Below are positions 1-64,000 of a stretch of DNA of 64,000 nt, one piece after another. The notes under the pieces were generated by a model. It made no database searches. It was given only the letters and a program-made list of their open reading frames with translations, and was not told the origin of the DNA. The stretch lies in NCBI GenBank assembly GCA_015179045.1, contig WHUZ01000068.1, forward strand, positions 186,001 through 250,000, in the 5' to 3' direction. Numbering within the stretch: position 1 is the first letter of the stretch; each line of letters starts with the position of its first letter. A program made the position numbers and the translations under genes. The stretch is from Kalaharituber pfeilii (taxonomy: Eukaryota > Ascomycota > Pezizomycetes > Pezizales > Pezizaceae).

Positions 1-213
1 CCAAGGGGTGAGGATGGATTGTGCAGACCCTTGGGTGACCAAGATGAAGGGGAGGGCCTTCGGGGAGTGATAGGAATTTTGGAATGGGCGAGGGGTTAGC
101 CCCGGGGGATTTACTTCTATTGTTCCGCACTTGTACTTTGTTTTGATGTAACTAGACCTCGCCATAGCCCATAGGGCGGCACGCGAGTATTGATATGAAA
201 AAAAAAAAAAAAA
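1..213 (+). mobile_element. LINE 3' end (H1 type), 5' part outside window
   Basis: This segment matches 31529-31746 almost base for base: the last codons of a LINE ORF2 after its zinc knuckle, a short 3'UTR, the H1 hairpin (158-187) and an A-tail (198-213). It interrupts the minus-strand retroelement reading frame that continues at 287-741. The 5' end is outside the window, so its own target duplication cannot be seen. Confidence 0.8.
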
Positions 214-224
214 GCGATAAGGTA

Positions 225-286
225 CCTTCCATGGCGAACATGCTGCATGCGGGCTCACGTGACAAAAAAAACCAAAAAAAAAAAAC
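225..286 (+). mobile_element. H2 hairpin-poly(A) micro-insertion
   Basis: The insert is flanked by a 10-bp direct repeat, CGATAAGGTA (215-224 and 287-296). It starts at CCTTCCATGGCGAAC, the hairpin base, and ends in CACGTGAC followed by an interrupted A-tract. Confidence 0.85.
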
Positions 287-492
287 CGATAAGGTATTAC
301 CTGACAACCCTTTCCCATCTGGATTGAGCACTACCTCCAGAGCATTCACAGGCATTTCTGACGTTACAAACAGTTGTGTAGGGCATTCGTACTCATCGAA
401 GATAACATATGTAGGGTTCTCATAGTCTCCCAAGGCTCTCACCTGCTGTACCTTGCCCTGCCTTGGCGAGCAGCTGCATGCGGGGTCACGTG

Positions 493-524
<32 letters not shown>

Positions 525-741
525 CTGTACCGGGGTCCTCTGGGATCTGCCCTTGCATCATTTGGATATTTTTCTTTTCCCCGACATTTTTCTTCTTATA
601 CCTCTCTGCAAGCGGAAATGCTGTCTCCTCCCCAGGTGCTCCTACATTAAGCATACCCGGTTCTGCTTTACTCAGCTTTGGCCTCATTCGGGGTAATTCC
701 TCTTCCACTACTTCTTCGATTCTCATCTGTTCATCTGCCAT
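287..741 (-). pseudogene. Retroelement ORF remnant (unrecognised)
   Basis: With the inserts at 225-286 and 453-520 left out, one minus-strand frame runs from MADEQMRIEEVVEEEL (about 741) through GMLNVGAPGEETAF, then GDYENPTYVIFDEYEC and ALEVVLNPDGKGLSGN. It is acidic and has no domain I recognise. Its position downstream of the gag-like region at 2713-4880, on the same strand, suggests it belongs to the same retroelement. The 1.95 kb element at 766-2712 separates the two parts. It is broken by at least three insertions and is surely non-functional. Confidence 0.4.
453..520 (+). mobile_element. H2 hairpin-poly(A) micro-insertion
   Basis: An exact 11-bp target duplication CCTGCTGTACC (442-452 and 521-531) brackets TTGCCCTGCCTTGGCGAGC..CACGTG plus 28 A. 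The 5' end lies three bases outside the hairpin stem. It splits the minus-strand ORF remnant. Confidence 0.9.
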
Positions 742-884
742 AGCAATCAGGTTGGCCTGGCGGAACCTCTCCGGACAGGCAGATTCTGCCTGCCGCTCCC
801 GGACCTCATCAGACGATAAACTTTACGCCATGACACTGTGACACAGGTACCATTATTGTGGGGTAGGTAGATCAAATGTTGGTA

Positions 885-1096
885 CTTGTTACCAGCATTT
901 AGTGATGCAAAATGGAGGCTGGGCATAGTCCGTGCGAGAGGTCAGTGACCTGGTGTGGCAGCAGGGTATCCTCTCTTGAGAGGACAGTTTTGTAGGGAAA
1001 ACAGCAGCGTTTCTCTTGGGGGCCTGGGTCAATAGCAATGTAGCCACAGCCTTTCAACCAAGGCATGCTATTACAGCACTAAATGCTGGTAACGAG
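885..1096. mobile_element. TA-flanked MITE (ACTYGTTACCAGCATTTAG ends)
   Basis: A 212-bp element with inverted ends CTTGTTACCAGCATTTAG and CTAAATGCTGGTAACGAG, flanked by TA (883-884, 1097-1098). A related copy is at 60467-60675. TA target and size fit a Tc1/mariner-type MITE. Confidence 0.7.
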
Positions 1097-1111
1097 TAGT
1101 ATTACTTACTA

Positions 1112-1708
1112 GGGGTTGTCGACGAACAACTGGGAATGGCTACCAGAAGGTACCAGAGAAAATACGCCAGCCAAACTAGGCAGGTGTCGTGAGGCACCCC
1201 TTTTACCCTTGTGAAATTTATTAGTAAGTACTATGAATTACCACAAATATGCCTCTACACAACAAGACTTACGCGTATCAACTTTACCATGCCCCATCTA
1301 AGTCGAAGAGCTGTAATACAACAAGAGCTCAGAAGCGAAGCAATGTAAAAGCTATCATGATGCTTATGATTTTTAATTGACGCGTGATGAACCTATAAAG
1401 AGGATATGTATGCATTATTTGTGGTTGTAGATGCATCTCAATGTTGACGTGATCGGGATGTGAATACGCTGGTGATGCATATGGTACGAAATAAAAATGT
1501 GGGTGTATGCAGCAAAGTAGGCTACTAAGTGAGCACTACTTACCAGAAGAGCCCACTACCAGTCAAATTTGACTGGTAACAGGCGTTACGTTGGTACCGG
1601 AGACTACAAGCCAACAGACCAATGAACGAAGAGGCCAAGGCACTAAAAGCGCCTCAGTTAGTAGTGGTACTTTCTGGTAGCCATTCCCAGTTGTTCGTCG
1701 ACAACCCC
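1112..1708. mobile_element. TA-flanked MITE with about 45-bp TIRs
   Basis: Inverted ends GGGGTTGTCGACGAACAACT..ACCAGAA (1112 on) and their complement (to 1708) are flanked by TA. The interior is short of coding signal. It contains a small internal palindrome, AGTCAAATTTGACT. Confidence 0.7.
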
Positions 1709-1945
1709 TACTGTACCAATACAAGCTTCCATGTCACAACCAGCTTGGGCCATTGTTTGAATTGCAGACACCAATTCCAATCACTTTAATTCATCCTAGA
1801 TGGCTATTAGCTACATCAACCGAACCTACAGCATCAGCTGCCGGATCGTGATCATTGCAAACGGCTGGATTATTGACCCATGGCCAAACGGCACCAGCTG
1901 GATTATCAACTTCACATATTCTAGTGAGGTAATCTATGTTTTTTT

Positions 1946-1994
1946 GGTCCCTGCCATAGGCTTGTAGCTTGTATGCGGGGTTATGCGAACAAAA
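1946..1994 (+). mobile_element. Degenerate H2b LINE tail
   Basis: GGTCCCTGCCATAGGC..GTATGCGGGGTTATG matches the H2b hairpin seen at the ends of LINEs at 54.1 and 50.8 kb. The A-tail has decayed to AAAATTATT and no target duplication is visible. Confidence 0.5.
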
Positions 1995-2153
1995 TTATTT
2001 GAACAGAGCAATATCATGCCAATCTTTCTGGCAAAGAAGCAGAACGCTTTGCTTACTTTTAAGCCTGTAAAGCAGCGCAGCTCATCCAGCAGTTTCAAAA
2101 TTGTCAGGTTTTGCAGGATATGCTGAAGCTTTTGCTACCTACACCTGCACCTC

Positions 2154-2210
2154 TTTTTTTTTTTTGTGTTGATATCGGTTATCGCATGCCGCTCTAAGGG
2201 CTATGACGAT
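2154..2210 (-). mobile_element. H1 hairpin-poly(A) micro-insertion
   Basis: A 57-bp insert of T-tract plus GATATCGGTTATCGCATGCC..GGGCTATGACGAT lies between exact 11-bp repeats ACCTGCACCTC (2143-2153, 2211-2221). The 5' end is the hairpin base. Confidence 0.88.
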
Positions 2211-2712
2211 ACCTGCACCTCAGTTGCATACCCTCAAAATGTTCCGCACTGCAATGAATAAGCTCTTGTGCATCTGGAGTGGTGTACTCCAAATGTAACA
2301 TTCTAAGAGCAAGAGACAGCGCAAGACGAAGCCTACTAGCAGTGTGACCGGAACTGATAAGCGAGTAATATCACAGAGTGAGGTACAGGAAACCCAAGAT
2401 TTCATTTTTGTTACTTCATCTGCTCATTAATTCAGATCTATTTTTCCATTTTTCATTTTATACTTAATTCAGTAATCATGCATTCAAACTAGTAGATCAC
2501 AGCATGGGCCGATATTTGATAGCCAGTGGGCCGGTACGCACTTACGTCACTAGTCCACTTTAGACCCTGTCTTGCCATATGCCTGTACCAACAATTGATC
2601 ATACCTACCCTACAATGTTGGTACCTGAGTCACAGTGCCATGGCGTAGAATTTATCGTCTGATGAGGTCCGGGAGCGGCAGGCAGAATCTGCCTGTCCAG
2701 AGAGGTTCCGAT

Positions 2713-4880
2713 GGCCTCCACCATGCTTACATCTGCCATTATAATATCCGGTCATATTTCTTCCATCATACCCAGCTAGGGCTGTTTAAGAACTACCTCG
2801 ATTGAAGCTATCTCTTGTGGAACCAGTCCCCTCTGCATATGAGTTCCTGATGTATCACCTAGCTTAGGAGCATTTGATCTAGGGAACAACTTTGCTCTCA
2901 ATGCTCGCTGCTCTCCCTCTGGTAGTGGTGCCTGATTACAGTTCCCTGCTTTATGCCCTCATTGTCCACACCGGACACACTGAAGATCACCAATCCCCAT
3001 GGTTCTGTAATGGTTTAGCAGACCTTGTAGTGACATTGTTTCGTAATGGTTTGGCGGATCTTGTGGCGACCCTGTTCCATAATAGTTTGGCAGAACTTAG
3101 GACGACCCTGTTCCGTAATAGTTTGGCGGACCTTGTGGTGACCCTGTCATTCCAGTGACTTGTGCTGCCCTTCTCATAGGGACCAATGCATTTGAACTCA
3201 GAAGTGAAGCTACTCGTTGCAATGAATCCAACAGGCCGTGATCTGCATTGGACTGAAACCGCCTGGACCGGTCCAGGCCGGTATTCTCAGTGGCCTGGAC
3301 CGGCCTGATCCACATGAATCAGGCCAACCAGGCCAGTCCAGGCCAACCAGGCCAGTCCAGGCCAACCAGGCCAGTCCAGGCCAACCAGGCCAGTCCAGGC
3401 CAATCAGGCCGGTCCAGGCCAATCAGGCCGGGCCAGGCCATTCAGGCCGGTTCAGGCCAATTAAACGAATCACTCCACAGCTATCCAGCTGAATTGAGGC
3501 CAGCATTTACCAGATTGTTTGAGTATTTAAATGAGTAGAATCCCCCGTATGTCTAGAATTTTAAACAGCAGCGGTCTACGACTTTTGTCAAGTATGTATC
3601 ACACTTTGTATTCAAGTATATATACTAAGAAATATTTTAGAAATGATGGACCTTCCAGATAATACAACAGACTGGACTCAATTCTTCGATGATGATACCT
3701 GATGCGCAACTGTCAATTACTGATAGTGGAAATATCCAGGACTATTAAAATCTAATTTACCTGGGTTAAATTCCAAAATCGCTTAAATTTACGTAAATGG
3801 CCTGGTCGGCCTGGACTTGCCTGAATGGCCTGAACCGGCCTGATTGGCCTGATTGTTTCAGGCCGCCTGGGCCGGTCCAGGCGGCCCTCACGGCCTGGCC
3901 TGATTGTTCAGGCCAGGCCAGGCCCAGAATTTCACGGTCCAGGCCAGTCCAGGCCTCCGGTTGGCCTGTTGGATTCATTGGACTCGTTGTAGCACCTTTT
4001 CAAACCCTTGAATAACCATATTGGCTAACCCTTCCTGGGCTGTCAATACCTCCTTCTTCCAGTCCTCTGGTATCTTAGGTACAGTCAAGGTTCCCAATGC
4101 TTGGGCCTCCATCTCTGCTCCTACTGACCCTTTCTGAAAGAGAGTGATAACATCTCTCAATGCATACGGTGCTGTCAACTGGAGATGCACTCCAGTTTTC
4201 AATACTCTGTCTGTAATTCCATTTACAAACTGCTGGTTAGCATACTATCAAACGTGGTCTCCAACATCATTCTCAATTTTCTGACCTGATCCATATATTG
4301 CTCGGTACCATCTCTTCTTTGCTACAAAGTAGCTGCCTCATTCAGTGCTTTGGCAACCTCGTGTGCTTTAGAAATAGGTTGATCGGGAAATTCTTCTGCC
4401 ATAGCAGTCACTATCTCCTCATAAGATGTTCTTTGCTCAGCTGCAAGACCCTGCTACTACTCTTGGGCCTCACCAGCAAGAAAACTCTGTAGGAATATAA
4501 TCTTTGCTGTGTTCCTTGCTGCAGCCATAGGGAAAAAGGTCTCTAGTTGTGGGAAGTATAACTCAAGCATGTCTCTAAACTGAGAAATAGTTGAACCAGT
4601 CTGCCCCTCAGAAAATTTCTCAGACCGCATTATATTAAGATGCCCCCGTCTATCCTTGGTTGAGCTGGATGCGAGAGGGGTAATTCCGGAGTTGTTTCCT
4701 TTATCGTTCTGATACTTTCTTAAGCTGAGTTACTCAAGGCTGGAGTCTGAATAGGACTCACGTCCTCAGAGCTTGAACATGCACTTATTTTCATAGTACC
4801 TTCTGAAGAACTGGAGATAACCACGGCTGGCCGTACAGGACTTTGTACTCTGATGGGGTAGTCCTTTTCTGTTATCAATG
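2713..4880 (-). pseudogene. Degraded retrotransposon Gag-like gene
   Basis: Minus-strand frames, with several stops and shifts, read as Gag. From about 4640 down: FSEGQTGSTISQFRDMLELY, then AARNTAKIIFLQSFLAGEAQ, TSYEEIVTAMAEEFPDQP, MDQVRKLRMMLETTFD and, in a separate frame (4202-3975), LTAPYALRDVITLFQKGSV and LANMVIQGFEKVLQ. Near 2985-2935 a CCHC knuckle, CVRCGQ-x-GHKAGNC, follows. This order (capsid-like helices, then zinc knuckle) is that of an LTR-retrotransposon or LINE-like gag. A hAT-type element (3220-3981) splits it. No protease or RT is recognisable downstream. It is a relic. Confidence 0.55.
3220..3981. mobile_element. hAT-type element with CCAGGCC-rich arms (family G2), copy 1
   Basis: Terminal inverted repeats CAATGAATCCAACAGGCC and GGCCTGTTGGATTCATTG(G) are enclosed by an exact 8-bp duplication ACTCGTTG (3212-3219, 3982-3989), the hAT signature. 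Both arms are arrays of GGCCNNNCAGGCC units (3240-3460, 3795-3965). The core (3465-3790) is non-coding and AT-richer. A second copy at 59465-60151 has the core in the opposite orientation. Confidence 0.82.
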
Positions 4881-4937
4881 GGGAGAGTATCTTGGTTCGA
4901 AATAGACTCCCTTATAAATGCGCTGAAAGGGCCCCGC

Positions 4938-5282
4938 TAGTGAGCAGCACGAGCCGAGCCAGCTCGAGCTCAAACGAGCCAAGATCATGCTTGTGTTTTT
5001 CTTGACAGCTCGCTAAAATGCTTAGCCAGTGCAAGGTTTCATAAACTGTAAATACCTAATATAGTAATAATTAGAGACTTGGAGCTCATTCTGACCTACC
5101 AACAACTTCGAAATGCTCAATTTAGCTGATAGTAGTGAGAAAGATGAAAATTTAGCTTAGTTTAGTTTAGTTTGTCAATATTATGTATATAATCAATCCA
5201 GGCTCGAGCCGAGCTCACTTACTCACGAGCTGGCTCGAGCTCACCCTCCAGCTCGGCTCGAGCTAGCTCGTGCCGCTCACTA
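4938..5282. mobile_element. hAT-type MITE, TAGTGAGCRGCACGAGC family, copy 1
   Basis: A 345-bp element starts TAGTGAGCAGCACGAGC and ends with the complement. It carries GAGCTCGAGC-type subterminal repeats and exact 8-bp target duplication GGCCCCGC (4930-4937, 5283-5290). A second copy lies at 57369-57684. Confidence 0.88.
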
Positions 5283-6281
5283 GGCCCCGCCCTTACTTTC
5301 GGCAGTAACTGTATCAGCCACCTTGAACTACTCACTCCTCTAGCCTTGAGTATGAACAGCTTGCTGGAGCTTATTATTCCAGCATACAATAGGCTCGGTT
5401 TTCCGACGAACCGAGTCCAGCTTTCGTCTAGAATAAGACTTCCTGGCTTTCAGCCTTTCTTTCTTACCATACTAGAAAGATCCGCTGCCTTCCTAGGACC
5501 ACCAAGTTGTGGGAGAGATCAACGAGGAAAGTTCAATGAAGAGAAACAAGAACATGAAAAGGTTTTTTTTTTTTTAAAATCACATGACCCCGCTTGCAGC
5601 TGTTCACCATGGCAGGGCAACATGAAAAGGTAAAAGGACTAGAGATCGGGACGCAAGACGAAGACCGGTTTACTATATCCTAAGAGCACAACGAAACAAC
5701 CCTAAGACTGAACAGAATAACGACCCAGTTATACTGTGACCATCCACGATGATGATCATGGGGAGAGGAGGTCCCCTCCTCTCCCCAAGAAATACTCGTA
5801 ACTTTCTGGTACCCCCTTCCCTCTTTAGTAGTCTCCTCCTCCCCAGGCCTTCATCCACCGTTGTATTTGAAGTGCCAAGATTCCCACAGCACCCTACCCA
5901 CGAAGTTTGTGGAGTTACGGTCTACCCCAGGGCGGTTTTGCGAGAGCCATAAGTCGAGTGTGCAATATGGTCTACTTTCCACTGTGCGGCGTCATATAGA
6001 TAACCCTGGTCTATCTACTCCCTTGCGGACATTTCATCGGCAACTAAGTGGCAACCAGCAAGCTGTTTTATACCGTCGAAGAGGCTAGTCAAATAGCTGT
6101 ATCTCCCGCAGGCGCACATTCGCTGCAAGCCATTTTACGCACTTTAGTAGTACCATAAAATAAGTAGGTGAAGGCGCTCAGAATTTCAGTTGAGGGTAAT
6201 GGTGCCTACTGCTACCATAAATCCAGAAAAGCCACATACTGATCCATTCAATAATGGCTAGCAAAAAAACTAGTCGTCTAA

Positions 6282-6282
<1 letters not shown>
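5283..6282. other. Interval without a supported gene
   Basis: Apart from the micro-insertion at 5563-5618, I see no convincing coding signal. Open frames on both strands are short, and none carries a motif. Confidence 0.5.
5563..5618 (-). mobile_element. H2 hairpin-poly(A) micro-insertion
   Basis: Exact 12-bp duplication AACATGAAAAGG (5551-5562, 5619-5630). The insert reads, on its sense strand, GCCCTGCCATGGTGAACAGC..CATGTGATTTT then poly(A). Confidence 0.9.
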
Positions 6283-6312
<30 letters not shown>

Positions 6313-6352
6313 GGCACGTGACCCCGCGCGCAGCTGCTCGCCATGGCAGGGC
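6283..6352 (-). mobile_element. H2 hairpin-poly(A) micro-insertion
   Basis: Exact 11-bp duplication AGTCGTCTAAC (6272-6282, 6353-6363). The insert is a long T-tract followed by the complement of TGCCCTGCCATGGCGAGCAG..GGGGTCACGTG. Confidence 0.9.
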
Positions 6353-6486
6353 AGTCGTCTAACTTGGACGCCGTTTAGCTATGACTTTGCAGCGGGCATG
6401 GCGAGGTCATGACAAGGGGAGAAGATCTCTTCTATTCTTTCTATTCTTCCGTCCTTTCTATTCCGTTCACATCTAAGGGGAGCGAC

Positions 6487-6699
6487 GGGGAGGGGGGAGA
6501 GGTGGAGATATATAGTGGAGCCTCCCTGAGGCAGAAACCGGAAGGGCCGTCCGGAGGTTTCTGCAATCAGGTTTTAGAAGTAGATAGAAATTTCTTTGTT
6601 TGTTAAGCCTGTCTCAGGCTTCGAGGGCTTGCCCAGGGACCCTGCCATGGCTTGGCGCTGCAAGCGGGGTTACGTGATGTTAAAAAAAAAAAAAAAAAA
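6487..6699 (+). mobile_element. H2 LINE 3' fragment (213 bp)
   Basis: Exact 13-bp duplication TAAGGGGAGCGAC (6474-6486, 6700-6712). The insert ends with the long H2 form: GCCTGTCTCAGGC, GGGCTTGCCCAGGGACCC, the hairpin, then about 18 A. Confidence 0.88.
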
Positions 6700-6730
6700 T
6701 AAGGGGAGCGACACGGGGAAAAGGTCTCTA

Positions 6731-6939
6731 TTTTTTTTTTTTTTTTTTTTTCCTTTTGAATCACATAACCCCGCTTGTAGCACGTGGCCATGGCAAGGGC
6801 AAGCCGGAGACAGAGACAGGCTAAACTAAATTTCTACGTACATGGCCCATCGCGCCGTCGCCCTCGCTCTCCTAACTTCTAAAACTTGACCCCGGCGAAG
6901 AAATTCTCTAAAATGTCATATTCCTCCCCATTCTCCGCC
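6731..6939 (-). mobile_element. H2 LINE 3' fragment (209 bp)
   Basis: Exact 13-bp duplication GAAAAGGTCTCTA (6718-6730, 6940-6952). The body matches 36636-36864, the 3' end of the minus-strand LINE at 36.6-37.4 kb. Confidence 0.9.
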
Positions 6940-7074
6940 GAAAAGGTCTCTAATTCATACTTTCTATTCTTCCTTTCTTCCTCATTATTATCTCTTATAT
7001 TCCTAACCTCACCATAGCCCACAGGGACGGCAAGCGAGTAACATATTTTTTTTAAAAAAAAAAGGCGGGCATGG

Positions 7075-8290
7075 GGAAATGGCTATAGGGCAAGAGGACT
7101 GTGAGGTTCCCCCGACCTGGTATACTACATACCCTCTAAGCATCGGATGCTTTTGATTCATGTTGCGAACTTAGCTCTATGGAGCGTCGGAACTTTACTT
7201 AAAAGTCACCTAGTTTTCTCAATTAAGTAGTATTAGATAGTAACAAATGGGGCATAATGAAAGCGAGGCATCGTAGCATTTAGATACTTAGGTAAATACC
7301 GTTACCAAGTCCATACTTGAAATTATGCTTTTTACGCCTGTAATCCATTACTTTGGCCTTTTTTCATATATTAATCTCAAACCTTTTAGATTCTTTTCCT
7401 CAATATAAAGGTCATTTAATGTACTTTATTTTGATATTTTGGAGGTAGCACACCTAAAAAATAAATTCTCTACAGTTCTAGACCTAACTATAGAATCAAA
7501 CTGCGGAATTGAACCTGTTTTAATACTTATACTACTATACTAATACTACTATATTCTTCTAGTTCTATCTATTCTACTATTCTTTAGCAGCCACTCTGCA
7601 GCCATACTGTAGCTACTTTGTTTTTTAAATTTTAAAGATAAAATAGTATTAAAAGAAAATTTATTAACTATAAACTTGTAGCTAGTAAGAATAGAAGTAT
7701 AATAAAAGTATATTTAATAACTACAGCAGCAATAATTTTAAAAGTATAAAGGTAAAATAGTATTAGAAGTATTTTTAGATATTATAAAATAAGATTAAGA
7801 GTTGATCTGGTAAGAGTAACTTTAAAAGCTTATTCGCAGGTAATATTGAAGGTATATTATTGATATAGATATTAAGAGTAAAATAAGTGCATTTAAGGGA
7901 AAAAAATTTTGTTTTTTCTTTTCTATGTATAGTTATGAGCATATTTATATTTTTTTATTTGGACTCCGAAAAGTTGCAGAGTAGACGAAATAGTACATAT
8001 CTACAGGTTTTAAATTATAATTAGATGTGGTCAGGTAATAAAATATTATTTCTCGTTGAAGTCAATAATTTTGGTCGGCAGGGGTCCATTCTTGGTAAAC
8101 ACCACCATAGCAGACGGTGTCTTTGCCAATATTTCTTGGCAGCACATCATCTCTTAGGCTGGGTATGAGATCAATAGAATAGCTAAGGTTACGTCAAGAA
8201 AGCTAGCATTCGCTTCATCTGATTTTCCATGCTTTGCTTTTAGACCAAGGGCGAAAAAACACCCAAAGCCTCAAATCCCCCTAGATGAGC
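7075..8290. other. AT-rich interval, no gene seen
   Basis: From about 7300 to 8060 the sequence is strongly AT-rich and rich in TA steps. No coding frame or terminal repeat stands out. It may be an old mutated repeat. Confidence 0.5.
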
Positions 8291-8462
8291 TGACATTGTT
8301 AGAACTATTCTCGAGCTCTCATTTTCGGAACACTTTGGCCTTGCCGTTCCATTTAAGCAGAGAGATTATGCCAAGACCTTTAGAAAGATCAAAGAACGTA
8401 TCGGAATCAGTCCCCACTCGCGTGCAACCATCCGATTGGACATTCCATACCTACGTATACCG

Positions 8463-8533
8463 TTTTTTTTTTCTTTTTTTTTTTTTTTTTGATCACGCAA
8501 CCCCTCGTACAGGCTACGAGCCTATGGCAGGGA
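8463..8533 (-). mobile_element. H2b hairpin-poly(A) insertion
   Basis: A T-tract is followed by GATCACGCAACCCC..GGCTACGAGCCTATGGCAGGG, the complement of an H2b tail with a strong inner stem. Flanks do not show a convincing duplication. Confidence 0.65.
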
Positions 8534-8651
8534 ACCACGGATAGTAATCAATTTCAGCTGGCGAGCTGCACCAAAGAACTGCTAAGTAGTGGTTAACGAC
8601 TTTAGGAATCTCGACAAAAGTGATCCACCTACTGCCCCTCAAGGCTTAATC

Positions 8652-9686
8652 ATGTCTTCATCGGTACTGAGGGAGAGAGAACAGGCTCTGCGGCAACAAA
8701 TCGAAGAAAATGAACGTATACAGCGAGAGATGCGAGAACAAGCTGAACGGCTTGAGAGAGAGCGCCAAAACGAGTATGCAGAGTTACAACAGGAGCAGAA
8801 GCGCATGCTAGCGGAAATGCGAAGGAAAGAGGAAGAGCAGAGAACGACTATGGAGGGACTGGAACGGCGCTACCGCGAAAAAGAGGAATCCCTGCACTTG
8901 AAGCTCCAGCTTCTCCAGAGAAACATAACACTAAACGTCTGGCCGACTGCGGAGCAGTGGGCAAGAGCTAGGGAAATGCTTGTTCCTGGAGAACGAAAGA
9001 TCCACTGTGCGATCGCCGGCAATTCAGGTTCTGGCAAATCATCCTTGGTGAATGCATTCCGAGGACTCTACAATAAAGATCCGCAGGCAGCCGAGATTGG
9101 CGTTACGGAAACAACTGAGAAAATTACCTCCTACCCCGATCTTAGTCCAGTAGCACCGCATAACTCCATTGTATGGTATGACTGTCCAGGAGCTGGCACT
9201 TTAAGTATTCCAGGGCCAGAATATTTCAATGCGCAAGGCCTCTTTATATTCGACATGGTCATCGTCGTCATAGACACTCGGGTCACAACGCAAGACATTG
9301 CAATTCTGCAACAATGCGAGTATTTCAAAATTCCATCGCTCATTGTTCGGTCCAAGGCTAATCAGCACATTCTCAACATCATGCATGAAGAACTTGGGTA
9401 CTCCTCGGATGACAGTGATGCAGAGGAGGCAGAAGATTATAATATGCTATTGGGGATGGCGAAAAGCATATTAATCAATAACACAATGGATAGCGTGAGA
9501 GAGAACTTGGAAGACGGACAGCTAAGTTCGGACCAACGGGTTTATATTGTGTCGGCCGACTGCGTCCGGAGTCTTATTTTGTTGGAGAGACAAGGGAAAA
9601 AAATTAAGAAGCCAGAAATGATCATCAATGAGCAGGAGCTGATTGAGGATCTCGTTATTGCAATTTCCGAGACACATTCTAACTAA
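8652..9686 (+). CDS. IRG-like (interferon-inducible GTPase family) protein
   Basis: A 344-residue protein. The first ATG is 8652; the frame is open 63 nt upstream without another ATG. Residues 5-95 form a charged coiled coil (REREQALRQQIEEN, QAERLERERQ). A GTPase domain follows: P-loop GNSGSGKSS near residue 122, switch/G3 DCPGAGT near 182, a hydrophobic FDMVIVVIDTR strand, and a degenerate G4-like RSKAN near 238. The order VTETT, WYDCPGAGT, FNAQGLFIFD and CEYFKIP is that of the IIGP/IRG family. Animal IRGs act on pathogen vacuoles; fungal homologues are mostly uncharacterised, so function here is inference. No transmembrane segment is evident. The acidic stretch SSDDSDAEEAED near 260 is a family-specific insert. 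The gene is intact, intron-free as read, and sits between repeat blocks. Family call fairly sure; role unknown. Confidence 0.82.
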   Translation: MSSSVLREREQALRQQIEENERIQREMREQAERLERERQNEYAELQQEQKRMLAEMRRKEEEQRTTMEGLERRYREKEESLHLKLQLLQRNITLNVWPTAEQWARAREMLVPGERKIHCAIAGNSGSGKSSLVNAFRGLYNKDPQAAEIGVTETTEKITSYPDLSPVAPHNSIVWYDCPGAGTLSIPGPEYFNAQGLFIFDMVIVVIDTRVTTQDIAILQQCEYFKIPSLIVRSKANQHILNIMHEELGYSSDDSDAEEAEDYNMLLGMAKSILINNTMDSVRENLEDGQLSSDQRVYIVSADCVRSLILLERQGKKIKKPEMIINEQELIEDLVIAISETHSN

Positions 9687-10335
9687 GCTGGCCGTCACTG
9701 ATAGGGATAGGTAGTTTTTTGTTCCTAAGTTCATTATTAGTAGACCTGGTTCTCTCGAGAAAGGAGTGTCCCTGATAGGAATATGCTTGATAAGAATTTC
9801 TCTACTATTATATATTTGTTCCATTAGTATATCTTTGATCTACACTCAATCATGATACCGTTTTTTACTTTTTCTTTTCCTAAAAAAGAATATCACGTAA
9901 GACCATTTACCGCGATCTACTATCGTAGGGCATTGTATCATATGGTATTGATTAGTGGACAAGACAATATCTCATGGCAGGACGTAACTACGAAGAAGAC
10001 AGCAACAATGAGGTAAAGAAGCCGATGCCTGTTCTGGATCGCCTCCCGAATTCAGCCCTTCGGTGGACGGATCCGTCCTCTCGCCAATTGAGCGGTCTGC
10101 TCACAAATCACAGCGTTGCTGATAATTTTTTTTTTCTTTCTTTTGCTCCTCGCTCACGAGAGAAATGAATTCCCAAAGGCCCCACTAGGGCTGGTACATG
10201 GTTTAACGTCGACGCTGTGCCTCATACTAGTCCTCACGCGGTATATACGTAAGTAATTACAAAAGCAAATAAAAAGAAAATAAAAAGAATCCTATAGTAT
10301 GTACATGATTTAACCTCTAACTAGTTCATGGCAAG
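9687..10335. other. Interval without a supported gene
   Basis: Short open frames only, for example 9974-10168. No motif, terminal repeat or hairpin element was recognised. Confidence 0.45.
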
Positions 10336-10403
10336 TTTTTTTTTTTTTTTTTTTTTTTTTTTATTTCACGTAACCCCGCTTGCAGCTGTTCGCCATGGCA
10401 GGG
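10336..10403 (-). mobile_element. H2 hairpin-poly(A) insertion
   Basis: A long T-tract and the complement of CCCTGCCATGGCGAACAGC..GGGGTTACGTGAAAT. It lies at the 5' boundary of the LINE fragment that follows. No clear target duplication. Confidence 0.7.
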
Positions 10404-10462
10404 TGAGGGCTGCTTTATCGCGGTGACGGCTAAATTACGAAGGGAGGATATAGAGATACCGT

Positions 10463-10653
10463 CAATGTTCCCAACTGGCCAGTCCTGAAACCGCCTGGGG
10501 CAGCCCCGGCGGAGATTTTGATGGCCTGGACCGGCCCAGGCCGACCTCATGGCCGGCGTGAAAGATCAGGCCAGGCCCAGGCCTAGGTTTTACGGTCCAG
10601 GCCGGCCCAGACCGTAACCTTGGCCCAGACTAGCCGGCTCGTTGGGAACACTG
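10463..10653. mobile_element. hAT MITE (family G1), 191 bp
   Basis: The ends CAATGTTCCCAAC and GTTGGGAACACTG are inverted. The flanks GATACCGT (10455-10462) and GATATCGT (10654-10661) are an 8-bp duplication with one mismatch. The interior is GGCCNGG-rich, like 34260-35113. Confidence 0.8.
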
Positions 10654-11234
10654 GATATCGTTGAGTCTATTGATCTAAGAGTCAGCCAGGGGCTCAGGAC
10701 CGCCACGTACTTGGGAACCAGGGCGACCGTCAACGACGCAGAACTGATAGCCATAGGGCAGGGGCTGGAGTCTCAGGGGGGAGAGATTCTCATAATCTTC
10801 GACTCTCAAATAGCGATCAACAGACTCCAAAGAATAGCCGAAGGCAGCCCCGACTACGAAGGAGCAGCCCACATTGCCAGGGAACCCTGGGAGGCGAGAG
10901 CCGCAAGTGGAGACTTAGACGTAGCGGTGATGTGGGTAAAGGGCCACAGGGGCATCAGGGGCAACACGGAAGCCAACAAGGCGGCCAAGACAGGCGCCGT
11001 TCTACAATACCAAGACGAGACGATCACAGAAGTGGGCATGCGACAACACGCCAGGTCCTGGAGAGCAGAGGAAAGGAACAGGCTAGGCATGAACTGCAGG
11101 CCGCTCCAAAGACTGGGACACAGGGTGGCGACCCTAGCAGGCCTACTGGGAGGCAAGGGCCTCCGGCACTGGAGATACGGGCTGGGGAAGACAGACGGAC
11201 AGGAATGTAGATGGTGTGGGGAAGAGAAGACCAC

Positions 11235-11454
11235 TGTTACGGATTGCAACCGACCGTTTGCAAACCGTTGCACCAAAAGGTAGAACTACCGGTACCACCC
11301 GGTAGTGCGGTCGGTATATATAGGAGTATCCGTACGGGCCGGTCAGCGACTCGCTTACGTTTGCGCACGTGGTCAAGGATCTTGGCTCCCTTAGACGTCC
11401 ACACGTACTAGTAATCAGCTTCCCTCTGCCGCCATGGCACGCCAAGCCGTGACA
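11235..11454. mobile_element. Solo LTR (220 bp) inside a LINE
   Basis: It starts TGTTACGG, ends CCGTGACA, and is bracketed by the 5-bp duplication ACCAC (11230-11234, 11455-11459). TATATATAGGAG at about 11316 could be its TATA box. Removing it restores the LINE zinc-knuckle frame. Confidence 0.87.
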
Positions 11455-11499
11455 ACCACAGCCCACGTGCTGGACAGATGCAATATGGAAGACGAAGTG

Positions 11500-12955
11500 G
11501 CCTGGTGGCAGGGACGCGTTGCTCAGACCTCCATGAGGCTACGAAGTATGGGGGGCCCGGAAGGGTGCGAGGACCTGTGGATGGCCGATTTCCGGGGTGA
11601 AGGGGAGGAGGAAGAGCGGGGACGGGATTGGACAGACTGGGAAGCGAGCTGGGCGATTAAAAAAGGGGACAGATTTGGATAGGTTGCGGGTAGGATGCAG
11701 AGCAAGGTGAGCTTCGTAATGCCAGAAGGGGTTGAGAGGTATCATGGGGAGGTCCTTGCACAGAAGTTTTTTTTTTTTTTTTTTTATATATCATTACATT
11801 ATCATTTGCGCAGAAGTGGAAGTAGAGGAAGCCCAGAGAGAAAGACGGAAGAGGGAGGGAGAGAGGAGTGGGAAGCATCCATTCACTGGGCTACGAAAGG
11901 GTGGGTAGGGTGTACACGGACGGAAGCATGAACGAAAAGGAGAGGGTGGGGGGCGGCTTCTGGAAGTGGGATGGGGGCGGGGGAGAGGAGATGGGGACGG
12001 GGCAACGGTGTGGGATGGGGAGATTCGGGCATGAAGAAGGGGTTGGAAAGAGTAGCACCGGCACCAGCAACCGTGGTACTGATCTACTTGCAGGCTGCGA
12101 TTGTAGTAGTGAAAAAGGCAGGAAGCCGAGGCAAAGCCAGGACCGGAGATCTGAGGAGGGTGGTTGATCTCATTGCACAAAGGAGAAAGAGAGGTGGGGA
12201 GGTGAAGCTGATGTGGGTGAAAGCCCACACCGGCGTCGCGGGGAACGCAGCGGCCGACGTGGAAGCAAAGAAGGCGGCGAACAAGATCCGAAGATCAGTG
12301 GTGACGGCGGGAGGCCTACGGCAGAAGTGGAGAAAACTGCAGGCAGCCAAACAGTGTGAGCCGGGCAGAGGGGGAGGGGCGGTGATGAGATGGGGCAGAG
12401 GGGCAGCCACCACTTTCACAAGGCTTAGAACGGGGAAGGGGATGACGAAGGAGTGGAAGTGAAGATCGGAAAGGCGGCGGAGGGGACGGCGTGCAGGTGT
12501 GGCAAAAGGCAGACGGCAGACCACCTGGCGTTCAGGTGCGAAGAGGTGGTATATCCGGCGGGGTGGGGGGAGTGGGCAGATTTCCAGAAGAAAAAGTGGA
12601 GGGAACAGCAGGAGAACGTGGAGGAGATAGACATCCTGGATCAACTGTTCCATTCACTGAGAGCATAGGCGTAGGGTGTCGGGCAGGGGTGGGGCCGAAT
12701 CTCGGAGGGGCGGGGAGGGGGGCAAAATTTTGTTTGTAGAGGTGGCGGTGGAAGAAATGATGTAGCCATTTTTAATTGCCAAGAGGAGGTGTGGCGGGGA
12801 GGAGTCGTGAGTCTCGTATGTAGAGATGGCGGCAGAAGAGTAGATAGACATGCTTGCCTCCGAGCATCGAGGGTCTAGGCCCAGGGGCCCTGCCATGGCG
12901 AATAGCTGCAAGTGGGGTTATGTGATTTTTTTTAAAAAAAAAAAAGCTCAGACTT
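11500..12955 (+). pseudogene. 5'-truncated LINE (H2 type): RNase H and 3'UTR
   Basis: Homologous over its length to the better copy at 55560-56957. The frame opens with GGPEGCEDLWMADFRGEG and continues, after an insertion at 11768-11807, with VYTDGSMNEKERVGGGF (RNase H Asp). After a frameshift it resumes with DLRRVVDLIAQRRKRGG and LMWVKAHTGVAGNAAAD. The final block TACRCGKRQTADHLAFRC is the terminal zinc knuckle. Stop at 12668, then a GC-rich 3'UTR and the H2 hairpin with A-tail (about 12885-12952). Several shifts make it inactive. Confidence 0.8.
11768..11807 (-). mobile_element. Tail-only retro-insertion (40 bp)
   Basis: Between GCACAGAAGT (11758-11767) and GCGCAGAAGT (11808-11817) lies a T-tract plus ATATATCATTACATTATCATTT. 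On the sense strand this is the H1 tail TAATGATAT with poly(A) and no hairpin. It breaks the LINE frame. Confidence 0.75.
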
Positions 12956-13141
12956 CCGAAAGGGCGCCCAGGGGACGCGGAGGCATTCGGGGCCATGCTT
13001 GGCTGGATGGAACGGTGATTTTTCTTACTTTACCTGACCGGATAGTATGGAGACGGAATGACTTAATCTCTCTTTTTCCCTTTTCATCTCTTACTTCCAT
13101 ATTTATCTCCTATTTTCACATTTATCTCTTATGTAACTAAA

Positions 13142-13194
13142 CCGCCATAGCCCCTAGGGCGGCACGCGATTGCTGATATAAAAAAAAAAAAAAA
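13142..13194 (+). mobile_element. H1 hairpin-poly(A) insertion
   Basis: CCGCCATAGCCCCTAGGGCGGCACGCG, then TTGCTGATAT and 15 A. The preceding CTTATGTAACTAA resembles H1 LINE 3'UTRs, so the copy probably extends further 5'. Boundaries are not fixed by a duplication. Confidence 0.65.
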
Positions 13195-13840
13195 GATCTA
13201 AGAGTCGCAAGAACAGTAGGTTTATATACATGAGAAAGCATAGCATAACGTGACTAAAGAACCATAATTGAATAGGGAAGTATATCATATCAAGAAGGTG
13301 AGAGAGTTACGGAATGTGCGGCTTGCAAGTACACGCCGTTGCGCAAACTGGGCTTGATTCATATGGTGGAGTGCATCTATAAGGGACATTTACTGACTTG
13401 CTGACTAATACACCAAAAAATTGCTACTGGTCGCATAGGTTCACCTCCTTGTACACCACTTGCTCAGCTACAAACCTGACTCTTTGTACCACTCGCACCT
13501 GATTTTTGCACTGCTCAATATCTAACTTTTGCACCACTTGTTCGGCTACGAGCCTGACTATTATTCTCTACATTAAAACAGCTTTTCAGCTTCAGAGAGC
13601 TCAATCGAGTTAAGTTCCGGACAGTGACTATATTGTATCATCAACTATGATTATTCCTACAAGCTTTAGATTCTCTTTCTGGATATAGCTATTGATCATT
13701 TTTTCAAATGTCTATGGACTATGGAGGAACGTAGAGATGGTTATGTACAATAATGTACTGGTTTTACGAGACTAGGTTTTGTATATGATACAACCGAGTT
13801 TAGGTACTAGTACTAGATGTATATGTATATGTGCCGGGTT
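13195..13840. other. Interval without a supported gene
   Basis: It holds an imperfect direct repeat of CACCACTTG(C/T)TC(A/G)GCTAC (about 13450 and 13535) but no coding frame. Confidence 0.45.
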
Positions 13841-15010
13841 ATTCGTAACAAACATTCCAGTCACTACTGGCCGAGCTTATTGAAGTAGGTACCTCTTTCT
13901 AAACCCTAAATAGTTAGTATTAGTCTAAGTAGAAAACTTGTACTAAAAAACTAACTTATACTAACTTGAACTAATATAAATACTAAAAGAGTTTAAGTTA
14001 GCTTATTACTTTCTCTACTACTTTTAAAATTACTAGAAGTATTAGTATTTTAAAAAAATATTAGTTTTATTAGTTTTAAAATTGGCTTAAGTTTACTAAG
14101 TCTTTTTAGCTTTTTTATTAAGAAATTAAAATCTCTAGCTTATTCTTTACTAGCTTATCTTTTAAATTTATACTTAACGTTTTTATAGAATAGATATTTC
14201 TAACTTTTAATATATATATTTTCTTTTATAAAAACTTTATTTAGCTAATATTATAATTTAACTTTTTTTTTTATTAATATTTAAAGACCTATTAATAATA
14301 TTTTTTTATTAATAGATTTATATTTTTTAGTTTATTATAATTTTATAATTATTAAGAAAAATTAAATTTTTAGATTAGTTTATACTTTATTTCTATTATA
14401 TATAACTTTCTTTTAATTTTTTACTAAGTTTTTAGTTTAAAATTCTTTTTCTTATTAATATAAATTATATTATTTTATATTTATTTTACTATATAATATT
14501 TAATTTTACTATTATAACTTTTAAAGTAGTATAAAAGTAATAAAATATAAAAAAAACTAAATATAAAAATTTTAATATAATTATAATAATTAACTAAATT
14601 ATAAAAATATAGTCTTTAGTATTTTTATATTATATAATATATTTATTTATAGATTTTTTAACTTATTTAACTATTTTTAATTAAATAATAATAGTTACTA
14701 TAGTAATTTTTTTTATTTTTATTATATTTTTATATTAGTTTTAAAACTATCTTTATATAAATATTAATTCTAGTATCTTATTATTTAGTTAACTATAACT
14801 ATATTTTAATAAACTTTCTATAATTAGATCTTTAATAAAAGAAGTACTTAAGTCTTTTAATATAGTTATTAGTAATTTTTTTTTTTTAGCTATTTATTTA
14901 TATACTACTAATTTGCTTACTTTCTAATTATATTATATAGTCTTATAAAGATTTTAATTTTATAATACATAGATTTATTTTTAAGAAATAGCCTTTCAAA
15001 CAAGTACTTA
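13840..15010. repeat. Extremely AT/TA-rich block, probable RIP relic
   Basis: About 1.1 kb dominated by TA, TTA and TTTA steps with almost no C or G. It ends sharply near 15000, where normal composition returns. No open frame or terminal repeats survive. Composition fits repeat-induced C-to-T mutation of an old transposon, but the source cannot be read. Confidence 0.6.
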
Positions 15011-15240
15011 GAGTCTCTCTTCTTTCAAAACCAGTAAAGCTTGGCCGCTGCTTTTACCAATAAATTATCTGCTCTTAGAGTTGGCAGAATATTACTAGTA
15101 ACAGAGCTCTTACTTGGTATCTTAAAAGGAAGTAGCTAAAGTAGAAGAAGTGCCTCCTTCTTAGAATCTACTATGGCTGAACTTAAGAATCTCAGCTCAA
15201 AAAGGAAGTTGTAGTATTGAGCCACCCCATATCAGGCTCC

Positions 15241-17290
15241 CGGAATGTCTCCATCCAGTCACTTTTCTGACTGGATAGAAGTAGGGATAAAAGGCGCTAG
15301 CCAGATATATATTTAAAGCATCCGCTAATCTACTAGTACATACAATCCATGTTCACACCCATGTTCACATCATTATCCACCACGCCACCAGACCACCTAA
15401 TCCAGTACTTGGGTATCTACTTCAGTATCCTCCTGACCTATCCTACGTGACTGCAGAACAATCACATCCTGAGTATGATTTTCAGCAATATTATCATGTT
15501 CTTGGATAGCTCGCCGTTTAGCTAACTCAGGTTCAGCCACTTCGGCACCAGTAGGCCCACGAGCAGTGCCTTTTGTCTTTGGGTTACGTGAGGTTGGGGT
15601 ACCAGATGCTGTTCGAAACTGGGTCCGGAAGCTTGGTTCTGGAGAAGGTAAAATTGTAGTTGGGAAAGTGGGAGTTTTCCAACGAGTTTGCAATGCTTGA
15701 ACAGTTTGTTGAAACTCTCGAACTTGATGTGCTGCTATATGAGCAGGTTGTGCTGCAAAATGACTCTCGAGATTGTATGTTGTCTGAACAAAGTTGTATC
15801 GACCTTGAGGGTCAGGTAAGAGATTAGGTGTTAGAAGTGGAGTGGATAATGAGGTCTGAGTATTGTCAAGAGTCATAGTCCAGTGTTGATATGGATCCCA
15901 TGCCGATTTGTTGAGATGCCAACGAGGATGAATAAGTGAAAGTGGGATAGACTCCTCAAGAAGAAAAAATGTGAGCAGAAAGTGTTGACATGGGATAGCA
16001 TATTGGATAATAATCGAGCATGTAGTACAAGGAGTATTTCCCATATCTTTAGCAGAATCAGAGTTCTGGTAAGTAGGAGATGATGCTGCTTGCGAAATGT
16101 AGCATCCAACTCCATCATGAAACCGGATGCAAAGCGTTTTACTCGATGAATTTGGCTGTTAGATGTACAGAAAAGGGCATCTAGGCGTTGGACCTCGGGT
16201 TCGAGTTGTTGTTGCTGAATTGCTGTATAGCGTGGAATACAATGCATATTTGCATTGTCTAATAACTGAAAAATGCGGTTCATAGTTTGTGAGATGCTAT
16301 CAGCAACTGGTTTGCGTGGATTGCTATTATTGTAATAGGCTTTACGCCCAATAGGTGCAAGAAGGATATTGTTTGCTTGTGTATGACTAACACCGGCTTC
16401 TTTAAGACGATGAGCTTCTGCAAGAAGCTCTTGTCGAATGTAAAATGTTCCGGATAATCAAATGGATTTTCTGCCATCTCATGGGTATGCTCCAGTTGCT
16501 TTACTCCCATAAACCATTCCTTTTGAATGCTACCTTTGCTGGTCTTTTCCACCTTCTGTAGGGATATATATACCTCCCATTTGCACTCAAGGTGTCGATG
16601 CTACCTCAATAGTTAATATCCAAACTAAATGGATATATTTATAATTGACTTACCAAGGCCTGGCGTTGACGAAGCTTTTTTCCAGGGTCAGTCTTGCTCA
16701 TACCATCACTAGCTTTATATTCCTTTTGGGTCACAGCAGTGGCTGTTAAACTACTGTATAGCGATCGCGAGGAGCATCACCGTAGTGGACACATCTATAG
16801 CGGATTCTTCCACATTGCTCTGAGCCACTTGCCACCGAAATCAAGAAGCCTTGAGAAAAGGCATAAGCCTGCAAACGGGTTTTCGCAGCACTGGGGTTTA
16901 GCCCATATCTTTCACCCTTCTCAGGCTTTTTTAAATATGCAGCCGGCATAGCAGCAATGATTTCGCGGGCACGGAGAAGAGATACAGACATTGAAAAGAG
17001 ATGATTGGAGCCGAGATAGTGTAAGGCGAGGCTTCAGGCGAGGTTGTATGAAGCGAGGTTCTATGAGGCGAGGTTGTATGAGACGAGGTGTAAGCTGAAG
17101 CAATACCGGTAGCAGAAGGGAGGCAGTGAAGGAAGCATTGTTCAAATTTTTCGAAATATCCATGCATCCTTGTATTGTGGCGTTATGTACTAGTAGATGC
17201 TAATAGCGGATGCTTTAAATATATATCTGGCTATCGCCTTTTATCCCTACTTCCATCCAGTCAGAAAAGTGACTGGATGGAGACATTCCG
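15241..17290 (-). mobile_element. Mutator-like element (MULE) with about 105-bp TIRs
   Basis: The exact 9-bp duplication TCAGGCTCC (15232-15240, 17291-17299) is the MULE hallmark. The ends CGGAATGTCTCCATCCAGTC.. match in inverse over about 105 bp. Each carries the palindrome ATCCAGTCA..TGACTGGAT. The 2050-bp interior holds a broken minus-strand transposase. Compared with full-length fungal MULEs (Hop-like, over 3 kb) it is internally deleted. Confidence 0.9.
15397..16991 (-). pseudogene. MULE transposase remnant
   Basis: Three minus-strand frames line up in order. 16991-16746 has AYAFSQGFLISVASGSEQ, and 16552 on has KEWFMGVKQLEHTHE. These are the two halves of a FAR1-like DNA-binding region. 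Then 16283 on has RLDALFCTSNSQIHRVKRF followed by MELDATFRKQ, the site of the first catalytic Asp. The frame then passes directly to NTPCTTCSIIIQYAIPCQHF and IHPRWHLNKSAWD, a SWIM zinc finger (CxxC..CxH) and tail. Everything between the first Asp and the SWIM finger, including the other catalytic acids, is missing. Inactive. Confidence 0.75.
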
Positions 17291-17658
17291 TCAGGCTCCT
17301 GTAAAAATGCTGTAACAGGGGTTGATTAGCTCAAGTGACAATGATAGAAAACATAGATAAAACATGGCACGGAAACACTGAGACACAGGGATCACGGATT
17401 TGATATTCACTGAGGTTATTTTTTCAAAAATGAGCAGAAGGCAAGTCCCCAGAACACTAACTAATGAGAACATCATATGCAAACGAGGACGAGTGTTTGT
17501 ACCCATGCCGTTTGCGGTTTGCTCTATGCATGCCATTTCATGTATTCCTCCATTTACTCTATGCACCTATCCCCCCTGCAACAGGCCGGTCCAGGCCGTC
17601 CAGGCTGGTCTAGGCCATTCAGGTCGCTCAAGCGACTCAGGGGTAGGATGCCTGGTTT

Positions 17659-17724
17659 TTTTTTTCTTTTTTTTTTTCTTCTATATCGTTACTTGCCTGT
17701 CGCCTTACATGCTATGGCGAGATC
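17659..17724 (-). mobile_element. H1 hairpin-poly(A) micro-insertion
   Basis: Exact 10-bp duplication TGCCTGGTTT (17649-17658, 17725-17734). The insert is a T-tract with CTTCTATATCGTTACTTGCC..ATGCTATGGCGAGATC. The hairpin stem is decayed. Confidence 0.82.
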
Positions 17725-17766
17725 TGCCTGGTTTACGAGGCTTTTCAGGGGACCGCCTTCAGGTTC

Positions 17767-18280
17767 TTTTTTTTTCATTCTTTTTTTCACGTAACCCAGC
17801 TTGCAGATGTTCGCCCGGCAGGGTCCCTGGACCGAAGTCCTTATGGCCCGGAGGCAGGCACCTGTGCAACTACGTACAAAAACGTCCCCTTATATGACAA
17901 CAACAACATAAAACTACCTCTTCCGGAACTTGAGGTATTTGGCTCCGTGTCTTGGGCACTGGACATAGGAAGTAAAGAGTGACGGGAATCTCCCCTCACA
18001 CCTCTCCGAACACTCTTCTTCTTCTTCTACCACTGCTTCATCCACGCCCATCCTGTCCTCCCGCTCCTTCCCCTTCTCTCTTGTACCCACTCTATTCCAT
18101 TCGTATAATTCCGAGTGCAACCATCTCCCCGACAACCTTACCTTCGCTGGTTTTTGACCATCTGATTCTACCTCCCCTTTTAGGTAGATTACTACTGAGC
18201 TGGTGTCTTCTTCCCTTCCCTGCTCTCCTTCTTCAACAACCACCAGGCTGCAACTATACTTCCTCTCCATGGGTTCGCCT
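17767..18280 (-). mobile_element. LINE ORF1-tail element with H2 3' end
   Basis: On the minus strand, ORF1 C-terminal sequence (18270-17914: SSVVIYLKGEVESDGQKP, AKVRLSGRWLHSELYEWNR) runs straight into a short 3'UTR. This contains GGGGACGTTTTTGTACGTAG, CCATAAGGACTTCGGTCC, then the H2 hairpin and A-tail at 17767. ORF2 is absent. The same arrangement occurs at 19365-19890. Confidence 0.7.
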
Positions 18281-18282
18281 TG

Positions 18283-18870
18283 CCGCCTTCAGGTCACTTG
18301 GACGCGGATTTAATATAAATCTTCTATTTTCTATCCTTGGATAGCCTTCTAAACCTTTTTATCGAGCAGCGGTTTTGCAGGTATTCATGTAAGGAATTCT
18401 TACTATTGCTTTGGTGTATACTAACCTCTTTTATTAGTACAGAATGGAGGCAGAAAAAAAAAACCACTGGAACCAGAGATTACGAATCCTTCAATGATCT
18501 TTCTTCACTCTCCATCGTGTATCGAGGCTTCCCTCCCTGCAGTCAATCTGATGTTGAAATCGAGTCTTCTGCAATTTGGGCTACAAAAATATGGTGCGAT
18601 GAAGTTGGATTCAACAATAAGTTGAAGCTTCGCTGTGTACATGATATTGGAAAGCGATACTGGTGGTGCAAAATCTGCAAGTAAAATACGAAATGTTAGA
18701 GAATGAGGTATACGTAGAAGTTAGAATACATTCTGTATATAGATAGCTACTAATTTAAGTCACCACTGCAGCCTGAATGGTCTAAATGGTCTGAATGGCC
18801 TGGACCGGCCGGGGCGGACCTGACATCCGGCCTAGATTTCTATGGCCTGGCCGGCACGTTGGGAACACTG
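18283..18870 (-). mobile_element. Truncated hAT element (family G1)
   Basis: The right end GTTGGGAACACTG (18858-18870) and GC-rich arm match 34260 on. The body is the reverse complement of 34490-34975. The left terminus is missing. The plus-strand frame at about 18440-18684 (IWCDEVGFNNKLKLRCVHD, RYWWCKICK) may be the N-terminal zinc-binding part of a transposase, which is a weak call. Confidence 0.65.
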
Positions 18871-19033
18871 ATTATTACTGTACGGCTACCACCTCTCCTG
18901 TCCTATTCGTCTCTCCTGTGATTGCATCCTATCCCAGCTGGCTGTCGTATGCAGCAATTGTCTCTCAAAACAATCCACCAACGCCAACTTGCCCCTAAAA
19001 AACTTCCACCCCCTCAACGCAACCATCAAGGAA

Positions 19034-19099
19034 TTTACTTTCCTTCATGTACCTTAATCTACCCTCGCCATAGCCCTTAGGGCGGCATGCGAGTACTGG

Positions 19100-19132
<33 letters not shown>
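19034..19132 (+). mobile_element. H1 LINE tail insertion
   Basis: Exact 10-bp duplication CATCAAGGAA (19024-19033, 19133-19142). The insert has 30 bp of 3'UTR (TTTACTTTCCTTCATGTACC) before the hairpin, then about 29 A. Confidence 0.88.
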
Positions 19133-19364
19133 CATCAAGGAAGGGCAAGAAGGTACCCACGGCCCCCAATCCAACAAGCGGGCTGTCTTTGAAGCCCTCA
19201 AAAGCTTCGGAGAAGGCTACAGAAAGACAATACCTCCCATCTCCACTCAAAACCATGAAATACCCCCCAAGCAAGAAGTCAACAGACCACCCACCAGGAA
19301 GCGACAGTTTAACCTGCCTCAGTCCAGTCGGTACATGGAATTGCAACAATCGAAAAGCTGGGAA

Positions 19365-19890
19365 AGGTTAGAGACTGGATGGAGAAGGCGAACCCATGGA
19401 TGGGGAGCATAGTTGCAGCCCGATGGTTGTTAAAGGAGAGAAGGTAAAGGAAGAAGACCAGCACAGTAGTAATCTACCTAAACGGTGAGGTAGAATCAGA
19501 TGGTCACAACCAGCGAAGGTAAGGTTATCAGGGAGATGGTTACACTCGGAATCATACGAGTTGAATAGAGTGGGCACAAAGGAAAACGGGATAGCACCTG
19601 AGGACAGGATAGATGTGGATGGGGAAAGAGTAGAACTGGGACTGGTGGAGGAGAGTGTTAGTATCACAAGGTCTCCGGTTTCTCCTGTACCTACCATAAA
19701 CTCACGGGCTCAGGAGCTATATGAGGAGAGCAAAAGTTGAAGAAATTTGTTTTTCTGAAGAGGTATTTTTTTTAGGGGACGTTTATGTATGTAGTTGTTA
19801 CGTCTCCAGCCCATAAGGAGTTCGGTCCAGCCCTGCCATAGCGAATAGCGGTAAGCGGGGTTCCGTGATACTAGGAAAAAAAAAAAAAAC
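19365..19890 (+). mobile_element. LINE ORF1-tail element with H2 3' end
   Basis: ORF1 C-terminus reads, with one stop and one shift, SIVAARWLLKERR, TVVIYLNGEVESDG, PAKVRLSGRWLHSESYELNR and RSPVSPVPTINSRAQELYEE, to a stop near 19738. A short UTR follows with GGGGACGTTTATGTATGTAG, CCATAAGGAGTTCGGTCC, the H2 hairpin and A-tail (19876-19889). No RT or RNase H in between. Confidence 0.7.
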
Positions 19891-20474
19891 CTCTCCCGGC
19901 TGTCACACCTCCTTCAGGGTAACCTACATCTTCTTTTCGACCCCCTTCACCTTCCGATGAGCTGCTTCGTGATTACAGTAATCTTCCCTGCCAGCACTGC
20001 CTTATCTCCATTATAGTGCAAGAATCACTGGCCGAACTTTTCCAATCTGTAGCAGTATTCCCATCTATAATCGCTACCGGGCCTGCCTGTATCTGGCACT
20101 AAGCTCTCACCTGAAACTCACTTGGAAGTAAGCCTTTCGTCAACAAGGTGAACTGGGTCATTGCCACCATCTGTGACCCTCATAAAATAACACTGCCTTC
20201 TGCAATGCTCCCAAGGCCTCTGGGAAAAAGGAATGCTTGCACAGATGGAAGAACATGGTCCGTGTCAAGTTCGTGGGAAATGCCAAAAAAAGAAAATTCC
20301 TGGCAGCCCAACACCAATTTCTCTATGACCTGGAAAGATTGGAGGGCCATGTCTATAACCACGTTGCTCATATAGTCAGGCATCGGAAAGGACCCCCTAG
20401 ATCCTCCAGCCTCTTGACTGTCCTTGATCAAGCCTCCTTCGGGGGACCCTGACCTCAAAGACACTACCACCAAA
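19891..20474. other. Interrupted repeat sequence, unrecognised
   Basis: A minus-strand frame (20482-20180: GSPEGGLIKDSQEAGGSRG, SNVVIDMALQSFQVIEKL) is open but matches nothing I recognise. It could be the 5' part of a retroelement. It is interrupted by the chimeric insertion at 20475. Confidence 0.3.
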
Positions 20475-20840
20475 CTCGCCATAGCCTGTCAGGGGGCACG
20501 CGAGTAATGAATTCTAAGGCTAATGCCACGGCAATCAGGTGGTGGAATCGGTTACAGTGGACAAACCACTTGTGTTTCTGGTGCCTGCTGCCAATACGTG
20601 AATGTCTGGTATTCCCAATGCCTCCCGTCACCATGCAGTGGTACTGGAGGTGGGTCTTCTACGACGTCTTCTACGATGTTGCGGACGACCACAAGCTCCG
20701 CCTCGACTACTAAGACGGCGTCCTACGGAACTTTCACAAACCCAGTCGTCTATGAAGACTTCGCTGACAATGATGTCTTCCTCGGCCCGGATAATGCCTA
20801 CTACTTCTCTGCTTCAAACATGCACTATTCCCCCGGCGCA
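20475..20840 (+). mobile_element. Chimeric retrocopy: H1 hairpin fused to a GH43 gene fragment
   Basis: An exact 12-bp duplication, ACTACCACCAAA (20463-20474, 20841-20852), brackets CTCGCCATAGCC..GCACGCGAGTAATGA, the H1 hairpin. It is joined at 20507 to a 333-bp copy of the GH43 gene, the inverse of 23118-22786. The copied part begins inside GH43 intron 1 and includes the CBM1, linker and start of the catalytic domain. It looks identical to the source as read. There is no poly(A). At the joint both sources share ATGA. The copy cannot make a complete protein. Confidence 0.85.
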
Positions 20841-20890
20841 ACTACCACCAAAAGTCAGCGCTCCCGCTACCGGGTAGGGGCTTCGCACCG

Positions 20891-20967
20891 GGCCCTGCCA
20901 TGGTAAATAGCTGCAAGCGGGGTTATGTAAGATATTATTTTTTTTAAAAAAAAAAAAAAAAAAAAAA
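20891..20967 (+). mobile_element. H2 hairpin-poly(A) micro-insertion
   Basis: Flanks GGGGCTTCGCACCG and GGAGCTTCGCACCG (20877-20890, 20968-20981) form a 14-bp duplication with one mismatch. The insert is GGCCCTGCCATGGTAAATAG..GGGGTTATGTAAGATATT then T/A-tracts. Confidence 0.87.
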
Positions 20968-20981
20968 GGAGCTTCGCACCG

Positions 20982-21403
20982 ACACCTGTTGATTTCAGTC
21001 CGCCTGCTGCTCGTGTTCCTTGCGAAGGCTCAGCCCTTATGGTCGAAGATTTTTAACCACGCGAAAACCCGATCACTTCCACCCAAGGCTCTCTGAAGAA
21101 CGCCGCTCTACGCTTGTTTATTCCTATGACATTAATACTCCAAATGCTCAATGCCTCCCTACAAGGTTACCACCCCGTCCTACGACCCCATACTAATTCA
21201 CAATTCTGGCCATCCAGAGCCAAACCTACAGTGTTGTGTCAATGACTTACACGAATTCTATGCTCGCGATTCAGATCCAATGCGACTGCACAAGCAAAAT
21301 TACTGCTCTCAGCTCGAATTTTCACCAAGTTATCCTACACAGAAGGCTATTTAAAAATGATTGAAAAGGTGCTTGCGAGAGCTGACATCACGTGTACCCT
21401 TCC
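20982..21403. other. Interval without a supported gene
   Basis: Short frames only. It is the 3' flank of the GH43 gene, which ends at 21404 on the other strand. Confidence 0.45.
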
Positions 21404-23220
21404 TCAAGTTTGAGTGAACGAGGACACCTTAATCGATCCACCCAGTGCAGTAGTAGCATGATTAAATATCCCCCATCTATAACCTATAAAATACTGCCAG
21501 TTTGTGTTCATGGTATATGCTGATCCAAAGGAAGTGAAGGTAGTTCCATCCATGCTGTATGCAAAGCTTACCAGCTTCGTTCCGTTCGGCCTTGCATCCA
21601 TGGATCCCCTCAACCAGATTTTGCCCTTGGAAATAGTTTGAGTGGCTACGGTGGTGCCAGTGCTTATCGTTGACCAATCTGTCTCACTCTGGTCAACTCC
21701 GTGGACGACCACGAGCGAGTAACTATTTCCGCTTCTCCTGACGCCTATATATGCAGTGCGGTGACGGAAGGCAGCCAGACCACACCGATCGCCATCTGCC
21801 ATGTTGCTGAAATCGGTGGCAATGGTAGCCACGGGGTATGGTCCATGCAAGCGGTGCGTGAGAGTGTTGCGGGCTTTATAGAGATCAGTGGTAATTGTGG
21901 CGGTGTAGAGGGTGAGACCATTGTTGACGGAGTATTTGGCTGGGTCAGCGTTGTGGTTCCATTCCCAGGCTACGCCAAGAGAGGTGCCTTGGAATGTGTC
22001 GGTGCCGGTCCAGGTTGGGGTCGAGCGTAGAGGAAGAGGAGCAGGGTAGGATGCCCCCATTTTCCATTGGCAAGTGTTAGGCTAGGGAAGCCGTCAGAGC
22101 CCCAGGTAACAGGTGCCAGGACAGGCATACGACCCGCAGGGTAAGCCCAGGTAAATGACATGAAGTACCACTTTCCATCCGGAGTCTCAATAAGACTGCC
22201 TTGGTGTGGTGCGCCGCCGCCAGCGACAGGGGATCCGACATTCTGGCCGAGAAATTTGTAGCTCCATGGACCCCATGGGCTTGAGGCCTTCCATATGAGC
22301 GTTGATTGTCCACTGGGATAGCTTTCGAGGATATAATACATGCCATTTCGCTTGTACAAGCGACTTCCCTCGATACTGTTGGTTCCTGGTGGTGAGCTGA
22401 ATATCCGCTCGGACCTCACCTCGCTGAATCCATCTGCAGAGAGCTGCGCCATGCTGACATTGCTCCCCCATACACAACGTACATTGTATCATCGTCATCG
22501 ATCATGAGACCGCAATCATAGTAGCATTTTCCATAAAGGACTGAGCGTATCGTCCAAGGGCCTGTTGGTGTGCGGGCGGTGTATATATACGTGTTCCGAA
22601 ATTCGATGCACCCAATCCAGTACCACAGACCATTACTTCTACGGTATCGCATAGTTGAGGCCCAGCTGCCCCCAAGATATTTCGTCTCCCCATTCGTCAT
22701 GTTGTACCTGGATGAGTAACTCAAGGTGGGGAGTGAGTGGCCAATGAATTCCCAGTTGACAAGGTCATAGGATTTCAGAATAGGGGCGCCGGGGGAATAG
22801 TGCATGTTTGAAGCAGAGAAGTAGTAGGCATTATCCGGGCCGAGGAAGACATCATTGTCAGCGAAGTCTTCATAGACGACTGGGTTTGTGAAAGTTCCGT
22901 AGGACGCCGTCTTAGTAGTCGAGGCGGAGCTTGTGGTCGTCCGCAACATCGTAGAAGACGTCGTAGAAGACCCACCTCCAGTACCACTGCATGGTGACGG
23001 GAGGCATTGGGAATACCAGACATTCACGTATTGGCAGCAGGCACCAGAAACACAAGTGGTTTGTCCACTGTAACCGATTCCACCACCTGATTGCCGTGGC
23101 ATTAGCCTTAGAATTCATGAAAAAGGGGTTCTACTTACATTGGCCGTAGAGCGATTGCTGGGCAAAAGTGGCGGGCACGAAAGCCGCGACAAGAAGGGCA
23201 GCAGCAATGCGCGTCATCAT
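21404..23220 (-). CDS. Secreted CBM1-GH43 glycoside hydrolase (two apparent frameshifts)
   Basis: Two exons: 23220-23139 and 23086-21404. The 52-nt intron is GTAAGT..GCTAAT..CAG; it splits the CBM1 Cys codon. The product starts [20 protein letters not shown], a signal peptide. Next is a fungal cellulose-binding CBM1 ([32 protein letters not shown]), an S/T linker, and a GH43 five-blade domain: [16 protein letters not shown] (base Asp), [32 protein letters not shown] (acid Glu region) and [17 protein letters not shown]-terminal beta-sandwich follows ([32 protein letters not shown]). Expected activity is arabinofuranosidase or xylosidase on hemicellulose outside the cell. Two one-base deletions, near 22469 and 22059, both lie in G5 runs where G6 would keep frame, so assembly error is possible. 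A 333-bp piece is retro-copied at 20507. Confidence 0.88.
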
Positions 23221-23279
23221 TCCAGGAATGTCTGGTATCAAAACGAGCTTGAGAACCACTTGCACAATGGTCGATGGGG

Positions 23280-23297
23280 TTGGATATATATAAATTT
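23280..23297 (-). promoter_or_regulatory. Possible TATA box of the GH43 gene
   Basis: On the minus strand AAATTTATATATATCC lies about 65-75 bp upstream of the start codon. Position and sequence fit, but no transcript evidence is available. Confidence 0.4.
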
Positions 23298-23326
23298 TGC
23301 TAATAAGCCTGAACACATTGGCATGA

Positions 23327-23386
23327 TTATTTTTTTTTTTTTTAATATCATCACTCGCGTGCCGCCTGTGAGGCTATGGCGAGGTG
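23327..23386 (-). mobile_element. H1 hairpin-poly(A) micro-insertion in the GH43 upstream region
   Basis: Exact 12-bp duplication ACATTGGCATGA (23315-23326, 23387-23398). It is a 60-bp insert with TTAATATCATCACTCGCG..GGCTATGGCGAGGTG. It lies about 110 bp upstream of the GH43 start. Confidence 0.9.
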
Positions 23387-23690
23387 ACATTGGCATGAAC
23401 CGTGCATAAATTTATGCCGAGAAGATTGACATAATATACACAACTAGCCAGAACGGTACTTGCCGATGTTGTCGTCTCCATACTTATCGAGATTTAGCTC
23501 AGTACAGTCAAACCTGTCATATTAGATGAACTTCGCCGCCCCGAACTTGCGCCGGTGTAGATTATTCATTATTGGATGGATAGCATTTTTGCCGGCCCGT
23601 TTCCCGGATTTACGTACAGTCTAACTTTGCTATACCGGACCTCGCTATACCGGAAACCTTGCTATTTTTTTTTTATTTTTTTTATCATTA

Positions 23691-24510
23691 CAGTCTACCC
23701 TTGCTACATATACCGGATCGCTAAAATCTGGCACTTTTCGTCCGGTATAGCAAGGTTCCGGTATAGAATAAAATGCTTGGCAGACAGGGGGCTGATAAAA
23801 TTTTGTACATTGAAATAATTACTGAAATAGGGAATGAACGAAGTAAAATATCAACTTGTTCATAGCCAGCCAAAGACATCAATATGCATCGCTCATGAAA
23901 ATTTAGAAAAATATTGGGGCCTTAAGTGTGCTTGAGAAGCATCAAATATGTAAACATCGACTAGAACCAAAATATGCTAAAGAAAGTTAAGTGAATTTGA
24001 TAAACATTTTTGAGATGAATTGGTAAGATTATTGTACTTTAACGTAACTTTGATATCCTAGGTATCTTTATTATTTTAAGCTGACCACATATAAATATAA
24101 ATCTAATAAATCGAGAGCGTCCCTCGCCAGGGCGAGGTAAGCAAAGCCCCTCCTAAAGAAGGGGCTTCGCTAGTATATTGTAGCTATATCTACTTAGTCA
24201 GGTATTTTGAAACAAAGTGGTAAGTGGTTAGTAATTAATCTCGGAACATGGAACAAGAAGCAACAAAGTGCGCAGCTTCCATTACTCAAACAACAAGTGA
24301 TGGTAGCAGCAGTAGCAACGGCATTAGCAGAAGCAGTGACAGCAGTGATAGCAGCAGTGATGGCAGCCAAGTGTGAAATGGGATAGTCTAAGATGTATTA
24401 GTGTGTCCGGTATAGCAAATATTATTTGTATAGAGGCAGGGGAGTACTTGTCTGGAGGTTTCTATCCGGTTCGGAATTTTTAGGGCGTCCGGTATAGCAA
24501 GGGTAGACTG
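23691..24510. mobile_element. TA-flanked pogo/Fot1-like MITE
   Basis: Starts CAGTCTACCCTTGCTA after TA (23689-23690) and ends TAGCAAGGGTAGACTG before TA (24511-24512). Its right 110 bp is followed at 24545-24650 by an inverted copy of the same arm. Confidence 0.6.
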
Positions 24511-24654
24511 TACTCGAATGCGCCCTACGGGCTGAAAACCTTGCTATACCCGACGCCCTAACAGTATCATATGCTACCGGACCGGACAGAAACCTCTTGA
24601 CAAGTACCCCCTGTCTCCATACAAAGAATATCCACTATACCGGACGTGCTAATA

Positions 24655-25644
24655 CAGTCCGACCTTGCTATAATGAACACGTATAATTTGGCCCTTTGTT
24701 TTCACTATAGCAAGGTTTTCAGTATAGAAAATTGTGGCAAAATAGTCATATAGTCTTGGCAGCTGAGTTCGGAGTCTTGAATAACTTTCAATAAACCTTC
24801 TGTATTGACTTACTAGTAATGGCAATAGCCACATCAAGAAATCAATTTGAATGGGACAGTGGTGGTAGTAATAAATATGAATGAAGATAGAAGTGTAAGG
24901 AGCAGCCGTAGTGGAAGAAGAATATAAATTAGAAGTAAATCAGGAGTCGATTGAGATCTGTCATCAGAATGCTAACAGTCAAGATGTCTATTAGCAAGTG
25001 GCGAGCATTCATACAAACAACTTACCCGGAAGGAGCAGATATTCACAACTTGGTTTAAACCAACTCTACTACTTAGTGACATAGTTGCTTATGGCAGACC
25101 AAATGGCCGGGAGGCAGACAAGCACTGCTCAGACCAGACAAGCAAGGGGACAAGCAAGGGGACAACCTGGTGGCATTGCTAGAATAGATGGATCTATAAG
25201 GGACGGGACTTCTGTGATTTTCTAATGTTGACTTTTCTAATGTTCACTTTTCTATCCTTCTTTTACCTTTCCCTTTATGTACTTAATCTCGCCATAGCCC
25301 AAGGGCGGAATGCGAGTAATGATATTAGAAAAAAAAAAAAAAAAAAAAAAAAGACATAGTTGTTGTTTGCTGAGCTGCTCAGGAATTACTGGTGCACAAG
25401 AGGTAAGAAAATAGTAGGGGGGTTTCTACGAATTTCATCAGCCACTTTTCATTATAGCAAGAACAATTTGTATGTAGACAAAAATAACTTCCTGGAGTTT
25501 TTTTTTTCATTACACTATTTGGTGCAATTTCATTATAGCAAGGTCAAATTGCATGGGAATGGAAATCCAAGAGCACAGTGTATTCATAATAGCAAGGTTT
25601 TCACTATAGTCTATAGCAGGGTTCATTATAGCAATGTTGGACTG
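24655..25644. mobile_element. TA-flanked pogo/Fot1-like element (990 bp)
   Basis: Ends CAGTCCGACCTTGCTATAAT and ATTATAGCAATGTTGGACTG, flanked by TA. It contains the LINE insert 25088-25352. No transposase motif was recognised. Confidence 0.65.
25088..25352 (+). mobile_element. H1 LINE 3' fragment (265 bp)
   Basis: Exact 10-bp duplication GACATAGTTG (25078-25087, 25353-25362). About 200 bp of 3'UTR, then CTCGCCATAGCCCAAGGGCGG, TAATGATATT and 24 A. Confidence 0.88.
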
Positions 25645-26602
25645 TACTTGTATATACCAGCATAAATACCGGAACACCAGGGGTTGTCGGCAGGGGTGGA
25701 GAAGTGGTCTGTGTGTTGTAGGAAGCTGTAGTGAGGGAGTCGGGCTCGCTGAGTGCAGATACTTTTCTTCTAGAAAGCATGCCTAGACGTATGGCTGCCG
25801 AAATTGCTGCTAATGGAGGACACACAAATGGAGTTTTAGTACTTCATATATTTACCTCCTGAACATTCAATTCAAAAACTGGCGTTGTACCCTCAGCCCA
25901 TAACCCCTGTCGGCACCCTCTGGTGTTCCGGTATTTATGCTGATCGTAGACTATCCCACTTTACCACTTAGTCTAGTTGTTTACCACTCTGGTGCCGTAT
26001 GCTGCTATCACTTGCTATCGCTGCTGATGCTGGAAGACTGGAGCCATGCTTGTAGAGTTTGAAGCTTTTTTGTGTGAATTGATAGGCTTTGAGAGACACA
26101 GTCAGAGTTGCATATTTTGGCTATAGTTGATGCTTGTGTATTTGATGCTCCCCAAAAACATTTAAGGCTTGACACTTTTCTAGATGGTGAGAGCGATGAA
26201 TATTGAATAGACTTGGATTGAGGTAATGTTTGCTACACTTGTTTATTTCCTACTCTAGTGATTTCTATACACATTGTTGCCATCCCCTTTTACAGCTGCC
26301 CAAGCATTTTATTCTATACCGGAACCTTGCTATACCGGATGGAAAGTGCCCGATTTTTCCTCGTCCGGTATAGCAAGGTTAGACTATAATTGGACCTGTC
26401 ATATTGGATAGTGAATACTAGCAAGGATCATGGACTTTTGCTTCTGTGGGAAAGTTCCAAGTCATCCAGTCATCCGTATTAAAAATTTTTTTTACCTCTA
26501 CTACTGTAGTAAGTAGTATATAATTGCTGGCAATTACAGATCTCGTACCTTAGATTGTGGTCAGTGCATGGCATGTCAAACACTATGGCAAAGAAGCGCG
26601 AA

Positions 26603-26604
<2 letters not shown>

Positions 26605-26638
<34 letters not shown>

Positions 26639-26676
26639 CCACGTTACCCCGCTTGCAGCTCCTCGCCATGGCAGGC
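26605..26676 (-). mobile_element. H2 hairpin-poly(A) micro-insertion
   Basis: Exact 11-bp duplication AAGCGCGAATA (26594-26604, 26677-26687). A T-tract of about 32 is followed by the complement of CCTGCCATGGCGAGGAGC..GGGGTAACGTGG. Confidence 0.9.
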
Positions 26677-26880
26677 AAGCGCGAATACGAAGCTCATACT
26701 GAGGCTGAACAATACCAACTATTCTGTTATCCTCGACAGCTTCCAAACCTCCAAGTCCCCTTTGAAACAGGCATCCATTACCTCTTATTTGCATCTGTAT
26801 AGTTTATTATTCATGTACATACCTTCTATACCTCTGACTGCATGTATATAGCACAAAAATTGACCTCTCCACTCAACCTG

Positions 26881-27010
26881 TCTGTTACGGTATCTGCGAT
26901 AGCAGTGAAATGTAGGTGTAACTTAGGACAACGCTTAGAACTTGACCTTTGTATAGGGCCGTTTAGGCCTCTATATAACGGCCTCCAGTGCGTCGCTCAT
27001 TGCATTTAAG
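26881..27010 (+). repeat. LTR-like fragment
   Basis: TGTTACGGTATCTGCGATAG and GTAACTTAGGACAACGC recur at 50573 and, inverted, in 54790-54990. This fits a family of LTR remnants; boundaries are unsure. Confidence 0.35.
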
Positions 27011-28021
27011 TGATAAATAACAAGTGTATCGCTCATCATCATGTTGTCATTCAAGGCATCATTACAGTACCATGTGTGATCTCTCATCATCATCATGGCA
27101 TCATCACCATAGATACTATGTTCGGTCACCCTGACACTGTCCAAGTGGATAACCTGTCTTATTGGATAGAACCCTCTGGTCCCGACGATATCTAATAAGA
27201 CTGGTTTGACTGTTTGTACCCTAACATGGTGTGGAGTTTGGGAGTTCATGGGTTTAACCGTATATTATCGATAGGGAGGGAAATGGTAGATTAAACCAAA
27301 AAATTAACAAAAAATAATATATAATAAGGAATACCATGAGAACATGCATAATACTAGTATAATGTATCGAAGGAAAAACGTATAAAGAAATCGTGAGAAC
27401 AAGAGACCACTTTAGGAATTCCTGTTTCAATTAATTTCATTCGCCATAGCCCCTAGGGCGGCAAGCGATTAATGATATTGAAAAAGAAAAAAAAAAATGA
27501 AAAAAAATTCAATTAATTTCATGCGGAGATTTTGGGAATGAGCTACCGGAGTTTTCGGCCATTGTAGCCGACGGGATATCGCTTAGCTTACCCGATCAGC
27601 TCGCTGGCTGGCCCACTCTGCGCTGCATACTCGGCTGTATGCATGCCACTGTGATCACCTGCAGATAGTCTGGTTGCATTGCAGAACGTTGACGGCTGTC
27701 TGTTCGGGAATCCAAAACTTGCGCCAGAGCTGCTGCCAAGTTGTAACGGCGGAACGCTGCAATAGGTAGTAGTAACCGGTCAAATACGGCCCGCAAAGTC
27801 CGAGTTGACCCGTTTCTGGTATATTGCGAGCCAAGTACTTCAATTTCCGCACATCGATAGTGTCGGGCAGGATTACTAATCTATCCGAGGCGAGGATCAG
27901 CTACAGGTGCCTTATCTTCGCAGACGTGCCGGCACTGACCAGTGCATCAGTCGCTGTCCCACGGCGCATGATCTTAATGAAAACTTGGCTATGGTGAAGG
28001 GATGGTCCAGATTCTTAGGTG
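27011..28021. other. Interval without a supported gene
   Basis: Except for the insert at 27441-27507, I see no coding signal I can defend. CATCATCATCATG-like short repeats occur near 27035-27105. Confidence 0.4.
27441..27507 (+). mobile_element. H1 hairpin-only micro-insertion
   Basis: Exact 15-bp duplication TTCAATTAATTTCAT (27426-27440, 27508-27522). The insert begins with TCGCCATAGCCCCTAGGGCG, i.e. at the hairpin base, then TTAATGATATTG and an A-rich tail. Confidence 0.93.
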
Positions 28022-28123
28022 TACACAGGTAAAGGAAGTGCCCTTGCTATAGTGAAAATTCGTTATACATAGTGAAGAAATCGGTCGGGTCCTTGGCTTT
28101 CATTATAGCCAGGGCCACCTGTA
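28022..28123. mobile_element. Short pogo/Fot1-like MITE relic
   Basis: Inverted ends ACAGGTAAAGGAAGTGCCCT/TGCTATAGTGAAA and GGCTTTCATTATAGCC..CACCTGT enclose about 100 bp. Related to the elements at 23.6-25.6 kb. Confidence 0.5.
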
Positions 28124-28531
28124 CCTAAGTACTTTTTGGGTATTCATTAAGTATAACGTAACTTATTATGTAATACTAGTCCATTTGTGAGGTATTTATG
28201 TGTGTGGAGTACTGTACGTACGTGATGGTTTCGAGGGTTGGCAGTGAAGTACGGTGGAGGTGGTGATGATCCTGCACTAAGTAACTGCCCAACACCCTGG
28301 TCTTATGTTGCAACGAGACTAGATTAATTCCATAATCACATTGGGCGAAAGCTTGGACCGGCTGCCAAGCCGTCGATTTAATATTCTGCAACCAGTCTGT
28401 TAGTCTGGAACTACGCTCCGTAAAGCCACCCGACAGCGGTCGCTAGAGTTTGTATGTATTTATGTAAAACAATACTCAATATTCTTTCTCACATCACGCA
28501 TCACTGGGTATTGCAAATGGAGTACCTGGAT

Positions 28532-28618
28532 TTTTTTTTTTGTAATATCACATAACCCCGCTCGCAGCTGTTCGCCATGGCAGGCCCCTGGGCCAAGGCC
28601 CTCAATGCCCGAGGGAGT
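28532..28618 (-). mobile_element. H2 LINE tail insertion (long form)
   Basis: GAGTACCTGGAT and GAGTACTTGGAT (28520-28531, 28619-28630) form a 12-bp duplication with one mismatch. The insert includes the extended 5' part GGGCATTGAGGGCC before the hairpin. Confidence 0.87.
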
Positions 28619-28849
28619 GAGTACTTGGATAATACACTCCTCAAGACCCGACATACAATGTCAAAGAGGAAAGGATGCTGTACAAGAAATGCCGCCGCTC
28701 AAAATATGTCGCCCATAGCGAAAGCTGTACAATCATTGTGTAGGTAATCGTCGACAACAACCACAACTTGAACAGGACGAGCGTTTGGAAGCAACTCCAC
28801 AACCAGGACGTTCCCCCCAGGGAAATCCACATAGATCGAAAGTCCTCAG

Positions 28850-29128
28850 CGCGCTGAGTCTTTTGATCTAATTTTTATTCGGAAATACCCTACTCCACAA
28901 GTTTCCCCCTCGGGGTGAAATTTCCGGAAAATTTTCAGCTCACCACCTCGTTGCCAACACACCCAGGTACCGGACTGGGAAGAACTGACGCACGAGCTAC
29001 AAGTCCACCCCCAGCCAACGTTCTGGGGCACGGTTATCCTCGCACTGTGGGGTCTCGGGATGTCCGAAGACAAACCAATTGAGGAGTCAATCCTGGCAAT
29101 TCGCTTTAACGGCGATGCGATAGTATAG
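28850..29128 (+). pseudogene. Possible eIF4E-like fragment
   Basis: One plus-strand frame, with a single TGA near 28915, ends VPDWEELTHELQ, TFWGTVILALWGLGMSED and IEESILAIRFNGDAIV before a stop at 29128. The spacing of Trp, the ALxG-like step and the IRFNGDxI strand resembles the central part of cap-binding eIF4E proteins. No start, no tryptophan box upstream and no rest of the fold are visible. Weak call; it may be an unrelated frame. Confidence 0.22.
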
Positions 29129-29521
29129 ATAAAATTGCTATGGGGCTATAAATCTTCACATAGTGGCATTTGCACTACTTCTCTGTAAGTTTTCGGACCT
29201 CTCACCCTGCATGATTTGATTGCCCCGCTTTGTGTTGTTGTATTCGTTACTCGTATGCTTTGTGCGATTACGGGGCAAGACTGATGTGCGTGGCAGCTAG
29301 AAACATGCCCTTCTCAACCCTTCCTCTCCGTCCCCTTCGTCTATCAGATATAAGTCGTAGGAACACAATTAAATCACCTTTCTTTCGATACCCGAGATCA
29401 CCACTTGGGCGGAAAGCCGCAACCAAAGGGCTCCCTACATTGGAATTTACATCATTGCGAAGCTCAGGACCACCTGAGTAAATTCAGCAGCTTAGTGCTT
29501 AGTCTACGGAATTGAGCCGCT
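29129..29521. other. Interval without a supported gene
   Basis: An open frame at 29230-29481 is short and carries no motif. Confidence 0.4.
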
Positions 29522-30291
29522 TATTGACAGAAAGTAGAGATTAATAGGGATATCCATCTATATATACCCAATTAGGTAATGCATATTCCTTAATGCACCA
29601 TATATGAATGCTGCAGTCCTGAGCTATGAAACTTCAGAAATATAATTTAGAAACTTCTAGAATATTATATAGAAACTCTCAGAGTAACCTAATACTACTT
29701 GCTCAAAGTAGACATAATTATGTCTCCTTCCATATAAAGACACCTTGGATTTTAGTCTATATGTCATTGCAACATGCATAAATACCCTTATTATGACCCA
29801 ATAATAGTCAATACATCACTAGCACCTTACTTTGAGTGCATCGCGCAAGTGTACTAGAAGGTTCATTACTTGTTTCTTATTTTTATTACTTATTTCTACT
29901 CTTATATATGCTGTTGCATTTCTATAACTTGTTTATTTCCGTACTTAGCTTTCTACTACTCAACTCACTCATAAGAGATGACTTTCTTATTTATTCTCTC
30001 ACTATCTCTTCTGTAAAATAAATAGCATCTATGAATCCAACTGTTCTCTTCACTTTATCCAGTTCTAAGAAAATAAATAGACCAAATTTAAGAAATTATG
30101 TGTAACTATAACAAATATAATTGAGTCACTCTGAAAGTTTCTATATAATATTCCAGAAGCTTTTAGATTATATTTCTGAAGTTTCATAAGCTCAGGACTG
30201 CAGCATTCATATATGGTGCATTAAGGAATATGCATTACCTAATTGGGTATATATAGATAGCTATCTCTATTAATCTCTACTTTCTGTCAAT
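29522..30291. mobile_element. 770-bp foldback-type TIR element
   Basis: About 165-170 bp at each end (29522-29690 and 30120-30291) are inverted copies starting TATTGACAGAAAGTAGAG. Between them is about 430 bp of AT-rich non-coding sequence. No clear target duplication. Confidence 0.7.
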
Positions 30292-30770
30292 ACCTATACC
30301 TATAGGCTACTCAAGATATATTCTCCTATGTGTAGAGTTATATTCTAGAGCATTCTGAACATGCCTTATATTTTTAGAAATATATACAGATTGAATATCA
30401 AAATTCACTTCTAGCAGTAAAAATATCTGTATGGATATTAGCTCACCACTTGTTCCATATGTATCCAATCATCATGAAACATTCCAGATCTCTTGAATAC
30501 ATACTGTAGAAGGTATATGCACTTGCTCAAGGTCCTAAACAGCCATCTTGCCATTTTACACCTGCATAGGGTTCAGATGCCTAATTGGGCAACTACCACT
30601 ATAGAGTATCATTCAAAATTTCCAATTGGCTAACTGAGGTGCGGAAGTTACTTTCCTATACCTCTCCAAGCTGTATGTGCAATTTGGTTATCTTCTATGA
30701 AGATTTGGCCTTACAGGAGGCTATTGTTTTTATTCCGGAAGTGCGCCGGATCCCGGTAAGTGACGTTAAT
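30292..30770. other. Interval without a supported gene
   Basis: The open frame 30585-30833 has no recognised motif and runs into the A-tract. Confidence 0.4.
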
Positions 30771-30796
30771 GATATTAAAAAAAAAAAAAAAAATAG
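30771..30796 (+). mobile_element. LINE tail remnant (TAATGATATT plus A-tract)
   Basis: GTTAATGATATT followed by about 16 A is the H1 tail without its hairpin. It directly abuts the 5' end of the next LINE copy, so it may be the tail of a truncated copy into which that LINE inserted. Confidence 0.5.
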
Positions 30797-31746
30797 CTAC
30801 ATTTCTCACACTCCCAGCCGATACCTTAGCTGAAGAATGGATGGCAGCCATTGCCGAAGCAGAAGACCAAGGCTGGGTCAGCGTCTATACGGATGGGAGC
30901 CGAATAGGTGACTCTACTGGGGCAGGCTCTTTCTCCCAGCACAACCAGAAACGGACTTCCACATATCTGGGAGCACTCAGTACAGTAAATGACGCGGAAC
31001 TGATTGCCATGGAGGATGCCCTCACAATCCAATTCACTAAACTACTAATCATCACACACTCCAAGACTGCAATAACCAAGCTACAAAGGATAGCCGAAGG
31101 GGAACCAACACACAAAGGGGCAGCATAGCGAGTAAGGGAGGCTTGGGACCGGAGAAACGAAAGGGGCGACCTTGACATAGCGGTAATGTGGGTCAAAGGT
31201 CATAAAGAAATCCCGGGCAATACCGAAGCAGATCGAGCAGCCAAGGTTGGAACACAGCTACCATATCAAAATGAGTGGAGGACGGGATGAAACAAGAGGC
31301 CAAAGCAAGGAGAGCGGCCGAAAGAAACAGACTGCATATATCGTATAGGCCACTATGCAGACTAGGCAATAGGGTCGCAACGCTAGCTGGCAACCTTGGA
31401 GGCAAGGGCCTCCGGCGCTGGAAATTCAAGGTCGGCACAGCTGACAGCCCGGAATGCCGGTGGTGCGGCGAGGCTGAAGAAACGACCCATCACATATTGT
31501 CCCAATGTAGAGTCTGGAAGCAGAGATGCCCAAGGGGTGAGCATGGATTGTGCAGACCCTTGGATGACCAAGATGAAGGGGAGGGCCTTCGGGGAGTGAT
31601 AGGAATCTTGGAATGGGCGAGGGGCTAGCCTCGGGGGATTTACTTCTATTTTTCCGTACTTGTACTTTGTTTTGATGTAACTAGACCTCGCCATAGCCCA
31701 TAGGGCGGCATGCGAGTAATGATATTAAAAAAAAAAAAAAAAAAAA
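30797..31746 (+). pseudogene. 5'-truncated LINE (H1 type): RNase H, zinc knuckle, 3'UTR
   Basis: The frame opens with the RNase H domain: WVSVYTDGSRIGDSTGAG (Asp), NDAELIAMEDAL (Glu), LLIITHSKTAI (second Asp replaced by His), then a stop at 31128 and, beyond it, AVMWVKGHKEIPGNTEAD. Further shifts separate VATLAGNLGGKGLRRWKF and the knuckle ECRWCGEAEETTHHILSQC. The 3'UTR ends in CTCGCCATAGCCCATAGGGC and about 19 A (to 31746). It closely matches 1-213. Broken by at least two stops. Confidence 0.8.
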
Positions 31747-32330
31747 GACCTATCACGCTTCTCAATACAGTCGCGAAGTTGGGCCAAAAGGTTGTAGCGG
31801 ACACACTACAGAGACAGGACTCCCTATTCAGAGACACAAAGCTGAGAGGCAAACCTTTACGCGGGGTGGAAGATTTACAGAGACAGACCCTGAAAGAGAT
31901 CGACAACAGGCTGAAACGTAAGGAGTGGGTTGCAGTGGTCGGGGACGACATCAAATTGGCCTTCAACTTCCTCCGGAGAGATAAGGTCATCAAACGCATT
32001 GATCAGGTTAACTCCAACCTAGTGGCATTCATGGAGGCCTTCCTGAGACCAAATGCTTTCAGCCTGTTTTGGGATAGAAAAAAGCGAGCCTTAGGCAGAA
32101 TGACGGACGGAACCCCCAAGGGTCACCACTCTCCCCTGTTCTTTTCTTAATAGGAGTCACACCAGTAGCGGAGAAGATCAAACAACAGAACTTTCCAGAT
32201 CCTACGTCGACGACTTCCACAGCATGATATCCCACAGGTCGCTCCACAAGCTGTGACTAGCCATCAAGGAACACCGCAATACATTGACGGCAGGGACAGC
32301 AACCGAAGGCTTTGAGAATTGACCTCCTCC
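31747..32330 (+). pseudogene. LINE reverse transcriptase fragment
   Basis: Right after the previous A-tail, a frame reads RPITLLNTVAKLGQKVVAD, VAVVGDDIKLAFNFLRRD (RT motif A Asp) and MTDGTPKGHHSPLF (motif B). After a shift it reads SYVDDFHSMISHRSLHKL with the YVDD catalytic box near 32203. It is a central piece of a LINE ORF2, without endonuclease or RNase H. Confidence 0.72.
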
Positions 32331-33597
32331 AACGTAAAGAGCTGACTGAGAGACTATATAAGGAACTTGCAGACACCTCAACTCGTTCAGCTCCAGCATC
32401 AGTTATAGGTTTATCAAGCTGGTCAATAAGATAGTGCTAGGAGGGCAGTTAATAAAGGAGCTGGCTGTTGAGCTGGCTGTAGGCAGGACGCCGAAGGACT
32501 GGCAATTCAGCAAAGTGATCATGTTCCCGAAATCTGGCAGAGATCTGAAGCAAGCAAAGAGCTAGAGCCCAATTCAACTCATCAATTGTGTTGGGAAGCT
32601 GATGGAGAAGGTGGTTGCTGATAACTTGCAAGATGTTGGACTTTTCCATCATGGGCAATTTGGTGGAGTGAGAGGCAGGTCTGCAATTGATGCGTTGTTT
32701 TGGGCAGTTGTGAGGAGCCAGAGAGCTTTGGCATGCAGTGGTGGGGCAGTGTGGATCATGGAGAATATCAAGAGGAGTTTCAGAAATACACATTGGGAGG
32801 TGGTCAAGAACCGAGTACAGGGGTCTAAGGCTGAGAAATAGCTGCTCTGGCTGGAGACCTTCTTCCAGAAGCGAGAGTTTGAGATAGAATGGGACAGACA
32901 GGTAAGGGGCAATGGCAGGTCAAACATAGGTATACTGCAGGGCTCACTTCTATCCCCAGACTACCGCTAGAGGCCTCAAAGGAGGAGGTCCTAGTCATCG
33001 GCAAGAAGGCCAAGAGGAGGGCAGATGTTGAGAGGTGCAAGTAGTTAGGGGTTATCTGTGACAGCATGCTTGACTTCGATCATCACTGGAAAAGCCAGAT
33101 CGAGAAAGCCAGGAAGCTCCTGGGCGCCTTGTCTGGGTTAGGCAATTCACAATAGAGTATGAGCCCACTCTCATGCAGAAAGGCATACACAGGCATAGTA
33201 AGGGCAGTGGCACTATGAGAGTCTGAGATTGGGTAGAGAGGTCAGAAGCAGTAAAGAGAGGAGTTCAAGAGACTTCAGTATCACGCCCTTTGTAAGTGTA
33301 TAGGGGCAGTGCAAGGAGCGGCGAGAGGAAAGGTGGAGGCAATTGCAGGCGTTGAGAGTGTGGGCACAATCCTGGATCAGAGCCAAGCAAGATATGCCCT
33401 AAGGTCAATAAGAGACCCTACAGGAGTAGGGGATCTATGGCCTGAGAGCTTCAGAGGGGTTGAAACCGCAGACCCAGACCGGGAAGGGGAGAAGGGGAGA
33501 GACTAGAGAGACTTCAGCCTAGCATATGCCATACAGAAGAATGATGACTTCGAGTCAGTAGCAGGTAAGATTGCCAGTACACTTGAGGTCGATGAAG

Positions 33598-33791
33598 TTT
33601 TTTTTTTTTTTTTTTTTTTTTTCTTTTTTAATATCATTACTCGCATGCCGCCCTGTGGGCTATGGCGAGATTAGGTTAAGTACATATATGAGATAAGGAA
33701 ATAGATCCCTCCCCCCCGGCCATATTGTTGTCTGCCATACCCGACATTCCTCTAGGAGGTGACTCGTCGCCTCTTCGCTTTTCCCACACCA
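33598..33791 (-). mobile_element. H1 LINE 3' fragment (194 bp) nested in a LINE
   Basis: CGATGAAG on both sides (33590-33597, 33792-33799). A T-tract is followed by TTAATATCATTACTCGCATG..CTATGGCGAGATTAGG and about 130 bp of 3'UTR complement. Confidence 0.78.
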
Positions 33792-34259
33792 CGATGAAGA
33801 TGAGAAAGTGTCCTGGGGGCAGGAAGTTCAACCACTTGGAACAGAAATCGAGGTCACTGACCTTAAGCTGGGTAAGGAGGATGCTCCAGCCAAGTGGGAA
33901 AAGGCTATCTGCAAGGTCAAGGGTGAATCCGTAGCCATATTCACAGATGGCAGCCGCAGTGAGGAAGGAGGGGCTGGAGGTAGATAGTCCTAGAAGCAGG
34001 TAGTAGCAGAAGAGTCAGAAGGGTCCCAGTGGGTTGGCACTAAGGCAACGATGTGGGATGGAGAGGTCGCAGGCACGAGAGGGGTCCTCGAAGCGGTGGA
34101 TGGGAGGGCGAAAGTGTTACTGCTTGCAGACTCTCAGGCAGCAATCAGCGCAGTTAAGACAGCAGGGAAAACTGAAAACGCAAGGACTGCCGACCTGGCG
34201 CATATGGTAGAGCTCATAGCAGAAAGGCAGCGGAACTTGAGGGATCCCAGAGCTGTGAG

Positions 34260-35113
34260 CAGTGTTCCCAACGGGCCGGCCAGGCCAGGCCAAGGGTATG
34301 GCCTGGCCGGCCTGGGCCATAGAAATCTAGGCCTGGGCCGGCCTGAAACATTCAGGCCGGCCGTGAGGTCCGCCCGCGCCGGCCCAGGCGGCCTGAATGT
34401 TTCAGGCCGGCCCAGGCCGCCCAGGCCGGTCCAGGCCATTCAGGCCATTCAGGCCGGTCCAGGCCATTCAGGCTGCAGTGTGAGTTAAGTTATACAGTAG
34501 CTATATACAGAACGTACTCTAAATTCTACGTATACCTCATTCTCTAATGTTTAGGATTTTGCTTGCTAATTTTACACCGCCAGTATCGCTTTCCATTAGC
34601 CATGCACAGCTTCACCATAGTGTCAGATCCAACTTTGTCGCACCAGATTTTTGTAACCCAAATTCCAGAAGACTCGATATCGGCTTCAGATTGGACTGCA
34701 GGGAATCGTCGATGCAAGATCAAAACCTGAACTGCACTATGGAGAGTGAAGAATAGTAGAAAATACTAAAGGAATCATCATCGCCAGTACCGGTGGTTGG
34801 AATGTCTGTCTCCCTGCAATACTAAGAAATTAGTATATAGTCAAGCGATACAAAAAAAAATTACTTACCTGAATACCTGCGAAAAGCGCTGCTCAATAAA
34901 AAAAAGTCTAGATAGTTATCCGAAAATATTGAAAGGTTCATATAAATCCGTGTCCAAGTAACCTGAAGGTGGCTCCTGAAATAGCCTCGTAACCAGCCCT
35001 CCTGCCCCTGAAATTGCTTGGACGGCCTGAATGGCCTGGACGGCCTGGGCGGCCTGGACCAGCCTGGGCGGCCTGGACGGCCTGGTCGGCGGCCTGGCCG
35101 GTTGGGAACACTG
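34260..35113. mobile_element. hAT element (family G1), 854 bp
   Basis: Ends CAGTGTTCCCAAC and GTTGGGAACACTG; exact 8-bp duplication GCTGTGAG (34252-34259, 35114-35121). GGCC-rich arms (34270-34475, 35020-35105) enclose an AT-richer core related in inverse to 18283-18770. No full transposase frame. Excision would rejoin the LINE RNase H codons around DPRAV. Confidence 0.9.
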
Positions 35114-35707
35114 GCTGTGAGGCTTGCATAGGTTAAGTGTAGGGATAGAGGGCAATGAGATCGCAGATGAGAGGGCCAAGGAGGGGACCAGATGCATGAG
35201 GTACGATGGGCAGGCCACTAAGGGCGGTCTGCGCCAGGAGTTAGTTCGAAAGAGAAAGGAGGAGAGGGAGCGAGCTGGGTTCGGGAAGGGCAAGTTTGTG
35301 AAATGGTGCAGAAGGGCCCTCACCAACTACACCTGGCTGCGGACTGGGAAAGGCGGAGCCATGTGAAGGAGGAAAATCAGCGGAGAGGAGGCGAGGTGCT
35401 CTTGTGGAGCAGCTTGGAGTGCAGAACATGTGGTGTTCAAGTGTGGTGAGCTGGAGCGGCCCAAGAGAAAGAAGGAGAGCGGTACGATGGCCACCTGGCA
35501 GTGCTGGGAGGACTTAGAGGAGAAAGGGTGGAAGCAGGAGGGGGTAGGGGCAACCCAGTCGAGGTATGGTTCGCCAGCCTCGATCTGGGCTAGCTGAAAG
35601 GCCGGAGGGTACGTTGTGTACCAAGCGTGTACGTAGTGTAGATAGGTAGCTGCTTTAACCTGACCCGGGTATATGGGTCCCTGCTATAGTGTAAGCGGGG
35701 TTACGTG

Positions 35708-35739
<32 letters not shown>

Positions 35740-35793
35740 TCGGGCTATTGACCTGCCATGGTGTCAAGTTGTTGAGCTGTTAACCTGCCATCC

Positions 35794-35797
<4 letters not shown>

Positions 35798-35829
<32 letters not shown>

Positions 35830-36152
35830 TCATTAATCGCTTGCCGCCCTATGGGCCATGGCGATGTGCTATATATGTATATAATATGAATAAAAACAAA
35901 TCTAAACTCTTCACTCTCTGAGCATTTCCATCAGCTTCTTTAACGGGTCCTCCCCCCTCCTCTTTGGCCCGCGGCGGTCTCCTGACATGCTCCTCTCCTC
36001 CCGGCCATCTCCGTTTCCACACTCTGCACTGGCCTAAAAGATGTCTCGTCGTCTCCTCCTCTTCCCCACACCACCTGCATTCTGGACCATCCACTCCCCT
36101 CACTCGCCACCTCCACGCCCGCAACCCCTTACCCCCCAGTAGGCCCGGCAGT
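35798..36152 (-). mobile_element. H1 LINE 3' fragment: zinc knuckle and 3'UTR (355 bp)
   Basis: GCCATCCATGA and GCCGTCCATGA (35787-35797, 36153-36163) are an 11-bp duplication with one mismatch. The minus-strand frame reads LPGLLGGKGLRAWRWRVRG, ECRWCGEEEETTRHLLGQC and KRRWPGGEEHVRRPPRAK, then the H1 hairpin and A-tail at 35798. Confidence 0.85.
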
Positions 36153-36635
36153 GCCGTCCATGAGAAGTTAGCAATTAGCAGCATGCAATATGTGAGCCAA
36201 TGGACTTAAGCACACGTACTTGCCGAATCTCTTTTTTACTGTAGAGAGTGATTTCTGTTGTTCATTCCTATTAGCCATGAGAAGAGATAATAGGCTATAT
36301 ACTTACCTATCATCCAGTCATTTTATTGTCAATTAGTTTGCTGTTTTGCAATACCTCTGTTGCGCAGTAGTTGTTTTCATGAGCTGGAGAGAGAGACAGG
36401 AAAAGGATAGCAGTGATAGTATAAAAGTCCCAATGATTCCTCCAAAGTATCAACCTTCTATTATATATAGCTGAGGCAGGTAATATTGGAAATACTAGAG
36501 GCATGTGCATTACAGTAACTGCTTACTCTGTTTCTCTCCTCCGTCCTTCGTGCCTTGGCCTGCTGGCGCAAGCAGGCTTCCGTTACCGTTTCGTCCTGGT
36601 ACTGCATACAGGCTCCTATATTGGCTGCCTTGTCC
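36153..36635. other. Interval without a supported gene
   Basis: No coding frame or repeat end recognised. Ordinary composition. Confidence 0.4.
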
Positions 36636-37440
36636 GCTTCTTCTTTTGTTTTGTTTTTGTTTTTGTTTTTTAAATCACATAACCCCGCTTGTAGCAGGTG
36701 GCCATGGCAGGGTCCCTGGGTAAGCCCTCATAGCCCGGAGACAGGCTAAAAGAAATTTCTACGTACATGGTCTCATCGCGCCGTCGCCCCCGCTCTCCTA
36801 ACTTCTAGAACTTGACCCCAGCGAAGAAATTCTCTAAGATGTCATATTCCTCCCCATTCTCCGCCTTTCTCTTCCAATCCTTTCCCATGTCGCTCCACCT
36901 CTCAAACCTTCTGGACGGTTCTTCTGGTTTCTGCATCGGAAAGCGAGATGCTCCCCCGTTTGCACCTTCCCGCACCTGCACTTATCCGATTCAGCCGCCC
37001 CCAGCTTCTTCATCCATATCGCACACCTTCCCCTCTCCAGTCGCAATGCAGTGAAGTTTGATGTTGCCACCCTACTCCACTCCATGACCTTCCCTCCTCC
37101 GAACCCCTCTATCTCTCTCCTCTCTTTCCTCCACGCCTTTATCCTCTGGCGCACCCCACTCCCGGTGGCCACTTCCCTCCCCTTCTCCATCGTCCCCTTC
37201 TTCGCTCACTCATCCGCCTTCTCATTCCCTGCAATTCCGATGTGAGCCTTAACCCACATCAGTCTCGCATTCCCCCCTCTCCTCTTCCTCCTTGCCACCG
37301 CATCCACCACCCTCCTCACATCCTCCGTCTTCCCCTTCCCCTCTCTGCCTGCCTTCTGAATCGCCGTGACGGCGGCTTCTGAATCCAGACAGATCAGGAC
37401 CGGTACCTCCTCCGGCACACTCTCCAAAGCTCTTCTCACC
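36636..37440 (-). pseudogene. LINE (H2 type) RNase H and 3' end
   Basis: Minus strand: VPVLICLDSEAAVTAIQKAG, KTEDVRRVVDAVARRKRRGG and NARLMWVKAHIGIAGNEKADE (RNase H with second Asp and His), a stop near 37206, then FGGGKVMEWSRVATSNFTAL and DKCRCGKVQTGEHLAFRC (terminal knuckle). The 3'UTR includes AGAACTTGACCCCAGCG.. and closes with the H2 hairpin, then an imperfect T/G tract at 36636. Confidence 0.75.
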
Positions 37441-37568
37441 CCCCGTCCGCTTCTTCGTTGCCCTGGACGCCCCTGTGACCTTTTACCCACATCACAGATA
37501 CGTCCAGGTCCCCCCTCGCCGCTCTCGCCTCCCAGGCCTTTCTAACCGTGTGGGCTGCCTAGTCGGGG
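37441..37568 (-). pseudogene. Fragment of a second LINE fused upstream
   Basis: In another minus-strand frame: AAHTVRKAWEARAARGDLD, VSVMWVKGHRGVQGNEEAD. This is RNase H sequence of the 10.4-kb/30.8-kb type. It abuts the LINE at 36636-37440, whose own RNase H carries the same region again, so the two are joined fragments. Confidence 0.6.
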
Positions 37569-37569
37569 G

Positions 37570-37957
37570 TGGGCTTGCCTGACGCGATACGTACTTGGAG
37601 AGCGCTGGTAGGACTAGTCAGATGCCAGAGGCCTCTACGCATCGTAGGTAAGAAGTACAGATGGGATGCGTATGGGTGGGATAGAGGAAGGAAGGGCAAA
37701 GGAACGAAGGTGGATAAGGCAAAGCATGCAATGGAGACTGATCAAGAACCCATTCTCTGTAAGTACAATCAGTCCAATGTCCCCCTTTTGTTTACCTGCA
37801 CCCACGGTGAGTCATGTAGACAGATAAGTACCATGGGTGATCTGGCCCATAATCTGGTGTCACAGACCTGCCTCCGGGCAATAACGAAGTCCTGCCATAG
37901 GCTGAGAGACTGCATGTGGGATTACGTGACCCAAAAAATGAGGGGTAAAAAAAAATT
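37570..37957 (+). mobile_element. LINE ORF1-tail element with H2b 3' end
   Basis: LRIVGKKYRWDAYGWDRGRK matches ORF1 at the right edge of the window (IGGKKYRW). About 130 bp later comes CTGCCTCCGGGCAATAACG, the H2b-like hairpin CCTGCCATAGGC..GCATGTGGG, ATTACGTGACCC and an A-rich tail. ORF2 is absent. Confidence 0.62.
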
Positions 37958-37966
37958 ACTACCTAC

Positions 37967-38830
37967 TGTGTTTCACCACAACCCGACGCACACCACGTCC
38001 CGACGCACGTTTTACACCAAAACTGACCGCGCGCGACAACATATATCTCAACCACCAGAATAGAATTTGGTATGCGCTCTTTAGGGGAAATTAATAAAGG
38101 GTTATTCTTCATATTCCACCCCTTGGCTTCTTCTGATATGTTGCTTTGAAGGGATTTATGATTCATGAAATTCTTACCATAAATTTGCATAGGCTTGGCA
38201 TATATTTTTCGCTGTGATATCACTAGTATTGAATTCCACTTATCACACCTGAAGTAAATTTGATAAAAACAGTAGAACACTTGAATATCAATATTTTATC
38301 TTATTCAAAGATGTGAGAAGCACACCAAGAAAACTTCTCAAGAAGTGGTGGAGTTATTCACAAAATTCATTTTCTCATAGAAACTGTATGCAATAATTGT
38401 ATAGGAAAACTACCTGAAATGGCAATTTGATGTATAAATTAGGCATTAAACAACATTAAGCCAATTGAAGCACTAAGTGACAAGAAGCCTATTGGGGCGA
38501 CTCTCTAGCCACAATTCTATAGCCATTATGGTGAGCGTTGAAGAGAAGTTGTGCATTCTATCATACCCTCCAGTTCACTTTGTATGGGAATTCCATATAA
38601 ATGCATGCCAAGACATCAATGAAAAACTCATGGTGCCATTAATCAACCACAATGTGTTTTCAGTGCAAATAGAGGGATAAAAGGTGAAGAATAACCCTTT
38701 ATTTATTTCCCCTGAAGAGCGCATACATACTTCTATTCTGGTTGTTGAGATATATGTTGTCGCGCATGCTCAGTTTTGGTGTAAAACGTGCGTCGGGACG
38801 TGGTGTGCGTCGGGTTGTGGTGAAACACAG
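37967..38830. mobile_element. TA-flanked TIR element, 864 bp, copy 1
   Basis: Ends CTGTGTTTCACCACAACCCG and its inverse are flanked by TA (37965-37966, 38831-38832). TIRs exceed 130 bp. The interior has no coding frame. Same family as 39100-42336. Confidence 0.75.
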
Positions 38831-39099
38831 TAAGCCTTCAGCATCACATAACTGGCAATCCCTTCCACTAGATACAAATAGTAGCATCTACAGAACTCTT
38901 GATAATATGATAGCCCCTGACGAGAACGAGTGGGAGGACAAGTGGTTCACTTTACATCGTCTCCGCGCTATGAGTAATATATGGCTTTAAATCATTGTTA
39001 AGTTTGTTTTTTGGGTTCTCCATCTAATCTCATAATTCGATGTCGCAACAGCATTATAATGGTGCAATAGGCATGTAATTGAGAAAGTTGTAGTAGGTA
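38831..39099. other. Spacer between two copies of one element
   Basis: No feature recognised. Confidence 0.4.
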
Positions 39100-39179
39100 C
39101 TGTAATTCACCACAACCCGACGTGCACCACGTCCCGACGCACCGTTTACACCAAAACTGACCGCGCGCGATAACATATA

Positions 39180-41118
39180 CGGCGGCCGGGAGTTACAAAT
39201 TGCCAAAAGTCGAAAGTCGAAAATGGAAAAGTCGAAAGTCCGTTGCAGCACCCACACCCTAACAAAAATTTCGCATCTCACACACAACATACCAGTACAC
39301 CCGCCAGAGATAAATGCCCTGTGCGATAAATATTTCATAAAATAAATAAATAAAAATTAAAATTAAAATTGAATTTGAAATTAAAAATAAAATGAAAATA
39401 AAAAAAAAGCTGAAGTTAACAGATGAATATATATATATATATTTCAGTCGTATGAACATCTTGTAAGATCAACCACCTATCCTTCCACTCATTCTCATCC
39501 AATACCCATCAGCAAAAATAATATTTCTGCTGGTTAGAAACTCTGTGTCCGCGGCGTGGCAGGTTAGCCTGGAGTGCACTTGGTGTATTTAAAACTTCTA
39601 TTGCATGCTCAATGTATAACGCAACCATGTATGGCGCCCTATTGCACTCAATGGAACCAAAATTGCTTCTCCTGCCCAGGGCGTAATTGATAATGCTTCT
39701 CAAAACCTAGGCATACATACTCTTCTCGTCGGCATAGGGACTATATACAGGTAATACCAGTCATCCTGCAGATACTATGCCACATTGTACAACTAATTAT
39801 TCATTTCTAGCTATTGTGATCTATATACAGATGCTATTTCATCATTTCACCATGCCATGACATCGCCTATTGCCCTACTGCTTTAGCTCTTTTTTTTTTT
39901 TAATATTACTACTCGCATGCCGCCCTATAGGCTATGGCGAGGTTAGGTACATAGTAGATAAGAAAGGAGATTATAAGTCAACACCCCCGATCCAGCGAAC
40001 GTCCCTGTTAGAAAATAGGTAGGAAATTGCATATGAAAGATGTCGAGATGAATCCTGTTACCATTCCGCCCAGTCTAACAATTCCTTTAGCGTGTCCTTG
40101 TCATACCTACTAAGTTGAGCTCATATTGCCATATCTCATACCATTAAGAGAGACCTATTATATGTGTTACGTTGAGCTTATGTTGCCATATCCACGCTCT
40201 CAAGAGGGATCTGCCATACCTATAAATATGTATTACAATAGCTACGTCAACAAATATATTCTCAGTAGATTAGCACCTTTTCCATATCGGAGTTGAACTT
40301 GATATTAGAATGAGAGGTAATAGTGCATGCTCAACATATTTAACAGAGTTAATATACCCAATATACCTAATATGCCCACACTTTGATGTACACACTCTAT
40401 ATACTCTAAATGCTCAATATGTCTAAAATCCTATGCGCACGTTCAATATGCTTAATAGATCCGATATACCCATAGTAAACACTCTAGTTACAGCAGCAGA
40501 GAGACAGATAGAGCAAGTAGAAAGAACAGAAACGGGATGGATCAGTGGGTTAACATTGCTAAAGCTAAAGAGAAGAACTATTTATAAAAGTGCACCCTGG
40601 GGCTTTTACATACTTGCAAGTGGATAGACTTTGTACAGTTTTTACAGTAAGAAGCCTAATAAATCGGCCAAAGAGTGATAATGAGCCAGACCACGCAGAA
40701 TTAATCAACTGGACTCGTACTGCTCATCAGGCCTTTCCCATTCAGCTGTGTTGTAGCCTCCCAATGGCCTATTCACATAACAAACAATGTTCGTTAACTA
40801 GCTGTGATGGTTGTTAGCAAGTTCTTAATTATTTTTTTCTGAGAGTGAGTAGGAGGATAGGTGGTTAACGTTGCAAGATGTTCATGCTATGGACTGGAAT
40901 CTGTATATATTTTTGTTATCAGTTAACTTCCTTGTTTAATTTTCATTTTCATCTTATTTTATTTTTATTTTTATTTATTTTTATGAAATATTAATCGCAT
41001 GGGGCCTTTCTCTCTGGCGGGCGTATGTTGTACTTACATGTGAGATGCGTATTTTTGTTGGCGTGCGGGCGTTGCAACAGACTTTCGACTTTTGGCAATT
41101 TGTAACTCCCGGCCGCCG
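39180..41118. mobile_element. 1.94 kb TIR element (CGGCGGCCGGGAGTTAC ends)
   Basis: CGGCGGCCGGGAGTTACAAA.. and its inverse form TIRs of about 40 bp. AACATATA lies on both sides (39171-39179 region and 41122-41129), which would fit an 8-bp hAT duplication with a few filler bases. It contains an H1 insert near 39889-39960 and no recognisable transposase. Confidence 0.6.
39889..39975 (-). mobile_element. H1 LINE tail insertion
   Basis: T-tract, TTAATATTACTACTCGCATG..GGCTATGGCGAGGTTAGG and some 3'UT R complement. The 5' boundary and duplication were not resolved. Confidence 0.7.
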
Positions 41119-41306
41119 TACAACATATATCTCAACCACCAGAATAGAATTTTGCATGTAACTTGTAGACCAGTTAAATTAAGGACTATTCTTCATATTC
41201 CACACCTTAGCTTCTTCAGATAAGTTGCTTTTGAAGGGATTTATGATTCATGAAATTTGTACCATAAATTGGCATAGGCTTTGCACATATTTTTAGCTGT
41301 GATATC

Positions 41307-41729
41307 TTTTTTTTTTTTTTTTTTTATTTCATTAATCGCGTGCCGCCCTGGGGGCTATGGCGATGTTTAGTTACATAACACCTAAAGAAACTAACTCAAA
41401 TGTAGTAACATGCCCATTCTCACTCTTTCCCTGCCCACAATAAGACCTTGGCTACTTCCGCCCTCCCCCCTTCGGCTGTCTCAGACCGTCCGCCCCTTTC
41501 GGCAGTTTGTCCTTCCACGGCTTGCAGTTTGTCGTTATGTGCGTGAAGTTTTCCGGAGCCATCCCGCACCAGCGGCATTCTGGGGAGTCTGCCTTGCCTA
41601 TTCCGTATCTCCATTCTTTTAGTCCTTTGTTTCCCAGAATGCCTATCAGCGTTGATACCAGCCGGCGGTTGTCTAACTCCTGTAGTGGTCGGTATGACAG
41701 TTTCAGGCGGTTTCTTTCCTCCGCTCTGA
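41307..41729 (-). mobile_element. H1 LINE 3' fragment (423 bp)
   Basis: Exact 15-bp duplication TTTAGCTGTGATATC (41292-41306, 41730-41744). It ends with the H1 hairpin; upstream minus-strand sequence has FRNRQGRLPRMPLVRDGSG-like decayed ORF2 tail. Confidence 0.88.
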
Positions 41730-42343
41730 TTTAGCTGTGATATCACTAGTATTGAATTCCACTTACCACACCTGAATTAAATTTGATAAAAGCAGTAGGA
41801 CACTTAGATATCAATATTTTATCTTATTCAAAGATGTGAGAAGCACACCAAGAAAACTTCTCAAGAAGTGGTGGAGTTATTTACAAAATTCATTTTCTCA
41901 TAGAAACTGTATGCAATAATTGTATAGGAAAACTACCTGAAATGGCAATTTGATGTATGAATTAGGCATTAAGCCAATTGAAGCACTAATTAGCAAGAGG
42001 CCTATTTGAAAGACTCTCTAGCCACAATTCTATACCCATTATGGTGAGCGTTGAAGGGAAGTAGTGCATTCTACCCTCCAGTTCTCTTTGTATGAGAAAT
42101 CCCTACAAAGCATGCAAGACATGAATCAAAAACTCATGCTGCCATTAATCAACCATAATGTCTTTTCAGTGCAAATAGAGGTATTATAAGTGAAGACTAA
42201 CCCTTTATTTATTTCGCCTGAAGAGCACATACAAAATTCTATTCTGGTGGTAAGGATATATGTTGTCGCGCACGGTCAGTTTTGGTGTAAAACGTGCGTC
42301 AGGACGTGGTGCATGTCGGGTTGTGGTGAAAGACAGTCTGTCG

Positions 42344-42500
42344 TCTTTTTTTTTTTAATATCAGTGATCGCATGCCACCCTGTGGGCTATGGTGATTTAG
42401 TTACATAGGAGATAATTGAGAAGAAAAATGATTGAATAGGGAAAAGATGAAAGTGATTAACGATGAGAGTAAGTAACATAGTGACAGAAAAAGGAACCCG
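42344..42500 (-). mobile_element. H1 LINE 3' fragment
   Basis: A short T-tract, TTAATATCAGTGATCGCATG..GGCTATGGTGATTTAG and about 100 bp more. GTCTGT occurs just before and just after, a possible partial duplication. Confidence 0.6.
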
Positions 42501-42654
42501 TCTGTAGCTACTGTGATGCGGCTCAACATGGATACTTCGCATTGTGACGCCAAGCCCTTCAAACTGTCATCGCTCCCGCAATGCGGCATGTGCATACGAC
42601 AGCACAAGTGTGCTCCAGATCTGTGTACTGCATAGTCTTTTGCACTGCGCGCAT

Positions 42655-43623
42655 ATGGGATACCCACTGTTCTTCCGGTACCACTGGAATCTTCTCCCCG
42701 CAATTGAAACCTCTGGAAATTTCGAAATCCTCCACAAAATGGAAGAACTCTCCCCATCCCCAAGACGTCGGAGCTCTCGCAGCCGATCTTGCGGTACGGC
42801 AAGTATCACATCACTGGCTGGATCGTTTCCGTTGGAGTTTCCTAGCATTTCGCGTCATCATTCGTTTAACACCGATATAGACTCGCCATCTGTCGCCTCA
42901 GAGATCGGTGTTGGCTTTGGTAGAAAACCTCGACGAATGGAAGAATCCCTCCCATCGATATCCCCAAGACGTCGGGGCTCTCGCAGCCGATCTTGCGGCA
43001 CGGCAAGTATCATATCACTGACTGGATCGTTCTCGTCAGAATTTCCTAGCATTTCGCGTAATCAGTCGTTTAACACAGATATAGACGCGCCATTTGTCGC
43101 CTCAGAGATTGGTGTTGGCTTTGCTAGAAAACTTCGACGAATGGAAGAATCCCTCCCATTCCCAGGACGTGGCTCTCGCAGCCGATCTCGCGGTACGGGA
43201 AATAGCAGATCACGGTCTAGTGATGGCAATGCTAGGCTTGAGCAAGGATTGCAAGAATTGGGTGACCAGATCGTGAGCTCTAACATAGGGGAAGAGAGCC
43301 GTTCTGCTTCTAACGTCGTGCCAACACCACATACGCTGAAGCTGGCCGACACTCGGTTTAGCTGCACTAGAGTAAACCCAACAACAGGAAAGGCTTGCAA
43401 CACTACTTTCTCGCGCCGCTACGATTATGTCAAACATATAGCTACTGCTCACAGCATTCTCCACAAAAAATACCGATGCGAGATTTGTGGCCAAAACACC
43501 TTTTGGTCGTCTAGACTAGTCAAACACAAGAAGGTAAGGGACCTTGTTGGTAAAATCCCTGATAATCAATCATCGTCGCCAACTCACTACGCTCCAGGTC
43601 AAACATGGCATGAGCGATGACAG
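42655..43623 (+). CDS. C2H2 zinc-finger protein with internal repeats (3' end uncertain)
   Basis: Start taken at ATG 42655; 42739 is an alternative. Residues near 30-95 and 96-163 are a tandem duplication: MEELSPSPRRRSSRSRSCGT.. and MEESLPSISPRRRGSRSRSC.., each ending VASEIGVGF-RK-RR. A third partial unit follows, also SR-rich. The C-terminal part has finger 1, FSCTRVNPTTGKACNTTF..VKHIATAH, and finger 2, YRCEICGQNTFWSSRLVKHKK. A 64-nt intron (43534-43597, GTAAGG..CTCAC..CAG) supplies VKH, completing C-x2-C-x12-H-x4-H of finger 2. This supports the splice. Another donor at 43624 may lead to an exon at 43678 on; a Cys-rich frame there (EDWVCHSPASP, STCDHTLLTLGQCGMCD) is plausible but its phase does not match. 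Probably a nuclear DNA-binding protein; target unknown. Confidence 0.6.
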
Positions 43624-43677
43624 GTAATGATCACGCATCGTACGTGATAACCACTGGCATCTAACGCTGAACCCTAG

Positions 43678-43965
43678 TACGAAGACTGGGTCTGCCATTC
43701 TCCCGCAAGCCCTATCTTTCCAGTATGGGGTAACTCAACATGCGACCACACCCTGCTTACATTGGGTCAATGTGGAATGTGTGATTGTATGTAACACCCA
43801 GACCGTCAGGGCAGACAAGTTACTGATTACCATCTCTTTATGGACAATTTTGACGAGATACAGCGATGGAATAACCATCATCATTATGCGATGGTGACGG
43901 TTGAGAATTTTGGAGAAGAAAATACCAGTGAGGTCTTCAAAGGCCGAGATGTAATTTGTAAGTGA
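43678..43965 (+). other. Coding-like frame between zinc-finger and HET genes
   Basis: One frame reads EDWVCHSPASPIFPVWGNS, CDHTLLTLGQCGMCDCM, a single TAA (43792-43794), then VTDYHLFMDNFDEIQRWN and MVTVENFGEENTSEVFKGRD. It looks like real or recently real protein. It could be the C-terminus of the zinc-finger gene, with the TAA a nonsense change, or a first exon of the HET gene. The hairpin insert at 43979 separates it from the HET frame. Confidence 0.4.
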
Positions 43966-43975
43966 AATAAATGTC

Positions 43976-43978
<3 letters not shown>

Positions 43979-44012
<34 letters not shown>

Positions 44013-44049
44013 CATTACTCGCGTGCCGCCTGGTAGGCTATGGCGAGGT
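43979..44049 (-). mobile_element. H1 hairpin-only micro-insertion upstream of HET gene
   Basis: Exact 13-bp duplication AATAAATGTCGTT (43966-43978, 44050-44062). A T-tract of about 29, TTAATATCATTACTCGCGTG..GGCTATGGCGAGGT. It ends at the hairpin base, 49 bp before the HET start codon. Confidence 0.93.
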
Positions 44050-44098
44050 AATAAATGTCGTTGAGGAACTGGTATCCAGTGGTGCTCTATACGCCGAC

Positions 44099-46093
44099 AT
44101 GCCGGTCCTGGGCTACCAGTTGCCATACGCCATGTTCTACATCTTTGAAGTATCACTAACGAGGTTTCTTGTAGCCATTTTCTCAAGAATCGACTCTGTT
44201 GGAGAGAGATTGGATGGAGTCTTTGACTGGAACCACAAAATCCAAGTGCCGATGCAGAGGTACCATCTGCCCTTTATAGGGAATATTCTCTCCCCAGGGG
44301 ACCAAGATCTCTCATTCTTCGACATCCCAGCAACAGGTCCCATAACTGCAATCATGACGAAGTTCTTGTTTAAAAGCACTATGTTCACTCCACCAGTCTC
44401 GAGCGTAGAGTCACCAGACCTCCAAAACACACTCGCAGACTCTGAGGTCTCCGGGCTTCAAGGTATTACCAATGCTTCGGTGCTACGGTCGAGAATATGC
44501 GATAAACTTTTCGAAGTTCTTGACTTTGCCACAACCTGTACCTTGATTAGTCACTGGTTTGGTTTTGGTCTAGTTTTAGATAAAACAATACCAGTTCCTA
44601 CACTAGTTGACGAGGAGTTACACAGACGTAACATTTTCCATGCCACTGAGCGGCGGCAATACATAGATGCGAAGCACGCAGTCATTACAGCCCCCTACAA
44701 CGTCTTCCCACGCAGATTGTGGGATCTCAAAGTGAACAGAGTTATCCCATTTTACCTACTCAAGTTGCCATGGAATGTCGGCGAGGCGCCAGATTATGTT
44801 GCCATTTCTCATAGTTGGGTTGAAGAAACGGAGCTCGATTGTATATATACACCTGTCAATCAGTCGTCATGGGCTGTTCCACTTCCGAAAGGTATTGACC
44901 TAGAATGTATTCGCAATGAAGTCTTGGGCTATTTCCCATCCATCCGATACTGCTGGCTTGACGTATTATGCCTTCGGCAAGCTGGGAGTCCGAACGACCC
45001 TATGGTTTCTTCAAAGGTCAAGGAGTCATTGCTTCAAGCGCTTGAACTAGGCCCTGAACGAGACAGAACACAGCAAGCCGAGGAACTGAGTTTGGATGTT
45101 CCGACGATTGGCAATATCTATAGGAATGCGACTGGCGTACTACGTTATTTTAATGGCCTTGGAAGACCTTTCAAGAGCAACCAATGGGAGGATGAGCATC
45201 ATTGGCTTAATCGAGCTTGGACATTGCAAGAATCTATCCCAAGATCCGTCATTGGCGGGCTAACTGAGACATGTATCAATCCCCTCAATACAGTCTCGAC
45301 CTGGCGGGGCACCCGTAAACGGCTTCGAGAATTTCTACATGACATTGAGGATACAATATGCGGATTGAACTCCTCCAGAAGCATCATTGCATTGGCCTGT
45401 GAAATGGGTCAACGACACGCCTGCAAAGAGATTGACAAAATTGCTGGCCTTAGCTACTTGTTGCATTTTGAAAAGTTGCCACTGTACTCAAAGGAAGAAC
45501 CAGTGGAAGACAGCTGGAAGCGATGTCTGAGGAGCGCACCTGGAACTATTTTAGCAGAACTTTTCTTCAATTGCCCGTTCTCGGGCCTGTTCGGCCTGTT
45601 CCCAACTTGGGAACAGTTGAAGTTATGTCCGACATCTTTTGTACACCAGGAACTCCCAAGCCCCACATCTGTTGAAGTCAGCCACAGTGAACCTTCTGGT
45701 GCAGGAGATAATGTTAAGGAGGTCCTAGGGGAATTTCGCTTCTTCGGGTATCGGCTGTGTGCAAGCATTACAAAGCCTGATCCGAATGCAGTTGATTATA
45801 ATGTGGTAGCTCATGCAAAACCAAAGCCACGATATCCGGATATGGTGGTGAACTTGAGATTTTTTCTTGGCCATGAAGTTAAGTTCTCGTTGCTTGATGA
45901 TCCTAGTTCTATCTACCAGTTATTCACTCATAGTCTGCTTCCATGTAGTAGTTGGGTCGTGATACACGCGGGGGTAAAAATTGGAGTTCTTTGCTCCGAT
46001 GAACTTTTCCTTGGTTTACACCGCTCTCAAATTCTGCAAAAAGGTATGGTTATGCTAGATGAAACTGGTTTGAGGTTCTACGATATGCCGTAG
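44099..46093 (+). CDS. HET-domain (heterokaryon incompatibility) protein
   Basis: A 664-residue intact frame from ATG 44099. The HET domain spans about residues 230-390: APDYVAISHSWVEETE, then RYCWLDVLCLRQ, DVPTIGNIYRNATGVLRYF and HHWLNRAWTLQE, the family's consecutive signature blocks. The HET domain is known to trigger cell death after fusion of incompatible fungal cells; many paralogues are uncharacterised. The N-terminal 220 residues include a hydrophobic LPYAMFYIFEVSLTRFLVAI, which could be a membrane segment. The C-terminal 250 residues have no domain I know. Upstream the frame stays open (EELVSSGALYAD) to the hairpin insertion, so the original start may have been further 5'. No frameshifts. 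Confidence 0.9.
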   Translation: MPVLGYQLPYAMFYIFEVSLTRFLVAIFSRIDSVGERLDGVFDWNHKIQVPMQRYHLPFIGNILSPGDQDLSFFDIPATGPITAIMTKFLFKSTMFTPPVSSVESPDLQNTLADSEVSGLQGITNASVLRSRICDKLFEVLDFATTCTLISHWFGFGLVLDKTIPVPTLVDEELHRRNIFHATERRQYIDAKHAVITAPYNVFPRRLWDLKVNRVIPFYLLKLPWNVGEAPDYVAISHSWVEETELDCIYTPVNQSSWAVPLPKGIDLECIRNEVLGYFPSIRYCWLDVLCLRQAGSPNDPMVSSKVKESLLQALELGPERDRTQQAEELSLDVPTIGNIYRNATGVLRYFNGLGRPFKSNQWEDEHHWLNRAWTLQESIPRSVIGGLTETCINPLNTVSTWRGTRKRLREFLHDIEDTICGLNSSRSIIALACEMGQRHACKEIDKIAGLSYLLHFEKLPLYSKEEPVEDSWKRCLRSAPGTILAELFFNCPFSGLFGLFPTWEQLKLCPTSFVHQELPSPTSVEVSHSEPSGAGDNVKEVLGEFRFFGYRLCASITKPDPNAVDYNVVAHAKPKPRYPDMVVNLRFFLGHEVKFSLLDDPSSIYQLFTHSLLPCSSWVVIHAGVKIGVLCSDELFLGLHRSQILQKGMVMLDETGLRFYDMP

Positions 46094-46221
46094 GTGGGAT
46101 TGGATTCAATGATTTACTGTTTGCATTATTACTTCTAATCATCTATGTTCAGAAATATTAAATTACCATCTCACAGTCCAAGATTTGAATTTTCCTCTGT
46201 CTTATTCAGAGAATCGTGTAT

Positions 46222-46289
46222 TTTTTTTTTTTCTTTTTTTTTTTCTTTTAATATCAGTACTCGCGTGCCGCCCTTAGGGCTAAGGCGAG
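46222..46289 (-). mobile_element. H1 hairpin-only micro-insertion 3' of HET gene
   Basis: ATCGTGTAT on both sides (46213-46221, 46290-46298). The insert is a T/C tract, TTAATATCAGTACTCGCGTG..AGGGCTAAGGCGAG, ending at the hairpin base. Confidence 0.85.
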
Positions 46290-46299
46290 ATCGTGTATC

Positions 46300-46897
46300 A
46301 GAGGGTGAGGTAGTTCAAGAGACCCAAGATTTCATTTTTATTTCCTCATCCACGCATAGGTCCTTCTCCTTTTTTTTAATGAAATCTTAACCGAGTAATC
46401 TGGTATGTATTCTTTTTTCTTTTTTTGTAATTTCTCAACCTTAATCGAACAATCTGGCCTATATCATTCGTAGCGGGGCCTGTGTATATTTTTATCTTAC
46501 ACGACTAGTCAATTTGGATAATTGTCGCAGCGATCTAAGCCAGCAATGTTTCTCCACTTTGATACATACTTTTCGATATGCATACATTAATTGATCTACC
46601 TGCCACATAATACTGCCTGTCCCGCAATTCCAGGGGCACGTGTGGAACGAATGCAGAGTGTGGAGGCCAGGGGGGGCAGATGCGGTGAGAGACCCACCGA
46701 ATGCGAAAGAAGGCGAGAGAGGCTTATAACCGAAACCTGGCTGCAGTTTTGGCAAGTTCAGCCCCATTCTTCCATGCAATTGGTTACTTTCACTGAGACC
46801 CTTGGGAATATAAGCAATGAACGTCACCGGAGATAGCATACAAGTAATCACGAGAAAGTTCCTGCGTGACTGAGATAACTGTTTCTCATTGCTATAG
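46300..46897. other. Interval without a supported gene
   Basis: A minus-strand open frame (46962-46492) reads through simple sequence and shows no motif. Confidence 0.4.
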
Positions 46898-46938
46898 TTT
46901 TTTTTTTTTTTTTTCTTATCATTACTCGCTTGCCGCAT
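46898..46938 (-). mobile_element. Half-hairpin retro-insertion (41 bp)
   Basis: ATTGCTATAG and ATTGCTACAG (46888-46897, 46939-46948) enclose a T-tract with CTTATCATTACTCGCTTGCC and GCAT. The copy stops inside the hairpin, so only its 3' arm is present. Confidence 0.8.
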
Positions 46939-47242
46939 ATTGCTACAGTGTCGCAACGCCACATCTGCACAAATATGCTTTTAGTCAGCCCACGGCCCTC
47001 TGCACGTGCACCCATATGTTGCAACTCCGCTAAGCTAGGTTCTCACTTATTTGAGTTTGCATATGCTAGTAAGTATTGAACAAGTCTTGGCAAACTTGGC
47101 AGAGGTGAATCACTCAACGTCTCACTACCACAACTCAATCTTCTCAACTGCTTCCTATCACCCGGGACGAGGCTACTATCACCCCACTCTAACTACATAA
47201 AGCTGTCCTTGACTCTGTGTCATTCTCTTGAGCAATTCACTG

Positions 47243-48889
47243 ATGGCTACTCCTTCCCACCCACAAACGGCAAGGTGGACGGCTTCTACGGTTGCCTCTG
47301 CGGTGGCGTTGGCAGCGGCAACTGCACCATTTGATTATTCAACTGCCCATGCTGGTGATCGCATCTTTCCTGCACCAGAACTACAGAATAGATTTCTGTC
47401 AGACAGGTCGCAGGAATCCCAGCAGAGGGGTATGCAGCTCTTAGATGCTTTGGCTTTGCTCTGCATCAGCGAAGCTCAGTCTCAGGTGATAGCCATTGGA
47501 GCCCAAATTTATCATAAACCGCAGGGAGAGTTTTCACAGGTTGAGCTTACAGTTACCGGAAATGAGTGGACAACCTCACTTGATTCCATTCCCCCATTCT
47601 TACAGAAACTTTGGAGGCAGATGCAAACAATCTCAAGGCTGACAAACCAAGAGAGGCGTGGTGCCGAGCCTGGATCAGTGCTTGCTCAACTTTCACCGTC
47701 GCCACCCCACTCTGAGTACAAGGTGAATGGTCGGAAGATCGATGACATTATTCTGGAAATGCAAGTGGTGGCCATGAGCCATACCTTTTCGAAATTTTTT
47801 CGCCGTTTCCGGAAGCGATATGACAAGTACTTAGAATTTCGAGTTGCTTTCTTAGCAATACCAAAACATATCTGGCCTGGAAAACTAATTGAACCAGCAT
47901 CAAAGATACGAACAATCTCTGCTTCAATCTTGGGCCTTGCTAGGGTATTCTCTGAGATAGTGGAAAGCAAAGCGCAGGCGTCTAATGCAGGTGTGCCGTG
48001 TGAACTTTACATAAAGCTGATCAGGTGCATTGTGAATATTCGATCAGTATACAATCACAGCATGGAATCAGAAATTGCCCTGTGCGCCGGTTTCGTGGAG
48101 ACACATGGCGGACCAAGTGAGTACAATGGTCTATTCGAAGCAGCATTGAGTCCGGCCAGCACTAACCCATAGGTTTTAGACTTCCCCCTGGAAAGATATA
48201 TAAGAAAATTGTGCTCCTTCCAGTATGCAATTTCTGCCCTGGTACGATGGGCTGAATCGCCGCGGCTGCGGCCAACGCTCAAGGGTCCGTTGAAAATAAC
48301 TCTCCATGCAAGCCGGATGCAGGAAATTCCAAGGCTGCCATCGTCGGTAGCTGACTGGATACACTTGTCATCCGATATCATGCAGGCGACATCCTTCATT
48401 GAAAAGGAAGGATTTAGAGAGGGAATTGGAGGGAAGGCCCATCGGAGATACAATGCGCATAAGCAAGATCGACCTCATATTCATTGCGAGATAAGCTTGC
48501 TTTTCCATTATGACAACCGTCCCAAGGACAGTACTCCACCATTTTCGTATCTGGGAGTGTCGAAGCTTTCATGTGCGGCTTGTTCTTTGCTCATCCAGTC
48601 ATATAATGCGACTCGAAAAACCAACTTCGCTGTGAAGGGTACCCATGGAAAGTTTTACTACCCCTGGGGCGTGCCGGCGGTTTCGCAATCGATTCTGAAG
48701 AGATTCCGTCAACTATTCTGTGAATGCCTCTGTCAGCGCTGGGAACAGCAAGGCGGTGGAAGGATGCGGCGTATCTTGAGCGACAGCACAGTTTATTCCG
48801 AGGAGGAGCTTATCTGCCATGGTTCCCCGAGTATGACACAGGACCAAATTGATTTACTCCCTCTGATCGATCTGCCATCCTCCATCTGA
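47243..48889 (+). CDS. OTT_1508-like deaminase-domain protein
   Basis: Two exons, 47243-48116 and 48180-48889, giving 527 residues. The 63-nt intron has GTGAGT, branch CACTAAC and TTTTAG, and joins the frames as HGGP-N-FPLERYIRKL; the first ATG (47243) is preferred. The N-terminal 290 residues are helical without a known domain. The C-terminal part carries the zinc-deaminase pattern: HIHCEISLLFHY (HxE), then YLGVSKLSCAACSLLIQS (SC-x2-C) and VKGTHGKFYYPWGVP. This is the fungal OTT_1508-like group of the cytidine-deaminase superfamily, predicted from comparative work to derive from polymorphic-toxin deaminases. The substrate is unknown. All catalytic residues (His, Glu, two Cys) are present. 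It lies 1.1 kb after the HET gene on the same strand. Confidence 0.85.
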
Positions 48890-49097
48890 GAGCGCTATAT
48901 ACGGTTAAATCTCCAAATCACCCCACAACGAATGTTTTTGCGAAATTCAGGTGTTGAAAAGATTTCGGTTTGTATTAACGTAACCGTCGAGTTGCTGACA
49001 CTGGCAAATCACCGCCACCATTGAGTCGCTGTCCTACAACAATGTAATTGCTGCGATTCTAGATTTCTTCTACGCTGGGAGAATTGTGGTCATAACT

Positions 49098-49394
49098 ATG
49101 TTATTCTTGTTAGAAGATCCTAGAAATACTACCAAATGTGCTCCAGGTATAGGTCTTGCTCTCAGTGAAATTTCCGAGTGTTATATTTACAGGCAGAGAT
49201 ATCCAGATTCCTCTGCCATTTGTAGTCGAAGTATTCAATATTACTGTTCTAGACATGACACAGATTGCATTGACGCCAAGCATCTACTAAAAGCAAGCCA
49301 CAAGCTCACCTCTGAACATAGTAAAAAAACAAATTCAAAGCCACGCCGTGTTATGCCAATTGATCCAATTGATATGATTTTTATACCAATGTAA
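49098..49394 (+). other. Unrecognised short ORF, TPR-like
   Basis: MLFLLEDPRNTTKCAPGIGL.. continues LALSEISECYIYRQRYPDSS and YYCSRHDTDCIDAKHLLKAS, a helical pattern like one TPR pair. A decayed relative is at 52285-52410 inside a TIR element, so this may be repeat-borne. It ends just before the solo LTR. Confidence 0.35.
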
Positions 49395-49399
49395 TGTAA

Positions 49400-49991
49400 T
49401 GTCGAAACATGACATCCGCCACCCGTGTTGAGCTGTCTATCAACATCCGCTACCCGTATGTTGCTGTTACTAATAGATATGTTTTTTCTATTACTGTTAC
49501 TAATGGATACGTTCATTCTGTTGCTGTTACTAATGGATACGTTTCTTCCTGTTCCTGTTACTAATAGATAGTTCCCTCTGACTGCTGTTTCGTCTGTTTA
49601 TTGGTTGCTGTTCTGTTCTTTCATTTAACATACACATGATCTACACTACGTTGCTATTATGTGTCTGAATCATGCAATAACGCCACAGCACCAACTTCAC
49701 GCCACAGCGCTTAGTTGCAAGCCATGCATTCCGTTACTTCCGCACCTGCCTGATATGTTACACCTGCCTGTCTAGTCATGGTTCTGCAGTCACGTCATGC
49801 AATGCTCATTATGTATATAATCCTGTTTGTTCTGCATCTCTTTAATCAATCAGACTTATTGGACCCAACGGTACGGACCCAACGGTACAGATCTTCTTTA
49901 TTCCTTCAGAAGCTCTTTCTTGTTTTTCCTACGTGACGAAGCCCTCCTTATTCTAAGTGCGAATCCGAAATTCAGGGTCGATGTTCAGTCA
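49400..49991. mobile_element. Solo LTR (592 bp), copy 1
   Basis: Starts TGTCGAAACATGACATCC and ends GATGTTCAGTCA; exact 5-bp duplication TGTAA (49395-49399, 49992-49996). Positions 49455-49570 hold about four imperfect repeats of a 29-30 bp unit containing GCTGTTACTAATGGATACG. Copy 2 is at 62136-62644. Confidence 0.85.
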
Positions 49992-49999
49992 TGTAAGGC

Positions 50000-50572
50000 T
50001 ATGTGTATGCCCCATTGTTCGTTAGGATTGGCTACATAGCATCATTAATTTATGATAGGACATAAAGTAAAACTTATACTGCTCTTAGAGCTCTCAGGTT
50101 TAAAACCCATAACTCTCTCAATTCTTGACAACATGAAGCGGGTTTTGAAATAAAACATGGCCATAACGTAGGACTTTTAATGTATGTGTAATTTAAAAAT
50201 GTTCGCCAGCAGGCTGCAACATATACATGTACGTACATCGAGATAAAATTTCATGTTCTTAACAGACTGGGCAGGAGCAGAAACTAAATCCAGAATGACA
50301 TGGGGACTTTGAGCTGAGTGACTTGTCCGATAGGGCCACTGTTTGTTGAGGGCCGGGCACTCGTGGTAGCGTGCCACGAGACCATCATGGAAGGTACGCG
50401 CTCACGGGTACGTCCGTTGGGCGAGTTGCTGCGCTGCTTTGCGAGCAGATGTGATTGGGTATGGGGCTTTATAGACTTGATTGTAAGTGACTCGAGGCGA
50501 GCTGAGGAACGCTGATATTGCTGTAGCGATGCATAACGACTTAATAAGGATGACGAATAGTTACAGCTATAG
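50000..50572. other. Interval without a supported gene
   Basis: No coding frame above noise; 50318-50515 is open but motif-free. Confidence 0.4.
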
Positions 50573-50721
50573 TGTTATGGTTTCTATGATGATGTAGCAA
50601 ATATGAGGTATAACTTAGGACAACGCTTGGTGCTTGACCTCTGAGAGGGCAGCTCTGGCTGGCCCTTCTTATAATCAATCCTGCGTGCCTTCCATCTATT
50701 GTCTAACTTGCTATGATATCA

Positions 50722-50728
<7 letters not shown>
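50573..50728 (+). repeat. LTR-like fragment
   Basis: TGTTATGGTTTC.. with GTATAACTTAGGACAACGC and CCATCTATTGTCTAACTTGC matches, inverted, 54790-54930. Ends are decayed. A TTTA microsatellite follows (50725-50750). Confidence 0.4.
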
Positions 50729-50751
<23 letters not shown>

Positions 50752-50753
<2 letters not shown>

Positions 50754-51719
50754 TTTTGAGGTCACATAACCCTGCATACAGGCTACTGGCCTATGGTAGG
50801 GACCCTTAAACCCGGGTCAGGTTAAAAGCAACCTAACTACACACTCTCCGTACGCCCCCTGGGCACCCAAAATAACCTCCACCTACGGCTATCCCAGATC
50901 AAGGCTGGCAAACCAGACCTCGACCGGGTCGCCCTCCACACCCTCCTGCTTCCACCCTTTCTGTTCTAAGTCCTCCCAGCACTGCCAGGTGACTTGCACG
51001 CCCTCCTTGCTCTTCCTCTTGGGCCTCTCAAGCTCCCTGGACTCAAACACCATGTGCCCAGCACTCCATTCCGCTCCTCAGGAGCAGCGTGCTTCCTCTC
51101 CCTGGATTGTCTTCCTCCACATGCCCCCGCCCTTCCCGGTCCGCAGCCAAGTGTAGTTTGTGAGTGCCCTCCTGCCCCACTTAATGAACTTCTCCCTGCC
51201 AAAGCCACTTTGCTCCCTTTCCTCCTTTCTCTTCTTGACTAACTCCTGACGTAGGCCACCTTCTGTAGCCTGACCATCATACCTCATGGCTCCAGCCCCC
51301 TCCTTCGCTTCCCCATCCGCCCTTTCATTGCCCGCTATTCCGATATGTGCCTTCACCCAGGCAAGCATCACGGTCCCTGGGTCCTTCAGCCGCTGCCTCC
51401 TCTCTGCAATTAGCTCCACCACAGGCGCCAGGTCTACAGTCTTCGCTTTGCCTGATCTCCCTGCATTCCTGACTGCGCTAATCGCTGCTTGAGAGTCTGT
51501 GAGCAGTAGCACCTTTGCCCCATTGTCAATAGCCTCCAGGGTTCCTTTCATTCCAGCAACATCTCCGTCCCATACTGTTGCCTTCACCCCAACCCACCTG
51601 CTCCCTCTGCCTCACCTGCCATCACCTGCTGCCAGCACCACCCCCACCTACTCCTCCTTCCTCGCTGCGGCTGCCATCGGTGAAGATGGCCACCGAGCCC
51701 CCTTGGCCTCTCTTATGAC
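50752..51719 (-). pseudogene. LINE (H2b type) RNase H and 3' end
   Basis: Minus strand from about 51690: VAIFTDGSRSEEGG (first Asp), MKATVWDGDVAGMKGTLEAI, VLLLTDSQAAISAVRNAG (second Asp) and VMLAWVKAHIGIAGNERAD (His, Asp). All four RNase H positions are thus present. Then GGLRQELVKKRKEEREQS and LTNYTWLRTGKGGGMWRK; the zinc-knuckle region follows with shifts. The 3' end AACCTGACCCGGG..GTCCCTACCATAGGCC, H2b hairpin and short tail lie at 50752-50828. Confidence 0.78.
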
Positions 51720-52639
51720 CTTTTATACCAGCGCAAAAGTGCTGCTACTTGCAGACCCCCAGGCAGCCATTAGTGCAGTCCAGAAAGCAGGAAAAGCTGG
51801 CAAGGCAAGGACCGCAGACCTAGCGCGGGTGGTAGAGCTCATTGTTCTGGCCTACCGACGAACATTGCGGTTCGCGAACCGGCCAGGCCCATTCGCGAAT
51901 CGGCCAATTCGTCGGTGGGCTGGCTGATTCGCGAATGGGCCAGCCCACCGACGAACACTGGTTTAGTACAAGTACCACTAGGTACCTCTACGTACTACCA
52001 GTGATTGAGTATAGAGAAACATTCTGCTACCAGCGTTAATTGATAAGCCAGTTACTGTGTGCTAGCACAGCCCTATTGCCACTGACAAGTTGCCACCTAC
52101 AAGTTGCCACTTGAAAGTTGCTGTCGGTGATACTTCTTACCCACATACTAGAAGATAATACAGATAGTTTAATTAATAATTCACTACGCTTCTAGACTGC
52201 TATAGTTAAGAATACCAATTTGTAATCATAACTTGATTATTGTTAACCGAAACACTAGAAGAAAATTACTAAATATGCTTCTAGTATTCTTCTTACTCTA
52301 AGCGAAATTTTGGAGTGTTATCTTCATAGGTAGAGATTTCCGGAATCCTCCGCCATTCTGGTATTATATTGTGGCAGTAACAGGGATTGCGTTGATGCCA
52401 AGAATGAAAAGTTTGGTGGTTGTATTACCAGAAACAGTAGATAATAAGAGCCCTGCAAGTGCCAAGTACCCACTTTAAGCAACCTCATCATGATAAAACT
52501 TGTCAAGACAAAATTTCATGTTCTTGTCTAGGTACCTGTTCTTCTCTTCGTTGTACATGCATATGTCAAAAGGTTAAATGTTCTTATTCTTGTAATAAAA
52601 GCAATGCTGGTCAATGTACCAACCAAGAGAATGAGAGTG

Positions 52640-53028
52640 AACATAGTGATCTATATTTAGGGAAGGTCCGGAAATGGTTGGAGTCCGGGAATGATAGGCT
52701 AGGCAAGACCGTGGGGATAAGGTGGCTGAGACGAAAGACCGCGCTACTGGAAGAAGGAAAAATGACCAGCTCGGTCGTGGTGTACTTGGAGGCAGCGACG
52801 GGCGTAGACAGAGTTAGGTTAGGTGGGAAATAATTGAGGACCACTCAATACGAGCCGGACAGACGGAGGAAATAGGCTGTATTGACCAGTGTGTACATTC
52901 TACCCGCACCATGTATGAGTATTGCAGGCACCACATGTATTTAGTGACGGTTAATTTTCTTTCTTTAATAAATACCTCGCCATAGCCCATACTGCGGCAT
53001 GCGAGTAATGATGTATAAAAAAAAAAAA
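52640..53028 (+). mobile_element. LINE ORF1-tail element with H1 3' end
   Basis: VRKWLESGNDRLGKTVGIRW, MTSSVVVYLEAATGVDRVRL and GGK-stop match ORF1 at 63.8 kb. After about 130 bp comes ACCTCGCCATAGCCCATAC.., TAATGATGTAT and 12 A. No ORF2. Confidence 0.62.
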
Positions 53029-53139
53029 GGTACTATTGTTTGTACATAGATGACTGCATAGGGGGATAGGAGACTGTGGAAATTGCTTAGCTGGCTGTAT
53101 GATAGATCACTATTACATTAAATCATAAGCGAGTATATA

Positions 53140-53390
53140 GGGGGGGGGAGAGAACGTTGGCGGAGGTGATGGACTGGGCGGCGGAGTAACCAGTCATATT
53201 TTCACTTTATCTCCTTATCTGTTACTTATTTTTCCGTTTTTTTTTTTTTTTTTTTTTTTTTTAATCACATAACCCCGCTTGTAGCACTTGGCCATGGCAG
53301 GGTTTATTTTTCCGTTGATAATCATTCATGTATCTAAACCCTCGCCATAGCCTGCAAGGCGGCATGCGAGTAATGATATATAAAAAAAAA
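53140..53390 (+). mobile_element. H1 LINE 3' fragment with nested H2 insert
   Basis: Exact 15-bp duplication ATAAGCGAGTATATA (53125-53139, 53391-53405). The nested micro-insertion is at 53239-53303. It ends CCTCGCCATAGCCTGCAAGG..TAATGATATAT and A-tail. Confidence 0.88.
53239..53303 (-). mobile_element. H2 hairpin-poly(A) micro-insertion, nested
   Basis: Exact 13-bp duplication TTATTTTTCCGTT (53226-53238, 53304-53316). A T-tract and the complement of CCCTGCCATGGCCAAGTGC..GGGGTTATGTGATT. Confidence 0.9.
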
Positions 53391-54179
53391 ATAAGCGAGT
53401 ATATATATTACATATAGGTACATCGAGGTACATTCATGTTCGCCGCTGGGCCAGGTGTTCGTGGCTGGGCTGGCCCCGTGAAAAACACCATATGTTTTTC
53501 ACGGGGCCGGCCGGTTCACGAATCGGCTGGCCGGTTCGCGAACCTGAAAATGTTCGTCGGTGGGCCAGAACAGTAATGAGAAGGCAGATGAGCTGGCCAA
53601 AGAGGGGGCCAGGTGCATGAGGTATGATGACCAGGCCACAGAGGGCGGGCTGCGTCAGGAGTTAGTTCGAAAAAGGGAGGAGGAGAGGGAGCGAGCGGGG
53701 TTTGGGAAGGGCAATTTTGTGAAGTGGAACAGGAGGGCACTCACAAATTACACATGCCTACGAACTGGAAAAGGCGGAGCTATGTGGAGGAGGATGATCA
53801 GTGGTGAGGAGGTGCAATGCACATGTGGAGAGGCATGGAGTGCTGAGCATGTGGTGTTCAGATGCACTGAACTGGAGCGGCCCTGGAGGAAGGACAAAGA
53901 TGGGGCACATGTCACCTGGCCCTGGCAATCCTGGGAGGACATAGAGGAGAAAGGGTGGAAGCAAGAAGGCGTGGAGGGCGACCCGGTCGAGTGCTGGTTT
54001 GCCTGCCTCGATCTGGGGTAGCCGGGGACGGAGGGCACTGGGTGCTCAAGGCGTGGATGTACATTCCGTAGTTAGTTGTTCCAAACCTGACCCCGGTATA
54101 TGGGTCCCTGCCATAGGCTGGTAGGCTGTATGCGGGGTTACGTGACTCAAGAAAAAAAAAAAAAAAAAAAAAAAAAAAA

Positions 54180-54645
54180 GCAATCAGCAGGCCTGCTATC
54201 CATTGCACCGAAAGGTAGGTCAGCAGTGGTGCACGCTGCCGTCAGTTGGACTATTTGAAGGTCTTCGGCTCCTTGTGGTAGTAGGACCTGGGGGGCTGTG
54301 TTGACCACCAGCCTGACACAGAAGCTTGCTGGGTGTAAGAGGGGGGATCTGCAGGGAAGCATTCATCGGATAGAAAAGTAAAGGAATATTATAGATGATT
54401 GTAGATTGATCGGAATGAACTATGTCTCATTGTGAGGATCCCGAGGAGCCGTGCTGCGTGCAGCGGAGGTATAATCGAAGATGGATGTCACGGCCTACCC
54501 AGTAAGGGGGATATCCACCCATTGACCTGTAAAGCTTCTAGTGAGCATTCGGCCTGATCAACCGATAGCTACAGTCTGGCAATGAAACATGGGTCGGGCA
54601 CGGATGTGTATTGCAAGGATCTGACTACATGGTCATAGTACAGTG
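54180..54645. other. Interval without a supported gene
   Basis: No coding signal or element ends recognised. Confidence 0.4.
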
Positions 54646-54755
54646 TCAGCCACCGGACGGACCTCTAGGAGCAAAGCCACCGAATGGACCTCCAGGAGCA
54701 GAGCCACTGAACGGACCTCCAGAAGCAGAGCCACCGGATGGACCTCTAGATGAGG
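54646..54755. repeat. 27-bp tandem repeat (about 4 units)
   Basis: Units of CCACCGRAYGGACCTCCAGG/AGCAGAG repeat in frame. On the minus strand they would encode GGSASGGPFSGSAPGGPFGG-type repeats, in a short open frame (54831-54646) with no start context. Confidence 0.65.
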
Positions 54756-54789
54756 CGAGGCAGTGGCCGAGGGATATCCATAGATAGAA

Positions 54790-54990
54790 TGTTACGATAT
54801 CATAGCAAGTTAGACAATGGATGGAAGGCATGCAGGATTGATTATATATTGACTATAAGAAATTTCAGCAAGTGCTGCCCTCTCAACGGTCAAGAACCAG
54901 GTGTTGTCCTAAGTTACACCCTGTTAGAGATCTACAGTAATGTCGGAGTGTCGGAGGTGTCGGATATCAGAGAGGTCCGTGATAAAGGGT
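54790..54990 (-). repeat. LTR-like fragment
   Basis: TGTTACGATATCATAGCAAG.. to GTTGTCCTAAGTTACACC is the inverse of the 50573-50728 repeat. No duplication found. Confidence 0.4.
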
Positions 54991-55559
54991 GGTAAGGGCC
55001 CGAGAGCAACCTCATGCTCTATGTATATAGGTGTATTACTTTGGCTACTCTCTCTACGAAGGAATAACAATCATCTCTTTCTACCCAAAAGCTCAACACA
55101 CCCTCATATTTACTATATCATCGTAGAAACCGTAAAATGGAGAGCTAAAGTGGCTATAGTGAACGATGTTAATGCTTCGAAGCCTGAGCCACTGACGAAG
55201 GGAGACGGAGCATAAGCAAGGAATAGAAAGCTGTTGATGCGTGCGTCAGTGAAGGTTCATTGGTAAAGCCTGAATGATGCGGGTGAAGGTTGTAGTATAC
55301 TAGTAGTGGCCATGTTGACAGGATATATCGTGCATCTCATGCCAAGCCGTGGCTTTAAGCGGCTAGTGGCTAGCATGAGACTGCTCGGCTGGAAACTTTG
55401 GCCGTTAACAGCTTCGTTACTGATAGGACGGCGAGGCAGGTCACGGCGCAGAGGCGGGTTACCAAATTTTGCAGAATAGAAAACTAAATTATTTCCCTCA
55501 TAGTCTTAACGTTTTCATATTGCTACTTTCTCCACTTGTTCTAGGCACTTCAATAGTGC
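54991..55559. other. Interval without a supported gene
   Basis: No motif-bearing frame. Confidence 0.4.
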
Positions 55560-56957
55560 GAGGTTCGAGCGATGCAGAAGGTCAACTGGATCGCCGGAGT
55601 GGAGAGTGCGGAGACAGCTTTAGATGCGGCGCAGGCGAGGCTGGTGGCAAGGAGTATAGGGGATCCGGAGGGATGCGGGGATATCTGGACCGCGGACTTC
55701 AGGGGAGAAGGGGATGTGGAGGAGAGAGGCAGGGATTGGAGAGATTGGAGCATGGGATGGGCGATGCAGAAGAAGGACGGTTTCGAGTCGGTGGCAGGGA
55801 GGGTGCAGAGCACAGTTAGCTTCGTCATGCCGGAGGGGGTAGACGAGGTGTCATGGGGGGGGGGATGTGCGAGAACGGAGGTGGAAGAAGTGACGAGAGA
55901 AGGACGCAAAGGGGGAAGTGCGGAGGAGTAGGAGTCGTCAATCTTTTGGGCAACGCAAGGGGGGGAGGCGGTGTACACAGATGGTAGTATGAATGAGAAG
56001 GGGAGAGTGGGAGGGGGATTCTGGAAGTGGGACGGCGGGGGGGGAGAAGAAATGGGGGCGGGGGCAGCGGTGTGGGATGGGGAGGTGAGAGGGATGAGGA
56101 TGGGGATAGAGAAGGCGGTCCCAGCACCGGCGAACCTGGTCATCCTGACGGACTCACAGGCAGCAATCGCGGCGGTGAGGAAGGCGGGGAGACTGGGGAA
56201 AGCACGAACCGGAGACCTGAGGAGAGTGGTGGATGCAGTCGCGGAGAGAAAGAAAAAAGGGGGGGACGTCAAGCTGATGTGGGTGAAGGCGCACATCGGT
56301 ATCGCTGGCAACGAGGCAGCGGACGTCGAAGCGAAGAGGACGGCGGACAGGATCGGGAAGTCGGTGGTGACGGAAGGAGGGTTGCGCCAGAAGTGGAAAA
56401 AACTGCGCGCAGCGGAGAGGAGGGAGGTGGGGTACGGAGGGGGTGCAGTGATGAGGTGGGGCAGGGGGGCAGCCACTGCCTTCACCAGGTTGAGGACTGG
56501 GAAGGGGATGGGGAAGGAATGGGATATCAGAATAGGGAAGGCGGCAGAGGGGAGCAGGTGCGGGTGTGGAGAAAAGCAAACGGCGGACCACCTGGCGTTC
56601 AGGTGTGAGGAGGTAGAGTACCCGGAAGGATGGGGAAGGTGGCAGGATATTGACGAGAAGAAGTGGACGGCAGAGCAGGAGAACGGGGAGGCGGTGGATG
56701 TGCTGGGAGAGTTTTTTGGTTCGTTGAAGGTGTAGGGGGAGGGGGCGATTTTTCGTTTGTTCGAAGGTGGCGGTGGAGGAAAGTTGTAGTTATTTTAGTG
56801 CCTCGGGGAGGTGGGGCGGGGAGGGGTTGAGTTTTTCGTTTGTAGAGATGGTGGCGGAGGGGTTAGGTAGATAAGCCTGCCTCCAGACTTTGAGGGTTTA
56901 GACCCAGGGGCCCTGCCTTGGCGAACAGCTGCATGCGGGGTCACGTGAAATAAAAAA
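55560..56957 (+). pseudogene. 5'-truncated LINE (H2 type), best-preserved RNase H
   Basis: The frame 55572-55931 has IGDPEGCGDIWTADFRGEGD and STVSFVMPEGVDEVSWGG, the linker upstream of RNase H. The frame 55971-56735 is an uninterrupted RNase H with VYTDGSMNEKGRVGGGFW (Asp), VWDGEVRGMRMGIEKA (Glu), LVILTDSQAAIAAVRKAG (Asp) and LMWVKAHIGIAGNEAADV (His, Asp). It ends with CGCGEKQTADHLAFRC. Stop 56735, then a GC-rich 3'UTR, GGGTTTAGACCCAGGGGCCC, the H2 hairpin and a 7-A tail. It lacks RT and endonuclease, and a stop/shift separates linker and RNase H, so it is not autonomous. Confidence 0.85.
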
Positions 56958-56981
56958 AGGTTCGGGTATTGGAGACGTTGG

Positions 56982-56983
<2 letters not shown>

Positions 56984-57012
<29 letters not shown>

Positions 57013-57052
57013 ATCATTACTCGCGTGCCGCCCTAAAGGCTATGGCGAGAAA
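56984..57052 (-). mobile_element. H1 hairpin-only micro-insertion
   Basis: GACGTTGGTGA and GACTTTGGTGA (56973-56983, 57053-57063) enclose a T-tract, TTATCATTACTCGCGTGCCG and GGCTATGGCGAGAAA. Confidence 0.87.
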
Positions 57053-57282
57053 GACTTTGGTGAGGTATGCGGGGTGGTAGTGGTTGTATGTTGGAGTGGG
57101 TGGCGGCCAGTAGGTAGGTTATCGACGAGGTAGTAATTCCGACTTGTCATACCAACTCTCTTCCTTTCCAGTTTCCGACCCGGTAGAGACTCGACTACAT
57201 CAGGACAATGCCATAGCATACTTGGAGCATGGTGTTGGAACTCTAGCAAAAGTTGCCCACCTGGAGCTAGATCTGAGTGTTA

Positions 57283-57317
57283 TCGCCATAGCCCATAGGG
57301 CGGCAAGCGATTAATGG

Positions 57318-57349
<32 letters not shown>
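57283..57349 (+). mobile_element. H1 hairpin-only micro-insertion
   Basis: Exact 15-bp duplication TAGATCTGAGTGTTA (57268-57282, 57350-57364). It begins TCGCCATAGCCCATAGGGCG at the hairpin base, then TTAATGGTAT and 29 A. Confidence 0.94.
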
Positions 57350-57351
<2 letters not shown>

Positions 57352-57368
57352 GATCTGAGTGTTAGCTG

Positions 57369-57684
57369 TAGTGAGCGGCACGAGCCGAGCCAGCTCGAGC
57401 TCGACTGATCTTGAGCTCGAGCTCAAACGAGCCAAGATCATGCTAGTGTTTTTCTTGCCAGCTCGCTAAAATGCTTAGCCAGTGCAAGGTTCCATAAACT
57501 GTAAATACCTAATATAGTAATAATTAGAGACTTGGAGCTCATTCTGACCTACCAACAACAACTTCGAAATGCTCAATTTAGCTGATAGTAGTGAGAAAGA
57601 TGAAAATTTAGCTTAGTTTAGTTTAGTTTGTCAATATTATATATATAATCAATCTAGGCTCGAGCTAGCTCGTGCCGCTCACTA
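57369..57684. mobile_element. hAT-type MITE, TAGTGAGCRGCACGAGC family, copy 2
   Basis: 316 bp, closely related to 4938-5282. Flanks GTTAGCTG (57361-57368) and GTTCGCTG (57685-57692) are an 8-bp duplication with one mismatch. Confidence 0.85.
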
Positions 57685-57796
57685 GTTCGCTGGCATATTA
57701 AAAAAGAAAAAAAAGAGGGTTAGCTGAGCCGGTGTTTGAAGAGGGGTTTAACGTGTTTTAGGCTGCTACGCATAAGTTATTTACTGCTTTACCACT

Positions 57797-57857
57797 TTTT
57801 TTTTTTTTTTTTTTTAATCACGTGACCCCGCATGCAGCTATTCGCCATGGCAGGGCG
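57797..57857 (-). mobile_element. H2 hairpin-poly(A) insertion
   Basis: A T-tract and the complement of CCCTGCCATGGCGAATAGC..GGGGTCACGTGATT. No clear duplication. Confidence 0.72.
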
Positions 57858-57967
57858 CTTTTTTTGCATTACAGTGTCTAGGTGTACGCCATATACAGTG
57901 TGGTGCTTAAAGCTGGACAGCTGGCTATTTCTAGTACAATAGAACTACACACTTCACGGATATTAGC

Positions 57968-58189
57968 TTGTACCTAGTCTATGACGTACCCAGCCCCAAA
58001 ATTGGTATATTTCTGTTGCCAAGGACTAGGAATCTAAAGGAGCGGCCAATGTTGAGAGGCACGAATGTGCATATAGAGTTTTCTTACCTTACACGCACAT
58101 CAGCCCAGGTTGATCAGTTTCTACGAGCGGAATTACTTCATAAGAGGAAAAAAATAATCAAACAACGCGATGATGATGCCCGACGTTAA
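57968..58189 (+). other. Unrecognised coding-like frame
   Basis: LYLVYDVPSPKIGIFLLPRT and LTRTSAQVDQFLRAELLHKR, ending KIIKQRDDDARR-stop, reads like a protein C-terminus. No start codon fits and no family is recognised. It may be a gene remnant or a terminal exon. Confidence 0.3.
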
Positions 58190-58493
58190 GAACCCGGGGT
58201 CCAAATTTGATCCCTCGATGCTCACTTCCATTTCATTCATATTGGATGTAATATTACATTAATTCAGAGCTCATATCTATGCACCTTAGGTCTTCTGTGA
58301 ATTACTGTATAAAGTTCCTTGGTAACCAAAATAAAGTCGGAAAAGAATTTCGGCAATCAATAAAGTCACCATCCGCTCACGTCCCAGTCTCGCTAATCGA
58401 GACGGTGCAGTTATTACCTACTTTTCCTTATTTGCCAGTGCAGTAACATAGGAAAACAGAGAAAAGTTTCGACCCCTGGCTTCTCAATGACAT

Positions 58494-59321
58494 TTAATAC
58501 AATGCACGCCGCGAAAAATCAACTTGCGGGAGCCACTGCTGCAGCGCTCTTCCGCAGATTTGATAAGTAACAGTTATAATTGCAGCAATTGTACCCACAA
58601 TACCAATGACAATACCAGCAATCTCCGGATCTGAAAATTTCTTTCCACCCTTATCCGTGCCTGTGGAGGTTTCTGCATTGCTAGAAGTATCGGTCTTATC
58701 CGCCGGAACCTCGGTTGTTGAGCTTGAGGAACGCCGTGTAGTGGATATTGATAATCCCGATCCCGGCTGTGCATGTATAACGAATTAGTGATGTTCGGAG
58801 GAAGCAGATACTTTGATATTGCAATTGCCCTTCCCGCACATCTGCACACTGCAGACCGAGCTCACCGAGAAGTTGCATAGACCTGGTGAACAGTGTTGAT
58901 GTTTTCGCTTGTTGTCTGATCATTGTACTATGATTTAGTCGAAGCTACTTACACGCTCATACCCCTTCATCTGACAATACTGTATAAACAATTCCTCTGC
59001 AATTTCAGAATCAACGAGGTTGAAAGAGCATCCAAATCCACACGATCCTGCTTTGCGCTGTGCATCCTTCCATATTTTCGTGCTGCAGAGGCACTTGTTT
59101 GTCGCACAGCCGGAGGTGATAGTATTCCTGCAAGGGGAGTCCACAGAGCACCGGAGGAAGCAATTCGCTACGCATGTGGGATAAGCACTCCAATCCACAT
59201 CGAGATCTCGGAAGTTGATGGGGTCATCATTAAGTTCTTGTCCATAAGATAGCCCTATCAGGATGAAAACTAGTTGAAAGCTTAGGCTTAACCAGTGGCA
59301 TGTGCCCAAGTAAGGATTCAT
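58494..59321 (-). CDS. Cysteine-rich (CFEM-like) single-pass membrane protein
   Basis: Three exons: 59321-58955, 58882-58812 and 58766-58494, giving 236 residues. Intron 1 is GTGTAA..CACCAG and intron 2 is GTATCT..CACTAAT..ACAG. All phases agree. An N-terminal signal peptide (LSLSFQLVFILIGLSYGQ) leads to a Cys-rich ectodomain: YPTCVANCFLRCSVDSPC, CATNKCLCSTKIW, GSCGFGCSF and QYCQMKGYERLCNF, then CSVQMCGKGNCNIK. Spacing resembles CFEM domains, with extra cysteines. An S/T-rich stalk (STTRRSSSSTTEVPADK) is followed by a membrane helix, IAGIVIGIVGTIAAIITVTY, and a short tail ending FSRRALY. CFEM proteins bind haem or act as surface receptors in other fungi; the role here is inference. The gene is intact. 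Confidence 0.78.
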
Positions 59322-59464
59322 TATATGTATAGGTATAAACGTAGCTTGACCTGAGAGACTAAAGCGAAGTATGTGAAAAAATATACATCTCCATCGCTTG
59401 TCAGTAAAGTCGCAGCAGACAGTACATATATACTGTTACAAAGGCTACAGTGTCAGCTGTCAAC

Positions 59465-60151
59465 CAATGAATCCAACAGGCCGTGATCTGCATTGGACCT
59501 GATTCACATGAATCAGGCCAACTAGGCAACCAGGCCGGTCCAGACCACTCAGGTCGGTCCAGATCAACCAGGCCATTTGCGTAAATTCAAGCGATTTTAG
59601 AATTTAACCCAGGTGAATTAGATTTTAATAGTTCTGGATATTTCCACTATCAGTAATTGACAGTCGCCCATTAGGTATCATCATCGAAGAAGAATTGAGT
59701 CCCGTCTTTTGTATTGTCTGGAAGGTCCGCCATTTCTATAATATTTGTTAGTAAATATAAAGTGTGATACATACTTTTTTTTTATATATATATCATTACC
59801 CGCGTGCTACCCTGTGGGCTATGGCGAGGATTTAGGTACGTGATACATACTTAACTTAAGTTATAGACCGCTGCTGTTTAAAATTCTAGATATATGGAAG
59901 ATTCTACTCATTTAAATACTCAAACAATCTGGTAACTGCTGGCTCTAATTCACCTGGATAGCTGTGGAGGGATTCGTTTAATTAGCCTGAATAGCCTGAT
60001 TAGCCTGATTGTTTCAGGCCGCCTGGGCCGGTCCAGGCTGCCCTCACGGCCTGGCGTGATTGTTCAGGCCAGAGCAGGTCCAGAATTTCACGGTCCAGGC
60101 AAGTCCAGGCCTTCTGTTGGCCTGGCCTGGCCTGGCCTGTTGGATTCATTG
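59465..60151. mobile_element. hAT-type element (family G2), copy 2, with inverted core
   Basis: Ends CAATGAATCCAACAGGCC and GGCCTGTTGGATTCATTG; both outer arms align with 3220-3981 in the same orientation. The core (about 59575-59975) aligns only in reverse complement. It contains the micro-insertion 59776-59839. The target duplication is imperfect (CTGTCA shared). Confidence 0.75.
59776..59839 (-). mobile_element. H1 hairpin-poly(A) micro-insertion
   Basis: Exact 13-bp duplication GTGATACATACTT (59763-59775, 59840-59852). It has TATATATATATCATTACCCG and GGCTATGGCGAGGATTTAGG. Confidence 0.9.
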
Positions 60152-60224
60152 CACTGTCAGAGTCGAAGGCGGTGCACTTGCAGACATTTGGCTTGATGTA
60201 GTACAACTATGCGCTGATATGTTT

Positions 60225-60279
60225 TTTTTTTTTTTTTTTTATATCATTTATCGCTTACCGCCCTGTGGGCTATGGCGAT
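60225..60279 (-). mobile_element. H1 hairpin-only micro-insertion
   Basis: Exact 12-bp duplication GCTGATATGTTT (60213-60224, 60280-60291). 55 bp of T-tract, ATATCATTTATCGCTTACCG and GGGCTATGGCGAT, ending at the hairpin base. Confidence 0.92.
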
Positions 60280-60466
60280 GCTGATATGTTTGTTAATTGG
60301 TTGTTGTTCATGTAACACGAAGTAAAGTATCCCTTAGTGGGTGAGACATGCATAAATTTGTGACTGCAGCTAATTGTTTTAAACCTATCCATGTCAATCA
60401 GGACTCTCAGTTCGCAATCTCGAGCTCACGCAGCCAGTTAAAATGTACTCTACAGTTCCGCAACTA

Positions 60467-60675
60467 CTCGTTACTGGCATTTAGTGATGCAGGTGGGGCT
60501 GTTACGGCCGTGCGAGAAAAGCCCACCGGATCGGGGATGGATATTGCTACTGACGGGTATCTCCCATACAATATTGCTCCTAAAGTCAGGGAAATCCTCA
60601 GCCTCACCTGTTTACAGACCGCTCGCACGGCCTATAACTTGGTCCCCACCTGCATCACTAAATGCTGGTAACGAG
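60467..60675. mobile_element. TA-flanked MITE, copy 2
   Basis: CTCGTTACTGGCATTTAGTG and the inverse end CACTAAATGCTGGTAACGAG are flanked by TA (60465-60466, 60676-60677). The arms GGGGCTGTTACGGCCGTGCG extend the inverted match to about 50 bp. Related to 885-1096. Confidence 0.75.
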
Positions 60676-60677
60676 TA

Positions 60678-61830
60678 CAGATAGTGCATGGCGCTAAATC
60701 ACTAGAACTCACTACATTATTGTCATGAATTATGCTAACTACATCAGTTCTAATTGTGAGTCCGATGGAAATAACCAAAACAGACGTTATTTATAACAGA
60801 GTATTATATTACATGCAGCGAAAAGATAACAGGTTTGAGAACACGAAGCAGAAACTGGAGAGCTAGAAACCTGCAAACAAGATTACCTTTGATGAATTTC
60901 TGTATACAGTGGTGGGTGTCATGGCTACAGGAGGTATTGGTATGTAAGATGAGGATAGAGGTCAGCAAGTCTTGGGATAGGTACGTACTTAATTGCATAA
61001 CTTTATTATTTTTTTTAACTTGCATTTGACCTCTTCACAGTATCTTTGAGAATTCTCTGTGGCAGATACTTTTACTCCGTACAAAACGTTGATTTTGATA
61101 TCACACAGAGCATTTCTTAGCGCTTTTAGCATAGCGCCATCTGACACAGAAATTATGCATGTGTTACTCACCCAAGGGAAAACTAGCGAGAGGAACTTTT
61201 CTTTTTAATGCCAGCAAAAAATGCCCAGACTGTGTCTTAAGACAATACAGTAGTCCTGTAAACTATCCTGGTTAGAAAAGTGCGTCACATCCTAGAGTGA
61301 CGTGATCTCAACTATAAATTGCAACCAATAGATTTGTCCTTCGCTACTAACTTCTCAAATGTATAATATATATATATTTCGTTATTATCTTCTAATATAG
61401 AGACCTCTTTCTCCATTTACATGTATTTAACTCTTCAACTTAGAGAATTTATGTATTATTGTCTAATGTGGAATAAGATTCAGTTGCGACGTTTCAAGAT
61501 TTGGCGGTTCAGCCGCAAGCTAATGGGAGGCTCGAGAGCAGCCACCAGAACCCTCGAGACCACATGATGGGCTCGCCACAGAAAAAAGGGCAAGCCACTA
61601 GTGGGCACCACCAAGCCACAGCAGAGTCCCTCTCTAGTTGGTTTCCCGTTTGGGTGATCCCTTTCTGGTAGTCATGGGCAGGCGGCGAAGGGATGCTCAG
61701 TATATAGAAGGGGAGAGGGAGACGCTGGTACTCCCTCTCCAAGCCGCGTGAGTTGCGAAATCACCCACCCACCGACCCCGTTACCCCAGCGACTCGGGCC
61801 TCCGCGAGGGAGAGACTGGGGGGGTTATTC
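60678..61830. other. Interval without a supported gene
   Basis: Short frames only. 61650-61720 has TATATAGAAGGGGAGAGGG, a possible promoter-like stretch, but no gene follows that I can support. Confidence 0.4.
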
Positions 61831-61892
61831 GGTTTGCCCCTGCTTAGTCAGCGAAACGACTGACTAAGCATGGGCATTAGGGGCTGCAAACC
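61831..61892. other. Long two-part stem-loop
   Basis: Outer stem GGTTTGCCCC (61831-61840) pairs with GGGG (61880-61883) and CAAACC (61887-61892). Inner perfect 11-bp stem TGCTTAGTCAG (61841-61851) pairs with CTGACTAAGCA (61860-61870) around CGAAACGA. No RNA family recognised. Confidence 0.55.
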
Positions 61893-62135
61893 CCTTGAGC
61901 CGATTTCCAACCTAAAGAGCATGGATAGGACGCCTCCTCATTTGTTTTCCTTGTCTTTTTTCTGTCATGTATTCCACATAGCAATTCATGTTTGTTCGAA
62001 TCGAAGTAGCCGAGGACCATTAGCTCATTCTAATGCAATTTTTTTAATATTCTGGTATCGCTATGAGCGGGTCAGGGGGTACGGCCGACCATTGCTCACG
62101 AGCCGTGGGTCCTCTGCTGGGAGGTCACTGGGCAG

Positions 62136-62644
62136 TGTCAAAACATGACATCCGCTACCCGTATATTGCTGTTACTACTAGCCAGTAAAATATGTATTCG
62201 GACAGGGGTACTAATGCACAACTTGCGCTATGTCCGAATACATATTTTACTAGCTAGTAATAAATAAATTCTTTTCTGTTACTGTTACTAATAGATAGTT
62301 CTTTCTGACTGCTGTTTCGTCTGTTTATTGGTTAATGTTCTGTTCTTTCATTTAACATATCCATGACCTACACTACGTTGCCATTATGTTTATGAATCAT
62401 CATTCCGTGACTTCCGCACCTGCCTGATATGTTACACCTGCCTGTCTAGTCATGGTTCTGCAGTCACGTCATGCAATGCTCATCATGTATATAATCTTGA
62501 TTGTTCTGCATCTCTTTAATCAATCAGACTTATTGGACAGATCTTCTTTATTCCTACAGAGAAGCTCTCTCTTGTTTTTCCTACCTGACGAAGCCCTCCT
62601 CATTCTACGTGCGAAGCCGGAATTCCAAGGTCGACGTTAAGTCA
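62136..62644. mobile_element. Solo LTR, copy 2
   Basis: Starts TGTCAAAACATGACATCC and ends GACGTTAAGTCA; flanks GGCAG and GGCAA. It aligns with 49400-49991 but lacks part of the U3 tandem repeat and carries the foldback insert 62177-62258. Confidence 0.78.
62177..62258. mobile_element. 82-bp foldback MITE in LTR
   Basis: Perfect 21-bp arms at 62184-62204 and 62231-62251, starting AGTAAAATATGTATTCGG, around a 26-bp loop; absent from the sister LTR. Confidence 0.75.
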
Positions 62645-63050
62645 GGCAATTCGCCTCAAAGGGATACTTCGGGTTCTACTGTGTGGTGCCGTGTTGAGAG
62701 TATGTGCAAGTGCGAACGTACAAGCAAGGCGAGAACAACTGATGTCTATATGTATTAAATATAGTAGAAGGTGATCAGTAAGAACATAAAAGCAAGATAC
62801 GTAAAGAATAGTTGAAATTAAAGGAGAATTGAAGACAGGAATAACGCACCGACCACAACCTCCACAGAACGAGTTTTTGGAGCGACTTCGCAACCACAAT
62901 TGGATTACTCACGAACCTTACTTGGATCAGTAGTTTTCAGTACGCTGATTCTGGTAATCAGATTTTTATCCCAAAAAATTTTGTTTTTGCCACGTCGGCC
63001 ACACACAACGCGTCTTCTCTGACACGACGTAACTTACCCACGGAGTGGCC
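62645..63050. other. Interval without a supported gene
   Basis: Probably 5' flank or 5'UTR of the LINE ORF1 that follows; no feature recognised. Confidence 0.35.
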
Positions 63051-63054
63051 ACTG

Positions 63055-64000
63055 AGGAAATCGGTTTGTACCTGTTACTCCACTGCCACCAGCACCTACA
63101 CCTCCACCACCGCCACCACTAAACCAATCGATACCGCCACATGCTTGCCTACCATTGAACTTCAACTCCTCAGCCAAGGAATGGGCAGCCCAACTCCAAA
63201 AGACATCGCCAGCTTTTGTTTTAGACGTGATGCACAATCTTTTGTTTGAGATAGCGATAGCAGAAAGAGTAGATATTGAGGAGAGTTATGAGCTGGCACA
63301 TAAGTACTTTAAGAATATTCAACTCTCTATAAGTTCTATTTGCAAAAAGTACTATGGAGATAAGGAGTCAGACTCTACCAAACCAAACACATCTACTCCA
63401 CCTATGCGTAATGTGGATACGCAAATGGAGCGACCATCTTATGTGGAAGCAGCCGCCCAAACCTCCATATTGCAAAATGTGGCTACCCGAACAGAGCGAC
63501 CATCATATGCAGAAGCAGCTGCCCAAACCTCCACAGCTCCCTCGAAGATCAGGCCAGCCCCTCCCACTCCACCCAGTGTTAAGAAGAGAGACCCACCTGC
63601 CCGTGCCAAAGGAAAGATCACCTCTAGGGCCACTTCTACCACAACCTCGCCATCGCCCGTAGGGCGGCACGCGAGTGATGATATTAAAAAAAAAAAAAAA
63701 AAAAAAAAAACTTATATCACAAAGAGCAAGCCCCTTTTATCAGAAAAGCCAGAACTACGACCTGCCACTTCAACAATAGTAGTTCATGGAATAGCAGTGA
63801 CCAAGAGACTGGTGAATGTTCGGAAGTGGTTGGAGGGGGATAATGAATTGGGTACAAAAATCGCTGGGGCTCGATGGCTGTTGAAGCAAGAGAGGAGGAA
63901 GGGAATTGCGACTAGTTCAGTTGTTGTTTACCTGGAGGGGGCAGGTAGAACTAGTCAAATACCAGAGACTCTACGCATCGGAGGTAAGAAGTACAGATGG
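63055..64000 (+). pseudogene. LINE ORF1 (Gag-like), runs off window
   Basis: The open frame, without a visible ATG, starts PLPPAPTPPPPPPLNQ and continues FNSSAKEWAAQLQKTSPAF, LLFEIAIAERVDIEESYELA and SDSTKPNTSTPPMRN. It then has two similar units, RPSYVEAAAQTSILQNVATR and RPSYAEAAAQTSTAPSK. After the insert at 63646-63710 it reads VTKRLVNVRKWLEGDNELG, ARWLLKQERRKGIATSSVVV and LRIGGKKYRW. This is the ORF1 found truncated at 17.9, 19.4, 37.6 and 52.7 kb. It is the longest ORF1 here, interrupted once. Confidence 0.72.
63646..63710 (+). mobile_element. H1 hairpin-only micro-insertion in ORF1
   Basis: CTCGCCATCGCCCGTAGGGC..GCGAGTGATGATATT plus 25 A. Flanks ACTTCTACCACAA and ACTTATATCACAA match at 11 of 13 positions, a diverged duplication. 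Confidence 0.82.

What the first reader, a model, noticed from the sequence alone, without database searches (positions are those of the whole stretch)
225..63710. Dispersed hairpin-plus-poly(A) micro-retrocopies whose 5' ends fall at the hairpin base
Seen: dozens of 40-70 bp inserts consist of a hairpin, a 6-12 nt tail and poly(A). About 30 have visible 8-15 bp direct flanks, for example 453-520, 5563-5618, 27441-27507, 43979-44049, 57283-57349 and 60225-60279. Many start within 0-3 nt of the same point, the hairpin base. Known: LINE copies are 5'-truncated at variable points by target-primed reverse transcription. Inference: a repeated 5' end points either to a discrete small RNA (a minimal SINE of about 35-45 nt) or to a strong RT stop at the hairpin. 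Either would be an unusually small retroposed unit.
Basis: partly seen in the sequence, partly recalled or inferred. Interest (0 to 1): 0.92.

Follow-up and report, generated by a model that had tools for sequence, protein, structure and literature searches.

The report
Hairpin-only stubs of LINE retrotransposons
This genome, likely that of a desert truffle or a close relative, holds thousands of copies of the predicted hairpin that ends its LINE jumping genes, and many of them are only about 40 letters long with nearly the same starting point, likely because a trimmed RNA stub rather than a long RNA was copied.

Summary
The window has 48 hairpin-tail-poly(A) copies; 17 carry an exact target-site duplication within 130 nt, and 15 of these start within -1 to +3 nt of the hairpin's 5' base. 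Outside the window the peak is weaker by this test: 10 of 22 bounded copies in 200 kb start at -4 to +6 (p about 0.02 against the least favourable null). Genome-wide counts, which need no duplications, show a one-nucleotide cliff in family B: in one subfamily 322 copies reach mid-stem, 290 the closing base pair, and 85 carry the parent's next base; in a second, 206 of 558 lack it. The copies are not an independent family. They are the 3' ends of two lineages of LINEs encoding reverse transcriptase and RNase H. Covariation supports the hairpin. An enzyme moving from poly(A) meets the near side of the hairpin first, yet the ends lie at its far side and tail-only insertions are rare, so a simple stall is disfavoured. 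Junctions show scarce microhomology but do not settle the mechanism. The likeliest reading is copying of a hairpin-poly(A) RNA fragment that begins at the hairpin; drop-off just after the hairpin is the main rival. RNA data are needed.

The parts
453..520 (+). family B hairpin-only copy with poly(A) 493-520; left repeat 441-452
   Evidence: 12-bp exact duplication, related empty site
225..285 (+). family B hairpin-only copy (diverged 5' stem), poly(A) 264-285
   Evidence: 10-bp duplication
5563..5618 (-). family B hairpin-only copy, poly(A) at the low end
   Evidence: 13-bp duplication
6284..6352 (-). family B hairpin-only copy
   Evidence: 11-bp duplication
20891..20967 (+). family B hairpin-only copy with extra T run before poly(A)
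   Evidence: 11-bp duplication
26607..26676 (-). family B hairpin-only copy
   Evidence: 11-bp duplication
53237..53303 (-). family B-prime hairpin-only copy
   Evidence: 13-bp duplication
2154..2210 (-). family A hairpin-only copy
   Evidence: 11-bp duplication
17656..17724 (-). family A hairpin-only copy
   Evidence: 10-bp duplication
23330..23386 (-). family A hairpin-only copy
   Evidence: 12-bp duplication
27441..27507 (+). family A hairpin-only copy
   Evidence: 15-bp duplication
43977..44049 (-). family A hairpin-only copy
   Evidence: 13-bp duplication
46221..46289 (-). family A hairpin-only copy
   Evidence: 9-bp duplication
57283..57349 (+). family A hairpin-only copy
   Evidence: 15-bp duplication
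60222..60279 (-). family A hairpin-only copy
   Evidence: 12-bp duplication
19034..19132 (+). longer family A copy (5' end 30 nt upstream of the hairpin): counter-example
   Evidence: 10-bp duplication
59775..59839 (-). longer family A copy (11 nt upstream), carried in a duplicated repeat: counter-example
   Evidence: 13-bp duplication; same event in L011 and L022
55971..56735 (+). RNase H end of the family B parent LINE
   Evidence: Pfam RNase_H E 3.6e-11; a close relative, L031, also carries RVT_1
56911..56958 (+). 3'-terminal hairpin, tail and poly(A) of that LINE
   Evidence: same end at 17 of the 19 other LINE loci fetched; not in L040, and not at the cut-short LINE of L047
10642..11283 (+). 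RNase H fragment of a likely family A parent LINE; family A tail and poly(A) at 13141-13194
   Evidence: Pfam RNase_H E 3.1e-10; distant 12-bp duplication, body 2496 nt, in a test whose control rate is 25 of 511

Best explanation
These inserts are poly(A)-tailed copies of the last ~40 nt of LINE retrotransposons, the best-preserved of them flanked by 9-15-bp target-site duplications, and their shared 5' end at the base of the LINE's predicted 3'-terminal hairpin likely arises because the LINE reverse transcriptase copies an RNA fragment that would begin at that base. Shown here: the same hairpin, tail and poly(A) end LINEs that encode reverse transcriptase and RNase H; short copies are insertions with duplications; in family B the copies stop at the closing base pair of the stem far more often than at the bases before it, genome-wide. 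Inferred: the LINE protein binds the hairpin; a 5'-to-3' exonuclease (or a cut) removes the rest of the RNA up to the bound hairpin; the remaining hairpin-poly(A) stub is primed at a nick in the target, copied to its end, sometimes gains one or a few untemplated nucleotides, and is joined without base-pairing.
For: Parentage: hairpin B + poly(A) ends 17 of 19 other loci fetched by the window LINE's RNase H protein; family A tails follow RNase-H-like frames by 104-164 nt at four places, three in L018 and one in L041; Pfam confirms RNase_H behind one of two tails tested and weakly (below its cut-off) behind the other, and RVT_1 in both lineages. Cliff: 322 copies contain TGCCTTGG..., 290 extend to GCCC (205 + 85), only 85 carry the parent's next base; in B-prime 206 of 558 lack it. 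Position: 10 of 22 bounded copies in coordinate-picked stretches, 15 of 16 scored in the window, at -4 to +6. Tail-only insertions are rare: 3 repeat-flanked of 105 hairpin-less poly(A) runs, two of them in one minisatellite, control 1. Microhomology is scarce: 1 of 18 base-ending B junctions. Structure: 96.8% of cells paired against 91.0% shuffled, 24 cells changed on both sides against 7.5. A (CTCGC and ATCGC types), B and B-prime copies show the same end, which points to shared machinery.
Against: No RNA was seen; a 40-nt fragment is inferred from DNA alone. Outside the window 12 of 22 bounded copies end elsewhere, and for family A only 6 of 15 are at the base. Base-ending B junctions are 8 direct, 9 with extra nucleotides, 1 microhomology. 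In cell assays with the LINE Nimb-2_DR extra nucleotides go with truncated rather than full-length inserts, and truncated L1 inserts are 54% direct (PMC4245944, passages), so junctions do not tell a stub from drop-off. 8 of the 18 come from loci fetched by similarity, 7 of them with the copy at 453-520 as query. T precedes the closing G in 133 of 205 non-parental copies of one subfamily but 76 of 206 in the other, so no single rule covers both. Two covariation measures are no better than shuffles (pairs changed on both sides, 3 against 2.0; further pair types, 8 against 7.6), and 17 of the 24 two-sided changes are at one pair. Longer copies exist: 14 distant duplications among 65 copies examined (about 3 expected).
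Confidence: 0.45

Rival explanations
The 5' end then marks the enzyme's footprint, not an RNA end.
For: Explains an end at the closing base pair in several subfamilies and the rarity of ends before it. Specific binding of a 3' stem-loop by a LINE protein is shown for zebrafish elements (PMC4176376, passages). Extra nucleotides in 9 of 18 junctions fit a truncation product.
Against: Base-ending B junctions show almost no microhomology (1 of 18), which truncated L1 inserts often use (PMC4245944, passages). This does not exclude it.
Confidence: 0.3
2. A true minimal SINE: a small RNA gene with its own promoter makes hairpin-poly(A) RNA that the LINE enzyme mobilises.
For: One subfamily has a base (T at -2) unlike the LINE's G in 133 of 205 non-parental copies, as if from its own source; T at -3 is near chance (37 of 133).
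Against: The T is not enriched in the second subfamily (76 of 206). Copies follow several LINE subfamilies. No tRNA or Rfam match in the window, and 38-47 nt leaves little room for an internal promoter (inference).
Confidence: 0.12
3. A stall of reverse transcriptase at the hairpin, as in ordinary structure-induced pausing.
For: Template switching by the Magnaporthe MGL enzyme at GCC*A/U sites was ascribed to hairpin pausing (PMC2104539, section 9). A few ends do lie inside the hairpin (5 of 52).
Against: Most ends are on the far side of the hairpin; stalls should end on the near side, and such copies are rare. The hairpins contain GCC|A, yet none of the 52 mapped ends lies there. Family A has no evident stem directly upstream that could block exit (inference from the sequences; not folded).
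Confidence: 0.06
4. Ordinary LINE truncation; the peak is mostly an artefact of which copies were looked at.
For: The window is more extreme than the rest (15 of 16 against 10 of 22); long copies with variable 5' ends exist; bounded copies are about a third of all.
Against: Genome-wide counts that use no duplications show the cliff in two family B subfamilies; even the stretches outside the window exceed the most generous falling distribution (p about 0.02).
Confidence: 0.07

Closest known systems
5'-truncated LINE copies made by target-primed reverse transcription (L1, ZfL2-1, Nimb-2_DR; PMC4245944, passages)
   Same: Poly(A) or LINE 3' tail, target-site duplications (9-15 bp here, as long as those of L1 and Nimb-2_DR), LINE 3' end retained.
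   Different: Known truncations vary in place; a review gives 100-1,000 bp as the range of truncated copies (PMC3747384, passages). Here one class ends at one structural point and is only about 40 nt.
Stringent-type LINEs with a 3' stem-loop (ZfL2-1, ZfL2-2, UnaL2; PMC4176376, passages), and Tad1 LINE/SINE pairs in fungi as stated in PMC5135761 (passages)
   Same: A conserved 3'-terminal hairpin on the LINE RNA.
   Different: In those systems, as far as the passages go, the hairpin is a recognition signal at the end of the element; here it is often the whole copy. Binding was not tested here.
SINEs sharing a LINE 3' tail (Mg-SINE and others; recalled, and named in PMC5135761, passages)
   Same: Short, non-coding, poly(A), duplications, LINE-like 3' end.
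   Different: No separate head region was recognised and no promoter is known; the unit is only the LINE tail.
MGL/WEIRD/Mg-SINE chimeras of Magnaporthe (PMC2104539, abstract and section 9)
   Same: Repeated 5' breakpoints in a fungal LINE, with hairpins nearby.
   Different: Their LINE parts are 230-5461 nt and breakpoints follow GCC*A/U; here about 40 nt and the breakpoint is the stem base.

Membership tests
LINE retrocopies (target-primed reverse transcription) | 3' end identical to that of an autonomous LINE, with poly(A) | tested here: met
   Hairpin + poly(A) at the 3' end of 17 of 19 LINE loci other than the window's own; family A tails behind RNase-H-like frames at four places.
LINE retrocopies (target-primed reverse transcription) | target-site duplications of variable length | tested here: met
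   52 kept events, 9-15 bp, most often 13; a related site without the insert.
LINE retrocopies (target-primed reverse transcription) | 5' truncation points spread without a structural peak | tested here: not met
   Cliff 290 to 85 in one nucleotide in B-TTGG, 558 to 352 in B-prime; 10 of 22 at -4 to +6 outside the window. Copies with other ends coexist.
SINE | head derived from a tRNA, 5S or 7SL RNA | tested here: not met
   No tRNA (bacterial setting) and no Rfam family at gathering score in the window.
SINE | own RNA polymerase III promoter | not tested
   No promoter scan was made; the usual unit is 38-47 nt of LINE tail.
Stringent-type LINE | conserved 3' stem-loop | tested here: met
   52 family A hairpins: 96.8% of cells paired, 24 cells changed on both sides, shuffles 7.5; two of five measures no better than shuffles.
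Stringent-type LINE | stem-loop needed for mobilisation | not testable with these tools
   Needs a retrotransposition assay.
Tad1 clade | reverse transcriptase groups with Tad1 in a tree | not tested
   No tree built; RT and RNase H present; some relatives also carry endonuclease domains. The clade name is from recall.

The most novel reading that the evidence does not exclude
A fungal LINE lineage habitually retroposes a stub of its own RNA: an exonuclease-resistant hairpin-poly(A) fragment, protected by the LINE protein, serves as template and makes a dispersed element of about 40 nt, smaller than any SINE that I know of.
Probability: 0.37. Interest if true: 0.8.

Novelty: new variant of a known kind. 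Interest (0 to 1): 0.58.

Why it matters
It turns a genome's insertions into a footprint of what the LINE enzyme held when it copied. If the template is a trimmed stub, RNA decay and LINE mobilisation compete for the same molecule, and 'dead on arrival' copies would come from RNA ends as well as from enzyme failure. That is directly testable with 5'-end sequencing. If drop-off is right instead, the data would mean that a LINE enzyme loses its grip just when its anchor is copied, which bears on the old question of why LINE copies are truncated. Either way, insertions of some tens of nucleotides would likely be missed by usual repeat annotation (inference). The density of 62 copies of either family in 200 kb suggests about 24,000 in this genome, hairpin-only and longer together.

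Tried and rejected
An independent tRNA-, 5S- or 7SL-derived SINE was rejected for lack of any tRNA or Rfam match in the window. A described RNA in the parent 3' end was sought; the single hit was noise (E 2.4 against a bacterial small RNA). The Magnaporthe GCC*A/U rule was compared and does not fit the mapped ends. A general rule of adding one T was tested and failed in the second subfamily. One bounded event was dropped before counting (L018, minus strand, position 576: its 'repeat' is the neighbouring hairpin), leaving 52 of 53, 38 of them in the window and coordinate-picked stretches; L011, L022 and the window copy at 59775-59839 are one ancestral insertion in a duplicated repeat; the last was merged with L022, so 16 of the window's 17 were scored, and tests used n minus 1 for L011/L022. 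The L008 chimera (d = 11) is counted among the 18 base-ending junctions because 10 of its 11 leading nucleotides are not parental; 5 of 23 bounded B copies (two inside the hairpin, three upstream) were left out. A first placing of the hairpin base was faulty and was replaced. The copy finder is fuzzy: four of the 110 calls in window and stretches align poorly to any hairpin consensus, three of them in the stretches. The stretches lie at fixed coordinates, but on contigs whose names I had from the hairpin search. Family A covariation used 52 of 54 distinct hairpins with a readable tail; I left two out by hand. Template-jump dimers were looked for: one poly(A)-hairpin tandem (L018) and one chimera (L008) are suggestive but could be nested insertions. 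Papers were searched for Kalaharituber and its repeats, very short SINEs, LINE 5' junctions, Tad1 and fungal SINEs, and truffle retrotransposons (listings seen); no listing showed a hairpin-only LINE copy of this size, but most subscription journals are outside that library. After re-checking I lowered the stub from 0.5 to 0.45 and its novel case from 0.4 to 0.37, and raised drop-off to 0.3 and ordinary truncation to 0.07, because the junction paper does not separate the two models as I first wrote and because the peak is weaker outside the window.
Full report
What was checked. The window is a 64-kb piece of a 78-Mb genome in 360 contigs. The best named protein match of its LINE (L031 frame) is Kalaharituber pfeilii (93% identity over 55% of the query, 77% over 53%), a desert truffle of the Pezizales, so the host is likely that species or a close relative.

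The repeat. Two related 3' ends recur. Family A reads about CTCGCC-ATAGCCC-ATA-GGGC-GGCATGCGAG followed by TAATGATATT and poly(A). Family B reads about GCCCTGCCATGGCGAACAGCTGCAAGCGGGGT followed by TACGTGA and poly(A), with a variant B-prime (ACCCTGCCATGGCCACGTGCTACAAGCGGGGT). With poly(A) as an anchor the window has 48 copies and twenty 10-kb stretches at fixed coordinates have 62; 5 of the 20 stretches have none. Four of these 110 calls align poorly and may be false. The stretches' density would mean about 24,000 copies, short and long together. An exact family A core pattern alone has 3,307 matches and its reversed control none.

They are insertions. Exact direct repeats of 8 bp or more within 120 nt flank 26 of 65 family A and 14 of 38 family B copies; with flanks taken from other copies the rate is 3.4% and 1.6%. 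In the larger set of 163 copies, 158 with enough flank, 54 have a repeat of 9 bp or more within 130 nt, giving 53 events, of which 52 were kept. For the copy at 453-520 a related site on C298 lacks the insert.

They are LINE ends. The window's own LINE frame at 55971-56735 has an RNase H domain and is followed at 56911-56958 by hairpin B and poly(A). The protein found 150 matches, a lower bound. Of 20 loci fetched, one is the window itself; 17 of the other 19 have hairpin B in the same place. L040 has none by my search, and in L047 the LINE is cut short and the nearby hairpin is a different variant in other surroundings. Identities among the matches run from 100% down to about 50%, many near 52%; one of the latter, in L014, ends in B-prime. 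Family A tails follow RNase-H-like frames by 104-164 nt at three places in L018 and one in L041. Two of these four were put to Pfam: RNase_H at 5e-14 for one and 2.5e-4, below its cut-off, for the other; RVT_1 was found in both lineages, whose reverse transcriptases are 31% identical over 400 aligned positions. Relatives elsewhere also carry endonuclease domains.

The hairpin. Folding gives a two-part stem in all six variants tried, though only three of the six have z-scores below -1.8. The stronger evidence is the alignment of 52 distinct family A hairpins: 96.8% of cells are paired against 91.0% in shuffles, 24 cells changed on both sides against 7.5, and every slid register is far worse. 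Two of the five measures do not beat the shuffles, and 17 of the 24 two-sided changes are at the outermost pair, which switches between C-G (33) and A-U (17) and so may be one old change.

The 5' ends by duplication. Relative to the first stem base, 15 of 16 scored window copies lie at -4 to +6, but only 10 of 22 in the coordinate-picked stretches (family A 6 of 15, family B 4 of 7), 4 of 5 around LINE loci and 6 of 9 in loci fetched with the hairpin. In the stretches 4 lie deeper inside the hairpin and 8 further upstream. Any distribution that only falls with distance from poly(A) can put at most 24% in that interval; for the stretches p is 0.015 (n=21, one duplicate event removed) to 0.04, for window and stretches pooled (25 of 37) 2e-8.

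The 5' ends by counts. These use no duplications. In the B-TTGG subfamily 322 copies contain the stem from TGCC on. Of these, 290 continue to the closing G, 205 with A, C or T next and 85 with the parent's G. So five bases of stem lose 32 copies and the next base at least 205. In B-prime 206 have A, C or T and 352 the parent's G. Thus at least 71% and 37% of the copies that reach the closing pair do not continue into the parent sequence seen here; by chance some of the G's are not parental either. I could not make such counts for family A, whose parents vary.

Why not a stall. Reverse transcription runs from poly(A) into the 3' arm of the hairpin. A block there would leave the tail only. Among 105 poly(A) runs without a recognised hairpin, three have repeats within 140 nt, two of these in one minisatellite; the control gave one. 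A few diverged tail-only candidates were seen by eye, for example at 11767-11785 on the minus strand. They are few beside the hairpin-base class, so the enzyme has usually copied the entire hairpin.

Stub or drop-off. Two mechanisms put the end there: the RNA itself ends there, or the enzyme lets go once its anchor is copied. In family B, where the parent is known, 18 of 23 bounded copies end at the base, counting one chimera; 8 are joined directly, 9 have 1-10 extra nucleotides and 1 has a single base of microhomology. Ten of the 18 come from the window and stretches (6 direct, 3 extra, 1 microhomology). [quoted passage not shown] The junctions therefore lean neither way firmly; only the lack of microhomology is notable. 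One copy (L008) fuses the start of one hairpin variant to the start of another, as if the enzyme had reached an RNA end and jumped. I keep the stub as the likelier model because an RNA end gives a sharp stop without further assumptions about the enzyme, at 0.45 against 0.3.

A result that fits neither neatly. In B-TTGG a T precedes the closing G in 133 of 205 non-parental copies, T at the next place is near chance (37 of 133), and in B-prime T is 76 of 206. A source RNA with its own first base, or an enzyme habit limited to one LINE, could explain it. Five of the 133 lie in one array on C304.

What is known. A 3' stem-loop bound by the LINE protein and needed for mobilisation is established for zebrafish LINEs (PMC4176376, passages), and one is reported for Tad1 LINE/SINE pairs in fungi (PMC5135761, passages). 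Repeated breakpoints in a fungal LINE are known from Magnaporthe, with another rule and much longer parts (PMC2104539, abstract and section 9). The searches listed under Tried and rejected showed no hairpin-only class of about 40 nt.

Verdict. The finding is real, strongest for family B, and the window overstates it. It is a new variant of LINE retrocopying, not a new kind of element, and its mechanism is open between two testable models.

Noticed in passing
minus-strand copies in L019 (about 627-760), L025 (about 8982-9100) and L003: Three family A copies with duplications are 100-105 nt long, as if a second preferred 5' end lies near an upstream CCCGC/GCGGG stem.
   Followed up: partly
G000:C304:137551-137941: Five B-TTGG hairpin starts lie 90-94 nt apart in one direction: a tandem or concatemer of hairpin and poly(A)? 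The letters could not be fetched.
   Followed up: partly
G000:C298:71400-71444: Two hairpin matches overlap by 3 nt, which suggests a jump from one hairpin template into another. The letters could not be fetched.
   Followed up: partly
L018 minus strand, about 9350-9450: Two family A hairpins in tandem, the second starting at the end of the first one's poly(A).
   Followed up: partly
window 59775-59839, L011:8898, L022 minus: The same family A insertion, with the same duplication, sits in three copies of another repeat that multiplied after the insertion.
   Followed up: partly
window 53016-53391 and L025 minus: Two neighbouring family A copies recur in L025, with up to 750 nt of surroundings at 98% identity: a larger recent duplication.
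   Followed up: no
window 8589-9686: Open frame with an interferon-inducible GTPase-like domain (Pfam IIGP, E 5e-19).
   Followed up: no
window 21404-23102, minus strand: Pieces of a glycosyl hydrolase family 43 gene with a fungal cellulose-binding domain.
   Followed up: no
window 48209-48889: Open frame with an OTT_1508-like deaminase domain.
   Followed up: no
window 13900-14900: AT-rich block; the surrounding 4-kb bin has G+C 0.374. Possibly repeat-induced mutation; not tested.
   Followed up: no
window 3240-3970: Dense CAGGCC/GGCCTG repeats flanking an AT-richer core, seen by eye.
   Followed up: no
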